In this document: positions 1-64,000 of the stretch, in pieces
Layout of the letters: each line of letters starts with the position of its first letter
Position numbering within the stretch: position 1 is the stretch's first letter
Origin: Sinohyriopsis cumingii
Taxonomy: Eukaryota > Mollusca > Bivalvia > Unionida > Unionidae
Assembly: GCA_028554795.2 (NCBI GenBank)
Contig: JAPYKE020000037.1
Location: 6,632,501-6,696,500 of the forward strand
Length of the DNA stretch: 64,000 bases
Reading direction: 5' to 3'
Notes under the pieces: generated by a model
The model's database searches: none
Told to the model about the DNA's origin: nothing
What the model saw: only the letters and a program-made list of their open reading frames with translations
Program-made: the position numbers and the translations under genes

Positions 1-1644
1 CAATTATTGATAGCGATAATGGTGTCCTTCAAAATAGACGAAAGCGACGAAAAACCAATATGCATTAACTGTTGATGCATGTTATGTTCGTAGAAGTTTA
101 CGTTGCGCGTTGACATTGGTTGAGTTCTGCACCTGTAGAAGTACACGCTCGTAATACTACATGTCATAATTATTAACATTTTTCGTTGTGGACATTTCTT
201 GTCAAATATTTGTTGCATTATGAACGTATTATTGGGAACTTCATATTACAGTGTACATGCTGAAATATCTACTTACCCATATATGACTCAATGTCATTCG
301 CCTTCTCTGTCATGGATCTTACTTTCGGTTCAAATCCAAGAACTTGTTTTACGTCTACACCAATGTCAGTGTTCCTCTATTTTGAAAAAGAAATAAATAC
401 ATAACCGTTTGACACCTATTTACCGAATTAGTTTGTAACCTATGGGACTGTATCCGCAGCAAATGAATGGTTCTCATTAAACTACTTAGAATTTAAAGGT
501 TAGCTTCAAGTTGCGAAACTGGTTTTACATATAAAGGAGTTGAATATAAAGATACGAATGCTGCCATATTAAAATTTAGTTTCTCTATCAAAGCGAACTA
601 GGATGAAGAGGGAAATAAAAGTTGGGAAAAGATTATACATTATAATGCCCCATCATGAGTAAGAATCACAAAGAACATTTCATTATAGTCTATTCGTTTT
701 AGGGTCAATCATTAAAAAGTCTATACAAGAGACGAGATTTTTACGAAATCTTCATCTAAACTCTTTAAAAGCGTTGAAGAAATTAAATTATGTAAATTTC
801 CTTGAAAGAATGACGAAAACAAGTATGATTAAACACTGTGCAGTATAAATTGAATCATCTTTGATAAAATATCGTCATTTATTGCTTACATTTATTTGTA
901 TTGTTGTGAATATTCGTCTGTTGCACTCAAAAAGTGTTTCAACTGCATCATGTGCATTGACACCAAGGACTCGCTTTAAGGTACCTCGATATCGATTTCT
1001 GTAATAATAATAACAATAATAATAACGATGACACTGATTATACTTTATCAAGTCTTTTAGGAAAGAAAGCAAAAATATGGTTAAGAAAAGATTCTCGCTT
1101 CAGTGATTCGTTAAAAATTAATGTTGTTCAATTGACTTTAGAAGGTCAATTACAGTGACCAAGGTTTCATGGATGTGATACAGCTTAATCCATATATACA
1201 GTTACAATGCATTTTCTTTTCTCTCAGTGGGTATAGTGCTAAAGAGGATATAGACTGGCCATGTGGCCGTGAAGGACGAAGACAAATTTCACAGTTAATA
1301 ACGAATATATGTAAACAAAGTGTCAGTACTTTCAAAATGGAAGAAGATAAAGATGAGCGAAATTATCTCTATTATGATAAGATAAGGCTCCTCGGCTAAT
1401 TGCAGATAGAGGAATGTCACTCTCCAATTAGACATCATGTAAATTACAGAGAAATTTCAAAAGAAAGAAATTAAGCAGATAAAAAAAAATCATTACATAA
1501 ATCACAACTGTCTTACTCCATTCACAGTTTAGTAAATGTAGAAAAGCTATATAGTATAGCATGATTCATGATAAAGATTCTAACTAAATATCTTTAAAAA
1601 AAAAACTATAGGTTATTGCAATTGCATACAGAATGCATTCATAC
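1..1644. other. AT-rich host DNA, no gene recognised
   Basis: I see no convincing gene in this stretch. A minus-strand open segment near 893-990 ends in a GTAAGC donor-like site and reads as sensible protein, so it could be a further exon of the gene at 1645-5012, but no partner site or family match supports it. A short TAA-type microsatellite lies near 1002-1025. Confidence 0.5.
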
Positions 1645-1775
1645 CCAACACTTTTTTCGGTGGAAGTGAAGGAAGGTTCGATGTACCGAGAGAGCTGTGT
1701 TCTCCACGTGTCGAGAAAATACTGTATTTTTCTCACGGCTACTCGCTTGGACACATATTCGTATTTCTCCATAAC
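1645..1775 (-). CDS. exon of unidentified host gene
   Basis: This is an internal exon on the minus strand. It is flanked upstream by a CTGTTAG acceptor at about 1776-1780 and downstream by a GTATGA donor at 1639-1644. It opens in the frame VMEKYEYVSKR and continues without a stop through a basic, helix-like segment (DTWRTQLSRYI). It enters in phase 0, which matches the exit of the exon at 2348-2497, and leaves in phase 2. I do not recognise the protein. GC content and codon use stand out from the AT-rich surroundings. Confidence 0.5.
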
Positions 1776-2347
1776 CTAACAGAAAGGTGGATAGGGAGAT
1801 AGATTAAGAATAGGGGACTGGAGAATACCTCCACTGATCGATTTTCCTTCTTTGTTTACAATAGAATGTTATTGAAAGAATAAACAATAAATACATAGGC
1901 ATATCAGCAGTACCTTCAAGTTCTATACTGTGCATTGTTTACATGGCTTGCAGAAGAAACAGGATAAGGATTGTATATAGAAGACAGGATTATAAGAATT
2001 ATAGTGGGGAAACATGATTATAATAACTTGGAGGTTTCAGTGTAACAAATGAACACGTATACAAGTAAGCTGAAGAACAATATACATTTTTCATGCATTG
2101 TAACTGAGGAAAGCCGCAAAAGCCGTGATGACTTTGTATCTCTTGTGAAAAATCTCCAGTTTTTACACGTACAAGTGTAAGTGATGGTCATTCCAAGACT
2201 GCTGGCTTATCTTGGGTTCTCAGGTTTCCTCCACGTTAAGTTACTTCATGCCCACATCTGGGCCACTGAGAGTGTGCTATATGAGTTATCTGAAGTTACT
2301 CTTCAACGCATGAAACAATAAGTGAATTGAAAAAGAAACAGCATTAC

Positions 2348-2497
2348 CGTGATCATCTTCACCTTCGCAGTCTGATCTAATTCTAGGGCTTTCACAAAAC
2401 GGTTGGCGGCTTCCTTGGCCTTGACCGTAAGGGCCTGTTTTAAGACCTCCTTGGATACCGTTTGGGACTCTAGGCGGGTTAACGCGTTCTTATACAT
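2348..2497 (-). CDS. exon of unidentified host gene
   Basis: This exon is 150 bp, exactly 50 codons, with a strong TTTTCTACAG acceptor just upstream and a GTAATG donor downstream. It encodes a charged, alpha-helical segment that begins MYKNALTRLESQ and is rich in Lys, Ala and Glu. It is GC-richer than the flanking introns. It joins in phase 0 with the exons on both sides (3025-3117 and 1645-1775), which is the best evidence that the set is one gene. The function is unknown; a coiled-coil or helical-repeat protein is plausible. Confidence 0.6.
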
Positions 2498-3024
2498 CTG
2501 TAGAAAATAAATAAAGAAAGAAATTAAATTGTTTTAAAAGCATAACGAATCTCCATAATGTCCGTTAATTTAATCAGTTAATGCAACTGATGACCAATAG
2601 ATTACAAATATAAGAAAACATTTTTATGCCGACTTGTAGAATTATGAGATTACATCTCATCATCGTCGTTGTATTCATTGTCATTATTATTATTATTATT
2701 ATTATCATTATTATTCTCGACATTAGTGATTGTGTTTGTCATAAAAGAAAGTCACGATCATTCAAATTAGGTACTAATGAATATACGTGCTGAAAAATAC
2801 TTCTACAAAAGAAATATTGCATTGCATGCAATGTACATGGTTACATGATACTAAAATTACAAAATTTCGCCTTGGCCGCCTGAAGAATTCCTGTGCAGTA
2901 AAAACGTTTTTGTTGGAATGAACAAAGAAACAATATTGTTAAAGACGTCTGTTCAATGCTCTAAGAAATGGCGCTGTCTGTTTATCCAGATGAATATAGA
3001 TACATAATATTCTCGTATTCTCAC

Positions 3025-3117
3025 CCGCCGCCTGTCCTCGGTCTGTCCGTATGCCTGTATGTATGTTTTTCTGGTCTTCTTAAGGGCTTTTCTCAGAATG
3101 TTCAAAATCATCTTCTC
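3025..3117 (-). CDS. exon of unidentified host gene
   Basis: This 93-bp, phase-0 exon encodes a very basic helix (MILNILRKALKKTRKTYIQA). A pyrimidine-rich tract ending in CCGAG forms the acceptor at about 3118, and GTGAGA at 3019-3024 is the donor. Its entry phase does not match the exit phase of the exon at 4028-4143, so either an exon between them was missed or one of the sites is wrong. Confidence 0.5.
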
Positions 3118-3942
3118 CTCGGAACATAAAGAGAATATGAAATGGAACATTTGTAAAGTATTTACCAAATTAAGGATGTTTTGAGAACATTTAAATAACT
3201 TGTAAGCCACTAGACAAATATATATCTAAGCTGTATGAAAAGAAACTAAAAGGAAATTCCAAATGTCACTAAACTTTGGGAAATATTTTAGGTTTTGCTT
3301 ACAGAGGAATAAATTTACGGTCTCGTGTAGATCACTTATGATTACATCGCTTTTATTATCAATTAATTTCCAAGTTTAATTGATAAAGAAACTCGGCTTG
3401 AATCTTTACAGTAAAAGAGAAACGTTGTAAATTTAAATTCTGTTAAAATGGAAACGAATTTATCTAAGCAGCAGATAAGCTTTAACATAATTTGACACAC
3501 GAATTCCATCCCATTTTAAACACCAGTCATCAAATATCTAGTCTTCTATTAATCAAACAGAATATCGATCAATATGTGCATGAAACGGAAGACGAAACCC
3601 TTGACTTTGAAAATAAAGTTAAAAAGAGTAGATTTCAAGACGTATGGTGCACTAGAACAAATTATACTGCCTATACTAACTTCCTTAAAACTCTGGATGC
3701 GTCCAGGCATATAGAGACGTCCTTTTCGACATCCAAATGTTGCATAGCAACACCATAAAAGAAGGAAGAGAAAGCTCTCGAGATGACAGGATAGTCTGAA
3801 GTAACGAAAAGCAAGCGTTACAAATTGTAACCTTTGAAGATTGAAAATAATAAATTAAATAAGTACAATTTAACTGTCAATCACCAAAGGTGATGAAGGA
3901 GGAGATGTCAGATATATGTCAATTACTTGTAATATGTTACTA

Positions 3943-3943
3943 T

Positions 3944-4000
<57 letters not shown>

Positions 4001-4010
4001 GAGAGAGAGA
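3943..4010. repeat. (GT)n(GA)n microsatellite
   Basis: A run of GT dinucleotides passes into GA dinucleotides. It lies in the first large intron of the host gene, right beside the donor of the exon at 4028-4143. The translated products in this run are artefacts. Confidence 0.95.
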
Positions 4011-4027
4011 TGCGGGGAGATGGGTAC

Positions 4028-4143
4028 CTCTGGCCATGTCCAGACGTGCTTGAAGTTTCTCGTTCCAGGCCAGATCCTTCGTCTCACACCAATCTTGGCT
4101 AAGAGCTCTCTCCTCCAGAACATCCACCCAGAAATCAAAGTCA
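4028..4143 (-). CDS. exon of unidentified host gene
   Basis: This is the second coding exon. The acceptor CTGTTTAAG lies at about 4144-4152 and the donor GTACCC lies just below 4028. Its first base completes a Thr codon started by the exon at 4960-5012. It then reads DFDFWVDVLEERALSQDW and on through an acidic, Trp-rich helical stretch. The donor lies against a GA/GT microsatellite (3943-4010), so the annotation of this end is less certain. Confidence 0.55.
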
Positions 4144-4959
4144 CTTAAACAGAAATAGGATGTATAATGAGTTACATATAACTATAATCATTCGGATCAA
4201 AATTATTAATGAGTCTGCTTAATTACATTATCTTCACGTAAAAACTATCGGAACATTTTCTTTCAGTCAAGTGAGTGGTGTGTTTTTTAATTTGCTGATG
4301 GGGCCTTCAAAACGAAAAGAGCTGTGCTTCGACTCTACAGTTCCCGGTTAGTTTGATTGACCGAGTACAATGATGTTTGTCTACCGATTGAAAGCCGTCG
4401 TGTGCTTTTTAATGGTGTTAGTTTTCCGGTTTCCATTATCTAAACTTTCACATTAATCTGTCATTATATATATTTATTTAGATCTAGATAAATAAGGAAT
4501 TAAACGGAACCTTTAAACTTGAGCGATGGAAAAAGAAATATGGTCCTACAGTAGGAAAAGGAAAAGAGCACTTATTTTGCCAGTATTTCTCTGATTTCAT
4601 TTGAAGCTACTTATGGTTGTCGGGTCATGATGAAATAATCAAACACCATTCGTGTAATATAATGAAACCAATGCGTTCTTTTACATAGCTGTATTTTGAT
4701 GACCATGTAATGGGAAGAATGGCAACAGTTTCTTTGATCTTGCGATTCATAATCAATTTAAATAATGATAATGCAAATGCACATGCCGAATCTCTTTTCC
4801 GACCTACTTACCATAAACAAAGGTTAACTATTGATAGTAGCGTTTGGTTAGCTCAAATACCATGTAAATGGCGGGGGTAGGGGTCATTTTGTGAAGAAAG
4901 AGTCATCCAACCATTCATTTGCTTTCAAAATTATATAGTATTATTTATAAATTACTCAC

Positions 4960-5012
4960 GTTAATGCTGAATATGACTCCGGGAGATCGCTCAGTACTTG
5001 AAAATCCACCAT
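4960..5012 (-). CDS. first coding exon of unidentified host gene
   Basis: An ATG at 5010-5012 opens the frame MVDFQVLSDLPESYSAL, which runs 53 bp to a strong GTGAGT donor (4954-4959). It leaves in phase 2, and the exon at 4028-4143 supplies the missing base for Thr, so the two join cleanly. This makes it a likely N-terminus of the gene that continues to 1645. No TATA box is evident upstream. Family unknown. Confidence 0.55.
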
Positions 5013-5533
5013 TTCATCAAATTTGAAAAGAATAGACTTGGAAAATCAAAGATTTCTTTCTGTCAACGTGAATACGTACAGCAAGCTTTGTGCACAACGT
5101 AAGGGTAAGAAACGTCCTCTTGGAAACGCTGCGTCATAGATTACGTCACTAATGAGTGACGAAGTTTTTCGTCATTCTCAGTTAAACGTTTCGACGCAGG
5201 CCTCTCGCTGATGATGATTTTGATTATAATTGGTAGCTTGAACGAAGAACAGAAAGCTAATTAAATATTAACTGTTCATTTTTATTTCTCTTTTTGAGTC
5301 CAATGAAAGCATTATCTAAGACTATAATTTGCAAACTGCATTTTCATTGCTTTTTGCAGTTTTCCATAAGCATAGACATACCCACATCTTCCCCGCACAT
5401 TTCCTATAACTTTGTCTCACAGCACACACATTTTTAAGCCACGCGGTAACTTGCTTAAAGAGCTTCTCAACAGCTCCAGCATACCTTCAAATATTAGCTT
5501 CGCACCTATTTTGATTTTCTTCTTCTTTTATCG

Positions 5534-5573
5534 CGGGGGTGTGGGTGGGGGTGGCGGGTGGCGGGTGATGAGA
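5534..5573 (+). other. G-rich tract
   Basis: Repeated runs of three to five G on the plus strand, separated by short T/C-containing spacers, could form a G-quadruplex. It lies about 500 bp upstream of the start of the minus-strand host gene at 5012. This is sequence composition only. Confidence 0.5.
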
Positions 5574-6084
5574 GCATATTTTTAACTACTTTTTTTTCTT
5601 TTGTTTGTTTAAGTTTATTTAATTTTCTTGGAATCTATGAGGAATACATTAGCTGGATGCTTATCGTAGGTAAAATTCAGACGTAGGTAATATATTTGCA
5701 CTTTATTTCTAGCCATATTTGCGACTAATGCGATCTATTTAATTTGTAATTGTTAGTTTTTAAACCATGATTGTAAGTTTTAATTGTATTTTATACTTGA
5801 CCCTGTCCAAGATCAAGTTCATACAGTACCTGACCAATAATGTTTATTTTGAAGGCAAATAATACATAGCTAACATATTATTACATGCTAGTGTCGGCTA
5901 AATATTAGTGCAATCCCTTTCATTAAATAGCCAATGCATGATAAGACCTCTTCAATATGAAACACACCAAAAGTTTATTTTGTATGATGGCGTGGTTTAG
6001 TTTTAGTGAGCTCAGGTCAGTGTCTCTGGAGTCAAATAGTCCCTATTAAACTCTAATTGTGTGGATCGATTGTGTGACGCCATG

Positions 6085-6087
<3 letters not shown>

Positions 6088-6130
<43 letters not shown>
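6088..6130. repeat. (GA)n microsatellite
   Basis: About 20 units of GA with no interruption that I can see. Confidence 0.95.
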
Positions 6131-6134
<4 letters not shown>

Positions 6135-7102
6135 AAAAAGGTGCTGACTAAACGACATATTTGATAATTTACCTCTGAGTCAAACAAAATGTATCTGATT
6201 GTTTTCTTTCACATTATGTATACTTCAGCCAGCATGCACATTTATTACACATCGAGGAGAAACACTAAATTTGAGTATAGAAGCTTGTATTTTCAGCGTC
6301 GTGACTGCTGCCATGAACAGGAACTTACAAAATTATTTTTATTTCCTATTGGCTCAATCTTAACTTGTTGGATTTAACTCTAATGCAATTAATTGTATGA
6401 AATAAAATGGTATTATGTTTTGGTTACCATGTAGACTGTTCGTTATTATGCTTCTAACTCTATTTGAAAAAACTCAAATCAATGATGATATTTTCCAACA
6501 TATTTCTTATCCAAATGTGCATGGCTCAGAGTTAAATAGGAGATAAAATATACAAGCTCAGATGAATTGCTAGAATCTCTTGTCCATCGTAAAAACCGTG
6601 CATAATATCTGCATGAAACCTTTTATTCAGTTTTCTTGGTTCCCGATCTACTTTGGCGAAATGTGTTATGAACGTTTATCAATATTACCCTCTGTGTTAA
6701 AATAGAAAATATATCATATATATTTGTCTATGTTTATATAAATGATTTAGATCCTGTTAGCTCTTCTTCATGCTATCTTCGGTCAGTAATTCGGAAGTGA
6801 TATGTGCAAGCCGCCAGCACAACAGTGTGAATTTTTACCGTGTAAACGGGGACGCAGTTTTCCGACTGATACACACTAGGCTTTGAATCGAATGGGACGT
6901 GTGTATTATTGTGCATAGGATGATGTGAAAAAACACCCATAAAATGAAGACATGCTCAGATACGCTTATTTTAAGGTTTGTATCATTATATAAGGCCTTG
7001 GCATTCAATTGAAGCCGAAATTACAAAACGGGGACGTCCCTGTTTCGAGGTGTGTCCCCGGTCTATTGGTGTGTATTCACGATTATGACCCCGTTTCGCG
7101 CC

Positions 7103-7108
<6 letters not shown>

Positions 7109-7149
<41 letters not shown>
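7109..7149. repeat. (CA)n microsatellite
   Basis: About 20 uninterrupted CA units. Confidence 0.95.
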
Positions 7150-7151
<2 letters not shown>

Positions 7152-7565
7152 CTGCAATATCTTAAATAAAGAATCAGTCTTCTTTACCGTGTTCAGTATT
7201 TGATCTCTGGTATTACAAAGTGCTGAATAATATTCTTGGTCAGTGATATTATCTTGGGAATTAGTTAATTCAAACAAGGATATATCGGGTTATATTTCTG
7301 TGATTCATCGAAAGACTTGGCACATCATCACACTTCAGGCACTTGTTACGTTACATTTCGAGACTACACGCACATTTATGATGAGTTGTTTCTATGATAA
7401 TGAATTTGTATGATTTCGATCAAAGCGGTTGTATCTCTCTTGACTCATCGGTATTTTTGTACAAGCTTGAATGAGCATGCAACACACAAGTTTAATAAAG
7501 AAATATAAAACAGCGATGTACGCCTTGCCACGTGTGTGTGTATGTCTATGTGATTCACTTTCAAA

Positions 7566-7775
7566 GGTAGCTTTAAATATTTCCAGTCATATCGCTACAA
7601 TGCTTGCAATGTGGCAGTTTATAGTGATGTATAGCACTGGCGCATCATACCGAAGCCATGTAACATCATGTCCCACTAAGTCACATGATCCTGAAACCAG
7701 GCCAACCAGTCCAAACACTAACATCATAATGCTGAGCGACAAGCGATGCCATTTTTTAAAGTCTTTATTTTTATC
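7566..7775 (-). repeat. SINE fragment (same family as 15236-15530)
   Basis: This stretch aligns by eye with the body of the SINE at 15236-15530. Shared blocks include a CATATCGCTACAATG-like segment, GTGGCAGTTTATAGTGAT and the region around the ACTGG-GCATCAT motif, in the same order and orientation. The tRNA-like head is absent here, so the copy is 5'-truncated. Divergence between the two copies is clearly visible, so neither is young. Confidence 0.65.
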
Positions 7776-7961
7776 ATTAAACACACTCATATATGTAAAT
7801 TACTACATTAAGCTGTTTTATTATGTCAATACATTAATCACATTGAATACATTGAAATTCATTGACAAAATGAAAAGAAATGCCTCATGAGTTGTTATTT
7901 TTGTACACAGCTGACCGTATTTACATGCATCATTGTTTTGTTCATTGTTATTAAACAAACT

Positions 7962-9375
7962 TCATAGTAAATTGTTGTCTGTTTCATTTTTTTGCCAATT
8001 TCCATAAATTGAATCACACATCTTGTTTAAATCGACACCTTCAATTTTCTCATTTTTTGTCAAATAAAAGCTTCGGAAGGATGGTGACAACTTACTAGAT
8101 GTTGGCTCAGGTCCAAGAGAAACAAACCGACCACTGTACTCTTTAAAGGCACTCAGACCAACACAAGGTTCATCCAAACTAGCCAGTGCTTTCAGAAATC
8201 GATTCTGCTCTTCAGCGGTTGCTGGTTCTGGCATCTTTCTCATCTTTTTCTTAGATCTTTTTAGGGCCTCTTTGGCAGCAGTCTTATAAAATTGTATCTC
8301 AGCTATGTTTTTTGGGTTCTACTTTCTTCACAAAACATGCATTCCATTCACATGGGCGGTCTGTGCAAGTGCTCGATGTATATCCCAGTCGCACCGCAGT
8401 TTCTATTTTAAACAGTAATACACCAATGTGGGAACAAGTCTCTCCTAACCTATAATAAAGCAATAAAGTGTTTTGTTAACATTATGATATAATATACTTA
8501 ATCTGGTGCAACTATAGTCTTAAAATATGCATATGTATAGGTTACAGATTTAGATTCTTTCTTTAAATTTATTGGGCTGTTTACAGAGTTCAGCATTTAT
8601 CCCAGATTTTCCAGTATACAATGAAAAGAAATTGTTTGAGTAGGTGACAGTGTCCTTATTGTCTAAATTTATGTCATAGTAACTAAGTTACATGTACTTA
8701 CCCAGCCATACAGTTACAATGTGCTGCAATAACAGGTCCTGATTTTTTTAATGCAACCCATGGGTGGTGGGGTTCTTCAGTCACTCTCCAAGAAGGCTTC
8801 ACATCAGCTTTCAAAACATAATGTCCACTGTCAGTCTTCGTGTGGAAAACAGTCTGAACCCACCCTGACACAAAAAAATGTGTGCCTCTAGAGACCTATA
8901 GTTCTCCATTGCCTCAGCAGAATAAATACCTGTAAATGAAAATGATAAGTTGTTTTAAATTTGAATAATTATGTAAAAACAATTAGTTGAATCTATTAGA
9001 TGAAAATGTAAAAGATACATAGACAATACCTTCTTTCTATTCTACAAATTCTTACACTACCAGCTTTGTCAACATGGGATTTACAAGCATCAATTTATTG
9101 TAGTTTACCGTTATTTGCAACATTTAATAATATTATTATTTACATTCAAAGAAATACCTTAATTCACCCGTCAAATAAAATAAATACATACGTGGATGTT
9201 TAATCAGGTAGTTATAAACATCGTGGTATTCAGTAGCTGGCCATTGTTTCGGGTCATTGATCCAGGTATCAGCGGGCACCTTATAAGGACAAATATCCAT
9301 TGCAATCAACTTCAGTTTTACCGAGTACCTCTGTTGTGCGTCCAAAGCCAAATTGTCTTGATATTGGTAAGACAT
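7962..9375 (-). pseudogene. SWIM zinc-finger protein gene remnant, three exons
   Basis: Exon 1 (9192-9375) begins MSYQYQDNLALDAQQRY and ends at a GTATGT donor. Exon 2 (8702-8929) has a TTTACAG acceptor and GTAAGT donor and carries the W-x-P and HPWVAL region leading into AHCNCMAG. Exon 3 (from 8449, TTATAG acceptor) supplies the rest of the SWIM zinc site (GETCSHIG) and a C-terminal tail that ends at 7962. CxC..CxH is the SWIM signature. The family is multi-copy in cnidarians, fish and molluscs, often fused to a YqaJ-type nuclease, which is not seen here. Exon phases agree across both introns. The frame shifts in an A/T run near 8875 and again near 8310, so this copy looks decayed, though sequencing error in homopolymers could explain it. 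Family assignment is from memory of typical members. Confidence 0.7.
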
Positions 9376-9538
9376 TTCAATTAAATTTAACAATTAATCT
9401 AATATAATAACTGAATTCTTCGAATTTCGATCTTTCACAAGCGTGTCCCCCAAACAAATATGGCGGACGAGTTGCTATGTTGAGCACGTGACTCGATGAC
9501 GTCAGTCCGACTGCGAGACATTTTGTTAAGTCTTTTGC

Positions 9539-9616
9539 ATGACTCGGCGGGGATTCAAACCCGCAACCTCCCGTATCCGACGTAGACGCTCTAATGACTT
9601 AGGCCACAGGATAGGC
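9539..9616 (-). repeat. tRNA-like head of a SINE
   Basis: The minus strand has A-box-like and B-box-like (GGTTTGAATCC) pol III motifs at tRNA spacing, but the acceptor ends do not pair and no terminator follows. It resembles the head of the SINE at 15236-15530, so I read it as a SINE piece rather than a tRNA gene. Confidence 0.6.
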
Positions 9617-9850
9617 CCATAAAATAGCAACGTTACATTATATGTTAATGATATACGACGAGATGTAAAAAGATTTCATTGAAAACCCTCGTCTCCTTTT
9701 TAATGAAAAATGTATACAATGAGTGATAAATCATACATACAGCGTAGATAATATACATACATACATTACATCCCTGCCGACTGTGTTCGCAATAAAATCT
9801 AGTTCTATGCCTTCTGTGGCTATTTTTATTGTATATTAATGGATACATGT
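9617..9850. other. host DNA, nothing recognised
   Basis: Short AT-rich stretch with no gene or repeat that I can name. Confidence 0.4.
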
Positions 9851-10254
9851 ATTAATAATCCCCGTTTTCTACATGAATTTAATATGGTACTCAATTTTAT
9901 CGCAATCATTTTTTTTTCCGTTCCCAAAACCCCTCTCATGTTATAACGACAAAATACGCAGAAATCTGGAGTGAGAGAGAAAAAGAATTTGTACTGGATG
10001 AAAACATTGAAATAGACTTACGTTAAGTAGCCTCCAACAATATGGTTCGTTGTAAGTGTATGTGTACACTTGCCTTGGGATCTATTTACAATGTTTATGT
10101 AATAAATGATACAGAGTTGCAAAACGTGTCGCCTGCCTCGGTTACGTGGTAAATATAATGTTATGTATTTGTAAAAAAAATTTGTTTTGTTTCCTAAACC
10201 TATTTTAATGTTCTGAAAATAGATTATTATTAATGAAATATCCAAAGCCCATCA

Positions 10255-10256
<2 letters not shown>

Positions 10257-10287
<31 letters not shown>
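10257..10287. repeat. (CT)n microsatellite
   Basis: Simple CT run in the first copy of the duplicated block. Confidence 0.9.
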
Positions 10288-10291
<4 letters not shown>

Positions 10292-10397
10292 CGTAACAAG
10301 GGAGATACAGTTGAAATCCGTAAAAACGGACCATCGTATCGATTTAATAAAAGATGTATACAACATATGTGTTCGATCCTTGATACACCGTGAATAC

Positions 10398-10502
<105 letters not shown>

Positions 10503-10787
10503 ACGCACGCACGCACACATGCACGCCGGTTCATGTAATGAAAATCTTTAGAAAACTCAGCAGAATATCACTTATGTTTAATATTTATTCCTTACTTCTT
10601 GAAGTGCTCTCGCATCGTCTTAATGATCTTCAGGTAATACATTACTCACTCTATAATAAGGGTAAGTAAGGGATGTGTGTACATATCTGTCTGTGTGGTG
10701 AATCCCTGAGGCTAGCTTGTCGATTTTAAGAGAACACAAAAAAATATGTTAGGCGATTTTCTTTATTCGCTGAATCAGGATAATTCA

Positions 10788-10788
<1 letters not shown>

Positions 10789-10828
<40 letters not shown>
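10789..10828. repeat. (CT)n microsatellite
   Basis: CT run in the middle copy of the duplicated block. Confidence 0.9.
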
Positions 10829-10934
10829 AGCATCTTAGCATGATATGGGCGAAAATCCATGAAAAGCGACTTTTGTTGCCATTTAACGAAAGATGGATAC
10901 ATTATGTGTGTTCGATCATTGATACACCGTATAT

Positions 10935-10937
<3 letters not shown>

Positions 10938-11009
<72 letters not shown>

Positions 11010-11040
11010 GGGTGGGGGTGTGCGTGTGCGTGTGTGTGTG
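10938..11040. repeat. (TA)n plus (GT)n microsatellite
   Basis: TA run of about 35 units followed by imperfect GGGGTG/GTGTGC/GTGTGTG. Confidence 0.95.
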
Positions 11041-11484
11041 AATTTAATTTGGTACTCAATTTTATCGTCTTCATTTCTTTTTTCCGTTCCCAAAACCGCT
11101 CTGATGTTTCAAGGACAAAACACGCATGAATCTGGTGTGAGAGAGAAAAAGAATTTGTACTGGATGAAAACCTTGAAATAGAACTTATATCAAGTGCCTC
11201 CAACAATATGGTTCGTTCGTAAGGGTATGGGTGCACTTTCCTTGGGATTTATTTGCAATGTTTATGTATTAAATGATACAAAGTTCCAAACAGTGTCGCC
11301 TATCTCGGTTACGTGGTATAACATACAGTGATGTATTTAATCTTTTGTTTTTCTTTCTCAAAACTATTTTAATGGTCTGAAAATCGATTATTATTAATGA
11401 AATATGAATCTTAAAACTATTTTAATGATCTGAAAATCGATTATTATTAATGAAATATGATAATGTCAAATTCCCACCCACCTA

Positions 11485-11486
<2 letters not shown>

Positions 11487-11532
<46 letters not shown>
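11487..11532. repeat. (CT)n microsatellite
   Basis: CT run in the last copy of the duplicated block. Confidence 0.9.
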
Positions 11533-11535
<3 letters not shown>

Positions 11536-11643
11536 AGCATCGAAGCATGTTCGGGCCAAAAATCATGAAAAGCGAAACTCGTTTCCGTTTAATGAAAGAT
11601 GTATTATACATCATGTGTGTTCGATCATTGATAATCCGTGAAT

Positions 11644-11646
<3 letters not shown>

Positions 11647-11733
<87 letters not shown>

Positions 11734-11815
11734 TGTGTGTGTTTATGTGTGTGTTCGTGTACGTGTGCGCTTGTGCCTCTGTGTGTGTGTATATGTGTGT
11801 TTATGTGCGTGTGCT

Positions 11816-11850
<35 letters not shown>
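11647..11850. repeat. (TA)n then imperfect (TG)n microsatellite
   Basis: About 42 TA units, then some 120 bp of TG repeats broken by C and A, ending in a pure TG run. Confidence 0.95.
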
Positions 11851-11852
<2 letters not shown>

Positions 11853-11859
11853 TAAAGCA

Positions 11860-13280
11860 AGAAGAAAAAGGAAGTACAGTAAAGAACATATATAAAAGGG
11901 TCAATTGAAACAGCGCCTCATCGTGGTGTGGCCACCACGGTGCATAGGGGTAAATAAAAATACAAGTATTCCATTACTTTTCACTTCATTTGATATGCAT
12001 CCATATGACACAGAATGCTCTCGGTGAGTACAGGGAATCAGATGAACGTATGATAGCTTGTTCGTCACTGTGCGGGACTAGGTATAAAACATTTATTGTA
12101 TTTTTAATTTTCAATTTTTGGGTCATTTATGTAGAAATTAAATGATTTCAGTTCCAGTGAGTACAACATTTCAACTGTAAAACATAATTTGTTGTCTTTA
12201 TGCGTTTTCAAGACTCTTGGGCTGATTAGTCACACATCTCTTCAACATTTCCGATGTACAAATGTTTGTGTGCAGTATAATATTAGTAACTAAATTGTAT
12301 ACTGATTAAAAGTTCTAATCCAAAAGAAGCGAAACTGCCCTCAGATACTCATATTTGTCACTCATCCATTTTCTGACCCATGCCTATGTTGCTTAAGGGG
12401 AGATTTCCACGTTGAAATTGACTTAAAATGCAGATTTAGGACATTAATGTTGTGTTGTTATTATTATTATTATTATTTCTCTTTCTCTCCTATCATTTGG
12501 TTAAAATAAGGGACACCGGCCTATAAGCTAACTTTTAAAATTGGATTATATCAGATTTGTAAAGGATATCTTCATGCAGCTTGGATAAGTTAATGGTGTG
12601 GAAATACAGAAAGTGGAAGCAGGGAATATCTATTCAAACTTACAGTAACCAAAACAGAATTTTACAACCCAATTTATTTTGCCAATGGCCCATATTTGAA
12701 GTATTCGCTACGGGATGCCAAGTTTCCCACTGGCAGACTGAGGACCTGCTGTAAAGGAAATCAATCAATCTATAAATTAATATATAAAAAAATTCTCACA
12801 ATTCATACATTCCATATTTATCAATCAACTGGTGAACAAGAAATACCACAAATAAGTATCCAAAATGAAAGACATCGATCGCATATTTTTCAACTCTTCG
12901 CTAGAGGCTACACCAGGAATGTATGAGAAGAAACTTGAAGTATTTCGACGTCAAAGGAGGCAGCTTGTTGTGGTTGTAAAAGTAGAGGAAACTATAGAAA
13001 TTGAACCGAATTTGTTAATAAGAATTACTGGTCACCTATGATCGCATAAGACAGTACTAAGGATCGAAACCAAGAGCAGAGAAGTGCGAAGCAACGTTTG
13101 CGATATTCAGGTCCTATACTTGATTTTTCTAGCATCAGAATTATTGAAGAAAGTTAAGGAAAAAGAGATAATGAAAGTCGAGAAATTGCTCTATTTATTA
13201 TTTATATTGAAGAAAGTAAATTTAGTTACAATAAAAGAAAGAAAAAAAACCACTTCAACTGTTTTTAGTTATAAAATAAG
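11860..13280. other. host DNA, no gene recognised
   Basis: No exon pair with matching splice phases was found. A short palindrome (CGTGGTGTGGCCACCACG) lies at about 11921-11938 and a (TTA)n run at about 12458-12476. The remainder is AT-rich sequence without visible structure. Confidence 0.45.
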
Positions 13281-13293
13281 AAAAAAAAAATAG

Positions 13294-13412
13294 AGCCTAC
13301 AGCACCCGGTATTCCCAGGCGGTCAACCATCCAGGTACTAACCTGTCCCAACATTGCTTAACTTCGGTGATCGGACGAGAACATGTGTTTTCAACATGGT
13401 ATGGCCGTAGAC
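13294..13412 (-). rRNA. 5S ribosomal RNA gene
   Basis: The minus strand carries a full-length, about 119-nt 5S rRNA, starting GTCTACGGCCATACCA and ending near GGGTGCTGTAGGC. The internal pol III control region is recognisable (GAAGTTAAGC for box A; TGGATGG-TGACCGCCTGGGAA for box C). A run of ten T follows within 4 nt on the transcribed strand (13281-13290), a good pol III terminator. A few bases differ from the usual animal sequence. The gene stands alone, not in a tandem cluster, so it may be a dispersed copy or pseudogene. A 5S-headed SINE is less likely because termination is immediate and no body follows. Confidence 0.85.
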
Positions 13413-13505
13413 ACTAGAACGTCCAAATTCGAGACTAATATAGGTTGTCTCTTCGTCGTTACATACACTATACACATACATATAATAGATACACACATGG
13501 ATATA

Positions 13506-13625
<120 letters not shown>

Positions 13626-13926
13626 CTCTGCCTAAGACAATACATACCTGCAGTTTCAATCTGTAAAGAAGCAAGGGTCTATTTGATCGCCGATGTCACT
13701 GACATGTAGGTTGCGATATTTGTGCAGTCATTTGAATAGTAATGCAATGGCGAGTTCCGTGTCAAATTTCATCAAGGTTATCGTTTCCTGTCGTCAGTCA
13801 GTTTCATTAACTACAAATAATGTTATACTCGCAATTATTTCTTAGAAAATAAATCATATTTCTCTCGATTTCATACAGGCATATCTCGATGAAAGGTCGG
13901 TCAAGTTTGCATGGCAGGCTAGTAAG

Positions 13927-14030
13927 CACAGGGGCTCGCATCGTTGCTTACAATTTAACTGACAGTCATACATTTTATAGTATATGTATGTCTGATAGTT
14001 TAATTGTAAGCAATGATACGAGCCCTGTGG
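13927..14030. mobile_element. palindromic MITE, hAT-type
   Basis: The 104-bp element is almost one long inverted repeat. The left arm starts CACAGGGGCTCGCATCGTTG, and the right arm read in reverse starts CCACAGGGCTCGTATCATTG. A short AT-rich loop is left in the middle. It is flanked by a perfect 8-bp direct repeat CTAGTAAG at 13919-13926 and 14031-14038. An 8-bp target duplication and a CA-GGG-type end fit non-autonomous hAT elements. The arms have diverged at several positions. Confidence 0.85.
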
Positions 14031-14186
14031 CTAGTAAGCAGCTACCCTATGCCGATACCGCATGGTGTCGGCGATTTCCAACGTTTTGATAAGCAAAACA
14101 AATATGTTCATAAACCCTAATACAAATGTCAAATATCAAAAATCGCTATTTTGGGACTATTATGAATTCATTCAAGGACATTCTGA

Positions 14187-14305
<119 letters not shown>

Positions 14306-14483
14306 GACAGAAATAGTATTTTCAATCTTTCAACTTTGTTCTGATTTTCTGGTTTAATACTAAAAGTAAGTTTAAATATATATATAAGGAATTTGCAAAT
14401 TGTATAAAAGTCAGCTTGCCTAGCAAGTAGTAGGCCAATATGATACAATGTAGAATTTAAGAAAATGTCATTATATATATTGA

Positions 14484-14742
14484 TGTTGTTGTTGTTGTTG
14501 TTGTTGTAGGGTTTAACGCCATTTTTCAGCACATGATAGGCTATACATGGCGGCCAGTATTAATGGTGGAGGAAGAACCGGGGAAAACCAACGGAAAGAA
14601 CCACCGACCCACGAGAAGCTACTGGTAAGCTTTCTCACATACCCACATTGGCTGATTCCGAGACTCGAATCCACGCAGACGGAGGTGAGATGGCAGTGAT
14701 CCGTAACGGAGAGCGCTTTCGACCACTCGGTCACTCGGGGCC
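14484..14742 (-). repeat. tRNA-derived SINE with AAC-type tail
   Basis: Read on the minus strand, the element opens with a tRNA-like head (CCCCGAGTGACCGAGTGGTC, then a GGATTCGAGTCTC B-box). It continues with a conserved body (GTGGGTCGGTGGTTC; CTTCCTCCACC) and ends in a GTTGTT/AACAAC simple tail at 14484-14508. An imperfect 15-bp target duplication (CATTATATATATTGA versus CACTATATGTATTGA) lies at 14469-14483 and 14743-14757. It is the same family as 15686-15940. The family name is not assigned; it resembles tRNA SINEs known in molluscs. Confidence 0.85.
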
Positions 14743-14841
14743 CACTATATGTATTGAAACGTTTGTTTCCTTTGTATATGTTGATACCTAAAAACCATAT
14801 CCCAATAATTAAAATTATCCAAGACTATATGTAAATAATAC

Positions 14842-14932
14842 ATGTATGTATGTATGTATGTATGTATGTATGTATGTATGTATGTATGTATGTATGTATG
14901 TATGCATGTATGGATGGATGGATGGATGGCTG
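14842..14932. repeat. (GTAT)n / (GGAT)n microsatellite
   Basis: About 16 GTAT units merging into GATG units. Confidence 0.95.
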
Positions 14933-15164
14933 TATATCACAAAAGACACACACATATCTTAAAACACTCTCAGCCACCCATGATATATATGATCCGTTTT
15001 TACGAGATAAACTTTGTAAAATTCAGAATGGTATAATTATCGAGTACGATCAGTAGAGTTTTTTTTCCCTTGTTTGCAATTGTCATAGGATAACGCGTTA
15101 AAAAAAAATTACATAGGAGTACGATTATTGTTCATAGTTGATAAAGTTATGTGAGCTTCGTTGC

Positions 15165-15171
<7 letters not shown>

Positions 15172-15199
<28 letters not shown>

Positions 15200-15220
15200 T
15201 GTGTATGTGTGTGTGTGTGG
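15172..15220. repeat. (CT)n(GT)n microsatellite
   Basis: A short CT run followed by imperfect GT repeats. Confidence 0.9.
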
Positions 15221-15235
15221 GTGTGGTCTGGATTT

Positions 15236-15530
15236 TTCACGTAGCTTTAACAATGTTTCTCTCATATCGCTACGATGTCGGCAGTGTGGCAGTTTATAGT
15301 GATATCTAGCACTGGGGCATCATGCCACATACATGTAGCATGAGTTCCCACCCAGACACATTATCCAAACACCAGGACGACTAGTCCTAGCACCAGTCTC
15401 TTAATGCCGAGTGCCAAGCGAGGCAGATATTAGTACCAATTTTTGAAGTCTTTGGTATGACTCGCGGTTCAAACCCGCGATCTCCTGCATCCGAGGCAGA
15501 CGCTCTAATCACTGGGCAAACGGAGCATTG
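15236..15530 (-). repeat. tRNA-headed SINE
   Basis: On the minus strand a tRNA-like head lies at about 15450-15530, with the B-box GGTTTGAACC at about 15464-15473. A body shared with the fragment at 7566-7775 follows. The 5' and 3' ends of the head do not pair as a tRNA acceptor stem, which rules out a functional tRNA. This family differs from the AAC-tailed one nearby. Confidence 0.7.
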
Positions 15531-15685
15531 ACCTCTAGTTAAGACAAATAATAATCGATGGTTTTTCGTAGATTTGTCTCTATAGGGTATAGTAACGGTG
15601 GTCGAAATTTTCATTAGAACACTTTTCCTTCGAATTGATTGAATGAATGTATAATAGATGGTCTTTAGTTTTTACATAACTTAAG

Positions 15686-15940
15686 GGGGCCCCGATTGGC
15701 CGAGTGGTCTAAAGCGCTCTCCGTTACGGATCACTGCCATCTCACCTCTGTCTGCGTGGGTTCGAGTCTCAGATTCGACCAATGTGTGTATGTGAGAAAG
15801 TTTGCCAGTAGCTTCTCGTGGGTCGGTGGTTCTTTCCGTGGGTTTTCTCGGGTTCTTCCTCCACCATTAATACTGGCCGCCATGCATAGCATATCGTATG
15901 CTGAAAAATGGCGTTAAACCCCACAACAACAAGAACAACA
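15686..15940 (+). repeat. tRNA-derived SINE, full length, perfect TSD
   Basis: Head CCCCGATTGGCCGAGTGGTC, B-box GGTTCGAGTCTC, conserved body and an AACAAC tail are all present in 255 bp. A perfect 12-bp target duplication ACATAACTTAAG lies at 15674-15685 and 15941-15952. It is the same family as 14484-14742, in opposite orientation. The perfect duplication suggests it is younger than its neighbour. Confidence 0.9.
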
Positions 15941-16015
15941 ACATAACTTAAGTATTTTTCCCTGTTCTTTGATGAGCGTCCCAATGTTTACAGTTATTCG
16001 GAATCAATGAACAGC

Positions 16016-16348
16016 AGTAGTTAAGTGGGATACATTAGGGACAATGGGACTTAGCATTAAAAAGACCCCTGGGACACTTTAGGGACAATGGAAATTTAAC
16101 ATGGAGAAAAATCGTGGGTCACTTTAGGGACAATGGGAATTTAACATAGAGTTTGGTTCTGTCTAGGGACAAGGGAAATTAACATGGGGAATGGGGAATA
16201 GAGTTTGGGCTTTTGGGATCTTTTTTTTTTTGTTTAAAAAGTTTTTTTTAAATTTAAATTTAAATTTAAATTTAGAAAAGGGGTAGGCAATGGAAAGGCT
16301 ATCTCTTTTCGAGAAATATGGCTGGCCCTGAAAAGGGCCTTTGGGTTT
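16016..16348 (+). repeat. left terminal inverted repeat of element A
   Basis: The repeat matches 32769-33117 in reverse complement. It contains three or four degenerate internal repeats of about 45-50 bp, each with TAGGGACAATGG and ATTTAACATGG-like words, then an AT block built of AAATTT units (about 16250-16275), and finally the stem-loop at 16324-16339. The inverted repeat ends just inside the stem-loop, next to the stop of the first gene. Confidence 0.9.
16324..16339 (-). terminator. histone-type 3' stem-loop
   Basis: On the minus strand this is GGCCCT-TTTC-AGGGCC, the six-base stem and four-base loop of metazoan histone mRNAs. It is preceded by CCAAA and followed by AGCCA. A purine-rich GAAAAGAGAT, like the U7-binding downstream element, lies about 13 nt further on (16301-16310). 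It sits about 50 nt past the stop of the gene at 16393-16749 and lies inside the terminal inverted repeat. Confidence 0.85.
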
Positions 16349-16392
16349 TCTTCTGCTTCTAGTTTCTTCTTTTTCTCCACCAAGTTCTTATT

Positions 16393-16749
16393 TTATCTCC
16401 AACACTCTTTCTCTTCTTTTCTTTCTTTTTTTTTCTCCTGCTCTTCTTTCTTCTTCTCTTCCTCCTCTTCTTTCTTCCTCTTCTCATTTTCTTCTTCTTT
16501 TTCAATCTTTTCGTTCCATTTGCTTATTCTTATTCTTTCCTCTTCATCCTCCTTCTCCTCCTTTATCTCTTTCATGACACCACTAATCTTGTCCTTTACC
16601 TTTTTTAAGTTATTAATTTCCATCTTTACACGATGGGGACTATAGGAATAATGGTCTTCAACCAGTCTTATCAACATCTGCTCCATCATTCCTAAGTTGT
16701 CTAAAACGTCTTGTAATGTTTGTATTTTATCCATTTGGTTAGAAGCCAT
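16393..16749 (-). CDS. coiled-coil accessory protein of element A
   Basis: The product is 118 aa from an ATG at 16747-16749. The first half is a helical, Met/Leu-rich segment (MASNQMDKIQTLQDVLDNLG) and the second half is a Glu/Lys-rich coiled coil. Its 3' end carries the histone-like stem-loop in the terminal repeat. Upstream lie TATA-like GTATAAGAA and two copies of the shared promoter motif (16811-16910). Length, helical character and position match the accessory genes at 17582-17968 and 34403-34996, so I place it in one loose paralogous set. No known function. An assembly or packaging role and host manipulation are both only guesses. Confidence 0.7.
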   Translation of the reverse strand: MASNQMDKIQTLQDVLDNLGMMEQMLIRLVEDHYSYSPHRVKMEINNLKKVKDKISGVMKEIKEEKEDEEERIRISKWNEKIEKEEENEKRKKEEEEEKKKEEQEKKKERKEEKECWR

Positions 16750-16810
16750 CTTCTTTTTTTATTCTTTGCAGAATGGTTTGAACGACGAATACTGTGGGTT
16801 CTTATACTTA

Positions 16811-16910
16811 AAGCGCGTACGTGAAGGAAAACATCCCCCTAAAACGTAAAATTGATCTTACCTAGATCATGACCAAACAACGCGCGGACGTGAAGGAAAA
16901 CATCCCCCTA
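16811..16910 (-). promoter_or_regulatory. promoter cassette: two GGACGTGA-type boxes and a dyad
   Basis: Two copies of a 28-bp box (plus-strand core ACGTGAAGGAAAACATCCCC at 16819-16838 and 16888-16909) flank a 17-bp dyad TGATCT-TACCT-AGATCA at 16853-16869. On the minus strand the first box directly precedes the TATA-like site of the gene at 16393-16749. The same cassette recurs before other accessory genes of A and B. Confidence 0.75.
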
Positions 16911-16959
16911 CTTTTTCATTTCATATAATAAAACCCAAACTATACTCTCCACATACGCT

Positions 16960-17445
16960 AAGAAACAATAAACAAATCCATAATCTACTATTCACACAAT
17001 CGTACGTGAGCGGGTACAAACACAAACACACAAACACAAACACACAAACACATACGCTAAGAAACAATAAACAAAATCCATAATCTACTATCCTCACAAT
17101 CGTACGTGAGCGCTTACAAAACCCAAACTATACTCTTCACATACGCTAAGAAACAATAAACAAATCCATAATCTACTATCCACACAATCGTACGTGAGCG
17201 GGTACAAACACAAACACACAAACACAAACACACAAACACATACGCTAAGAAACAATAAACAAATCCATAATCTGCTATCCACACAATCGTACGTGAGCGG
17301 GTACAAACACAAACACACAAACACAAACACACAAACACATACGCTAAGAAACAATAAACAAATCCATAATCTACTATCCACACAATCGTACGTGAGCGGG
17401 TACAAACACAAACACACAAACACAAACACACAAACACATACCCTC
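16960..17445. repeat. 99-bp minisatellite
   Basis: About four to five tandem units of 99 bp, each with ACGCTAAGAAACAATAAACA, AATCCATAATCTACTATCC, CGTACGTGAGCGGGTAC and a CAAACACA-rich segment. The last full units (17242-17440) are almost identical, so they spread recently. A single, unexpanded version occurs in element B at about 35200-35420. Because 99 is divisible by three, long open frames appear in several registers; I do not take them as genes. Confidence 0.9.
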
Positions 17446-17538
17446 ACACTATCTTTAAAAAGAGTTAGTGTTTATATTCACACTACTCTACCTACACATT
17501 GGCAAATTGATGGTTATTTCTTTTCTAGAGTATTGGGT

Positions 17539-17554
17539 AGCCCTGAAAAGGGCT
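17539..17554 (-). terminator. histone-type 3' stem-loop
   Basis: Minus strand: AGCCCT-TTTC-AGGGCT followed by ACCCA, the canonical tail. GAAAAGAAAT lies at 17516-17525, 13 nt after the stem. It lies 28 nt past the stop of the gene at 17582-17968. The outer stem pair is A-T instead of G-C. Confidence 0.85.
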
Positions 17555-17581
17555 GCTTTTTGGAACTTCATGGACACCTGG

Positions 17582-17968
17582 TTAATGGTGGCACCTTCCA
17601 GGCCTGGCGCCACATACACATCTTATCCCCCAGTTACTTTTTACTTTTTTGGGGGAGAGAGCAGAGGCAGGATATGTTGCTTCAGAATCCCAATTTTCGC
17701 TCTCTGGGATTCTGAAATTTATACTTCTTCTCTTCTTTTCCTTCTCCTCCTCCTCTTCTTTGTTTCTTCTCTCCTCCTCTTTGTATCTTCTTTCCTCTTC
17801 TTCTTCTTCTTTATATCTTCTCTCCTCCTCTTCTTTTTTTCTTCTTTCCTCCTCCTCTCTTATCCTTCCCTCCTCCACAATGGCTTCCGCGGCCAGTTCA
17901 TTCAACAGGCGCCTGGCATATTCCAGATGCACATGAAGTTCCAACAGTTTAGACAGTCTCGTGTTCAT
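17582..17968 (-). CDS. coiled-coil accessory protein of element A
   Basis: The product is 128 aa, starting MNTRLSKLLELHVHLEYARR at an ATG (17966-17968). The N-terminal helix is followed by LNELAAEAIVEEGR and then a long Glu/Arg/Lys run that predicts a single charged coiled coil, ending in a Cys/Arg-rich tail. The homologue in element B at 35561-35869 has the same N-terminus with a shorter charged run. TATAAATTG lies upstream next to the shared promoter box at 18031-18060. It ends in a histone-like stem-loop. Function unknown. Confidence 0.75.
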   Translation of the reverse strand: MNTRLSKLLELHVHLEYARRLLNELAAEAIVEEGRIREEEERRKKEEEERRYKEEEEEERRYKEEERRNKEEEEEKEKKRRSINFRIPESENWDSEATYPASALSPKKVKSNWGIRCVCGARPGRCHH

Positions 17969-18126
17969 TTTTGGTGTTGATCAATCAACAAGGGTAGCTA
18001 GACTGCCCAGCGAGTTTCAATTTATAGTGAAAGCGCGGACGTGAAGGAAAACATCCCCCTAAAAAAACATAAAATTGATGTTACCTACATCATGACCAAA
18101 AACAACAACGCGCGGACCTAAAAGAA
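17969..18126 (-). promoter_or_regulatory. promoter region of the 17582-17968 gene
   Basis: Minus strand, 5' to 3': a degenerate box (about 18108-18126), a 17-bp dyad TGATGT-TACCT-ACATCA (18076-18092), the full GGACGTGA box (18031-18060), then TATAAATTG at about 18019-18027. The dyad differs from the one at 16853-16869 at two mirror positions, so symmetry is kept. Confidence 0.7.
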
Positions 18127-18416
18127 ACACTCACTCACTTTTTTATGCTACCCATCACTATTTTAAAATTTTTTATAAATCACTTCATTAGACTATCCAC
18201 ATACGCAAAGGAATCCAATCTAACTCCAAATATACACTTCAAACACCAAAAAAACATGATTTTAATCTACTATTCATACCAACTTACTTAAGCACTTACT
18301 AACACACAAACACATACCCTCACATTTTTTAAAAAAGAGTTAGTGTTTATTTTCACACTACTCTACCTACACACATTGGCAAATCGATCGTTATTTCTTT
18401 TCTAGAGTATTGGGGT

Positions 18417-18432
18417 AGCCCTGAAAAGGGCT
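18417..18432 (-). terminator. histone-type 3' stem-loop
   Basis: Minus strand: AGCCCT-TTTC-AGGGCT followed by ACCCC, with GAAAAGAAAT at 18393-18402. It ends the gene at 18463-18834. Confidence 0.85.
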
Positions 18433-18462
18433 GTTTTTTTGTTTGCTATGGCATTCGTTTTT

Positions 18463-18599
18463 TTAGTTTCTAAGAATGCGATGTCCTCTGAGGATAGACT
18501 TTCTGGCGATAGGTCTGCTTCTTCGGAAAGAAAAGAAGAACTCTTTGGTGTCGATACGGCAATCGACAAAGCCTCTGTCAGGTTCAGGTTGCTGCTGCT

Positions 18600-18630
<31 letters not shown>

Positions 18631-18834
18631 TTGCTGCTGTCTCTGAAGTCTGTACTTCTCTGTCCATTCTTCTTTCTCCCTGTTCATTTCTTCTCTGAAG
18701 AGCTCTTCTATCAGGTCTTCAGTGACTTTTAACATTCTCACATTCTCTATTTCTTCTGGCTTCGGTATCAGACTGTGTCTGACCCTATGCAAATTCACGT
18801 AGGCTTCGTTGAGTTTAGCTAGTTTGGAGCACAT
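18463..18834 (-). CDS. Gln-rich accessory protein of element A
   Basis: The first ATG in frame is at 18832-18834 (MCSKLAKLNEAYVNLHRVRH). Then come a helical region with KVTEDLIEELFREE, a run of 17 Gln encoded by mixed CAG/CAA codons, and a Ser/Arg-rich tail. The frame is open further upstream without an ATG. A nearly identical protein is in B (36391-36765) and B'. It ends in the histone-like stem-loop at 18417. The shared promoter box lies at 18901-18927. The helical N-terminus resembles the other accessory proteins in style; role unknown. Confidence 0.7.
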
Positions 18835-18900
18835 CTTCTTAGGAGGATGAGTCGACAATGGATGGTTAGACTGGAAACAACCCGGTTCTTAAAGTCAAAG

Positions 18901-18927
18901 CGCGGACGTGAAGGAAAACATCCCCCA
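18901..18927 (-). promoter_or_regulatory. shared accessory-gene promoter box
   Basis: A copy of the ACGTGAAGGAAAACATCCCC box, here single and without the dyad, about 70 bp upstream of the ATG at 18834. Confidence 0.65.
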
Positions 18928-19053
18928 CACGGTTTTTGAGTCGCAACGTTTAGTGAGTGTCATGAGAGGGATAGTAAGAAATGAAAGAGCATCAATCCAA
19001 CATTCTTATAGCTAAACAAAAGACAAAGGCATTTTTTTCAAAACACAACATTT

Positions 19054-19059
19054 TTTATT
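19054..19059 (-). terminator. AATAAA polyadenylation signal
   Basis: AATAAA on the minus strand about 170 bp past the capsid stop at 19231. The sequence from 18930 to 19230 is otherwise A/T-rich and non-coding in this copy. The capsid transcript therefore seems to use ordinary poly(A) processing, unlike the accessory genes. Element B has the same signal at 36986-36991. Confidence 0.6.
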
Positions 19060-19230
19060 CAAAAATCACTTAACACTAAACAACAACTCTAACATTTTTA
19101 ACAATAATCCAACATCATAACATCAAACAATTTTTTTTTCAAAACACAACATTTTTTTCCACAGTCTCATCACATTCCATCTTTAAAGTTTCTCCACTAG
19201 GTAAAGAGGGATAACAGTCTTCCATGGTTT

Positions 19231-20544
19231 CTAGTAATCTAGGATGACTTCTCTCAAACTGTTGATTTCTATGGCATTATCGAATTCTGCATACAGGATG
19301 ACGTTCACCGTTTCATCAGGGTCTCGGTCTTTAAACTGAATTTCCACACGAATCTGGCCGGATTTTATAGGGTGGAAATGTCCCTCGTCGCTGCCTTGGT
19401 CTGGAGTGAAATCGAAAGCCCACAAAGCGTAGCCTCCTGCATAATCCTCGTACGTAATACCGTGACTGGTATTGGTTCCTAACTGTCCGGTGGCTTCGTA
19501 CATGGACAAGTACGATCTCAAGTAATTCTTCTTGGTAAAGTCAGGTTCGAAAGGTCGGGTACACAAGGTCTTGCCATCGCGACTGACTTCGATTTTGGAC
19601 ACGCCAAAGTGTTGAAAGTAGAAAGGATTTTTTTCGGCAGCTCCGTTGAAGGCTGTATTCTCGACAATACCAACGATCAAACGTTTGGGTAACTGTCCTT
19701 GGAACAGATGATCTTCGATCATGGATCGCTGTCCCTTGGGAATGGTGAAGGTTTTCACTTCCACGCGTCGTATGGGATACTTGGCGGTCGTTCTGCTCAA
19801 CGTCTGACTGATGTCGTTTCCCACTTTAGGTAACACTTTCACACGGCGTACGTAGAGTCTGGCTTCTAGGATTTTGGTTTTGTAACCGTCACTATCAGCC
19901 ATCAAATGGAAAGCGGCACTGCTACGATTCAGTCTCAGGCGGACATCCACCCCGTTCAGCAAATACTTTTCTTGCAACCACATGTCCAAATGCAAACGAT
20001 CCATCAGTTCTAAACTTGTGTCGGCTCCCGTGATTCTCTTTCTTCGTTCTACAAATCCATCATTGTTGTCTTTCTTTTCATCAGTTTCCAATATTTCAAA
20101 CTTGGTAGGTTCGTCAGCTTCCCATACCACACAGGCATTGAGATGAGTGTTCTTGGCATCTATTCCGTACGTCAAGAGATTTTCCAGGTAGGCACGATAA
20201 GGGTAAGTATCCATGCTGCTACTGACCAGTTTGTTATTCAAGTACAAGTCCACTCCACTGAACAAGGAATGCATGAAATTGTTGACGGGAGCTACTGCTT
20301 CATCGTCTATAGCACCTCCAGTCTTATCTAGAATTTTGACTTTCAGGTACAAGTAACTGCTATTCAGATCGATGTAATCTTCGGGCTGTCCTTTGATTTC
20401 AAACTCGATGGGAGCGGAATCGGTCAGTGAGGAGACGGGGTGAAATTCCACCCACTGGGATTCTTGCATTGTCATCATGGTGGGGGGCATGGCAAACAGA
20501 TCCAGTTCCGTCTTGGAACAAGCGCAAGATTCTCGGTGCATCAT
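19231..20544 (-). CDS. MCP: major capsid protein (double jelly-roll), element A
   Basis: The 437-aa frame starts with two Met codons at 20539-20544 and ends VILYAEFDNAIEINSLREV. The segments EFHPVSSLTDSAPIEFEI, EDYIDLNSSYLYLKVKILD, VAPVNNFMHSLFSGVDLYLN and RRVEVKTFTIPKGQRS are typical of the family that includes the C. elegans F54H12.2-type proteins, which I take to be Polinton double-jelly-roll major capsid proteins. Its place next to PX-like and penton-like genes supports this. The frame looks whole. It differs from the B copy throughout but is easily aligned. Confidence 0.85.
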   Translation of the reverse strand: MMHRESCACSKTELDLFAMPPTMMTMQESQWVEFHPVSSLTDSAPIEFEIKGQPEDYIDLNSSYLYLKVKILDKTGGAIDDEAVAPVNNFMHSLFSGVDLYLNNKLVSSSMDTYPYRAYLENLLTYGIDAKNTHLNACVVWEADEPTKFEILETDEKKDNNDGFVERRKRITGADTSLELMDRLHLDMWLQEKYLLNGVDVRLRLNRSSAAFHLMADSDGYKTKILEARLYVRRVKVLPKVGNDISQTLSRTTAKYPIRRVEVKTFTIPKGQRSMIEDHLFQGQLPKRLIVGIVENTAFNGAAEKNPFYFQHFGVSKIEVSRDGKTLCTRPFEPDFTKKNYLRSYLSMYEATGQLGTNTSHGITYEDYAGGYALWAFDFTPDQGSDEGHFHPIKSGQIRVEIQFKDRDPDETVNVILYAEFDNAIEINSLREVILDY

Positions 20545-20559
20545 TTTTTGTCTCTTTTC

Positions 20560-20976
20560 TCAATAATCGAAAACGTCTAAGTCTCGAACGGTTCTTCTTT
20601 TCTTGACCTTTCTCGCTTGAAGTCTGGTGAAAGGGTGTTTTCTTCGTCGTCCCTTTCTGCCTTGTCCTTGCTGAATGCCTGACTCGGTAGCGTGCAGGGC
20701 ATTTATAGGTGTTTCTCGTTGGCCTAAAATGTCTTTGCCCGTTTGCAGCAAGACATTTTTGCCTGCCCTCATGAAGGCTTCTTTAGGGTTTTGTTTGTCG
20801 ATGATGACATTTTGGAGAAATTCTTTGCCTTGCGTCAGTGCCGCATCTTTCAAGGCGTGCAATCCGCGTGTTACCATCGGTTTCAACACCGGGGCCACCG
20901 AACGAAAGGCCGATTTTAACATGTCTCCTAAGCCGTGTCCTCGCTGTCGAGCAACCCCTCGGTACACTGGATACAT
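20560..20976 (-). CDS. PX-like basic virion protein, element A
   Basis: The 138-aa product from an ATG at 20974-20976 starts MYPVYRGVARQRGHGLGDML and ends in a Lys/Arg block (KVKKRRTVRDLDVFDY). The Gly/Arg N-terminus, a middle amphipathic helix and a basic tail are typical of the adenovirus pX/mu-like minor core proteins reported in Polintons and adintoviruses. It lies 15 bp upstream of the capsid start. The frame is whole. Confidence 0.75.
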   Translation of the reverse strand: MYPVYRGVARQRGHGLGDMLKSAFRSVAPVLKPMVTRGLHALKDAALTQGKEFLQNVIIDKQNPKEAFMRAGKNVLLQTGKDILGQRETPINALHATESGIQQGQGRKGRRRKHPFTRLQARKVKKRRTVRDLDVFDY

Positions 20977-20979
20977 GAC

Positions 20980-21904
20980 TTAAGAGTCGTGAGAGAACCG
21001 TTTTCGAAAATGGAGTTTTACCGTGAATTTTCCTTTGGTGAATGAAATATTTTGTTCCAGATCTCCTTTTATAGCAATGTTGACCGTGTCCAAATACGAC
21101 TTGCTGACCGGCAAATAGTGAGGATGGACAAATTCGCGGTGGACGTGGTAAGTGTTTCCACCTTCCTCGTCAGCATCTGTGGCAGAATCCACTTTGAAAG
21201 GAATGACACGCAGTAACGGTACGGAGGTGTGTCCCACCACGTTGTACTCCACCACATCGGAATACACAAACATCAAATTCAGTCCTTGGTTCAGTTCTAC
21301 CGGGGCACGAAATAACTTGCTAAAAGACTCGTTGTCGTAAACGATGGGTAATTCGTTTTTCTTGATCATGGTCTTTCTCATGTCCATGTCTCCGCCCAAC
21401 ATGTCAAACAATTCAGGACAAAATAAAATGGACAGGATTTTACTCCGTTCAAATTTCATCAAGAAGCGACGAGCTGCTTTGTGGTACTCCATGGTGACAT
21501 TTTTGTTGACATGCTCCAAAGCTTTCAGAAACACGACATTAAATCTGGAGGCTATGGTGCTGACCAAATGTTGACCACTAAAATAATAGCCTGGGGGAAT
21601 GAACAAGTGATAGGTGGTGTACTTTTGTGTACGGGTTTTCTTGTCATATTTGACATTGCTATCCATCCACTGTTGCATTTGCTCGTCATGAACTTCCACA
21701 TCAAAAAAATTTTCATTGGGAAGGACATTGAGGACTTGGGTCGGGTGAATGATTTCTACTAAAGCCACTTCCCAATGGGCTTCGTGATCTAACTGGATGG
21801 CCTGAGGTAATTTGGCCGTGTAAACAGCACAACGTGTTCTTGGGAAACACCTCCATGGAACTGTCACTGGGTAAAGTTAAGTAAAATTGGTTTTGGTGAC
21901 TCAT
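20980..21904 (-). pseudogene. mCP: penton-like minor capsid protein, element A
   Basis: The N-terminal segment NQFYLTLPSDSSMEVFP and the later WEVALVEIIHPTQVLNVLP, with a C-terminus LHFRKRFSHDS, fit the single-jelly-roll penton-type minor capsid protein of Polintons. It lies between the PX-like gene and the two-TM gene, the usual neighbourhood. The gene is broken, about one break. Copies in B and B' are also broken. Confidence 0.75.
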
Positions 21905-22317
21905 AATTCCAGAGTTCTGTGGCTGTCCGAGGGGTTAGTGGACGTCAGAGGCGTGTCTCCGTCTAAAATGGGGTTCTGGTTGTGATTGAAGTGGTGACTG
22001 GCACTGGCACTGGACACAAGGTTCCCGTGGTTCCCGTTCGAGGTGAATTTCAGGGAGGGATTAGGAAGCAGGTAACCGATGCAACTGCTCAATAAAATGG
22101 TCCACAATTGTTTGTCTCCTTGTTGCAAACTCAAATTGGCGATGGCTGCCCCGATGACACAATACACCACGAAGATTTGGCAGAAAAAGACGATTTGCGT
22201 TTTAGGCACACGTTCTCCACACCACACCCACAAGGGTTGTTTTTGTAAATCTTGCACAGAAGAACTAGGTGAAGGAGGAGTGGTCGACGTAGCTGCGTCT
22301 GCTGTGTGAAAGGGCAT
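21901..22317 (-). CDS. two-TM membrane protein, element A
   Basis: From the ATG at 22315-22317 the protein starts MPFHTADAATSTTPPSP, a Thr/Pro-rich N-terminus. A first membrane segment reads VFFCQIFVVYCVIGAAIANL and a second WTILLSSCIGYLLPNPSLK. A polar Asn/Ser-rich tail follows. Small proteins with this paired hydrophobic pattern and the SSCIGYLLPNP motif are common beside capsid genes in invertebrate Polintons; their role is not known to me. It overlaps the minor capsid start by 4 bp and its ATG lies just before the end of the integrase. Confidence 0.65.
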   Translation of the reverse strand: MPFHTADAATSTTPPSPSSSVQDLQKQPLWVWCGERVPKTQIVFFCQIFVVYCVIGAAIANLSLQQGDKQLWTILLSSCIGYLLPNPSLKFTSNGNHGNLVSSASASHHFNHNQNPILDGDTPLTSTNPSDSHRTLEL

Positions 22318-22322
22318 GATGG

Positions 22323-23432
22323 TCACTTCTTTTTATAGTCGATGACTTGCGAAGCGTCGATCCAAGAATCAACACTGGGTGGATATCCTTTCCAACGTAC
22401 TTTGACTTCTTTGACACGTCGTTTGCCCACTTTACGGGTTCTGCGTTCGAGAATGCTTTCGATGTCGTACACGTCGTCTTCTTTTTTGGTGACACGTTGT
22501 AACTCGGGCAAATAAAACGTTCCTTTGAGCACTTCTCCGTTCATGTCTTCCAATTTATAGACGGTAGGATGACGGCCATGCACTCGTCCAGTGACGCGAA
22601 ACAATTCGGTCGTCCAGTTAGGTAAGTAACCTTTGTCGAAAGTGCGTTTGGTTTTGCCAATGCGCACCCAATCTCCTACAGCCAACATTCCACTTTTCTC
22701 GGGGACAGCCCTCGTCGGGGACGTACCAAACAGGCGCTCAAACACCAACACTTCGTTCTCGGGAGTCACGTCTTGCGGGGCACGTCCGATGCTTCGATGG
22801 TAAGATTGGTTGTACGCTTGCACCAGGTGCGGTAAGATGTCGATGTACTTCAGAGTGTGGTGATGCGTAAAATATTTCCACATGCGTTCTTTCAAAGTGC
22901 GTTGAAAACGTTCCACGATGCTGGCTTTGGTTTCGGGATTCTCAGTGGTAAAAAAATGAATGTCACGTTTCTTTAATTCTTTTTGGAAAGCTTGGTTCAG
23001 AAATTCGGTGCCTTTGTCCGTTTGCCATCGAAGAGGGTGACGACCGCTTTGTTTCAACACCCGTTGCAGGGCTCGCACTAACTCGCTGCTCGATTTGGAA
23101 GTCAAGGGCACGACCCAGGCAAATTTGGAAAAGACGTCGATGACACAAAACAAATATTTGTAGCCACGATTGTAGCTGGCCAAATGAGAGACATCGGCTA
23201 AATCGGCTTGCCATTGATGATCGATGCCTTCCACTCGGGTGCGACTTCTGGCAAACTTGCGTCGAATGGGTTTGTGTAAAGTGTAGGTAGCTTGTTCTTG
23301 TAACCATCGTTGCACTTGAGGTAAACGGAGACTTTTCAGTCGCGTTTTGGCAGCACGATACAATTTTTGAACTCCTGCGTAACCTGCAGGATGGGAGGGA
23401 TCGTAGTAAATGCTGGCTAAGACTTTTTCCAT
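22323..23432 (-). CDS. INT: retroviral-type integrase with chromodomain, element A
   Basis: The 369-aa frame from the ATG at 23430-23432 looks whole. An HHCC-like N-terminus is not obvious. The rve core carries the catalytic acids in WQADLADVSH, WQTDKGTEF and ETKASIVERFQRTLKER (DDE). The C-terminus YDIESILERR-VKVRWKGYPPSVDSW is a chromodomain. Integrases of this build insert Polintons and may direct them to marked chromatin. There is no reverse transcriptase or gag, so this is not an LTR element. B and B' carry broken versions. Confidence 0.9.
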   Translation of the reverse strand: MEKVLASIYYDPSHPAGYAGVQKLYRAAKTRLKSLRLPQVQRWLQEQATYTLHKPIRRKFARSRTRVEGIDHQWQADLADVSHLASYNRGYKYLFCVIDVFSKFAWVVPLTSKSSSELVRALQRVLKQSGRHPLRWQTDKGTEFLNQAFQKELKKRDIHFFTTENPETKASIVERFQRTLKERMWKYFTHHHTLKYIDILPHLVQAYNQSYHRSIGRAPQDVTPENEVLVFERLFGTSPTRAVPEKSGMLAVGDWVRIGKTKRTFDKGYLPNWTTELFRVTGRVHGRHPTVYKLEDMNGEVLKGTFYLPELQRVTKKEDDVYDIESILERRTRKVGKRRVKEVKVRWKGYPPSVDSWIDASQVIDYKKK

Positions 23433-23456
23433 TTTTTTTTTGTGTTGGTTGGTGTG

Positions 23457-24077
23457 TTAATAAGACACCCACTCTTGGAGGATGCTACTCTTTTTCTCTT
23501 GGGGTATTTTCTTGGATTGCAATGCTTTGCGTGTGCGGCCAGCAATAGGTGTCGAAGAGGAGAAGGATGTCTGAGCGGGGGATATCGGTTCTTGTTTCAC
23601 TTCTGTCTTCACTTCTGTCTTCACTTTCTTTTTCTCTTGTGAGGAAGAAGGGGTGGCCATCATCTTTTTAATCCATCCAATTCTGGAGGTAGGTGGTGTT
23701 GTTAACTTGCGTACTTTTTCTGGTGGAGTTTGAAACCCTTCTTCTTCTTCTCCTTTTTCTGTCTTGGTCACGGGTACTGGTGGTACTGGTACTGGTACTG
23801 GTACTGGTGATGGTGCTGGACTTTTCATCAAGGTCTTAAAATCTTTCAGAGTGGGTAGAGCTGTTTCGTCTAAAGCTTTCTGGTGAAAGAGTTGCAGTCG
23901 TTGCAAGAGTTGACCGTACTTTTGCGATTTTTCTGTTTCGGACAAATCTTGGCGATCCATTAAGGACTGCAATTCGTGTTGTAACTGGGACATCTCGCTC
24001 AAATGGGGATTGGGAGGTAAATGCGGGGTGTGTTGTTCTTGCCACCGATGGTATTCCATCAATCGTTTGTAATTCAC
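23457..24077 (-). CDS. Pro-rich protein next to integrase, element A
   Basis: The frame of about 206 aa has an N-terminal helical part (QLQHELQSLMDRQDLSETEK), a PVPVPVPVPPVPV proline stretch, and a Lys/Thr-rich C-terminus with TPPEKVRKLTTPP. The start is uncertain because the frame opens without an ATG; the first in-frame Met is MEYHRWQEQ. The B homologue starts MERRKLALVPYKRW. It is conserved in position in A, B and B'. I do not recognise a domain; a structural or terminal-protein role cannot be told apart. Confidence 0.55.
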   Translation of the reverse strand: MNYKRLMEYHRWQEQHTPHLPPNPHLSEMSQLQHELQSLMDRQDLSETEKSQKYGQLLQRLQLFHQKALDETALPTLKDFKTLMKSPAPSPVPVPVPVPPVPVTKTEKGEEEEGFQTPPEKVRKLTTPPTSRIGWIKKMMATPSSSQEKKKVKTEVKTEVKQEPISPAQTSFSSSTPIAGRTRKALQSKKIPQEKKSSILQEWVSY

Positions 24078-24150
24078 TAAAGCTAGTTTTCGTCGTTCCA
24101 GGGGGTTGTCAGGGGTCGATTCTGAGGTCTTGGAACTTCCGAGGCCTTTT

Positions 24151-24537
24151 TATCTTGCTCCCACCAGTCCTCCCAACATGGTTCCCAAGACTCCTTTCAG
24201 TATGGGGCCTAACAAGAGAAATAAAATACCTCCACGTTGCACTAACATCTTCTTTTTTTGACGAATGGGAATTTTTGTTTTGAACCATTTAGCGAAGAAC
24301 GTGACGATGTTTGCCTAAGCATTGTTTCTGGTGTTTGGACAAAGGGATCGTGCCTTTCAAAACGTTCAAACAACATTCGCACACGGTATCGATGACCTCT
24401 TTGGAGGCTGTTTGAATGAGTTTTTTTCGTAGGGGTGGAGAAGCTTTGGACAGGACAGATAACATGTCCCCATGTTTGACTAAACGTGGTGGCAGTCCTT
24501 TCCTTTTCTTTCCTTGGGGTTTTCTGGAGGGTGACAT
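24151..24537 (-). pseudogene. small basic protein, element A
   Basis: From the ATG at 24535-24537 it reads MSPSRKPQGKKRKGLPPR, then SVLSKASPPLRKKLIQTASK and CECCLNVLKGTIPLSKHQK. Proteins with this ASPPLRKKL...CECCLNVLKG...PLS pattern and a hydrophobic glycine-rich C-terminus (seen whole in B at 43059-43436) are frequent in animal Polintons, function unknown. TATAAATAAGG lies about 60 bp upstream. The copy in A looks broken near its end. Confidence 0.6.
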
Positions 24538-24596
24538 CTTTGAGTCTTCAGGAGCACCAAAAAAACACTGATACCCGACTTGGTCACAGGCCTTAT

Positions 24597-25517
24597 TTAT
24601 ACTGGAACGCGTCGCCACTGATTGTCTTTACGTCGTATCAGTTTGAGGACAGGCATGACACGTCGTGCAGGGGTACGTAACGGACTAAATCGAGCCAGTT
24701 CTTGCTTGGACAAATCCAGTAAACTTTGTAACATGCCCGATCTTTCTTGAACTTTGATTTTGGGAGAAGGTACTTTGTGAGCAGCAGCCACTGCCACTAA
24801 ATTAGAAGGTCCTGCCACTGGGGAAGTTCTTTTTGGGGTCATCAACGGAGAAGTTCTTGGTGTGATCAACGTCTCCAAGTACTCTTCAGTTCTGGGTGTC
24901 ATTAACGGAGAAGTGGACAAACGTGAAGCTGCCGGAGACACAGTCACCGCCGTGGCAGGTCGTGGTTTGCGAGTGTAAGGTTGCGTCCTGGCCGAAGTGC
25001 CTCTCTTGCGACTAGTTTTCTGTGGACTTTTCTTTTTCTGGGGGCTTCTTTTCTTTTTCCGGGGTGATGGTGGTGTCTGGTCAGAGGAGGGTCCTGCCAC
25101 TGGAGAAGTTCTCCTTGGGGACCTGGTCTTTTTCTTCTTGGGGCTTCGTTGGACTTTTGTCTTGGGGATAACTTTGGGGGCATTAGGATCCCATCTTAAG
25201 AGTGAGCGAATGATGACCCCTCCTAGAGTACCGCTCCCTCCAGGTTTCAAAATGATTTGTTTTTTGGTTTGAGTGTCGATGCGGGGATCGGCCAGTTGGA
25301 CCAAAGCGACTTTGTTTCGATCGAAAAAGCGTTTGGTTTGATGAGGAATCTGAATGATTCCTTGGAGTAATTGACGTGCCGTCACCGTGAACCATCGTAA
25401 GACTTCTTTGAGACTAGCTTCTAAGACACGAGCTCGTGTTTGTGGATCTTTTTCTCGACTGATGCCATACAAGGCACGAATCAATTTGACGGGAAGATGC
25501 GACTGAAGGGACGTCAT
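24597..25517 (-). CDS. Lys/Ser/Pro-rich core-like protein, element A
   Basis: The 306-aa frame starts MTSLQSHLPVKLIRALYG at the ATG 25515-25517. The first 110 residues are globular (VLRWFTVTARQLLQGIIQIP). The centre is a strongly basic SPRKKKRSPQKKK-type repeat region, followed by Ser/Pro/Thr-rich repeats and a basic end. This layout suggests a DNA-condensing or core protein. TATAAAAACC lies upstream at about 25556-25566. Whole in A, broken in B. Confidence 0.6.
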   Translation of the reverse strand: MTSLQSHLPVKLIRALYGISREKDPQTRARVLEASLKEVLRWFTVTARQLLQGIIQIPHQTKRFFDRNKVALVQLADPRIDTQTKKQIILKPGGSGTLGGVIIRSLLRWDPNAPKVIPKTKVQRSPKKKKTRSPRRTSPVAGPSSDQTPPSPRKKKRSPQKKKSPQKTSRKRGTSARTQPYTRKPRPATAVTVSPAASRLSTSPLMTPRTEEYLETLITPRTSPLMTPKRTSPVAGPSNLVAVAAAHKVPSPKIKVQERSGMLQSLLDLSKQELARFSPLRTPARRVMPVLKLIRRKDNQWRRVPV

Positions 25518-25571
25518 GTTCGCACTGAGAGTGAGACAGACGAAAAAGGGTCTGAGGTTTTTATAGATTTT

Positions 25572-26314
25572 TTATGGGGAGTGAAATGAAGTCGAGGACG
25601 GAGACGTGTACAGGACAGGCCCTCCGTCTTGGCACCAGTGGTGAAACAATTTGGTACGAAATCGCAAATCATCGGGAGTCGTAGGTTTCAAATCGACGAG
25701 TAAATAGGCGTGTGGCGTTTGAGTGGCATCGTCGTACGCCTGAGTCAGCCAAGGCGTTCCTAACTGTTTGGCTAAGACTTGCACTTGCGATTTATCTCGA
25801 GAATTTTAAACAAGACCACGTAATGCGCATTGAGACTGATGGTGCGATGGGCTTTACTTTGTTGAAACAAATTTTGGGTGATGTAAACGACACTGGCATT
25901 ACGGTGATGCCCTTTGCGCGTGAACCACAGTTTAATTTCTTCTTCGTCTTCTCCTAACATGTCGTCGAAAATGACCAAATGGGTTTGACGGGAGTCAGAG
26001 ACGATGCCATCGTCTTCTTTAGGAATGCCTTCCACAAACACGATGGAATCGCCTTGACTTTCTCGCAAGAGGCTGTACGCCGATTGCCACTCTTTGTAAC
26101 ACCACACGATCCGTTGAGGTGGCCGATCGATCAAATGATGTTTATGTTCGATCAAACGTTTGACGAATTCAATTTTGCCAGAACCGCTAGGTCCAGCAAT
26201 GAGCATGTTAAAGGGATGGCGAAGATACAAAGCCTCCCAACTGGCACGATCTAAGTGTTCGTCGATGACTTTGACAGTAGAGGAAGAGGGAGCAGAGACA
26301 GTAGAGGTAGCCAT
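25572..26314 (-). pseudogene. ATPase: FtsK/HerA-type packaging ATPase, element A
   Basis: From MATSTVSAPSSSTVKVIDEH (ATG 26312-26314) the protein has Walker A GPSGSGK in FNMLIAGPSGSGKIEF, Walker B in HLVIFDDMLGEDEEE and a sensor-like VVYITQNLFQQSK. This is the A32/HerA-FtsK-type genome-packaging ATPase of Polintons. The far C-terminal part (DLKPTTPDDLRFRTKLF) is a tail seen in this family. The gene appears broken near its C-terminus, about one break. TATATAAAC lies about 50 bp upstream. Confidence 0.85.
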
Positions 26315-26385
26315 GGTGTGAGGAATGTCACTTGTGACAAGAAAAAACAAACAAGACAAGAGTTTATATACTTTTTCAGAACACG

Positions 26386-26391
26386 TTTATT
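26386..26391 (-). terminator. AATAAA polyadenylation signal
   Basis: AATAAA on the minus strand about 150 bp past the stop of the small frame at 26541 and downstream of polB. It lies just above the ATPase promoter. B has the same at 45303-45308. Confidence 0.55.
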
Positions 26392-26540
26392 GAATGTTTT
26401 TTTTCAAACATGAATACGAAAGACAAAAATGCATAAAAGCCAAAGGCTTAAGTACAAGAATAAAAGGCACATGATAACCATGAACGTGGAATAAACACAA
26501 GTGTCTGTACAACATGTTTTGGGTAAAGTTCTAACCAGTT

Positions 26541-26810
26541 CTATAGTAGGGGTAAGGTCACACAAGTGTCCTCCCGAAAGGGTCTTTCAGGCCTGTCCAC
26601 GACAGTCCTGTCCTGGGTGACGGGTTCTTCTGGCACCGTCACTAACACAGGTTGAAAAGTAACTTTTTTCCTTGAATAACTCTCGTGCATACTGGGCCAC
26701 CTCTTGTGTCCAAGCCTCAAAACCCTGGTCTCGGTGATGTCCAACATTTGACTCCTAACCAATCTGGTTTCTTCTTCGTCAACGACATGGTAAGTTACTT
26801 CAATGAACAA
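26541..26810 (-). CDS. short accessory frame after polB, element A
   Basis: An open frame of up to 89 aa with a C-terminus KVTFQPVLVTVPEEPVTQ. The same C-terminus occurs in B (about 45316-45620) behind a different, longer accessory block. In A the space between polB and this frame is almost nil, whereas in B about 2 kb of accessory genes sit there. The first codon is not ATG. A remnant is as likely as a gene. Confidence 0.35.
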   Translation of the reverse strand: MFIEVTYHVVDEEETRLVRSQMLDITETRVLRLGHKRWPSMHESYSRKKVTFQPVLVTVPEEPVTQDRTVVDRPERPFREDTCVTLPLL

Positions 26811-26814
26811 TGAA

Positions 26815-29800
26815 CTATCGATCTTGCCTAGGGTTCCTTTTCATATACAGACCAATACCGACGTGACCGTACGGTAAGGTGAAGTGATTGGGAAGTCGCA
26901 CTCGTTTCTGGTATACAATTTGATAGACTTTTTCCAAGGGTCGACTGACGATGTGGTGAGTGGGTAAACGTACAATCTTGTTCGGTTGATAGGTGGTCAC
27001 TTTAAAGTTTCCATCCTCTCCCGATTGCAAGGCTTCTTTCAATACCCCAAAGTTGACCACTCGACTGGTACGATGATTCAGAGTCAGTCCTTTCACTTTG
27101 CACGTCGTGTGCACTTCTCCTTGTTTGTCCCGGTATTCGTAGCCGTAATTTTTGGGACCACCACTGACGAAACTTAGAATCTTGTCGTCGGGATGCTCGT
27201 CTGTCCAGGCTCCTAAACGGTCTCCTTCGAAGTCAGGGTGCTGTTGACTCGGGTGATGGATGTAAATGCAACTGTCCGTGTCAAAGTACAGGACGCGTTC
27301 CCCTAACAGTTCTAAAGCTTCGTACAATTTTAAGCGAGCATGAGCTGTCACGTAAGCCGCAATGATGACGTTTCCAAAAGGGTCGTCTTGTACAAAGTCC
27401 AGATCTTCTTCGTAATTGACCAAGATCAAATCCTCTCGAACGACGTCCACGTGTTTCATGTATTTGGTTTTGTCGTGAATCATCTGGAAGTAGCGGGAAG
27501 GTTCTGTCAAATATTCCGTCTTGGGTAAACACGGTCGTTGTGCCATTTTACCCCACAAGCAATTTAACATCACTTTGGCAAACGATCGCCTGCCTTCGTT
27601 ATTTTCGATGTGGTCTAAAGAGATGCCTTGTTGTGCGTAGTATTTCTCTTTGAATTGTATTTGGTCTTCGGGAGTGTGACACCAGGAAGGATAGCCGCTG
27701 GCTTCTTGTTTCAGTTTCAAAAAGGCATCCACGTAGTCAGCGAAAATGCCTTTCTGAGTAGGGTCACCCTTGTGGTACTGTTGTGTCTTGGGAAAGTGGC
27801 AAATTTCGTACACTTCTAACAGTTGGTATCCCATGTCCAGAGCTTTGAACAATTCCATGCTGACCCAGGTTCTCGTCAAGGCAGGTTCTTCCTGGCTGTG
27901 ATGGCAAGGCTGGTCCTGGTTGCACGTTTCGGCACAAGTACGGCACAAGGGAAACATCAGTTTGCCTTGACAATGGTGAGGTAAGACGGGATGGTATAGG
28001 TTCGTGGGAGGCAAAACTTTACACTTGATCAAGCCTTCGTATTGTCGAATGTTTTTCAGGTCGATGTGTTCCGTGAACAATTGCGGGTGCCCTACAGGAA
28101 AGCGACAATATTTGCACACGTAGAGATACAGCGAACACACGTCCAAGTATTTGATTTCTTCTCCTTTCTCTTCGTCGGCTTGGTACAGCAAACAGGTGGC
28201 ATTGGTCCTTCCTCCGTACAAACTATCCCTCGGGTTCAGCGGGTCCATGAACTGGTAACTTTCCACGAGACGTTTAAACTCGGGATCGGTTTTCAAACGG
28301 TGATCGTACTCGTGTTCCCACATTTCCACCACTTGGTATCCTTGCTGTTCTAACTTTAGGCGTCGCTGACAAGTGTCCTGGTACAAGTCTTCCATGGTTC
28401 GTTGCAAAAACTGATTTTTAGTGCCACGGTCAGGGTAACAGACGGGACATCCGTGAAATAAGCAACCGTTAAACTCGTACACGATCTTGGGGTTTTCTAA
28501 GTCCCAGCCATCTACCGAATACGTTCCGATGGTCTTTTCGCCTCCTCCGTTGCGGGCATGCTGAATCCATTTGTCTTCCTTGTCGCACAAGTAATGTAAC
28601 CAACGTAGGGCTTTGATCGAGTATTGACGCTTGACATAGTGGGTCGTTTGAGGACTGATGACAGCCACGGTGTTTTCAGGCATGAATCGTTGGCGGTACA
28701 CTAAGGAACACGCTTTGGCAATGGTGCAAGCTTCTTTCAAAGGATCGACCCCTCCGTGTTCCATGAACAGTTCTCGAAATTTTCCACAGCAACGCCGTAA
28801 AATGTCCACGTCGGAACGACAATACTTTAACATTTCTTCCTGAAAGTCGAAAGGGTCCGAGGCGTGAGCTTGGTACCAAGCGTAGAAAGCTTCTCGTTGT
28901 TCGGTACGCATGTTGTCGGGGTCGTAATAGTGAGCCTCAGGCAAATGGGGTAGAACAGCATGTTGATTGGCTTCCGTATTGAAAAAGTGTGGAAAGTACC
29001 CTTTAGCCATTTCTGTCATTCCAAACGTTTTAGGCATTCGGCTCAAAGGCATGGCCAAGTAACTCATCGAATCTTTAAACTGTACTTGTCCCACTTGCAT
29101 GAAAATGATTTTGGCTCCGTTCAAAATCACTTTAGGACGTTCGGTGCCATGTTCCGTATAGTACCTCAAAAGAAACTGTCCATCGTATCCGGAGAAATTG
29201 TGAGCCATCACTGTGGCATGACGATGACAATCTCCGTAACGTTCGATGTCCTCTTGGCTCCACGTCTTGTCGTGTTTGGTCCCCGAAAGATTTTTTCACG
29301 CCCTCCAGGAATCTTGCTGCAGTGAGGGCAATGACTGAAGATAGGTTCTTGAATGCACTTCTCGCACGCTCGATGAGCCACGCAGAAATTAGGGATGTGA
29401 ATGCCAGTCTCTTGCATGCATTCGAAATCGAAAAAGATGAAATCGCCTTTCTTCTTGTGACCGTCCTCTTTCTCTGGTGGGGGTTGGTATTTTTGCACGT
29501 AGCATTCGTGTTCCAAGTCCACGATGTGGTGACAAATGTGACATTTTTTCTTTCCTCGACATACGTGTGCTTGGCATTGTTGGTAAGTATGCCTTGTCCA
29601 CAGGTAGGGCACAATCTCAAGAGCTGACAAGCACATTTCTGCTGTGAACCTTGTGTCTTCAGATGTTGCTGGTAACAGGCAGGGCTCACAAACGTACGCA
29701 GACAAGTTGAACAAGGCACTGGTTCTTCGCTCAGACAGGGTGGAGAGGCCAAACATCCTGGGCATTTCAATCCACAATGCTTGTGTTGCTCTCGATTGTT

Positions 29801-30841
29801 ATAACCATAATCACATTTCTCACAATAATAACCGTATCCCAGGAATCCAGTGATACTGGTAATGGTATCGAAATGGTCATCGTGATGATAGACATGAATG
29901 TATTTTCCGTCCTTAAAGTCTTGGCCTCGAAACAACAGAGACCCGCGCATTTCTTGAGGATGCACTTTCAAGGTGTATCGTGGAGCTAGGGCATCTTGCA
30001 ATTTTTGCATCTCAGGAATGCCACAGGGTGTGTCTTTGGACAGGCCAGCTTGTTGCAACAGGAGTTCTGCTTCGTTTCGTTGTTTGGTTCGGTTCGATTT
30101 TCGAATGTTCTCCCAGGTTCTTTTCCATTCTACCGTGTCGTTCTTGTTGGCATAGGTTCGTCCCACCACGATGGCACGGGCTAAGCACATCTGGTCTTGA
30201 GGGTTGTTAATTCGGACGAGACTGTTTTTGGTGTTGCGAAGGTCGTCCACCAATAACATCTTTTTGCGTCCTGTCCCTTGAGGAAGAGAGACGTGAGCCA
30301 TTTTCAGTGTGGCTTTACCATCGGTGATGTCAAACTGGTCATTAGATTGTTGTACGTGTTGAATCTTGTCCATGATTTTGGAAGGGGTTAGTTCTGCAGG
30401 TCTGCTAAACTCGATCCAAACAGGGGATTTCAAACCGTCGTGATCTATGGATAGTGTCAAGCGATCGTCTTCTTTGGGTTGACATTGTCGCTTGAGTGCG
30501 GTGAGCAAAGAATCCCACATCTCGGTGATGAACCCTTCTGCTTTCTCCAAGGGTGCGTCGGCCTTGAAATCTTTAAACTTCACCGTGTAGGTGTAAGCCG
30601 TGGTTCTAAATTTTCTAGAGGAGCGCTTTTCCGTCTCTCGAATGGAATAGTATTTTTCAGGGTTGACTAAGGGTGACGAACTTGGTTTAGAGGTTTCAAA
30701 TTCTGGTTCACTCATGTCCTCTTCAAAATCACTGGCATGAATCTGTGCCAAGATTTCAGCCCTGGTACGAGGCGATAGATCACGTTTCTGCCTCTTACTT
30801 TCTTCTTCTTCTTTCTTCTCGAATGAATGGGATCGTTTCAT
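26815..30841 (-). pseudogene. POLB: protein-primed DNA polymerase B, element A
   Basis: The N-terminal part starts MKRSHSFEKKEEEESKRQKR (ATG 30839-30841). It carries a cysteine-rich region (CEKCDYGYNNREQHKHCG; CPGCLASPPC). An exonuclease region shows FFDFECM, HNFSGYDGQFLLRYY and YCRSDVDILRR. The palm has motif A DVCSLYLYVCKYCRFPVGHP, motif B KVMLNCLWGKM and motif C LYFDTDSCIYI. These mark a protein-primed family-B polymerase of Polinton type. The gene is broken (about two breaks) and the B copy at 47931-51933 shares the same state. This implies that duplication came after inactivation. TATAAATTA for this gene lies at about 30888-30895. Confidence 0.88.
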
Positions 30842-30976
30842 CTTGAGTGCAAAACGTCAAATGACTCAAGTTTAAACACCATAGACTAATTTATAGTCTT
30901 GGCAAACCAGCGTATATAAAAAGGGTGTGTGTCTTGTCCTTTCACTATTCATTTCACTCTCAAGCTGAGCACAACG
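30842..30976. promoter_or_regulatory. divergent promoter, polB and zinc-knuckle gene
   Basis: 135 bp separate two divergent ATGs. Minus-strand TATAAATTA lies at about 30887-30895 and serves polB. Plus-strand TATATAAAAAG lies at 30913-30923 and serves the zinc-knuckle gene. Both TATA boxes are 45-55 bp from their ATG, which leaves short leaders. Confidence 0.7.
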
Positions 30977-31447
30977 ATGGAAGAGACTACCCAGATGGAA
31001 CGTTTCGTCAGAGCTTTGCGAGGGGTCATTAGAAAATTCTCTTCAGACCAGCCGACGGACTACTCTCCTTCCTTTCGAGATAAAAGTCAAGATACTTGCT
31101 ATATCTGTCAGAAGAAAGGGCATTGGTCTTCAGAGTGTCCAGACCGTCAAAAAAGAACAAAAACAGGGGATAAAAAAGACAAAAGTCAAGATACCTGTTA
31201 TTATTGTAAAGAAAAAGGACATTGGTCTCCAGATTGCCCAAAAAAGAAACAAGAGGAGTCAGAAGAAAAGAAGGATTCTTCAGAAGAAGAGAGGGATTCT
31301 TCGGAAGAAGAGAGGGATTCTTCAGAGGAAGAAGAGGAAGAAAGAAGACAATTCTATTTAAAAGAGGCAAAGAAACAGGAGAAGAAAAGAAGAAGGGAAG
31401 AAAATGAGGAAAAAACGGTGAAGAAATTCAAAAAACAGAGAGACTAA
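30977..31447 (+). CDS. two-CCHC zinc-knuckle protein, element A
   Basis: The ATG at 30977 gives MEETTQMERFVRALRGVIRK. Two zinc knuckles follow: CYICQKKGHWSSECP and CYYCKEKGHWSPDCP (C-x2-C-x4-H-x4-C). Then comes an Asp/Ser/Glu-rich acidic repeat (DSSEEERDSSEEERDSSEEE) and a Lys/Arg/Glu tail. Zinc knuckles bind single-stranded nucleic acid; here the protein may coat DNA or bind RNA during replication. It is one of only two plus-strand genes in the element and shares a promoter with polB. No plus-oriented histone-like stem-loop follows it. Same sequence in B at 52069-52539. Confidence 0.8.
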   Translation: MEETTQMERFVRALRGVIRKFSSDQPTDYSPSFRDKSQDTCYICQKKGHWSSECPDRQKRTKTGDKKDKSQDTCYYCKEKGHWSPDCPKKKQEESEEKKDSSEEERDSSEEERDSSEEEEEERRQFYLKEAKKQEKKRRREENEEKTVKKFKKQRD

Positions 31448-31694
31448 ATAATGAAAAAGAAGAAGTGTACGAACTTTTTAAAGTGTTCTGTGGTGAATTG
31501 TGAATTGGATTGTAAAAAAATGGATAAAAGAATACATGAATGATATAAGGTAAGTGTCTTTGAGTTTTGATTTTAAAATAAGAAGCTACACTCACGCACT
31601 CATACACAAACACGTACTATAAGGGTAAAATGGGTGGGTTTATTTTTGAGTTATTGGCAAATTGAAATTGTATTTCTTTTCGAGAAATGTGGGT
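31448..31694. other. gap between convergent genes
   Basis: AT-rich non-coding DNA lies between the plus-strand zinc-knuckle gene and the minus-strand stem-loop. The plus-strand transcript may end here, but no clear AATAAA was seen; AATAATG at 31449 is the nearest variant. It contains the HDE-like GAAAAGAAAT (minus) at 31672-31681. Confidence 0.4.
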
Positions 31695-31710
31695 GGCCCT
31701 GAAAAGGGCC
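31695..31710 (-). terminator. histone-type 3' stem-loop (canonical)
   Basis: Minus strand: AAA then GGCCCT-TTTC-AGGGCC then ACCCA, a full match to the metazoan histone consensus. GAAAAGAAAT at 31672-31681 starts 13 nt after the stem. It lies 27 nt past the stop at 31738. Confidence 0.9.
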
Positions 31711-31737
31711 TTTTTTCTTTATGGTGTAGAAGTGAGT

Positions 31738-32300
31738 TTAACCAATCAACTTTAACTGCCTTAAGCCTTTGCCACGGCCAAGGCCTACTTCTGATGATTG
31801 GGTTGAAATCACTAAGGGTGGTACGACAGGCTTAGTCACAGGGTTGGCGTGTTTAGCTCGGGAAGGTTGTATTCTCGTCGGTCGTGATAAAGAAGTCTGA
31901 TACATTTGTTTCAGACTTCTTAACTCCGCTAAAATGTCCAACAGTACCGTAGCCTTTTTGATTTTCACCCTCTTGTTTCTTTGCTGCTACTTCTTCTTGC
32001 TGTTGTTGCTGTTGTTTTTTTTCTTACCTCTTCTTGTTGCTGTTGCTGTTGCTGTAGGAGAAAAGCTTGTTCCGCTTCCTTTTGTCGTTGCATAAATTTC
32101 TCCAATTCTTCTTTCTGTCTCTGTCTAAAATTCTCCACTTGCGGTAATGAAGAAGGTAACGAAGATTCCGGAACAAATTCTTGCGAGGTAAGAAAATCCA
32201 CAAAATCCCAATGTACCTCTTCTGAAAGTAAGTCCGGGTTCCCTTGGGCAGTCTCCCCTGCTGGTGCACCCCAATGGATCGTTTTCTGAGTTTCCGTCAT
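31738..32300 (-). CDS. Gln-rich accessory gene region, element A
   Basis: The frame from the ATG 32298-32300 (MTETQKTIHWGAPAGETAQG) has a Trp/Phe-containing N-terminus, a QRQKEELEKFMQRQKEAEQ helix and a run of Gln, ending at 31965. A second open frame (31738-31968) with no ATG start follows at once and ends just before the canonical stem-loop. Whether both frames belong to one product cannot be told from the DNA. The promoter at 32301-32519 is shared with the divergent gene at 32520. Function unknown. Confidence 0.55.
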
Positions 32301-32519
32301 GTTGAATCACTGTCGTATAGATTGACTGCACACAAGCGCTAGCGAATCTATATAGACCAACTGACGTCACAGACTACTCTCTTCGGATTGGATGCGGGCT
32401 GACTGAATTTTGTAACGCGTGTTTGGATTGGTGAATGAACTCAATCCGTTTCAATCCTGCCTCTACCTATAAATAAGCGCAGTTCAGTGCATTGATTCAC
32501 CTGTTCTCGTCGCTTCAAG
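32301..32519. promoter_or_regulatory. divergent histone-pair-like promoter
   Basis: 219 bp lie between two divergent ATGs. Seen here are TCTATATAGA (minus-strand TATA) at 32347-32356, a perfect CRE palindrome TGACGTCA at 32362-32369, two GATTGG (inverted CCAAT) boxes at 32386-32391 and 32426-32431, and TATAAATA (plus) at 32468-32475. Metazoan histone gene pairs use the same set of elements. Confidence 0.7.
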
Positions 32520-32753
32520 ATGTGGACCGATGTGCAATCTTCTACGCTTGTGTCTTCCATGATGTTCCGGACGGACATACCCATGTATGTCCGATCCAAG
32601 TGGGCCGTTGTCCACAGGACAAACACCAGCCTGTGGATACGTAGCATCTACGTAGAAAGACAAGGATGCCTGAAAAGAGTGCTGATTTACGGACCAACAG
32701 TGAGACGTAGCCTAAGGACAAGAAGAAGACCAATGCGGTACCATTTATGTTAA
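32520..32753 (+). CDS. short Arg-rich right-end protein, element A
   Basis: The 77-aa product from the ATG at 32520 starts MWTDVQSSTLVSSMMFRTDI, and its C-terminal half is Arg-rich (RRSLRTRRRPMRYHLC). TATAAATA lies 45-52 bp upstream, so the leader is very short, as in histone genes. The mRNA would end in a plus-oriented histone-like stem-loop at 32778-32793, inside the terminal inverted repeat. The protein is not a histone and I recognise no family. The same gene is in B at 53612-53845. Confidence 0.65.
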   Translation: MWTDVQSSTLVSSMMFRTDIPMYVRSKWAVVHRTNTSLWIRSIYVERQGCLKRVLIYGPTVRRSLRTRRRPMRYHLC

Positions 32754-32768
32754 TGAATACATTAACAT

Positions 32769-33117
32769 AAACCCAAAGGCCCTTTTCAGGGCCAGCCATA
32801 TTTCTCGAAAAGAGATAGCCTTTCCATTGCCTACCCCTTTTTTTAAATTTAAATTTAGATTTAAATTTAAACAAACTTTTAAAAATAAAATTAAAAAAAA
32901 AAAAAAAAAAAAAATACCAAAAGCCCAAACTCTATTCCCCATTCCCCATGTTAATTTCCCTTGTCCCTAGACAGACCCAAACTCTATGTTAAATTCCCAT
33001 TGTCCCTAAAGTGACCCACGATTTTTCCCCATGTTAAATTTCCATTGTCCCTAAAGTGTCCCAGGGGTCTTTTTAATGCTAAGTCCCATTGTCCCTAATG
33101 TATCCCACTTAACTACT
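32769..33117 (-). repeat. right terminal inverted repeat of element A
   Basis: Reverse complement of 16016-16348, with a longer A-run (about 32889-32914). It ends CCCACTTAACTACT. Confidence 0.9.
32778..32793 (+). terminator. histone-type 3' stem-loop
   Basis: Plus strand: AAA, GGCCCT-TTTC-AGGGCC, AGCCA, with GAAAAGAGAT at 32807-32816. It lies 25 nt past the stop of the gene at 32520-32753, in that gene's orientation. Confidence 0.85.
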
Positions 33118-34049
33118 AACAGTTGAAATTGAAGCTGCTATCGTATTTATAATGAAAACACCAACATATGGAAATAAAAAAATCAACTTATCGGGAGTTT
33201 AACCACATTTCAACAACTAAAGGAAAACAAAGAAATTGCAATTAACACAATGTAACAATAATGAAATAAAGAAAACAACAAGATAGACTAACAACTAACT
33301 AATGCAGGATGACTGACGTTAGTGGTGAATTGGTATGCAGATGAATTTAGTATGCAAACTAATTTCGTATGTACATTTTAATGAATAAGGAAATCCTTTA
33401 TTATGAGAAATATTGACACTGCCTCAATCATAATAAGTGATATATCCAGTCTTATCGAACGACTTTGGGGAATACTTTTCCTTGCCACGCAGTACAGGGT
33501 CAAATGCATCATATCGAAGAAGTTCACGGATTTGAAGACAAACAAGGACACCTTCCTTTATCATAGCTTCATTTAACGTTGGAAATTTTACACGGAAGTA
33601 CTTGAAAGCTGCTTGCAATTTGTCCATGGTCTTGACAAAGTATTTCAACATACCTAGCTTGAAGTGCAAGGGTGGTAACAAAATAATCATTGATTTTACA
33701 AGCGGCGGATGCGTAACACTTTTCCTCCAACGCTCCAATGACTGTCGGAGTGGCCAATCTCTCTTGATGTAGTGGGAATCTCTAGCACGACTATCCCATT
33801 CACAGAGAAAACAACTATACCTTGTGTATTCAGTCTGCAGACCAAGCAAGAGAGCAAGAACCTTCAAATCGCCACAAAGCTGCCACTGATGTTAGTCATA
33901 GTTTATGCACCTCAAAAGTTGTTTCATGTTTTCATTGGTTTCATTCACATGGACAGCATGACCAACTGGGATTGATGATACAACATTGCCATTATGCAGC
34001 AAAACAGATTTAAGACTCGTCTTCGATGAATCAATGAACAGTCTCCATC
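33118..34049. other. 932-bp host spacer between elements A and B
   Basis: DNA between the right end of A and the left end of B. It recurs almost unchanged at 54212-55143. It holds the gene fragment at 33424-33891 and otherwise AT-rich sequence. Confidence 0.8.
33424..33891 (-). pseudogene. fragment of repetitive animal gene family
   Basis: The minus strand reads CGDLKVLALLLGLQTEYTRY, then SCFLCEWDSRARDSHYIKRD, PPLHFKLGMLKYFVKTMDK and IREGVLVCLQIRELL-like words. The frame ends at 33424 with TGYITYYD. I recall many uncharacterised proteins of insects and Hydra with the CFLCxWDSR and PLHxKLG motifs. The family is multi-copy and of unknown function, perhaps transposon-derived. Upstream on the same strand (about 33892-33990) SIPVGHAVHV-like residues continue after a stop codon. 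This is therefore a C-terminal exon or decayed piece. It lies outside the Polinton ends. Confidence 0.5.
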
Positions 34050-34384
34050 AGTAGTGAATAGGGGCACCCTAGCCTCAATGGGAATTAGCATTACAGACCC
34101 CCCTTGGGCAAACCTAGCCTCAATGGAAATTTAACATGGAGAAAAATCGTGGGCAAACCTAGCCTCAAGGGAATTGAACATGGGAAAAAATCGTGGGCCA
34201 CTCTAGCCTCAAGGGGAATTGAACATGGGGAATAAAGTGTGAGTCTATCTAGGGACAAAGGGGAATTGAACATGGGATTTTTTATTTTTTTTCAAAATTT
34301 TTTTTTTTAAAAAAGGGGTAGGCAATTGAAAAGTCATTCTCTTTTCGAGAAATATGCGTGGCCCTGAAAAGGGCCTTTGGGTTT
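34050..34384 (+). repeat. left terminal repeat of element B
   Basis: Built from about four 45-bp units with TAGCCTCAA in place of the TAGGGACAA word of A, plus GGAATT-AACATGG words, then a T-rich block and the stem-loop. It matches the A-type right end of the same element only loosely, so the two ends of B are mismatched. Confidence 0.8.
34360..34375 (-). terminator. histone-type 3' stem-loop
   Basis: Minus strand: AAA, GGCCCT-TTTC-AGGGCC, ACGCA, with GAAAAGAGAA at 34337-34346. It lies 28 nt past the stop of the gene at 34403-34996. Confidence 0.85.
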
Positions 34385-34402
34385 CTTCTTCTTCTTCTTC
34401 TT

Positions 34403-34996
34403 CTAACACTTCCACTTCTTCAACCATCTTCTCACTTTTGTCACTATTCCTGTCTTCTTTTTCTCCTTTTCTGGCATCCAGTCAGGATGGCCTAGAGCTC
34501 TAAACTTTTCCTGAACTTTTATCCAATTCTGATTCAGCCTCTCAAACTCTGCCTGTTTCTTTTTGTTTTCCACATCTTTTCTTTCTTCCTTCCATTTCTC
34601 TTTAATCTTCTCTACTTCTTCCTCCATTACTTTTCTCATCAGATCTTCCACTTTCTTCACCTTGTCCAACCCCCATTTTACATTCCTCCACTCTGTCCAG
34701 CACAATATTTTTTCTAGGAAGCACCGGACTTTGATGACATGATCCAGTGCTTCCTTCAAACTTCCTACTCTGAAGTAAGGTGGGTTAATGAAGCCTCTTG
34801 ACTTATTGACTTCTTCTTCAATCATCTCTGCTATGATATCTCTTGCTGTCTTTAGGCCTTGAACTTGACTGGTTACAAAGTCTTTCATATCTCCATGCCT
34901 CCATTCCTCTTCTATTTTTCCTACAACATATTCTACATCCATTATCCAAAAATAGATGTCTCTCAATAGATTAAATAGAACTGATACTTGAGTCAT
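34403..34996 (-). CDS. coiled-coil accessory protein of element B
   Basis: The 197-aa product from the ATG 34994-34996 starts MTQVSVLFNLLRDIYFWIMD. It is helical throughout, with repeated pairs of short amphipathic helices (DVEYVVGKIEEEW; LKTARDIIAEMIEEEVN; LDHVIKVRCFLEKIL; VKKVEDLMRKVMEEEVEKIK) that look like internal repeats, and a basic C-terminus. It occupies the same slot as the 118-aa protein at 16393 in A but is longer. The promoter cassette is at 35058-35155. Confidence 0.7.
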   Translation of the reverse strand: MTQVSVLFNLLRDIYFWIMDVEYVVGKIEEEWRHGDMKDFVTSQVQGLKTARDIIAEMIEEEVNKSRGFINPPYFRVGSLKEALDHVIKVRCFLEKILCWTEWRNVKWGLDKVKKVEDLMRKVMEEEVEKIKEKWKEERKDVENKKKQAEFERLNQNWIKVQEKFRALGHPDWMPEKEKKKTGIVTKVRRWLKKWKC

Positions 34997-35057
34997 TTTG
35001 TCTCAGTTATTCCTTAGAATGGTTCCAACATCATACTTTGTGGGTTCTTATACTGAA

Positions 35058-35155
35058 AGCGTGGACGTGATGGAAAACATCCCCCTAAAAACATAAAATT
35101 GATCTTACCTAGATCATGACCCAACAACGCGCGGACGTGAAAGAAAACATCTCCT
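35058..35155 (-). promoter_or_regulatory. promoter cassette: two boxes and a dyad
   Basis: Boxes lie at 35058-35085 and 35128-35155, and the dyad TGATCT-TACCT-AGATCA at 35100-35116. TATA-like AGTATAAGAA is at about 35047-35056. The layout equals 16811-16910 of A. Confidence 0.7.
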
Positions 35156-35509
35156 ACTTTTCTCATTTCATCTAATATACTATCCAAATAAGTGAAGCAA
35201 CATTTAACAAACCCCAAATCTACTATTTACACACGCAAATCATTAAAACTAAATCCATAATCTACTATCCACTCAATCGTACGTGAACCGTTACAAAACC
35301 CAAACTATACTCTACACATACGCTAAGAAACAATCGAGAAACCCATAATCTACTATTCACACCAACGGACGTGAGCAGTTACAAACACAAACACAAACAC
35401 ACAAACACATACACTCGCACTATGAAAAAAGAGTTAGTGTTTATATTCACACTACTCTACCTACACACATTGGCAAATTGATGGTTATTTCTTTTCTAGA
35501 GTATTGGGT
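35156..35509. other. non-coding spacer, single copy of the A minisatellite unit
   Basis: Contains one unexpanded relative of the 99-bp unit of A (CGTACGTGA, ACGCTAAGAAACAAT, CAAACACA). It also holds the downstream block GAGTTAGTGTTTATATTCAC / TTGGCAAATTGATGG that precedes each stem-loop on the plus-strand map. Confidence 0.6.
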
Positions 35510-35525
35510 AGCCCTGAAAAGGGCT
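35510..35525 (-). terminator. histone-type 3' stem-loop
   Basis: Minus strand: AGCCCT-TTTC-AGGGCT, ACCCA, with GAAAAGAAAT at about 35487-35496. It ends the gene at 35561-35869. Confidence 0.85.
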
Positions 35526-35560
35526 GTTGTTTTTTTTTTTTGAACTCCAGATGCACCTAT

Positions 35561-35869
35561 CTAATGATGGCACCTTCCTGGCCTGGCGCCACACACGCAT
35601 CTTCTTCCCCAGTCTCCTTTCACCTTTCTTCTTGGGAGTGCAGAGGCGGGATGATTGGCTTCAGCACCCCAATCCTCTGTCTCTGGTATCTTGTAAGTCA
35701 TCCTCTCTCCTATTTTCTTTTCCTCCTCTTCCCTCTCTCTTCTCTCCTCCTCTTCCTTCTTTATTCTTGCCTCTTCTACTATGGCTTCCGCTGATAGTTC
35801 ATTTACTATGCGCCTGGCATATTCCAGGTGCATCTGGAGTTCTAGCAGTTTCACAATTCTGGTGTTCAT
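35561..35869 (-). CDS. coiled-coil accessory protein of element B
   Basis: The ATG at 35867-35869 gives MNTRIVKLLELQMHLEYARR, clearly orthologous to 17582-17968 of A. A charged segment (RIKKEEEERREREEEEKK) and a Cys/Arg tail (RCVCGARPGRCHH) follow. The product is about 102 aa. The frame extends a little further upstream without an ATG. Confidence 0.7.
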   Translation of the reverse strand: MNTRIVKLLELQMHLEYARRIVNELSAEAIVEEARIKKEEEERREREEEEKKIGERMTYKIPETEDWGAEANHPASALPRRKVKGDWGRRCVCGARPGRCHH

Positions 35870-35935
35870 TCTTCTGGTGGTGTTGATCAATCAACAAGGG
35901 TAGCTAGACTGCCGAGCGAGTTTCAATTTATACTG

Positions 35936-36035
35936 AAAGCGCGGACGTGATGGAAAACATCCCCATAAAAACATAAAATTGATCTTATCTAGATCATGAC
36001 CAAAAAAAAAAACAACGCGCGGACCTAAAAGAAAC
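35936..36035 (-). promoter_or_regulatory. promoter cassette of the 35561-35869 gene
   Basis: TATAAATTG lies at about 35926-35934, a box at 35938-35965, a dyad TGATCT-TATCT-AGATCA at 35980-35996, and a degenerate box at about 36016-36034. Confidence 0.65.
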
Positions 36036-36337
36036 ACTCACTCACTTTTTTATACTACCCATTCCTATTCTAAAAATTTTTTTATCAATCACTTCAATAG
36101 ACTATCCACATACGCAAAGCAATCCAATCAAATCCCCACACCTCAAACACCAAAAAAAAGACATCATTTTAATCTACTATCCACACAAACGTACGCGAGC
36201 ACTTACAAACACACAATCTTATACACAAACACATACACTCACATTTTTTTAAAAAAAGAGTTAGTGTTTATATTCACACTACTCTACCTACACACATTGA
36301 CAAATTGATGGTTATTTCTTTTCTAGAGTATTGGGGT

Positions 36338-36353
36338 AGCCCTGAAAAGGGCT
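36338..36353 (-). terminator. histone-type 3' stem-loop
   Basis: Minus strand: AGCCCT-TTTC-AGGGCT, ACCCC, with GAAAAGAAAT at about 36314-36323. It ends the gene at 36391-36765. Confidence 0.85.
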
Positions 36354-36390
36354 TTTTTTTTGTTTTTTTTGTTTGCTATGGCAATCTTTT

Positions 36391-36765
36391 TTAGTTTCTA
36401 AGAATGCGATGTCCTCTGAGGATAGACTTTCTGGCGATAGGTCTGCTTCTTCGGAAAGAGAAGAAGAACTCTTTGGTGTCGATACGACAATCGACAAAGC
36501 CTCTCTCAGGTTCAGGTTGCTGCTGCTGCTGCTGTTGTTGTTGCTGTTGTTGTTGCTGCTGTTGCTGCTGTCTCTGAAGTCTGTACTTCTCTGTCCATTC
36601 TTCTTTCTCCCTGTTCACTTCTTCTCTGAAGAGCACTTCTATCAGGTCTTCAGTGACTTTTAGCATTCTCACATTCTCTATTTCTTCTGGCTTCGGTATC
36701 AGACTGTGTCTGACCCTATGCAAATTCACGTAGGCTTCGTTGAGCTTAGCTAGTTTGGAGCACAT
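36391..36765 (-). CDS. Gln-rich accessory protein of element B
   Basis: The ATG at 36763-36765 gives MCSKLAKLNEAYVNLHRVRH, nearly identical to 18463-18834 of A. It carries an 18-Gln run from mixed CAG/CAA codons, so strand slippage alone did not build it. The promoter box is at 36830-36857. This gene is the best conserved of the accessory set between A and B. Confidence 0.7.
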   Translation of the reverse strand: MCSKLAKLNEAYVNLHRVRHSLIPKPEEIENVRMLKVTEDLIEVLFREEVNREKEEWTEKYRLQRQQQQQQQQQQQQQQQQQQPEPERGFVDCRIDTKEFFFSFRRSRPIARKSILRGHRILRN

Positions 36766-36857
36766 CTTCGTAGGAGGATGAGTCGACAATGGATGGTTAG
36801 ACTGGAAACAACCCGGTTCTTAAAGTCAAAGCGCGGACGTGAAGGAAAACATCCCCC

Positions 36858-37084
36858 ACACGGTTTTTGAGTCGCAACGTTTAGTGAGTGTCATGAGAGG
36901 GATAGTAAGAATTTAAAGAGCATCAATCAAACATTCTTATAGCTAAACAAAAGACAAAGGCATTTTTTTTCAGAACACAACATTTTTTATTCAAAAATCA
37001 CTTAACACGAACCAACAACAACTCTAACATATTTTAAACAATAATCCAACATTATAACATCAAACGTTTTTCTTCAAATACAGT
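36858..37084. other. 3' region of the protease/capsid genes
   Basis: Non-coding, with minus-strand AATAAA at 36986-36991. No stem-loop was found here. Confidence 0.5.
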
Positions 37085-37645
37085 CTACTTTAAACAGGGC
37101 TGACAACGTTGTGAATGAAATTGTGATTTCCACTGTTGGAAATCATTAGGCCATTGATGGACACTACGTTTCCTAGCTTGAGACAAAAGATAAGCATAAT
37201 GGTCACAGAACCATCGATCTACTTTCACATCGTTTCTAGAAGAAGAACGCGGATCAGAATGAGTCACTAAATGTTCTAAGGAATAGCCCAGGCTGCGATG
37301 ATGCAGAAAATACACACAGTACTGTCCACACACCAAAGAATCTGTGCCTTGTAATTTCACATTATTGAATCGGGTGGTTTGAGCATTTCTTCTCATAAAG
37401 TCGATGATATCGTCTTCCAAAGGGGGCAATCCGTACGAATCGAAATATTCCACACATCCTTCTTGAGGAAAGTAGACGGCTACCCAGTGGGTTCCTGGGA
37501 GATGACTGTCGTCCGTGTTGATCACGTAAGCTTGATGGTCTTGAGGTTTGCGATGAGGGAGTTAATCTTTAGCACAGACGACAGGATTCCAAGAATCCGT
37601 ATACGAACTGTGGTTCAAAAGGTAATAAAGTTCCCAGGTATCCAT
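37085..37645 (-). pseudogene. PRO: adenain-like cysteine protease, element B
   Basis: GTHWVAVYF (His), EYFDSYGLPP (Asp) and DSLVCGQYCVYFLHHR (Gln/Cys) are the catalytic motifs of the adenovirus-type C5 maturation protease found in Polintons. The N-terminus starts MDTWELYYLLNHSSYTDSW at 37643-37645. The gene is broken, about one break. I found no counterpart in A. Confidence 0.8.
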
Positions 37646-37671
37646 TGATTTGTGTGTGTTTTTTTTCTTCT

Positions 37672-38112
37672 TCACAGGTAATAATATGTCATCAATTCGA
37701 TACTGACTTTTTGCTTGAAAATGTCTGACAAATAACCGTTTCTTCGTTTCGTCTCCTCACTTTGATTCAGGAGAGCTTCGATACGATGGATCTCTTGAGA
37801 GGTTAATGGTGGACAAGAATGTTCACGCAAGTCTTTATACCACTGGTGCAAGACGTCTTCGTCCGAGATGAGACTCCAAGCTTCGTCCAGGTACTCGTCC
37901 AATTTTTCTTCTTGACTCAACATCAGGCATTTATCGTGTTGAATTTGACTGGGATGATCGTTTTGACATCCATAACACTCTTTCTTGATCAATTCCGTCA
38001 TTTTTTCGACCAAGTGTTTGGCAAAATAGCAGACTAAATGGGCTTCTTGTTCTGGCCATCTTGACTTCATCATGATCACTTCATCTTTTTCCACGGTCTC
38101 CTCACATTCCAT
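37672..38112 (-). CDS. conserved protein with CYGC...HPSQ motif, element B
   Basis: The first ATG is at 38110-38112 (MECEETVEKDEVIMMKSRWP), about 146 aa, in an acidic helical protein. The central motif CYGCQNDHPSQIQHDKCLM (Cys/Cys/His/His/Cys) may bind zinc. I have seen the YGCxxxHPSQxxHxxCL pattern in uncharacterised proteins next to Polinton capsid genes. Function unknown. Only traces of its start are present beside the A capsid gene. Confidence 0.6.
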   Translation of the reverse strand: MECEETVEKDEVIMMKSRWPEQEAHLVCYFAKHLVEKMTELIKKECYGCQNDHPSQIQHDKCLMLSQEEKLDEYLDEAWSLISDEDVLHQWYKDLREHSCPPLTSQEIHRIEALLNQSEETKRRNGYLSDIFKQKVSIELMTYYYL

Positions 38113-38162
38113 GTCCAAAGTTTCTCCACAAGGTAAAAATGGATAACATTCTTCAATGACTT

Positions 38163-39386
38163 CTAGTAATCTAGAATAACTTCTCTCAAACTGTTGATTT
38201 CTATGGTATTATCGAATTCTGCATACAGGATGACGTTCACCGTTACATCATGGTCTCGGTTTGCAAACTGAATTTCCACACGAATCTGGCCTGATTTTAT
38301 AGGGTGGAAATGTCCCTCGTCACTGCCTTGGTCTGGAGTGAAATCGAAAGCCCACAAAGCGTAGCCTCCTGCATAATCCTCGTAGGTAATGCCGTGACTG
38401 GTATTGGTTCCTAACTGTCCGGTGGCTTCGTACAAGGACAAGTACGATCTCAAGTAATTCTTCTTCTCAAAGTCGGGTTCGAAAGGTCGGGTACACAAGG
38501 TCTTGCCATCGCGACTGACTTCGATCTTGGACACACCAAAGTGTCGAAAGTAGAAAGGATTTTTAGCGATAGCTCCGTTGAAGGCTTCATTCTCGACGAT
38601 ACCAACGATCAAACGTTTGGGTAGTTGTCCTTGGAACAGATGATCTTCGATCATGGATCGCTGTCCCTTGGGAATAGTGAAAGTTTTCACTTCCACACGT
38701 CGTATGGGATACTTGGCGGTCGTTCTACTCAACGTCTGACTGATGTCGTTACCTACTTTAGGTAACACTTCCACACGGCGTACGTAGAGTCTGGCTTCTT
38801 GGATTTTGGTTTTGTACTCGTCAGCACCAGCCAATAAATGGAAAGCGGTACTGCTCCGATTCAGTCTCAGGCGGACATCCACCCCGTTCAGCAAATACTT
38901 TTCTTGTAACCACGTGTCCAAATGCAAACGATCCATCAGTTCTAAACTTTTGTTGACTCCCGTGATTCTGTCTTTTCGTTCTACAAATCCCGCATTGTGT
39001 GGATTCTTTGTATTAGTTTCCAATTCTTCAAACTGGTCTGCATCGTCAGCTTCCCATACCACACAGGCATTCAGATGAGTGTTCTTGGCGTCTATTCCGT
39101 ACGTCAAGAGATTTTCCAGGTACGCTCGATAAGGGTAAGTATCCATGCTGCTACTGACTAATTTGTTATTCAAGTACAAGTCCACTCCGCTAAACAAGGA
39201 ATGCATGCAATTGTTGACGGGAGCTACTGCTTCATCGTCTATAGGACCTCCAGTCTTATCTAGAACTTTGACTTTCAGGTACAAGTAACTGCTATTCAGA
39301 TCGATGTAATCTTCGGGCTGTCCTTTGATGTCAAACTCGATGGGAGCAGAATCGGACAATGAGGAGACGGGATGAAATTCCACCAT
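38163..39386 (-). CDS. MCP: major capsid protein, element B
   Basis: Double-jelly-roll capsid as in A (19231-20544), with the same landmarks (EFHPVSSLSDSAPIEFDI; RRVEVKTFTIPKGQRS; a C-terminus of EINSLREVILDY). The start given is the first ATG in this frame (39384-39386). The N-terminal region beyond it differs from A, so I am not sure the N-terminus is intact. Protein differences from A are scattered, mostly in loop-like polar segments. Confidence 0.8.
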   Translation of the reverse strand: MVEFHPVSSLSDSAPIEFDIKGQPEDYIDLNSSYLYLKVKVLDKTGGPIDDEAVAPVNNCMHSLFSGVDLYLNNKLVSSSMDTYPYRAYLENLLTYGIDAKNTHLNACVVWEADDADQFEELETNTKNPHNAGFVERKDRITGVNKSLELMDRLHLDTWLQEKYLLNGVDVRLRLNRSSTAFHLLAGADEYKTKIQEARLYVRRVEVLPKVGNDISQTLSRTTAKYPIRRVEVKTFTIPKGQRSMIEDHLFQGQLPKRLIVGIVENEAFNGAIAKNPFYFRHFGVSKIEVSRDGKTLCTRPFEPDFEKKNYLRSYLSLYEATGQLGTNTSHGITYEDYAGGYALWAFDFTPDQGSDEGHFHPIKSGQIRVEIQFANRDHDVTVNVILYAEFDNTIEINSLREVILDY

Positions 39387-39490
39387 TGGGATTCTTGCAT
39401 TGTCATCATGGTGGGGGGCATGGCAAACAGATCCAGTTCCGTCTTGGAACAAGCGCAAGACTCTCGGTGCATCATTTTTTTTTCTGTGTC

Positions 39491-39907
39491 TCAATAATCG
39501 AAAACGTCTAAGTTTCGAACGGTTCTTCTTTTCTTGGCCTTTCTAGCTTGAAGTCTGGTGAAAGGGTGTTTTCTTCGTCGTCTCTTTCTGCCTTGTCCTT
39601 GCTGAATGCCTGACTCGGTAGCGTGCAGGGCATTTATAGGTGTGTCTCGTCGGCCTAAAATGTCTTTGCCCGTTTGCAGCAAGACATTTTTGCCAGCCCT
39701 CATGAAGGCTTCTTTAGGGTTTTGTTTGTCGACGATGACATTTTGGAGAAATTCTTTGCCTTGTGTCAGTGCCGCATCTTTCAAGGCGTGCAATCCGCGT
39801 GTTACCATCGGTTTCAACACTGGGGCCACCGAACGAAAGGCTGATTTTAACATATCTCCTAAACCGTGTCCTCGCTGTCGTGCAATCCCTCGGTACACTG
39901 GATACAT
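39491..39907 (-). CDS. PX-like basic virion protein, element B
   Basis: 138 aa, from MYPVYRGIARQRGHGLGDML to KKRRTVRNLDVFDY; counterpart of 20560-20976. Only a handful of residues differ. Whole frame. Confidence 0.75.
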   Translation of the reverse strand: MYPVYRGIARQRGHGLGDMLKSAFRSVAPVLKPMVTRGLHALKDAALTQGKEFLQNVIVDKQNPKEAFMRAGKNVLLQTGKDILGRRDTPINALHATESGIQQGQGRKRRRRKHPFTRLQARKAKKRRTVRNLDVFDY

Positions 39908-39914
39908 GACTTAC

Positions 39915-40827
39915 TTACGAGTCGTGAGAAAACCGTTTTCGAAAATGGAGTTTTACCGTGACTTTTCCTTTGGTGAATGGAATATTTTGTCCCAGATCTC
40001 CTTTTATAGCAATGTTGACCGTGTCCAAATAAGACTTGCTGACAGGCAAATAGTGAAGATGGACAAATTCGCGGTGGACGTGATAAGTGTTTCCACCTTC
40101 CTCATCAACGTTCGTGGCAGAATCCACTTTGAAAGGAATGACACGCAGTAACCACCTTGTACTCCACCACATCGGAATACACAAATATCAAATTCAGTCC
40201 TTGGTTCAGTTCTACCGGAGCACGAAATAACTTGGCAAAAGACTCGTTGTCGTAAACGATTGGTAATTCGTTTTTCTTGATCATGGCCATTCTCATGTCC
40301 ATGTCTCCACCCAATATGTCAAAGAATTCAAGACAAAATGAAATAGACACGATTTTACTCCGCTCAAATTTCATCAAGAAGCGACGAGCTGCTTTGTGGT
40401 ACTCCATGGTGACACTTTTATTGACAGTTTCCAAAGCTCTAAGAAACACGACATTAAACCTGGAGGCTATGGTGCTGACCAAATGTTGACCACTAAAATA
40501 ATAGCCTGGGGGAATGAACATGTGATAGGTGGTGTACTTTTGATTTTGTGTGCTACGGGTTTTCTTGTCATATTTGACGTTGTCATCCAAGTAGCGTTGC
40601 AATTGTTCGTCATGAACTTCCACATCAAATTTATTTTGATTGGGAAGAACATTGAGGACTTGGGTCGGGTGAATGATTTCCACTAAAGCCACTTCCCAAT
40701 GGGCTTCGTGATCTAAGGGGATGGCCTGAGGTAATTTGGCCGAGTAACAGCACAACGTGTTGTTGGGAAACACCTCCATGGAACTGTCACTGGGTAAGGT
40801 TAAGTAAAATTGGTTTTGGTGACTCAT
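39915..40827 (-). pseudogene. mCP: penton-like minor capsid protein, element B
   Basis: Starts MSHQNQFYLTLPSDSSMEVF and ends LHFRKRFSHDS, the single-jelly-roll minor capsid as in A. Broken (about one break), and the break is shared by B', so it predates the duplication. Confidence 0.75.
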
Positions 40828-41224
40828 AATTCCAGAGTTCTGTGGCTGTCCGAGGGGTTACTGGACGTCAGAGGCGTGTCTCCGCCCAAAATGGGGCTCT
40901 GGTTGTGGTTGTTGTTGTTGTTGATGGAGTGGTGACTGGCACTGGCACTGGACACAAGGTTCCCGTGGTTCCCGTTGGAAGGGAACCGATGCAACTCCTC
41001 AATAAAATGGTCCACAATTGTTTGTCTCCTTGTTGCAAACTCAAATTGGCAATGGCTGCCCCGATGACACAATACACCACGAAGATTTGGCAGAAAAAGA
41101 CGATTTGCGTTTTAGGCACACGTTCTCCACACCACACCCACAAGGGTTGTTTTTGTAAATCTTGCACAGAAGAACTAGGTGAAGGAGGAGTGGTCGACGT
41201 AGCTGCGTCTGTGTGAAAGGGCAT
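40824..41224 (-). pseudogene. two-TM membrane protein, element B
   Basis: Counterpart of 21901-22317, with the ATG at 41222-41224 and the first TM segment intact (QIVFFCQIFVVYCVIGAAIA). Relative to A the C-terminal half is altered and the gene looks broken. A GTTGTT simple run (about 40908-40922) encodes Asn or Thr repeats. Confidence 0.6.
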
Positions 41225-41229
41225 GATGG

Positions 41230-42339
41230 TCACTTCTTTTTATAGTCGATGACTTGCGAAGCGTCGATCCAAGAATCAAAACTGGGTGGATATCCTTTCC
41301 AACGTACTTTGACTTCTTTGACACGTCGTTTGCCCACTTTACGGGTTCTGCGTTCGAGAATGCTTTCAATGTCGTACACGTCGTCTTCTTTTTTGGTGAC
41401 ACGTTGTAACTCGGGCAAATAAAACGTTCCTTTGAGCACTTCTCCGTTCATGTCTTCCAATTTATAGACGGCAGGATGACGGCCATGCACTCGTCCAGTG
41501 ACGCGAAACAATTCGGTCGTCCAGTTAGGTAAGTAACCTTTGTCGAAAGTGCGTTTGGTTTTGCCAATGCGCACCCAATCTCCTACGGCCAAGTCTCCAC
41601 TTTTCTTGGGAACAGCCCTCGTTGGGGATGTACCGAACAGGCGCTCAAACACCAACACTTCGTTCTCGGGAGTCACGTCTTGCGGGGCACGTCCGATGCT
41701 TCGATGGTAAAATTGGTTGGACGCTTGCACCAGGTGCGGTAAGATGTCGATGTACTTCAGAGTGTGGTGATGCGTAAAATATTTCCACATGCGTTCTTTC
41801 AAAGTGCGTTGAAAACGTTCCACGATGCTGGCTTTGGTTTAAGGATTCTCGGTGGTAAAAAAATGAATGTCACGTTTCTTTAATTCTTTTTGGAAAGCTT
41901 GGTTCAGAAATTCGGTGCCTTTGTCCGTTTGCCATCGAAGAGGGTGACGACAGCTTTGTTTTAGCACCCGTTGCAGGGCTCGCACTAACTCGCTGCTCGA
42001 TTTGGAAGTCAAGGGCACGACCCAGGCAAATTTGGAAAAGACGTCGATGACACAAAACAAATATTTGTAGCCACGATTGTAACTGGCCAAATGAGAGACA
42101 TCGGCTAAATCGGCTTGCCATTGATGATCGATGCCTTCCACTCGGGTGCGACTTCTGGCAAACTTGCGACGAATGGGTTTGTGTAAAGTGTAGGTAGCTT
42201 GTTCTTGTAACCATCGTTGCACTTGAGGCAAACGGAGACTTTTCAATCGAGTTTTGGCAGCACGATACAATTTTTGAACTCCTGCGTAGCCTGCAGGATG
42301 AGAGGGATCGTAGTAAATGCTGGCTAAGAATTTTTCCAT
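41230..42339 (-). pseudogene. INT: chromodomain integrase, element B
   Basis: Counterpart of 22323-23432, starting MEKFLASIYYDPSHPAGYAG (ATG 42337-42339). The rve core and C-terminal chromodomain (VKVRWKGYPPSFDSW) are recognisable. The gene is broken, about one break, and B' shares this. Confidence 0.85.
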
Positions 42340-42367
42340 TTTTTTCTTTTTTGTGTTTGCTGGTGTG

Positions 42368-43009
42368 TTAATAAGACACCCACTCTTGGAGGATGCTACT
42401 CTTTTTCTCTTGGGGTAGTTTCTTGGATTGCAATGCTTTGCGTGTGCGACCAGCAATAGGTGTCGAAGAGGAGGATGTCTGAGCGGGGGATATCGGTTCT
42501 TGTGTCACTTCTGTCTTCACTTCTGTCTTCACTTTCTTTTTCTCTTGTGATGAAGAAGGGGTGGCCATCATCTTTTTAATCCATCCAATTCTGGAGGTAG
42601 GTGGTGTTGTTAACTTGCGTACTTTTTCTGGTGGAGTTTGAAACCCTTCTTCTTCTTCTTCTTTTCCTTTTTCTGTCTTGGTCACTGGTACTGGTGGTAC
42701 TGGTACTGGTACTGGTGATGGTGCTGGACTTTTCATCAAGGTCTTAAAATCTTTCATAGTGGGTAGAGCTGTTTCGTCTAAAGCTTTCTGGTGAAAGAGT
42801 TGCAGTCGTTGCAAGAGTTGACCGTACTTTTGCGATTTTTCTGTTTCGGACAAATCTTGGCGATCCATCAAGGACTGCAGTTCGTGTTGTAACTGGGACA
42901 TCTCGCTCAAATTGGGATTGGGAGGTAAATGCGGGGTGCGTTGTTCTTGCCACCGATGGTATTCCATCCATCGTTTGTAAGGTACTAAAGCTAGTTTTCG
43001 TCGTTCCAT
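42368..43009 (-). CDS. Pro-rich protein next to integrase, element B
   Basis: 213 aa from the ATG 43007-43009 (MERRKLALVPYKRWMEYHRW). It has the same layout as 23457-24077: helical N-terminus, PVPVPVPPVPV, and Lys/Thr-rich tail. A proper ATG is present here, which supports the frame as a real gene. Confidence 0.6.
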   Translation of the reverse strand: MERRKLALVPYKRWMEYHRWQEQRTPHLPPNPNLSEMSQLQHELQSLMDRQDLSETEKSQKYGQLLQRLQLFHQKALDETALPTMKDFKTLMKSPAPSPVPVPVPPVPVTKTEKGKEEEEEGFQTPPEKVRKLTTPPTSRIGWIKKMMATPSSSQEKKKVKTEVKTEVTQEPISPAQTSSSSTPIAGRTRKALQSKKLPQEKKSSILQEWVSY

Positions 43010-43058
43010 GGGGTTGTCAGGGGTCGATTCTGAGATCTTGGGACTTCCGAAGGCCTTT

Positions 43059-43436
43059 TTATCTTGCTCCCACCAGTCCTCCCAACATGGTTCCCAAGAC
43101 TCCTTTCAGTATGGGGCCTAACAAGAGAGGCAAAATGCCTCCACGTTGGACCAACATCTTCTTCTTTTGACGAATGGGAATTTTCTTTTGGCGAAGAACG
43201 TGATGATGTTTGCTTAAGCATTGTTTCTGGTGTTTGGACAAAGGGATCGTGCCTTTCAAAACGTTCAAACAACATTCGCACACGGTATCGATAACCTCTT
43301 TGGAGGCCGATTGAATGAGTTTTTTTCGTAGAGGTGGAGAAGCTTTGGACAGGACAGATAACATGTCCCCATGTTTGACTAAACGTGGTGGTAGTCCTTT
43401 TCTTTTCTTTCCTTTGAGTTTTCTGGAGGGTGACAT
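43059..43436 (-). CDS. small basic protein with hydrophobic C-terminus, element B
   Basis: The ATG at 43434-43436 gives MSPSRKLKGKKRKGLPPR. The middle has ASPPLRKKLIQSASKEVIDT and CECCLNVLKGTIPLSKHQK. The C-terminus is LPLLLGPILKGVLGTMLGGL, a glycine-rich hydrophobic helix that could insert in a membrane. About 125 aa. TATAAAAAAGG lies about 60 bp upstream. Confidence 0.65.
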   Translation of the reverse strand: MSPSRKLKGKKRKGLPPRLVKHGDMLSVLSKASPPLRKKLIQSASKEVIDTVCECCLNVLKGTIPLSKHQKQCLSKHHHVLRQKKIPIRQKKKMLVQRGGILPLLLGPILKGVLGTMLGGLVGAR

Positions 43437-43498
43437 CTTTGAGTCTTCAGGAACACCGAAAAAAACACTAATACCCCCGACTTGGTCACAGGCCTTTT

Positions 43499-44436
43499 TT
43501 ATACTGGAACGCGTCGCCACTGATTGTCTTTACGTCTTATCAGTTTGAGGACAGGCATGACACGTCGTGCAGGGGTACGTAACGGACTAAATCGAGCCAG
43601 TTCTTGCTTGGACAAATCCAGTAAACTTTGTAACATGCCCGATCTTTCATGGACTTTGATTTTGGGAGAAGGTACTTTGTGAGCAGCAGCCACTGCCACT
43701 AAATTGGAGGGTCCTGCCACTGGGGAAGTTCTTTTTGGGGTCATCAACGGAGAAGTTCTTGTGTGACCAACGTCTCCAAGTACTCTTCAGTTCTTGTTCT
43801 TGGTGTCATCAACGGAGAAGTCGATGAACGTGAGGCTGCCGGAGACGCAGTCACTGCCGTGGCAGGTCGTGGTTTGCGAGTGTAAAGTTGCGTCCTGGCC
43901 GAAGTGCCTCTCTTGCGACTAGTTTTCTTCTGTGGACTTTTCTTTTTCTGGGGGCTTCTTTTCTTTTTCCGGGGTGGTGTCTGGTCAGAGGAGGGTCCCG
44001 CCACTGGAGAAGTTCTTCTTCTTCTCTTTGGAGACCTGGTCTTTTTCTTTTTCTTCTTGGGGCTTCGTTGGACTTTTTTCTTGGGGATAACTTTGGGGGC
44101 ATTAGGATCCCATCTTAAGAGAGAGCGAATGATGACCCCTCCTAGAGTACCACTCCCTCCAGGTTTCAAAATGATTTGTTTTTTGGTTTGAGTGTCGATG
44201 CGGGGATCGGCCAGTTGGACCAAAGCGACTTTGTTTCGATCGAAAAAGCGTTTGGTTTGATAAGGAATCTGAATGATTCCTTGGAGTATTTGACGTGCCG
44301 TCACCGTGAACCATCGTAAGACTTCTTTGAGACTAGCTTCTAAGACACGACCTCGGATTTGTGGATTTTTTTCTCGACTGATGCCATACAAGGCACGAAT
44401 CAATTTGACGGGAAGATGCGACTGAAGGGACGTCAT
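43499..44436 (-). pseudogene. Lys/Ser/Pro-rich core-like protein, element B
   Basis: Counterpart of 24597-25517, starting MTSLQSHLPVKLIRALYGIS (ATG 44434-44436). It carries a globular N-terminus, a KKKKTRSPKRRRRTSP basic region and Ser/Pro repeats. Broken, about one break. Confidence 0.6.
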
Positions 44437-44477
44437 GTTCACACTGTGTGAGACAGACGAAAAAGGGTCTGAGGTTT

Positions 44478-45232
44478 TTATAGATTTTTTATGTAAAGTG
44501 AAATGAAGTCGAGGACGGAGACGTGTACAGGACAGGCCCTCCGTCTTGGCACCAGTGGTGAAACAAGTGGGTACGAAATTGCAAATCCTCGGGGGTTGTA
44601 GGTTTCAAATCGACGAGTAAATAGGCGTGTGGAGTTTGAGTGGCATCGTCGTACGCCTGAGTCAGCCAAGGCGTTCCTAACTGTTTGGCTAAGACCTACA
44701 CTTGCGATTTATCTCGAGGGCTTTTAAACAAGACCACGTAATGCGCATTGAGACTGATGGTGCGATGGGCTTTACTTTGTTGAAACAAATTTTGGGTGAT
44801 GTAAACGACACTGGCATTACGGTGATGCCCTTTGCGCGTGAACCACAGTTTAATTTCTTCTTCGTCTTCTCCTAACATGTCGTCAAAAATGACCAAATGG
44901 GTTTGACGGGAGTCAGAGACGATGCCATCGTCTTCTTTAGGAATGCCTTCCACAAACACGATGGAATCGCCTTGACTTTCTCGCAAGAGGCTGTACGCCG
45001 ATTGCCACTCTTTGTAACACCACACGATCCGTTGAGGTGGCCGATCGATCAAATGATGTTTATGTTCGATCAAACGTTTGACGAATTCGGTTTTGCCTGA
45101 ACCGCTAGGTCCAGCAATGAGCATGTTAAAGGGATGGCGAAGATACAAAGCCTCCCAACTGGCACGATCTAAGTGTTCGTCGATGACTTTGACAGTAGAG
45201 GAAGAGGGAGCAGAGACAGCAGAGGTAGCCAT
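44478..45232 (-). pseudogene. ATPase: packaging ATPase, element B
   Basis: Counterpart of 25572-26314. Walker A here is GPSGSGKTEF, the standard form, and Walker B is HLVIFDDML. It starts MATSAVSAPSSSTVKVIDEH at 45230-45232. The C-terminal part is in a broken state, about one break. Confidence 0.85.
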
Positions 45233-45302
45233 TGTGTGAGAAATGTCACTTGTGACACGAAAACAAACAAGACAAGAGTTTATATACTTTTTTCAGAACA
45301 CG

Positions 45303-45308
45303 TTTATT
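45303..45308 (-). terminator. AATAAA polyadenylation signal
   Basis: Same position relative to the ATPase and accessory genes as 26386-26391 in A. Confidence 0.55.
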
Positions 45309-45315
45309 GAATGTT

Positions 45316-45823
45316 TCAAACATGAATACGAAAGACAAAAATACATAAAAGCCAAAGGCTTAAGTACAAGAATAAAAGGCACATGATAACCATTAACGTG
45401 GAATAAACACAAGTGTCTGTACAACATGTTTTGGGTAATGTTCTAACCAGTTCTATAGTAGGGGGTAAGGTCACACAAGTGTCCTCCCGAAAGGGTCTTT
45501 CAGGCCTGTCCACGACAGTCCCGTCCTGGGTGACGGGTTCTTCTGGCACCGTCACTAACACGGGTTGAAAAGTAACTTTTTTCCTTGAACAACTCTCGTG
45601 CATACTGGGCCACTTCTTGGGTCCAAGCCTCAAAATCCCATTCTTTCCAGGCACGGACATCTGTCCAATGGGGATGTAAGTCACAAGCTACACACACATC
45701 GTCATACACGTCTTGGGTAGCTAAAAGTTGACGAATCTTTTTTTCCCGTTGAGGTCGAGAAGTATCCAGATGAAACCGCAAGGCTTTGAGCAAAAGGAGT
45801 TTTTCGTGACCATTTAAGGCCAT
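45316..45823 (-). CDS. accessory protein region, element B
   Basis: The ATG at 45821-45823 gives MALNGHEKLLLLKALRFHLD, followed by VYDDVCVACDLHPHWTDVRA and EWDFEAWTQEVAQYARELF. The frame ends at 45500. An overlapping frame (45316-45684) ends with the KVTFQPVLVTVPEEPVTQ tail seen in A at 26541. Which frame carries the tail is unclear. Trp- and His-rich and acidic; no family recognised. Confidence 0.45.
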
Positions 45824-46038
45824 TGAGGTGGTAAGTACTGATCATAAAGAGTCCACAAAGAATCGGCTGGTAAACGAAATCCCAGAAAACAAGTCACTAA
45901 GACACACACCACTTGTCGACCCAAATTGAATGGATACAGTTCTTGTAATAATCGATGGTAATGATCCACGGTTTGAATATGGTCATTGAGTTCCTTCCAC
46001 GGAATCTGTTCAATAATATGTGACATAATCCGTGGCAT
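45814..46038 (-). CDS. small accessory protein, element B
   Basis: The 74-aa frame from the ATG 46036-46038 reads MPRIMSHIIEQIPWKELNDH, VDHYHRLLQELYPFNLGRQV, then a hydrophobic VVCVLVTCFLGFRLP. TATAAAATC lies about 10-15 bp upstream of the ATG, so the start may be the second Met. It overlaps the next gene by 10 bp. Unknown function. Confidence 0.45.
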   Translation of the reverse strand: MPRIMSHIIEQIPWKELNDHIQTVDHYHRLLQELYPFNLGRQVVCVLVTCFLGFRLPADSLWTLYDQYLPPQWP

Positions 46039-46507
46039 GGAAACTTGATTTTATAGTGTCTTTGTTTCGGAAGCAATAAAGGTAATTTCTAACTAAACAT
46101 GTTCGTTCTCCAGTAGGGAATTTAAATGTTACATACTGTAATTGAAACGTCAGAGTTTGTCTAGATGTTTCGTCTTTCTCTAAGCAGATTCCATGTAACA
46201 AATGTTGGTAATCCTTTAACTCGTCTTCCTCAATACGTTGCAATAAGTGAATCTCGAAGTAACCAAAATTACGAACGCCTAGTTCATCATCATTCACAAA
46301 CTGAAAGTGTTCAACAAGGTCTGACCACTGAAAAAATTTCTGACGAATCAGTCCTCTTATACCATTCAGGTACCAGTGGTTAAAGATCTGGTGACGTAAC
46401 GGATGCAATTGTTCTTTACGTTTCACTTGTATTTTGACCAGTTCTCGGTAAATCCTTTCTCTCAACTCCTCAGGCAAGCCCAAAATGTTCTCTTGTAAAG
46501 TATCCAT
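46010..46507 (-). CDS. F-box-like accessory protein 1, element B
   Basis: From the ATG 46505-46507 it reads MDTLQENILGLPEELRERIY and RELVKIQVKRKEQLHPL, then a Phe/Tyr-rich region (LQYVTFKFPTGERTCL, NYLYCFRNK). The N-terminal LPxELRERIYREL motif resembles the start of an F-box (LPxEl...I...L). A second gene directly upstream (46470-46742) has almost the same N-terminus, so they are tandem paralogues. If truly F-box-like they could recruit host SCF ubiquitin ligase. That is inference from about 20 residues only. Confidence 0.5.
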   Translation of the reverse strand: MDTLQENILGLPEELRERIYRELVKIQVKRKEQLHPLRHQIFNHWYLNGIRGLIRQKFFQWSDLVEHFQFVNDDELGVRNFGYFEIHLLQRIEEDELKDYQHLLHGICLEKDETSRQTLTFQLQYVTFKFPTGERTCLVRNYLYCFRNKDTIKSSFHATDYVTYY

Positions 46508-46742
46508 AAGTATATACACTGTTTTTGGAATCCTTGGGTGGTGGCCAATAGCCTCGTTTACCTTTGTGCCTGATGTAATATCCACTCATAATCAGTCTTC
46601 TCATACTTTGGAACAGAGCATAATTTAAAAACGGTTGAATAACTTTGCGTTTGCGTTTCACTTGTATTTTGATCAGTTCTCGGTAAATGCGTTCTCTCAA
46701 CTCCACAGGCAAAGCACGAATGTTCTCTTGTAAAGTATCCAT
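46470..46742 (-). CDS. F-box-like accessory protein 2, element B
   Basis: 90 aa from the ATG 46740-46742: MDTLQENIRALPVELRERIY, RELIKIQVKRKRK, then FLNYALFQSMRRLIMSGYYI and a Trp/Pro/Lys tail. It is a paralogue of 46010-46507 over the first 30 residues and overlaps its start. It seems C-terminally shorter than its paralogue. Confidence 0.5.
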   Translation of the reverse strand: MDTLQENIRALPVELRERIYRELIKIQVKRKRKVIQPFLNYALFQSMRRLIMSGYYIRHKGKRGYWPPPKDSKNSVYTYGYFTREHFGLA

Positions 46743-46764
46743 GAACAGATTATGGTAAGTTACT

Positions 46765-47223
46765 TCAATGTCTCGGTCCCACTAAGGGTAAGTAATGACA
46801 ATTCGGTGACCATCGAGCATGTTCTACGTAGGCCGAATCTTGCGGTTCCCAGTGGTGAAGTGACACACCGCAACTGAAACACTTGACTTCATCTCCTTCG
46901 CCCAAGTAGAAAAATCCGGCTCTGGCTAATTCTTCGGGGGTCGGTCCTCCCAGGTACTTAGGCCATTTTCCTTTGAACGATTGAAGACGATTTTCAAAGT
47001 CGCAGTATTCCGACAAACGCACAGGAAACGAATATTCGTCTTTCACAGGTTCGTTTCGATGAGGGTTGGGTGACATGAACAGGAGTTTGCTCAGGGCTGG
47101 ATGACATCCGTAGGGGGGGTAGACGTGAAGGTGAACATTCCCCTTTAAAACGAAACCCAGTAAAATGTCCAAGAGGACCAGCGGCATCACTTTCACATCC
47201 CTCAGGTTGGACACGCACAGCAT
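46765..47223 (-). CDS. BIR-domain (IAP-like) protein 1, element B
   Basis: The BIR domain spans about the last 95 residues: FENRLQSFKGKWP, LARAGFFYLGEGDEVKCFSC, HHWEPQDSAYVEHARWSPNC. All four zinc ligands (C, C, H, C) and the Arg and Trp/Pro signature positions are visible. A start at MLCVSNLRD (47221-47223) is the first clear ATG in frame; MSPNPHRNEP is another option. There is no RING or second BIR in this protein. BIR proteins bind caspases or caspase activators, and large DNA viruses carry IAPs to block cell death. The gene lies between polB and the F-box-like pair. Confidence 0.75.
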   Translation of the reverse strand: MLCVSNLRDVKVMPLVLLDILLGFVLKGNVHLHVYPPYGCHPALSKLLFMSPNPHRNEPVKDEYSFPVRLSEYCDFENRLQSFKGKWPKYLGGPTPEELARAGFFYLGEGDEVKCFSCGVSLHHWEPQDSAYVEHARWSPNCHYLPLVGPRH

Positions 47224-47448
47224 CTCTTTCCATGATAGGGGTAGTGAGAACAAAGTTCCCACGATGCTTTACGGAATCGCTAAGCATCGTACCCATCGCA
47301 AGGCTCACAATCGCATTTCACTTCAGAAGCCTCACACTTGAATTGTGCCTTTCTAAACAACTTGTTATGTGTTTCTCTGAAAGTATTCATCTTGTTCCCT
47401 CGGTCTTGGTAGTCACAATGAACTATCGATCTTGACCATAACCGCGTT

Positions 47449-47907
47449 TTATACTAGTCGCAATGCAGTCTCCAGCTTGTACATCTTTCCTTTTTTATGT
47501 TTTTTATGTCTTGTTTTGGAAGGTACCGTCTCTAAGGTACCGTCAATATTGTACCGTAATGTCATGGGTGGAAAGGCCATAGAAAGATAAGGGCAGTGCG
47601 GAGACCATCGAGTATGTTCCAGAATAGCTGAATCTTTGTAGATACATAGATCCATTCGTAACTTCAGGCCACAAGCGAAACACTGTACTTCGTATCCCAA
47701 TCCTGACTCAGGTCCCAAGTAGACAAATCCTGTTCTAGCTAAAACATACGAAGAAGGTAATCCTTCCCTATCCGTAGGCCATTACTGAAACGTGTCCAAT
47801 CGACGGGCACAATCACAATAGTCAGGTAAGAAGACTGGAAAAGGGTAGGGTGTGAACTTGGAGTTCTCATCGGGTTTCTCACTCGATTGTTGCTGTGGCG
47901 AAGTCAT
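47449..47907 (-). pseudogene. BIR-domain (IAP-like) protein 2, element B
   Basis: The start is MTSPQQQSSEKPDENSKFTP (ATG 47905-47907). Later residues LARTGFVYLGPE, YEVQCFACGLKL and AILEHTRWSPHCPYLSMAF keep the BIR zinc ligands. A Lys-rich tail (KTRHKKHKKGKMYKLE) ends the frame. It is related to BIR protein 1 but well diverged, so the pair is an older duplication or a double capture. The gene is broken, about one break. Confidence 0.65.
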
Positions 47908-47930
47908 CCTTCTGGTGGGTGGCTATCCTC

Positions 47931-50900
47931 TTACAACCAAAGTTTTATACCAACGTGTCCATAAGGCAATGTAAAGTGATTGGGTAGTCGCACTCGCTTC
48001 TGGTACACGATTTGATAGACTTTTTCCAAGGGCCGACTGACGATGTGGTGAGTGGGTAAACGTACAATCTTGTTCGGTTGATAGGTGGTCACTTTAAAGT
48101 TTCCATCCTCTCCCGATTGCAAGGCTTCTTTCAATACCCCAAAGTTGACCACACGCCTGGTACGATAATTCAGAGTTAGTCCTTTCACTTTGCACGTCGT
48201 GTGCACTTCTCCTTGTTTGTCCCGGTATTCGTAGCCGTAATTTTTGGGACCGCCACTGACGAAACTTAGAATCTTGTCGTCGGGATGCTCGTCTGTCCAG
48301 GCTCCTAAACGGTCTCCTTCGATGTCAGGGTGCTGTTGACTCGGGTGATGGATGTAAATGCAACTGTCCGTGTCAAAGTACAGGACGCGTTCCCCTAACA
48401 GTTCTAAAGCTTCGTACAATTTTAAGCGAGCATGAGCTGTCACGTAAGCCGCAATGATGACATTTCCAAAAGGGTCGTCTTGTACAAAGTCCAGATCTTC
48501 TTCGTAATTGACCAAGATCAAATCCTCTCGAACGACGTCCACGTGTTTCATGTATTTGGTTTTGTCGTGAATCATCTGGAAGTAGCGGGAAGGTTCTGTC
48601 AAATATTCCGTCTTGGGTAAACACGGTCGTTGTGCCATTTTACCCCACAAGCAATTTAACATCACTTTGGCAAACGATCGCCTGCCTTCGTTATTTTCGA
48701 TGTGGTCTAAAGAGATGCCTTGTTGTGCGTAGTATTTCTCTTTGAATTGTATTTGGTCTTCGGGAGTGTGACACCAGGAAGGATAGCCGCTGGCTTCTTG
48801 TTTCAGTTTCAAAAAGGCATCCACGTAGTCAGCGAAAATGCCTTTCTGAGTAGGGTCACCCTTGTGGTACTGTTGTGTCTTGGGAAAGTGGCAAATTTCG
48901 TACACTTCTAACAGTTGGTATCCCATGTCCAGAGCTTTGAACAATTCCATGCTGACCCAGGTTCTCGTCAAGGCAGGTTCTTCCTGGCTGTGATGGCAAG
49001 GCTGGTCCTGGTTGCACGTTTCGGCACAAGTACGGCACAAGGGAAACATCAGTTTGCCTTGACAATGGTGAGGTAAGACGGGATGGTATAGGTTCGTGGG
49101 AGGCAAAACTTTACACTTGATCAAGCCTTCGTATTGTCGAATGTTTTTCAGGTCGATGTGTTCCGTGAACAATTGCGGGTGCCCTACAGGAAAGCGACAA
49201 TATTTGCACACGTAGAGATACAGCGAACACACGTCCAAGTATTTGATTTCTTCTCCTTTCTCTTCGTCGGCTTGGTACAGCAAACAGGTGGCATTGGTCC
49301 TTCCTCCGTACAAACTATCCCTCGGGTTCAGCGGGTCCATGAACTGGTAACTTTCCACGAGACGTTTAAACTCGGGATCGGTTTTCAAACGGTGATCGTA
49401 CTCGTGTTCCCACATTTCCACCACTTGGTATCCTTGCTGTTCTAACTTTAGGCGTCGCTGACAAGTGTCCTGGTACAAGTCTTCCATGGTTCGTTGCAAA
49501 AACTGATTTTTAGTGCCACGGTCAGGGTAACAGACGGGACATCCGTGAAATAAGCAACCGTTAAACTCGTACACGATCTTGGGGTTTTCTAAGTCCCAGC
49601 CATCTACCGAATACGTTCCGATGGTCTTTTCGCCTCCTCCGTTGCGGGCATGCTGAATCCATTTGTCTTCCTTGTCGCACAAGTAATGTAACCAACGTAG
49701 GGCTTTGATCGAGTATTGACGCTTGACATAGTGGGTCGTTTGAGGACTGATGACAGCCACGGTGTTTTCAGGCATGAATCGTTGGCGGTACACTAAGGAA
49801 CACGCTTTGGCAATGGTGCAAGCTTCTTTCAAAGGATCGACCCCTCCGTGTTCCATGAACAGTTCTCGAAATTTTCCACAGCAACGCCGTAAAATGTCCA
49901 CGTCGGAACGACAATACTTTAACATTTCTTCCTGAAAGTCGAAAGGGTCCGAGGCGTGAGCTTGGTACCAAGCGTAGAAAGCTTCTCGTTGTTCGGTACG
50001 CATGTTGTCGGGGTCGTAATAGTGAGCCTCAGGCAAATGGGGTAGAACAGCATGTTGATTGGCTTCCGTATTGAAAAAGTGTGGAAAGTACCCTTTAGCC
50101 ATTTCTGTCATTCCAAACGTTTTAGGCATTCGGCTCAAAGGCATGGCCAAGTAACTCATCGAATCTTTAAACTGTACTTGTCCCACTTGCATGAAAATGA
50201 TTTTGGCTCCGTTCAAAATCACTTTAGGACGTTCGGTGCCATGTTCCGTATAGTACCTCAAAAGAAACTGTCCATCGTATCCGGAGAAATTGTGAGCCAT
50301 CACTGTGGCATGACGATGACAATCTCCGTAACGTTCGATGTCCTCTTGGCTCCACGTCTTGTCGTGTTTGGTCCCCGAAAGATTTTTTCACGCCCTCCAG
50401 GAATCTTGCTGCAGTGAGGGCAATGACTGAAGATAGGTTCTTGAATGCACTTCTCGCACGCTCGATGAGCCACGCAGAAATTAGGGATGTGAATGCCAGT
50501 CTCTTGCATGCATTCGAAATCGAAAAAGATGAAATCGCCTTTCTTCTTGTGACCGTCCTCTTTCTCTGGTGGGGGTTGGTATTTTTGCACGTAGCATTCG
50601 TGTTCCAAGTCCACGATGTGGTGACAAATGTGACATTTTTTCTTTCCTCGACATACGTGTGCTTGGCATTGTTGGTAAGTATGCCTTGTCCACAGGTAGG
50701 GCACAATCTCAAGAGCTGACAAGCACATTTCTGCTGTGAACCTTGTGTCTTCAGATGTTGCTGGTAACAGGCAGGGCTCACAAACGTACGCAGACAAGTT
50801 GAACAAGGCACTGGTTCTTCGCTCAGACAGGGTGGAGAGGCCAAACATCCTGGGCATTTCAATCCACAATGCTTGTGTTGCTCTCGATTGTTATAACCAT

Positions 50901-51933
50901 AATCACATTTCTCACAATAATAACCGTATCCCAGGAATCCAGTGATACTGGTAATGGTATCGAAATGGTCATCGTGATGATAGACATGAATGTATTTTCC
51001 GTCCTTAAAGTCTTGGCCTCGAAACAACAGAGACCCGCGCATTTCTTGAGGGTGCACTTTCAAGGTGTATCGTGGAGCTAGGGCATCTTGCAATTTTTGC
51101 ATCTCAGGAATGCCACAGGGTGTGTCTTTGGACAGGCCAGCTTGTTGCAACAGGAGTTCTGCTTCGTTTCGTTGTTTGGTTCGGTTCGATTTTCGAATGT
51201 TCTCCCAGGTTCTTTTCCATTCTACCGTGTCGTTCTTGTTGGCATAGGTTCGTCCCACCACGATGGCACGGGCTAAGCACATCTGGTCTTGAGGGTTGTT
51301 AATTCGGACGAGACTGTTTTTGGTGTTGCGAAGGTCGTCCACCAATAACATCTTTTTGCGTCCTGTCCCTTGAGGAAGAGAGACGTGAGCCATTTTCAGT
51401 GTGGCTTTACCATCGGTGATGTCAAACTGGTCATTAGATTGTTGTACGTGTTGAATCTTGTCCATGATTTTGGAAGGGGTTAGTTCTGCAGGTCTGCTAA
51501 ACTCGATCCAAACAGGGGATTTCAAACCGTCGTGATCTATGGATAGTGTCAAGCGATCGTCTTCTTTGGGTTGACATTGTCGCTTGAGTGCGGTGAGCAA
51601 AGAATCCCACATCTCGGTGATGAACCCTTCTGCTTTCTCCAAGGGTGCGTCGGCCTTGAAATCTTTAAACTTCACCGTGTAGGTGTAAGCCGTGGTTCTA
51701 AATTTTCTAGAGGAGCGCTTTTCCGTCTCTCGAATGGAATAGTATTTTTCAGGGTTGACTAAGGGTGACGAACTTGGTTTAGAGGTTTCAAATTCTGGTT
51801 CACTCATGTCCTCTTCAAAATCACTGGCATGAATCTGTGCCAAGATTTCAGCCCTGGTACGAGGCGATAGATCACGTTTCTGCCTCTTACTTTCTTCTTC
51901 TTCTTTCTTCTCGAATGAATGGGATCGTTTCAT
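47931..51933 (-). pseudogene. POLB: protein-primed DNA polymerase B, element B
   Basis: Same gene as 26815-30841 and nearly identical to it over most of its length. The extreme C-terminus differs (FTLPYGHVGIKLWL), and a few differences cluster left of about 48.5 kb. That is where the near-identity between A and B begins, and it marks the likely crossover. Broken in the same way as A. Confidence 0.88.
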
Positions 51934-52068
51934 CTTGAGTGCAAAACGTCAAATGACTCAAGTTTAAACACCATAGACTAATTTATAGTCTTGGCAAACC
52001 AGCGTATATAAAAAGGGTGTGTGTCTTGTCCTTTCACTATTCATTTCACTCTCAAGCTGAGCACAACG
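51934..52068. promoter_or_regulatory. divergent promoter, polB and zinc-knuckle gene
   Basis: Copy of 30842-30976 with both TATA boxes. Confidence 0.7.
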
Positions 52069-52539
52069 ATGGAAGAGACTACCCAGATGGAACGTTTCGT
52101 CAGAGCTTTGCGAGGGGTCATTAGAAAATTCTCTTCAGACCAGCCGACGGACTACTCTCCTTCCTTTCGAGATAAAAGTCAAGATACTTGCTATATCTGT
52201 CAGAAGAAAGGGCATTGGTCTTCAGAGTGTCCAGACCGTCAAAAAAGAACAAAAACAGGGGATAAAAAAGACAAAAGTCAAGATACCTGTTATTATTGTA
52301 AAGAAAAAGGACATTGGTCTCCAGATTGCCCAAAAAAGAAACAAGAGGAGTCAGAAGAAAAGAAGGATTCTTCAGAAGAAGAGAGGGATTCTTCGGAAGA
52401 AGAGAGGGATTCTTCAGAGGAAGAAGAGGAAGAAAGAAGACAATTCTATTTAAAAGAGGCAAAGAAACAGGAGAAGAAAAGAAGAAGGGAAGAAAATGAG
52501 GAAAAAACGGTGAAGAAATTCAAAAAACAGAGAGACTAA
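52069..52539 (+). CDS. two-CCHC zinc-knuckle protein, element B
   Basis: Identical in protein sequence, as far as I can see, to 30977-31447. Confidence 0.8.
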   Translation: MEETTQMERFVRALRGVIRKFSSDQPTDYSPSFRDKSQDTCYICQKKGHWSSECPDRQKRTKTGDKKDKSQDTCYYCKEKGHWSPDCPKKKQEESEEKKDSSEEERDSSEEERDSSEEEEEERRQFYLKEAKKQEKKRRREENEEKTVKKFKKQRD

Positions 52540-52786
52540 ATAATGAAAAAGAAGAAGTGTACGAACTTTTTAAAGTGTTCTGTGGTGAATTGTGAATTGG
52601 ATTGTAAAAAAATGGATAAAAGAATACATGAATGATATAAGGTAAGTGTCTTTGAGTTTTGATTTTAAAATAAGAAGCTACACTCACGCACTCATACACA
52701 GACACGTACTATAAGGGTAAAATGGGTGGGTTTATTTTTGAGTTATTGGCAAATTGAAATTGTATTTCTTTTCGAGAAATGTGGGT

Positions 52787-52802
52787 GGCCCTGAAAAGGG
52801 CC
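52787..52802 (-). terminator. histone-type 3' stem-loop (canonical)
   Basis: Copy of 31695-31710. Confidence 0.9.
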
Positions 52803-52829
52803 TTTTTTCTTTATGGTGTAGAAGTGAGT

Positions 52830-53392
52830 TTAACCAATCAACTTTAACTGCCTTAAGCCTTTGCCACGGCCAAGGCCTACTTCTGATGATTGGGTTGAAA
52901 TCACTAAGGGTGGTACGACAGGCTTAGTCACAGGGTTGGCGTGTTTAGCTCGGGAAGGTTGTATTCTCGTCGGTCGTGATAAAGAAGTCTGATACATTTG
53001 TTTCAGACTTCTTAACTCCGCTAAAATGTCCAACAGTACCGTAGCCTTTTTGATTTTCACCCTCTTGTTTCTTTGCTGCTACTTCTTCTTGCTGTTGTTG
53101 CTGTTGTTTTTTTTCTTACCTCTTCTTGTTGCTGTTGCTGTTGCTGTAGGAGAAAAGCTTGTTCCGCTTCCTTTTGTCGTTGCATAAATTTCTCCAATTC
53201 TTCTTTCTGTCTCTGTCTAAAATTCTCCACTTGCGGTAATGAAGAAGGTAACGAAGGTTCCGGAACAAATTCTTGCGAGGTAAGAAAATCCACAAAATCC
53301 CAATGTACCTCTTCTGAAAGTAAGTCCGGGTTCCCTTGGGCAGTCTCCCCTGCTGGTGCACCCCAATGGATCGTTTTCTGAGTTTCCGTCAT
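52830..53392 (-). CDS. Gln-rich accessory gene region, element B
   Basis: Copy of 31738-32300; one residue differs in the N-terminal half (SFVPEPS versus FVPESS region). Confidence 0.55.
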
Positions 53393-53611
53393 GTTGAATC
53401 ACTGTCGTATAGATTGACTGCACACAAGCGCTAGCGAATCTATATAGACCAACTGACGTCACAGACTACTCTCTTCGGATTGGATGCGGGCTGACTGAAT
53501 TTTGTAACGCGTGTTTGGATTGGTGAATGAACTCAATCCGTTTCAATCCTGCCTCTACCTATAAATAAGCGCAGTTCAGTGCATTGATTCACCTGTTCTC
53601 GTCGCTTCAAG
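53393..53611. promoter_or_regulatory. divergent histone-pair-like promoter
   Basis: Copy of 32301-32519 with the same TATA, CCAAT and CRE elements. Confidence 0.7.
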
Positions 53612-53845
53612 ATGTGGACCGATGTGCAATCTTCTACGCTTGTGTCTTCCATGATGTTCCGGACGGACATACCCATGTATGTCCGATCCAAGTGGGCCGT
53701 TGTCCACAGGACAAACACCAGCCTGTGGATACGTAGCATCTACGTAGAAAGACAAGGATGCCTGAAAAGAGTGCTGATTTACGGACCAACAGTGAGACGT
53801 AGCCTAAGGACAAGAAGAAGACCAATGCGGTACCATTTATGTTAA
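53612..53845 (+). CDS. short Arg-rich right-end protein, element B
   Basis: Copy of 32520-32753, same 77 aa. Confidence 0.65.
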   Translation: MWTDVQSSTLVSSMMFRTDIPMYVRSKWAVVHRTNTSLWIRSIYVERQGCLKRVLIYGPTVRRSLRTRRRPMRYHLC

Positions 53846-53860
53846 TGAATACATTAACAT

Positions 53861-54211
53861 AAACCCAAAGGCCCTTTTCAGGGCCAGCCATATTTCTCGA
53901 AAAGAGATAGCCTTTCCATTGCCTACCCCTTTTTTTAAATTTAAATTTAGATTTAAATTTAAAAAAACTTTTAAAAATAAAATTAAAAAAAAAAAAAAAA
54001 AAAAAAAATACCAAAAGCCCAAACTCTATTCCCCATTCCCCATGTTAATTTCCCTTGTCCCTAGACAGACCCAAACTCTATGTTAAATTCCCATTGTCCC
54101 TAAAGTGACCCACGATTTTTCCCCATGTTAAATTTCCATTGTCCCTAAAGTGTCCCAGGGGTCTTTTTAATGCTAAGTCCCATTGTCCCTAATGTATCCC
54201 ACTTAACTACT
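53861..54211 (-). repeat. right terminal repeat of element B (A-type)
   Basis: Nearly identical to 32769-33117; differs mainly in the length of the A-run. It is followed by AACAGT as in A. Confidence 0.88.
53870..53885 (+). terminator. histone-type 3' stem-loop
   Basis: Copy of 32778-32793, plus orientation. Confidence 0.85.
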
Positions 54212-55143
54212 AACAGTTGAAATTGAAGCTGCTATCGTATTTATAATGAAAACACCAACATATGGAAATAAAAAAATCAACTTATCGGGAGTTTAACCAC
54301 ATTTCAACAACTAAAGGAAAACAAAGAAATTGCAATTAACACAATGTAACAATAATGAAATAAAGAAAACAACAAGATAGACTAACAACTAACTAATGCA
54401 GGATGACTGACGTTAGTGGTGAATTGGTATGCAGATGAATTTAGTATGCAAACTAATTTCGTATGTACATTTTAATGAATAAGGAAATCCTTTATTATGA
54501 GAAATATTGACACTGCCTCAATCATAATAAGTGATATATCCAGTCTTATCGAACGACTTTGGGGAATACTTTTCCTTGCCACGCAGTACAGGGTCAAATG
54601 CATCATATCGAAGAAGTTCACGGATTTGAAGACAAACAAGGACACCTTCCTTTATCATAGCTTCATTTAACGTTGGAAATTTTACACGGAAGTACTTGAA
54701 AGCTGCTTGCAATTTGTCCATGGTCTTGACAAAGTATTTCAACATACCTAGCTTGAAGTGCAAGGGTGGTAACAAAATAATCATTGATTTTACAAGCGGC
54801 GGATGCGTAACACTTTTCCTCCAACGCTCCAATGACTGTCGGAGTGGCCAATCTCTCTTGATGTAGTGGGAATCTCTAGCACGACTATCCCATTCACAGA
54901 GAAAACAACTATACCTTGTGTATTCAGTCTGCAGACCAAGCAAGAGAGCAAGAACCTTCAAATCGCCACAAAGCTGCCACTGATGTTAGTCATAGTTTAT
55001 GCACCTCAAAAGTTGTTTCATGTTTTCATTGGTTTCATTCACATGGACAGCATGACCAACTGGGATTGATGATACAACATTGCCATTATGCAGCAAAACA
55101 GATTTAAGACTCGTCTTCGATGAATCAATGAACAGTCTCCATC
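54212..55143. other. second copy of the 932-bp host spacer
   Basis: Same sequence as 33118-34049, including the gene fragment at 54518-54985. That a non-Polinton spacer is duplicated with the element shows that the repeat unit is element plus spacer. Confidence 0.85.
54518..54985 (-). pseudogene. fragment of repetitive animal gene family (copy)
   Basis: Copy of 33424-33891. Confidence 0.5.
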
Positions 55144-55453
55144 AGTAGTGAATAGGGGCACCCTAGCCTCAATGGGAATTAGCATTACAGACCCCCCTTG
55201 GGCAAACCTAGCCTCAATGGAAATTTAACATGGAGAAAAATCGTGGGCAAACCTAGCCTCAAGGGAATTGAACATGGGAAAAAATCGTGGGCCACTCTAG
55301 CCTCAAGGGGAATTGAACATGGGGAATAAAGTGTGAGTCTATCTAGGGACAAAGGGGAATTGAACATGGGATTTTTTATTTTTTTTCAAAATTTTTTTTT
55401 TTTAAAAAGGGGTAGGCAATTGAAAAGTCATTCTCTTTTCGAGAAATATGCGT

Positions 55454-55469
55454 GGCCCTGAAAAGGGCC
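55454..55469 (-). terminator. histone-type 3' stem-loop
   Basis: Copy of 34360-34375. Confidence 0.85.
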
Positions 55470-55496
55470 TTTGGGTTTCTTCTTCTTCTTCTTCTT

Positions 55497-56090
55497 CTAA
55501 CACTTCCACTTCTTCAACCATCTTCTCACTTTTGTCACTATTCCTGTCTTCTTTTTCTCCTTTTCTGGCATCCAGTCAGGATGGCCTAGAGCTCTAAACT
55601 TTTCCTGAACTTTTATCCAATTCTGATTCAGCCTCTCAAACTCTGCCTGTTTCTTTTTGTTTTCCACATCTTTTCTTTCTTCCTTCCATTTCTCTTTAAT
55701 CTTCTCTACTTCTTCCTCCATTACTTTTCTCATCAGATCTTCCACTTTCTTCACCTTGTCCAACCCCCATTTTACATTCCTCCACTCTGTCCAGCACAAT
55801 ATTTTTTCTAGGAAGCACCGGACTTTGATGACATGATCCAGTGCTTCCTTCAAACTTCCTACTCTGAAGTAAGGTGGGTTAATGAAGCCTCTTGACTTAT
55901 TGACTTCTTCTTCAATCATCTCTGCTATGATATCTCTTGCTGTCTTTAGGCCTTGAACTTGACTGGTTACAAAGTCTTTCATATCTCCATGCCTCCATTC
56001 CTCTTCTATTTTTCCTACAACATATTCTACATCCATTATCCAAAAATAGATGTCTCTCAATAGATTAAATAGAACTGATACTTGAGTCAT
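55497..56090 (-). CDS. coiled-coil accessory protein, B'
   Basis: Copy of 34403-34996, same 197 aa; promoter cassette at about 56152-56249. Confidence 0.7.
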   Translation of the reverse strand: MTQVSVLFNLLRDIYFWIMDVEYVVGKIEEEWRHGDMKDFVTSQVQGLKTARDIIAEMIEEEVNKSRGFINPPYFRVGSLKEALDHVIKVRCFLEKILCWTEWRNVKWGLDKVKKVEDLMRKVMEEEVEKIKEKWKEERKDVENKKKQAEFERLNQNWIKVQEKFRALGHPDWMPEKEKKKTGIVTKVRRWLKKWKC

Positions 56091-56603
56091 TTTGTCTCAG
56101 TTATTCCTTAGAATGGTTCCAACATCATACTTTGTGGGTTCTTATACTGAAAGCGTGGACGTGATGGAAAACATCCCCCTAAAAACATAAAATTGATCTT
56201 ACCTAGATCATGACCCAACAACGCGCGGACGTGAAAGAAAACATCTCCTACTTTTCTCATTTCATCTAATATACTATCCAAATAAGTGAAGCAACATTTA
56301 ACAAACCCCAAATCTACTATTTACACACGCAAATCATTAAAACTAAATCCATAATCTACTATCCACTCAATCGTACGTGAACCGTTACAAAACCCAAACT
56401 ATACTCTACACATACGCTAAGAAACAATCGAGAAACCCATAATCTACTATTCACACCAACGGACGTGAGCAGTTACAAACACAAACACAAACACACAAAC
56501 ACATACACTCGCACTATGAAAAAAGAGTTAGTGTTTATATTCACACTACTCTACCTACACACATTGGCAAATTGATGGTTATTTCTTTTCTAGAGTATTG
56601 GGT

Positions 56604-56619
56604 AGCCCTGAAAAGGGCT
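56604..56619 (-). terminator. histone-type 3' stem-loop
   Basis: Copy of 35510-35525. Confidence 0.85.
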
Positions 56620-56653
56620 GTTGTTTTTTTTTTTGAACTCCAGATGCACCTAT

Positions 56654-56962
56654 CTAATGATGGCACCTTCCTGGCCTGGCGCCACACACGCATCTTCTTC
56701 CCCAGTCTCCTTTCACCTTTCTTCTTGGGAGTGCAGAGGCGGGATGATTGGCTTCAGCACCCCAATCCTCTGTCTCTGGTATCTTGTAAGTCATCCTCTC
56801 TCCTATTTTCTTTTCCTCCTCTTCCCTCTCTCTTCTCTCCTCCTCTTCCTTCTTTATTCTTGCCTCTTCTACTATGGCTTCCGCTGATAGTTCATTTACT
56901 ATGCGCCTGGCATATTCCAGGTGCATCTGGAGTTCTAGCAGTTTCACAATTCTGGTGTTCAT
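56654..56962 (-). CDS. coiled-coil accessory protein, B'
   Basis: Copy of 35561-35869; starts MNTRIVKLLELQMHLEYARR. Confidence 0.7.
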   Translation of the reverse strand: MNTRIVKLLELQMHLEYARRIVNELSAEAIVEEARIKKEEEERREREEEEKKIGERMTYKIPETEDWGAEANHPASALPRRKVKGDWGRRCVCGARPGRCHH

Positions 56963-57429
56963 TCTTCTGGTGGTGTTGATTAATCAACAAGGGTAGCTAG
57001 ACTGCCGAGCGAGTTTCAATTTATACTGAAAGCGCGGACGTGATGGAAAACATCCCCATAAAAACATAAAATTGATCTTATCTAGATCATGACCAAAAAA
57101 AAAACAACGCGCGGACCTAAAAGAAACACTCACTCACTTTTTTATACTACCCATTCCTATTCTAAAAATTTTTTTATCAATCACTTCAATAGACTATCCA
57201 CATACGCAAAGCAATCCAATCAAATCCCCACACCTCAAACACCAAAAAAAAGACATCATTTTAATCTACTATCCACACAAACGTACGCGAGCACTTACAA
57301 ACACACAATCTTATACACAAACACATACACTCACATTTTTTTAAAAAAAGAGTTAGTGTTTATATTCACACTACTCTACCTACACACATTGACAAATTGA
57401 TGGTTATTTCTTTTCTAGAGTATTGGGGT

Positions 57430-57445
57430 AGCCCTGAAAAGGGTT
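57430..57445 (-). terminator. histone-type 3' stem-loop, least perfect copy
   Basis: Copy of 36338-36353 with the outer stem slightly weakened; loop and tail are kept. Confidence 0.7.
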
Positions 57446-57481
57446 TTTTTTTGTTTTTTTTGTTTGCTATGGCAATCTTTT

Positions 57482-57856
57482 TTAGTTTCTAAGAATGCGA
57501 TGTCCTCTGAGGATAGACTTTCTGGCGATAGGTCTGCTTCTTCGGAAAGAGAAGAAGAACTCTTTGGTGTCGATACGACAATCGACAAAGCCTCTCTCAG
57601 GTTCAGGTTGCTGCTGCTGCTGCTGTTGTTGTTGCTGTTGTTGTTGCTGCTGTTGCTGCTGTCTCTGAAGTCTGTACTTCTCTGTCCATTCTTCTTTCTC
57701 CCTGTTCACTTCTTCTCTGAAGAGCACTTCTATCAGGTCTTCAGTGACTTTTAGCATTCTCACATTCTCTATTTCTTCTGGCTTCGGTATCAGACTGTGT
57801 CTGACCCTATGCAAATTCACGTAGGCTTCGTTGAGCTTAGCTAGTTTGGAGCACAT
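57482..57856 (-). CDS. Gln-rich accessory protein, B'
   Basis: Copy of 36391-36765. Confidence 0.7.
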   Translation of the reverse strand: MCSKLAKLNEAYVNLHRVRHSLIPKPEEIENVRMLKVTEDLIEVLFREEVNREKEEWTEKYRLQRQQQQQQQQQQQQQQQQQQPEPERGFVDCRIDTKEFFFSFRRSRPIARKSILRGHRILRN

Positions 57857-58175
57857 CTTCGTAGGAGGATGAGTCGACAATGGATGGTTAGACTGGAAAC
57901 AACCCGGTTCTTAAAGTCAAAGCGCGGACGTGAAGGAAAACATCCCCCACACGGTTTTTGAGTCGCAACGTTTAGTGAGTGTCATGAGAGGGATAGTAAG
58001 AATTTAAAGAGCATCAATCAAACATTCTTATAGCTAAACAAAAGACAAAGGCATTTTTTTTCAGAACACAACATTTTTTATTCAAAAATCACTTAACACG
58101 AACCAACAACAACTCTAACATATTTTAAACAATAATCCAACATTATAACATCAAACGTTTTTCTTCAAATACAGT

Positions 58176-58736
58176 CTACTTTAAACAGGGCTGACAACGT
58201 TGTGAATGAAATTGTGATTTCCACTGTTGGAAATCATTAGGCCATTGATGGACACTACGTTTCCTAGCTTGAGACAAAAGATAAGCATAATGGTCACAGA
58301 ACCATCGATCTACTTTCACATCGTTTCTAGAAGAAGAACGCGGATCAGAATGAGTCACTAAATGTTCTAAGGAATAGCCCAGGCTGCGATGATGCAGAAA
58401 ATACACACAGTACTGTCCACACACCAAAGAATCTGTGCCTTGTAATTTCACATTATTGAATCGGGTGGTTTGAGCATTTCTTCTCATAAAGTCGATGATA
58501 TCGTCTTCCAAAGGGGGCAATCCGTACGAATCGAAATATTCCACACATCCTTCTTGAGGAAAGTAGACGGCTACCCAGTGGGTTCCTGGGAGATGACTGT
58601 CGTCCGTGTTGATCACGTAAGCTTGATGGTCTTGAGGTTTGCGATGAGGGAGTTAATCTTTAGCACAGACGACAGGATTCCAAGAATCCGTATACGAACT
58701 GTGGTTCAAAAGGTAATAAAGTTCCCAGGTATCCAT
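58176..58736 (-). pseudogene. PRO: adenain-like protease, B'
   Basis: Copy of 37085-37645, in the same broken state. Confidence 0.8.
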
Positions 58737-58762
58737 TGATTTGTGTGTGTTTTTTTTCTTCT

Positions 58763-59203
58763 TCACAGGTAATAATATGTCATCAATTCGATACTGACTT
58801 TTTGCTTGAAAATGTCTGACAAATAACCGTTTCTTCGTTTCGTCTCCTCACTTTGATTCAGGAGAGCTTCGATACGATGGATCTCTTGAGAGGTTAATGG
58901 TGGACAAGAATGTTCACGCAAGTCTTTATACCACTGGTGCAAGACGTCTTCGTCCGAGATGAGACTCCAAGCTTCGTCCAGGTACTCGTCCAATTTTTCT
59001 TCTTGACTCAACATCAGGCATTTATCGTGTTGAATTTGACTGGGATGATCGTTTTGACATCCATAACACTCTTTCTTGATCAATTCCGTCATTTTTTCGA
59101 CCAAGTGTTTGGCAAAATAGCAGACTAAATGGGCTTCTTGTTCTGGCCATCTTGACTTCATCATGATCACTTCATCTTTTTCCACGGTCTCCTCACATTC
59201 CAT
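58763..59203 (-). CDS. conserved protein with CYGC...HPSQ motif, B'
   Basis: Copy of 37672-38112. Confidence 0.6.
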   Translation of the reverse strand: MECEETVEKDEVIMMKSRWPEQEAHLVCYFAKHLVEKMTELIKKECYGCQNDHPSQIQHDKCLMLSQEEKLDEYLDEAWSLISDEDVLHQWYKDLREHSCPPLTSQEIHRIEALLNQSEETKRRNGYLSDIFKQKVSIELMTYYYL

Positions 59204-59253
59204 GTCCAAAGTTTCTCCACAAGGTAAAAATGGATAACATTCTTCAATGACTT

Positions 59254-60477
59254 CTAGTAATCTAGAATAACTTCTCTCAAACTGTTGATTTCTATGGTAT
59301 TATCGAATTCTGCATACAGGATGACGTTCACCGTTACATCATGGTCTCGGTTTGCAAACTGAATTTCCACACGAATCTGGCCTGATTTTATAGGGTGGAA
59401 ATGTCCCTCGTCACTGCCTTGGTCTGGAGTGAAATCGAAAGCCCACAAAGCGTAGCCTCCTGCATAATCCTCGTAGGTAATGCCGTGACTGGTATTGGTT
59501 CCTAACTGTCCGGTGGCTTCGTACAAGGACAAGTACGATCTCAAGTAATTCTTCTTCTCAAAGTCGGGTTCGAAAGGTCGGGTACACAAGGTCTTGCCAT
59601 CGCGACTGACTTCGATCTTGGACACACCAAAGTGTCGAAAGTAGAAAGGATTTTTAGCGATAGCTCCGTTGAAGGCTTCATTCTCGACGATACCAACGAT
59701 CAAACGTTTGGGTAGTTGTCCTTGGAACAGATGATCTTCGATCATGGATCGCTGTCCCTTGGGAATAGTGAAAGTTTTCACTTCCACACGTCGTATGGGA
59801 TACTTGGCGGTCGTTCTACTCAACGTCTGACTGATGTCGTTACCTACTTTAGGTAACACTTCCACACGGCGTACGTAGAGTCTGGCTTCTTGGATTTTGG
59901 TTTTGTACTCGTCAGCACCAGCCAATAAATGGAAAGCGGTACTGCTCCGATTCAGTCTCAGGCGGACATCCACCCCGTTCAGCAAATACTTTTCTTGTAA
60001 CCACGTGTCCAAATGCAAACGATCCATCAGTTCTAAACTTTTGTTGACTCCCGTGATTCTGTCTTTTCGTTCTACAAATCCCGCATTGTGTGGATTCTTT
60101 GTATTAGTTTCCAATTCTTCAAACTGGTCTGCATCGTCAGCTTCCCATACCACACAGGCATTCAGATGAGTGTTCTTGGCGTCTATTCCGTACGTCAAGA
60201 GATTTTCCAGGTACGCTCGATAAGGGTAAGTATCCATGCTGCTACTGACTAATTTGTTATTCAAGTACAAGTCCACTCCGCTAAACAAGGAATGCATGCA
60301 ATTGTTGACGGGAGCTACTGCTTCATCGTCTATAGGACCTCCAGTCTTATCTAGAACTTTGACTTTCAGGTACAAGTAACTGCTATTCAGATCGATGTAA
60401 TCTTCGGGCTGTCCTTTGATGTCAAACTCGATGGGAGCAGAATCGGACAATGAGGAGACGGGATGAAATTCCACCAT
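59254..60477 (-). CDS. MCP: major capsid protein, B'
   Basis: Copy of 38163-39386; no protein difference noticed. Confidence 0.8.
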   Translation of the reverse strand: MVEFHPVSSLSDSAPIEFDIKGQPEDYIDLNSSYLYLKVKVLDKTGGPIDDEAVAPVNNCMHSLFSGVDLYLNNKLVSSSMDTYPYRAYLENLLTYGIDAKNTHLNACVVWEADDADQFEELETNTKNPHNAGFVERKDRITGVNKSLELMDRLHLDTWLQEKYLLNGVDVRLRLNRSSTAFHLLAGADEYKTKIQEARLYVRRVEVLPKVGNDISQTLSRTTAKYPIRRVEVKTFTIPKGQRSMIEDHLFQGQLPKRLIVGIVENEAFNGAIAKNPFYFRHFGVSKIEVSRDGKTLCTRPFEPDFEKKNYLRSYLSLYEATGQLGTNTSHGITYEDYAGGYALWAFDFTPDQGSDEGHFHPIKSGQIRVEIQFANRDHDVTVNVILYAEFDNTIEINSLREVILDY

Positions 60478-60581
60478 TGGGATTCTTGCATTGTCATCAT
60501 GGTGGGGGGCATGGCAAACAGATCCAGTTCCGTCTTGGAACAAGCGCAAGACTCTCGGTGCATCATTTTTTTTTCTGTGTC

Positions 60582-60998
60582 TCAATAATCGAAAACGTCT
60601 AAGTTTCGAACGGTTCTTCTTTTCTTGGCCTTTCTAGCTTGAAGTCTGGTGAAAGGGTGTTTTCTTCGTCGTCTCTTTCTGCCTTGTCCTTGCTGAATGC
60701 CTGACTCGGTAGCGTGCAGGGCATTTATAGGTGTGTCTCGTCGGCCTAAAATGTCTTTGCCCGTTTGCAGCAAGACATTTTTGCCAGCCCTCATGAAGGC
60801 TTCTTTAGGGTTTTGTTTGTCGACGATGACATTTTGGAGAAATTCTTTGCCTTGTGTCAGTGCCGCATCTTTCAAGGCGTGCAATCCGCGTGTTACCATC
60901 GGTTTCAACACTGGGGCCACCGAACGAAAGGCTGATTTTAACATATCTCCTAAACCGTGTCCTCGCTGTCGTGCAATCCCTCGGTACACTGGATACAT
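60582..60998 (-). CDS. PX-like basic virion protein, B'
   Basis: Copy of 39491-39907. Confidence 0.75.
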   Translation of the reverse strand: MYPVYRGIARQRGHGLGDMLKSAFRSVAPVLKPMVTRGLHALKDAALTQGKEFLQNVIVDKQNPKEAFMRAGKNVLLQTGKDILGRRDTPINALHATESGIQQGQGRKRRRRKHPFTRLQARKAKKRRTVRNLDVFDY

Positions 60999-61005
60999 GA
61001 CTTAC

Positions 61006-61918
61006 TTACGAGTCGTGAGAAAACCGTTTTCGAAAATGGAGTTTTACCGTGACTTTTCCTTTGGTGAATGGAATATTTTGTCCCAGATCTCCTTTTATAG
61101 CAATGTTGACCGTGTCCAAATAAGACTTGCTGACAGGCAAATAGTGAAGATGGACAAATTCGCGGTGGACGTGATAAGTGTTTCCACCTTCCTCATCAAC
61201 GTTCGTGGCAGAATCCACTTTGAAAGGAATGACACGCAGTAACCACCTTGTACTCCACCACATCGGAATACACAAATATCAAATTCAGTCCTTGGTTCAG
61301 TTCTACCGGAGCACGAAATAACTTGGCAAAAGACTCGTTGTCGTAAACGATTGGTAATTCGTTTTTCTTGATCATGGCCATTCTCATGTCCATGTCTCCA
61401 CCCAATATGTCAAAGAATTCAAGACAAAATGAAATAGACACGATTTTACTCCGCTCAAATTTCATCAAGAAGCGACGAGCTGCTTTGTGGTACTCCATGG
61501 TGACACTTTTATTGACAGTTTCCAAAGCTCTAAGAAACACGACATTAAACCTGGAGGCTATGGTGCTGACCAAATGTTGACCACTAAAATAATAGCCTGG
61601 GGGAATGAACATGTGATAGGTGGTGTACTTTTGATTTTGTGTGCTACGGGTTTTCTTGTCATATTTGACGTTGTCATCCAAGTAGCGTTGCAATTGTTCG
61701 TCATGAACTTCCACATCAAATTTATTTTGATTGGGAAGAACATTGAGGACTTGGGTCGGGTGAATGATTTCCACTAAAGCCACTTCCCAATGGGCTTCGT
61801 GATCTAAGGGGATGGCCTGAGGTAATTTGGCCGAGTAACAGCACAACGTGTTGTTGGGAAACACCTCCATGGAACTGTCACTGGGTAAGGTTAAGTAAAA
61901 TTGGTTTTGGTGACTCAT
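61006..61918 (-). pseudogene. mCP: penton-like minor capsid protein, B'
   Basis: Copy of 39915-40827, in the same broken state. Confidence 0.75.
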
Positions 61919-62315
61919 AATTCCAGAGTTCTGTGGCTGTCCGAGGGGTTACTGGACGTCAGAGGCGTGTCTCCGCCCAAAATGGGGCTCTGGTTGTGGT
62001 TGTTGTTGTTGTTGATGGAGTGGTGACTGGCACTGGCACAGGACACAAGGTTCCCGTGGTTCCCGTTGGAAGGGAACCGATGCAACTCCTCAATAAAATG
62101 GTCCACAATTGTTTGTCTCCTTGTTGAAAACTCAAATTGGCAATGGCTGCCCCGATGACACAATACACCACGAAGATTTGGCAGAAAAAGACGATTTGCG
62201 TTTTAGGCACACGTTCTCCACACCACACCCACAAGGGTTGTTTTTGTAAATCTTGCACAGAAGAACTAGGTGAAGGAGGAGTGGTCGACGTAGCTGCGTC
62301 TGTGTGAAAGGGCAT
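61915..62315 (-). pseudogene. two-TM membrane protein, B'
   Basis: Copy of 40824-41224 with two or three substitutions. Confidence 0.6.
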
Positions 62316-62320
62316 GATGG

Positions 62321-63430
62321 TCACTTCTTTTTATAGTCGATGACTTGCGAAGCGTCGATCCAAGAATCAAAACTGGGTGGATATCCTTTCCAACGTACTT
62401 TGACTTCTTTGACACGTCGTTTGCCCACTTTACGGTTTCTGCGTTCGAGAATGCTTTCAATGTCGTACACGTCGTCTTCGTTTTTGGTGACACGTTGTAA
62501 CTCGGGCAAATAAAACGTTCCTTTGAGCACTTCTCCGTTCATGTCTTCCAATTTATAGACGGCAGGATGACGGCCATGCACTCGTCCAGTGACGCGAAAC
62601 AATTCGGTCGTCCAGTTAGGTAAGTAACCTTTGTCGAAAGTGCGTTTGGTTTTGCCAATGCGCACCCAATCTCCTACGGCCAAGTCTCCACTTTTCTTGG
62701 GAACAGCCCTCGTTGGGGATGTACCGAACAGGCGCTCAAACACCAACACTTCGTTCTCGGGAGTCACGTCTTGCGGGGCACGTCCGATGCTTCGATGGTA
62801 AAATTGGTTGGACGCTTGCACCAGGTGCGGTAAGATGTCGATGTACTTCAGAGTGTGGTGATGCGTAAAATATTTCCACATGCGTTCTTTCAAAGTGCGT
62901 TGAAAACGTTCCACGATGCTGGCTTTGGTTTAAGGATTCTCGGTGGTAAAAAAATGAATGTCACGTTTCTTTAATTCTTTTTGGAAAGCTTGGTTCAGAA
63001 ATTCGGTGCCTTTGTCCGTTTGCCATCGAAGAGGGTGACGACAGCTTTGTTTTAGCACCCGTTGCAGGGCTCGCACTAACTCGCTGCTCGATTTGGAAGT
63101 CAAGGGCACGACCCAGGCAAATTTGGAAAAGACGTCGATGACACAAAACAAATATTTGTAGCCACGATTGTAACTGGCCAAATGAGAGACATCGGCTAAA
63201 TCGGCTTGCCATTGATGATCGATGCCTTCCACTCGGGTGCGACTTCTGGCAAACTTGCGACGAATGGGTTTGTGTAAAGTGTAGGTAGCTTGTTCTTGTA
63301 ACCATCGTTGCACTTGAGGTAAACGGAGACTTTTCAATCGAGTTTTGGCAGCACGATACAATTTTTGAACTCCTGCGTAGCCTGCAGGAAGAGAGGGATC
63401 GTAGTAAATGCTGGCTAAGAATTTTTCCAT
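62321..63430 (-). pseudogene. INT: chromodomain integrase, B'
   Basis: Copy of 41230-42339 with a few substitutions; broken as in B. Confidence 0.85.
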
Positions 63431-63458
63431 TTTTTTCTTTTTTGTGTTTGCTGGTGTG

Positions 63459-64000
63459 TTAATAAGACACCCACTCTTGGAGGATGCTACTCTTTTTCTC
63501 TTGGGGTAGTTTCTTGGATTGCAATGCTTTGCGTGTGCGACCAGCAATAGGTGTCGAAGAGGAGGATGTCTGAGCGGGGGATATCGGTTCTTGTGTCACT
63601 TCTGTCTTCACTTCTGTCTTTTCTTTCTTTTTAATCCATCCAATTCTGGAGGTAGGTGGTGTTGTTAACTTGCGTACTTTTTCTGGTGGAGTTTGAAACC
63701 CTTCTTCTTCTTCTTCTTTTCCTTTTTCTGTCTTGGTCACTGGTACTGGTGGTACTGGTACTGGTACTGGTGATGGTGCTGGACTTTTCATCAAGGTCTT
63801 AAAATCTTTCATAGTGGGTAGAGCTGTTTCGTCTAAAGCTTTCTGGTGAAAGAGTTGCAGTCGTTGCAAGAGTTGACCGTACTTTTGCGATTTTTCTGTT
63901 TCGGACAAATCTTGGCGATCCATCAAGGACTGCAGTTCGTGTTGTAACTGGGACATCTCGCTCAAATTGGGATTGGGAGGTAAATGCGGGGTGCGTTGTT
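63459..64000 (-). CDS. Pro-rich protein next to integrase, B' (cut by window)
   Basis: Counterpart of 42368-43009; its N-terminus lies beyond the window. It carries the same PVPVPVPPVPV stretch. Confidence 0.55.
   Translation of the reverse strand, partial: QRTPHLPPNPNLSEMSQLQHELQSLMDRQDLSETEKSQKYGQLLQRLQLFHQKALDETALPTMKDFKTLMKSPAPSPVPVPVPPVPVTKTEKGKEEEEEGFQTPPEKVRKLTTPPTSRIGWIKKKEKTEVKTEVTQEPISPAQTSSSSTPIAGRTRKALQSKKLPQEKKSSILQEWVSY

Follow-up and report, generated by a model that had tools for sequence, protein, structure and literature searches.

Five accessory genes (S1 to S5) of a Polinton-like element are followed by stem-loops and downstream elements (HDEs) of the kind that end their host's histone genes. 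These signals are evident in their strand, position, conservation and likeness to the host's own, and histone promoter boxes on three of the genes (S1–S3) are a new observation. Judging from these signals, we think it very probable that S1–S5, with their host-type histone 3′ ends, and S1–S3 with histone promoters as well, give rise to histone-type mRNAs that are replication-dependent and non-polyadenylated. A histone-pathway reading had been put forward in a preliminary description of this DNA, and it is now supported by the match to host stem-loops and HDEs, by the strand of the hairpins in other copies and by the promoter boxes of S1–S3.

The element and its hairpins

The window, the whole 64,000-nt stretch that was analysed, contains elements A and B (Table 1). 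The element encodes a DNA polymerase B of the protein-primed kind known from viruses and organelles (PF03175, E 9.9e-40), a retrovirus-like integrase with a chromodomain (PF00665, E 3e-14; PF00385, E 3.1e-7) and a packaging ATPase (Pox_A32, E 4.3e-7). Its capsid is of the double-jelly-roll type: at E ≤ 0.001 the capsid model has 88 BFVD matches, many of which carry the name major capsid protein, though with rmsd above 5; the protein had no sequence match in the PDB. Relatives of the capsid suggest a mollusc as host. Element A has terminal inverted repeats, which in their extended form align at 92.6% over 349 nt (blastn). Within them, the plus-strand hairpin at 32778 (duplicated at 53870) mirrors the one at the left end, and the S1 and S5 stem-loops are both directed outward.

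Thirteen hairpins of the form RGCCCTTTTCAGGGCY occur in the window, 12 exact and one differing at a single position, against 0.05 expected; none of 100 shuffles reached 13. This bears out the earlier claim of histone-type hairpins after accessory genes, although its tally of twelve, ten on the minus strand and two on the plus, becomes 13, with 11 minus and two plus. Five of them are copies made by a 21-kb tandem duplication (26855–42541 equals 47947–63632 at 99.76%), which leaves eight independent sites at five positions per element. The hairpins do lie close to stop codons, at 24–53 nt rather than the 25–60 nt first given. At the fourth site, S4, the stem is 254 nt past a 111-aa ORF and 27 nt past a 55-aa ORF. 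In another genomic copy this gene is an uninterrupted 190-aa ORF with its stop 24 nt from the stem, and the two ORFs look like fragments of one gene.

All eight independent sites have the A-rich lead, the ACCCA-like tail (ACCCA, AGCCA, ACGCA or ACCCC) and the downstream motif about 13 nt past the stem (GAAAAGA) that had been described. With a 6-bp stem, a 4-nt U-rich loop, an ACCCA-type tail and a purine-rich HDE at about 13 nt, they show the features of the Rfam histone 3′ UTR stem-loop, RF00032. Seven of the 13 reach its gathering cut-off (34 bits) and 12 have E ≤ 8.6e-4, including the five A-T variants at 28–31.2 bits; the one-off hairpin was not listed at E ≤ 1. A second covariance model, trained on the host's five histone 3′ ends alone, recovered all 13 (E 1.2e-9 to 6.5e-6), and its best match beyond them had E 0.69.

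Table 1. Features of elements A and B in the window
Feature	Position	Strand	Remarks
Left terminal inverted repeat, A	16016..16349	.	inner part contains S1 hairpin and HDE, outward; aligns with 32768-33117
S1 stem-loop, A	16324..16339	-	HDE GAAAAGAGAT begins 13 nt past stem
S1 accessory gene, A	16393..16749	-	118 aa, charged; stem 53 nt after stop
S1 promoter box, A	16814..16837	-	H2B/H1 histone type; 64 nt upstream of ATG; second copy 16883-16906
S2 stem-loop, A	17539..17554	-	closing pair A-T
S2 accessory gene, A	17582..17968	-	128 aa
S2 promoter box, A	18034..18057	-	H2B/H1 type; 65 nt upstream of ATG
Second S2 promoter box, A	18107..18127	-	matches host H4 promoter (L080:1501-1521) at 21/21
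S3 stem-loop, A	18417..18432	-	recovered by host-histone model
S3 accessory gene, A	18463..18834	-	123 aa, polyglutamine stretch
S3 promoter box, A	18901..18924	-	H2B/H1 type; 66 nt upstream of ATG
Integrase (rve + Chromo)	22323..23432	-	without hairpin
DNA polymerase B, A	26815..29208	-	without hairpin; domain match run on copy 47931-50300
S4 stem-loop	31695..31710	-	window's top RF00032 score, 41.2 bits, common to its duplicate
S4 accessory gene	31738..32300	-	two ORFs in window, 111 aa and 55 aa
S5 ORF	32520..32753	+	77 aa; S4 and S5 divergent; other copies have similar sequences
S5 stem-loop	32778..32793	+	within right terminal repeat
Right terminal inverted repeat, A	32768..33117	.	contains S5 hairpin and HDE, outward
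S1 stem-loop, B	34360..34375	-	RF00032 and host-histone model
S1 accessory gene, B	34403..34996	-	197 aa; predicted all-helical
S1 promoter box, B	35060..35083	-	63 nt upstream of ATG; second copy 35130-35153
S2 stem-loop, B	35510..35525	-	recovered by host-histone model
S2 accessory gene, B	35561..35869	-	102 aa
S2 promoter box, B	35938..35963	-	35938-35961 matches host H2B promoter at 24/24
S2 H4-type promoter box, B	36014..36034	-	21/21 identical to host H4 promoter
S3 stem-loop, B	36338..36353	-	recovered by host-histone model
S3 accessory gene, B	36391..36765	-	124 aa
S3 promoter box, B	36832..36855	-	66 nt upstream of ATG
Major capsid protein, B	38163..39386	-	viral capsid structure matches; without hairpin
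Duplicate of 26855-42541	47947..63632	.	carries S4, S5, B S1-S3 hairpin copies: 52787, 53870, 55454, 56604, 57430

Likeness to the host's histone genes

The host's histone genes are arranged in separate tandem units of about 8.27–8.29 kb. In the unit compared here (L080), H3, H4, H2B, H2A and H1 each end in the same kind of stem-loop, 27–38 nt from the stop, with the HDE core GAAAAGA/G at +13/+14. Since the host's own histones carry both signals, a host SLBP/U7 pathway is implied; a search of the host for U7 snRNA with Rfam RF00066, which scored 65 of 801,960 candidates, gave no match at E ≤ 0.1. The element shares with this unit the stem GGCCCT/AGGGCC (present in four of the five histone genes), the UUUC loop (H2B and H1), the A-rich lead and the HDE core at the same 13–14 nt. 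It differs in the A-T closing pair of S2 and S3, in its tail, mostly ACCCA where the host unit has ACACA, ACAAA, ATACA or ACTTT, and in RF00032 score, which rises to 45.6 bits among its genomic hairpins compared to 35.0–39.4 bits in the host unit.

The promoters are also alike. Twelve boxes lie in the window (eight without the duplicated ones), every one upstream of an S1–S3 gene at a distance of 63–70 or 133 nt from its ATG; the 24-bp box is absent at S4 and S5. The boxes are shared with H2B and H1, where they stand 83–85 nt before the ATG, and with H4; one accessory-gene 24-mer is identical to host H2B and one 21-mer to host H4. Between 16000 and 37000, promoter boxes and stem-loop/HDE are the sole matches to the histone unit, with none to its coding parts at E ≤ 0.01, and the control stretch 1–15900 had zero matches.

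Genomic copies and alternative explanations

All 75 RF00032 places scored in the host genome, each above the cut-off, lie within copies of this Polinton family. Together they hold 149 hairpins. In 146 cases the preceding gene is an accessory gene of matching strand, in none is it on the opposite strand, and three hairpins have no gene hit; the match of strand and gene noted in the window extends to other copies. An HDE-like motif stands 13–14 nt past the stem in 137 of the 149 and is missing at 12; among the 74 hairpins other than the chosen hit, 68 have it. The hairpin is present at 62 of 62 accessory-gene ends whose selection did not use it, and at none of the 13 ends that belong to other genes of the element.

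These signals could be inherited passengers, captured once from a histone 3′ end (and promoter), spread by duplication within the element and now without function. The mirror copies of S1 and S5 in the terminal repeats and the similar 3′ ends of S2 and S3 fit this idea, as does the finding of neither stem-loop nor promoter box in the contigs of four distant relatives (L001–L004), and the HDEs of S5 and B-type S1 (identity 0.83–0.84) are no better conserved than the preceding spacer (0.86–0.88). We nevertheless consider it unlikely. Among sites of which about half had been chosen by their hairpin, the stem-loop is the best or near-best conserved stretch in all five gene classes (mean pairwise identity 0.95–0.99, versus 0.73–0.91 immediately upstream), and the HDEs of S2, A-type S1 and S4 (0.91–0.96) exceed their spacers (0.73–0.84). 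Additionally, the 62 unselected ends have all kept the hairpin, its closing pair varies on both sides (G-C in 122, A-T in 20), and the promoter boxes are held at a near-fixed distance.

The capsid and polymerase-side genes had been thought to use AATAAA instead of hairpins, but no such rule emerged: the signal lies within 500 nt past the stop in 5 of 28 hairpin-free gene entries and in 4 of 8 hairpin gene entries. Polyadenylated isoforms of the latter are therefore possible, and the hairpins might serve only in mRNA stability or translation, through SLBP binding, with most transcripts ending at downstream poly(A) sites. We give this still less credence, as no AATAAA or ATTAAA occurs within 500 nt at S1 and S2 of A or at S2 of B, and the HDE, whose known role is pairing with U7, is at +13/+14 in the great majority of copies.

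Two other explanations are very improbable. Stem-loop/HDE 3′ ends normally mark histone genes, and these match the host's, so the hairpins might belong to histone genes or pseudogenes in or beside the elements, with the accessory ORFs as bystanders. This is contradicted by the separate histone units, by the lack of coding matches between 16000 and 37000, and by H2A, H2B, H3 and H4 queries, which found histone-protein similarity within 3 kb at 0 of the 75 places. Neither these queries nor Pfam pointed to a histone fold or H1 in the accessory genes: Pfam found no histone family among the accessory proteins scanned, and the S1 protein of A matched TAF4 below threshold (E 7.4e-4; 19.8 bits against a cut-off of 33) where the others had no match. 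A DNA-level role in replication, packaging or end recognition would suit the outward S1 and S5 hairpins of the terminal inverted repeats, but S2, S3 and S4 are internal, a DNA palindrome needs neither a strand fixed relative to the gene nor an HDE-like motif, and loop, tail and HDE are as in histone mRNAs.

Predicted expression and known systems

In the histone-type expression that we favor, the five genes of this bivalve-type Polinton/adintovirus-like element would use the host's replication-dependent histone 3′-end signal, in which a 6-bp stem with a loop of TTTC is followed by a tail resembling ACCCA and, further on, by GAAAAGA as the downstream element for U7 snRNP. S1–S3 would begin at boxes common to host H2B/H1, S2 also at that of H4, and the accessory genes would be transcribed together with the host histone programme. 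The SLBP/U7 machinery would cleave their mRNAs a few nucleotides past the stem-loop; U7 snRNP cleavage is placed 4–5 nt past it, with ACCCA before the cleavage site, in the part of PMC7026596 available to us. Short, intronless mRNAs without poly(A) tails, as in the unique class that metazoan histone mRNAs form (PMC12775136, available part), would build up during cellular DNA synthesis, the presumed purpose being to produce accessory proteins at a time when the element's DNA can be replicated along with that of the host. More tentatively, and with real doubt, we suggest that the element has taken H2B/H1 and H4 promoter boxes from the host, along with the stem-loop/HDE end, so that a block of its genes mimics histone genes at both ends, and that it has thereby joined the host's S-phase histone regulon, perhaps at histone locus bodies. 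Bursts of small charged proteins could then be made alongside histones as element DNA is copied, possibly packaging or protecting it.

If true, non-histone element genes with a full histone signal set, at 149 sites in 75 places, break the one-to-one link of these signals with histones, and a DNA element has a new means of coupling the expression of its genes to replication of the host's DNA. A match to RF00032 in an animal genome would not necessarily be a histone gene, and poly(A)-selected RNA data might overlook these accessory genes. The copies also form a natural repeated set of stem-loop, HDE and promoter variants bearing on the requirements of SLBP, U7 and histone transcription factors.

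The earlier remark that no description in Polintons was known holds for the literature searched, with one qualification. Six RF00032-type hits are tallied in PMC12220804 for a set of genomes from polinton-like viruses and virophages, none in the 1107 cryptophyte PLVs; in the part of that paper available to us this is a bare, undiscussed count without gene, strand, HDE or promoter, and our results offer a possible reading of it. The element shares PolB, an rve integrase with chromodomain, an A32-type ATPase, a capsid and terminal inverted repeats with Polinton/Maverick elements and Adintoviridae, for which we found no description of the histone-type promoters and 3′ ends that set its accessory genes apart. 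Unlike the host's histone genes, these encode non-histone proteins and sit in a mobile, virus-like element. Virus-like genomes are also tied to histone biology where viruses carry histone genes, such as bracovirus H4 and those of marseilleviruses. There, the protein is the histone, whereas here histone-type regulatory signals accompany non-histone proteins.

Elements A and B and their gene content

Element A encodes PolB (PF03175), an integrase with a chromodomain, an A32-type ATPase and a capsid protein. The 99.76% identity between two segments of the window indicates a 21-kb tandem duplication (26855-63632) that takes in the right-hand part of A, a spacer and the left-hand part of B, and we take the right half of B to have been copied from that of A. 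Such a duplication is the expected product of recombination between neighbouring copies, and is possibly an assembly artefact.

Features of the window, with positions and strands
Feature	Position	Strand	Remarks
Element A	16016-33117		terminal inverted repeats, Polinton gene set
Element B	start near 34050
Duplicated segments	26855-42541 and 47947-63632		99.76% identity
PolB copy	47931-50300		PF03175 match computed on this copy
BIR (inhibitor of apoptosis) domain protein	46765-47223	-	element B; 152 aa
CCHC zinc-knuckle protein	30977-31447	+	156 aa; strand opposite most genes; not followed by a stem-loop
S4 protein	31738-32300	-	ends in GRGKG...
Tandem repeats	16881-17450		~99 and 188 bp; between S2 3' end and S1 promoter
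5S rRNA gene	13294-13412	-	RF00001, 96.8 bits; ~2.6 kb from element A

A search with the element B capsid protein found 549 relatives at E <= 0.001. Among the best 120 of these, the closest full-length relatives are unnamed proteins (79-83% identity), the animal-named ones are bivalve proteins from Mercenaria, Ostrea, Crassostrea and Saccostrea (44-54% identity), and two bacterial-named ones are taken for contamination. The bivalve names are the basis for calling the host a bivalve. Its predicted model matches viral capsid proteins, including adomavirus, virophage and adintovirus entries. The best BFVD match of the model was R9XLG5, an uncharacterized bracovirus protein with 33% identity; this hints that wasp or bracovirus genomes contain Polinton capsid genes.

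The accessory proteins, which are small and charged, are named here after the five hairpin positions of each element, S1 to S5, at which their genes end. Among those scanned, a set that excluded B's S3, no Pfam family matched at the curated cut-off; the S1 protein of element A gave a sub-threshold match to TAF4. The 197-aa S1 protein is predicted to be helical, and its model had no confident match in the PDB (best E 0.025). The terminal GRGKG of the S4 protein is kept in most relatives and resembles the start of histone H4, which may be chance.

Stem-loops of histone type in the window and in host histone genes

The hairpin RGCCCTTTTCAGGGCY occurs in the window in 12 exact copies and one with a single mismatch, against 0.05 expected. 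Because of the duplication, only eight of these 13 hairpins are independent. They occupy five positions, namely S1 in the left terminal repeat, S2, S3, S4, and S5 in the right terminal repeat; the two terminal hairpins, S1 and S5, belong to the extended terminal repeats, are mirror-image copies of each other and point outward. The eight sites have in common the stem, the loop and the downstream element (HDE) GAAAAGA, and the nucleotides between tail and HDE are variable. With RF00032, the Rfam model of the histone 3' UTR stem-loop, seven of the 13 pass the threshold, five more have E <= 8.6e-4 and one is unlisted.

Host matches to PF00125 (150 scored of 662 candidates) fall largely in tandem units of ~8.27-8.29 kb. 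One such unit, L080, consists of H3, H4, H2B, H2A and H1, with a stem-loop 27-38 nt after each gene: GGCCCTTTTTAGGGCC at H3 and H4, GGCCCTTTTAAGGGCC at H2A, GGTCCTTTTCAGGACC at H1 and, at H2B, GGCCCTTTTCAGGGCC, which is identical to the element hairpin. GAAAAGA (GAAAAGG at H2A) lies 13-14 nt beyond these stem-loops. The likeness to histone genes proposed in the preliminary description was thereby borne out in the host itself, with a matching stem-loop and HDE at all five genes. A covariance model built from the five L080 sequences alone recovered 13 of 13 window hairpins, with E values between 1.2e-9 and 6.5e-6, and nothing else below E 0.69. No U7 snRNA was matched in the host by RF00066 (65 of 801,960 candidates scored). 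Histone mRNAs of Lucina are described, in a passage of PMC6210712, as having a palindrome near the stop codon.

The preliminary description had also contrasted these genes with the capsid and polymerase-side genes, which were said to show AATAAA instead. This contrast found no support, since some of the hairpins are themselves followed by AATAAA. The 5S rRNA gene could have pointed to a histone/5S cluster, but the window ORFs, inspected by eye, included no histone gene, and the RF00032 sites of the window are all inside the elements.

Hairpin orientation and conservation across the host genome

An RF00032 search of the 2.9-Gb host assembly gave 75 places, all over the cut-off, which are those scored from 589,472 first-look candidates and not a census of copies; each was examined with ~1.5 kb per side. 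Genes of the A/B family were present at all 75. Within the same distance an H2A-, H2B-, H3- or H4-like protein was found at none, which argues against the hairpins being a by-product of histone loci. The places contain 149 hairpins at <= 2 mismatches, and the preliminary claim that hairpin orientation follows gene strand held among them: a same-strand accessory gene ends upstream (<= 450 nt) in 146, an opposite-strand one in none, and three have no detected gene. Of the 149 loops, 144 are TTTC; the closing pair is G-C in 122, A-T in 20, G-T in two and unpaired in five. An HDE-like motif starts 13 nt after the stem in 135 and 14 nt after it in two; the other 12 lack one.

The hairpin itself had been the criterion for choosing the 75 central sites, so the count was repeated on gene ends located by protein similarity, excluding the chosen hits. 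All 62 accessory-gene ends (S1 1, S2 20, S4 26, S5 15) had a hairpin at <= 2 mismatches within 150 nt. The 13 ends of other genes in the elements (12 of the CCHC protein, one of a protease) had none, the best showing 6-8 mismatches. All these ends lie <= 1.5 kb from a chosen hairpin, and selection therefore still applies to the element copies.

A scan of the window and 48 loci at exactly three mismatches gave nine further sites. None had an HDE-like motif, one had a gene only on the opposite strand and eight had no gene, and we treat them as chance or unrelated. The 16-mer AGTACTTTTCAGGGTT, with three mismatches to the hairpin and no HDE, recurs in seven loci (L014, L015, L039, L040, L042, L043, L050); it probably lies inside an element gene and is unrelated to the hairpin.

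Conservation was scored on 101 sites in the window and 48 loci, about half of them chosen by hairpin, in five classes of 10-33 sites; a sixth class, of two sites, was left out. Mean pairwise identity was 0.95-0.99 in the stem-loop versus 0.73-0.91 upstream, and 0.89-0.96 in the tail. Beyond +46 it was 0.48-0.59 in four of the five classes and 0.95 in S2. The HDE window exceeded the preceding spacer in S2, A-type S1 and S4 (0.91-0.96 vs 0.73-0.84); in S5 and B-type S1 it did not (0.83-0.84 vs 0.86-0.88). From these figures by class, sequence conservation favours the stem-loop clearly and the HDE less evenly.

Promoters, distant relatives and known systems

In A, B and the duplicate, the S1, S2 and S3 genes are preceded by a common box, GGGATGTTTTCCTTCACGTMCGCG, found at 12 window places at <= 3 mismatches (eight without the duplicated ones; 0.00 expected). 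Each of these places lies 63-70 or 133 nt ahead of an S1-S3 start codon. This 24-bp box was absent at S4 and S5, which are divergent, in the window scan. Each of the six S1-S3 genes of A and B has a TATA-like motif (TATAAA, TATAAG or TTTAAG) 56-63 nt ahead of its ATG. The box also stands 85 nt before host H2B (three mismatches) and 83 nt before host H1 (two mismatches); that of the S2 gene of element B agrees with the H2B box at all 24 nt, and both S2 genes are preceded by a second box with 21 nt identical to the host H4 promoter. By blastn (E <= 0.01), the similarity of window 16000-37000 to the histone unit was confined to promoter boxes and stem-loop/HDE sites, which, together with the lack of H2A-, H2B-, H3- or H4-like proteins at the 75 places, leads us to reject a histone-locus by-product; window 1-15900 gave no match. 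A looser scan (five mismatches) of the four distant capsid-bearing contigs L001-L004 and the 75 host loci (L005-L079) gave 56 boxes, all in the host loci, 43 of them followed by an ORF start. The tandem repeats of element A are rich in TGTGTTTG and contain CGCTCACGTACGATTG, a possible regulatory array.

The S4 protein and the B-type S1 protein have relatives (54-91% identity) among unnamed or metagenome-derived proteins. Two read past the usual stop, P0125 with ...KPKGPFQGHS and P0134 with ...WPISGPPTSLEKRY, extensions that the hairpin and tail (in P0134 also the HDE) could encode; judged from these protein readings, diverged relatives may carry the signal in their DNA. In the viral contig collection the exact hairpin pattern gave no stretch, and scans with the capsid protein, PolB and the S4 alignment confirmed no relatives. 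Among genome contigs, capsid relatives lay on L001-L004, from bacterial assemblies, which are taken to be host contamination; the stem-loop and the promoter box were both absent from these more distant contigs. Downstream of the capsid match on L002, a Bathymodiolus-symbiont contig, is a weak twister-P1 ribozyme match (11623-11687, +; 28.9 bits, below gathering).

In histone mRNA, as set out in PMC7026596, SLBP attaches to the stem-loop, U7 snRNP base-pairs with the HDE, and CPSF73 cuts 4-5 nt beyond the stem, after ACCCA. The element sites show the histone stem-loop, ACCCA-type tail and HDE in matching order and spacing. Judging by these cis features, accessory transcripts would be cleaved 4-5 nt after the stem-loop, as in histone mRNA, and would be without poly(A), and the accessory genes would come under histone-type, replication-linked control. 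For the polinton-like viruses and virophages surveyed in PMC12220804, six 'histone 3'UTR stem-loop' matches are given without discussion, none of them in cryptophyte PLVs. Apart from that count, the papers listed in open-access literature searches included no virus or mobile element with histone-type 3' ends or promoters on its own non-histone genes.
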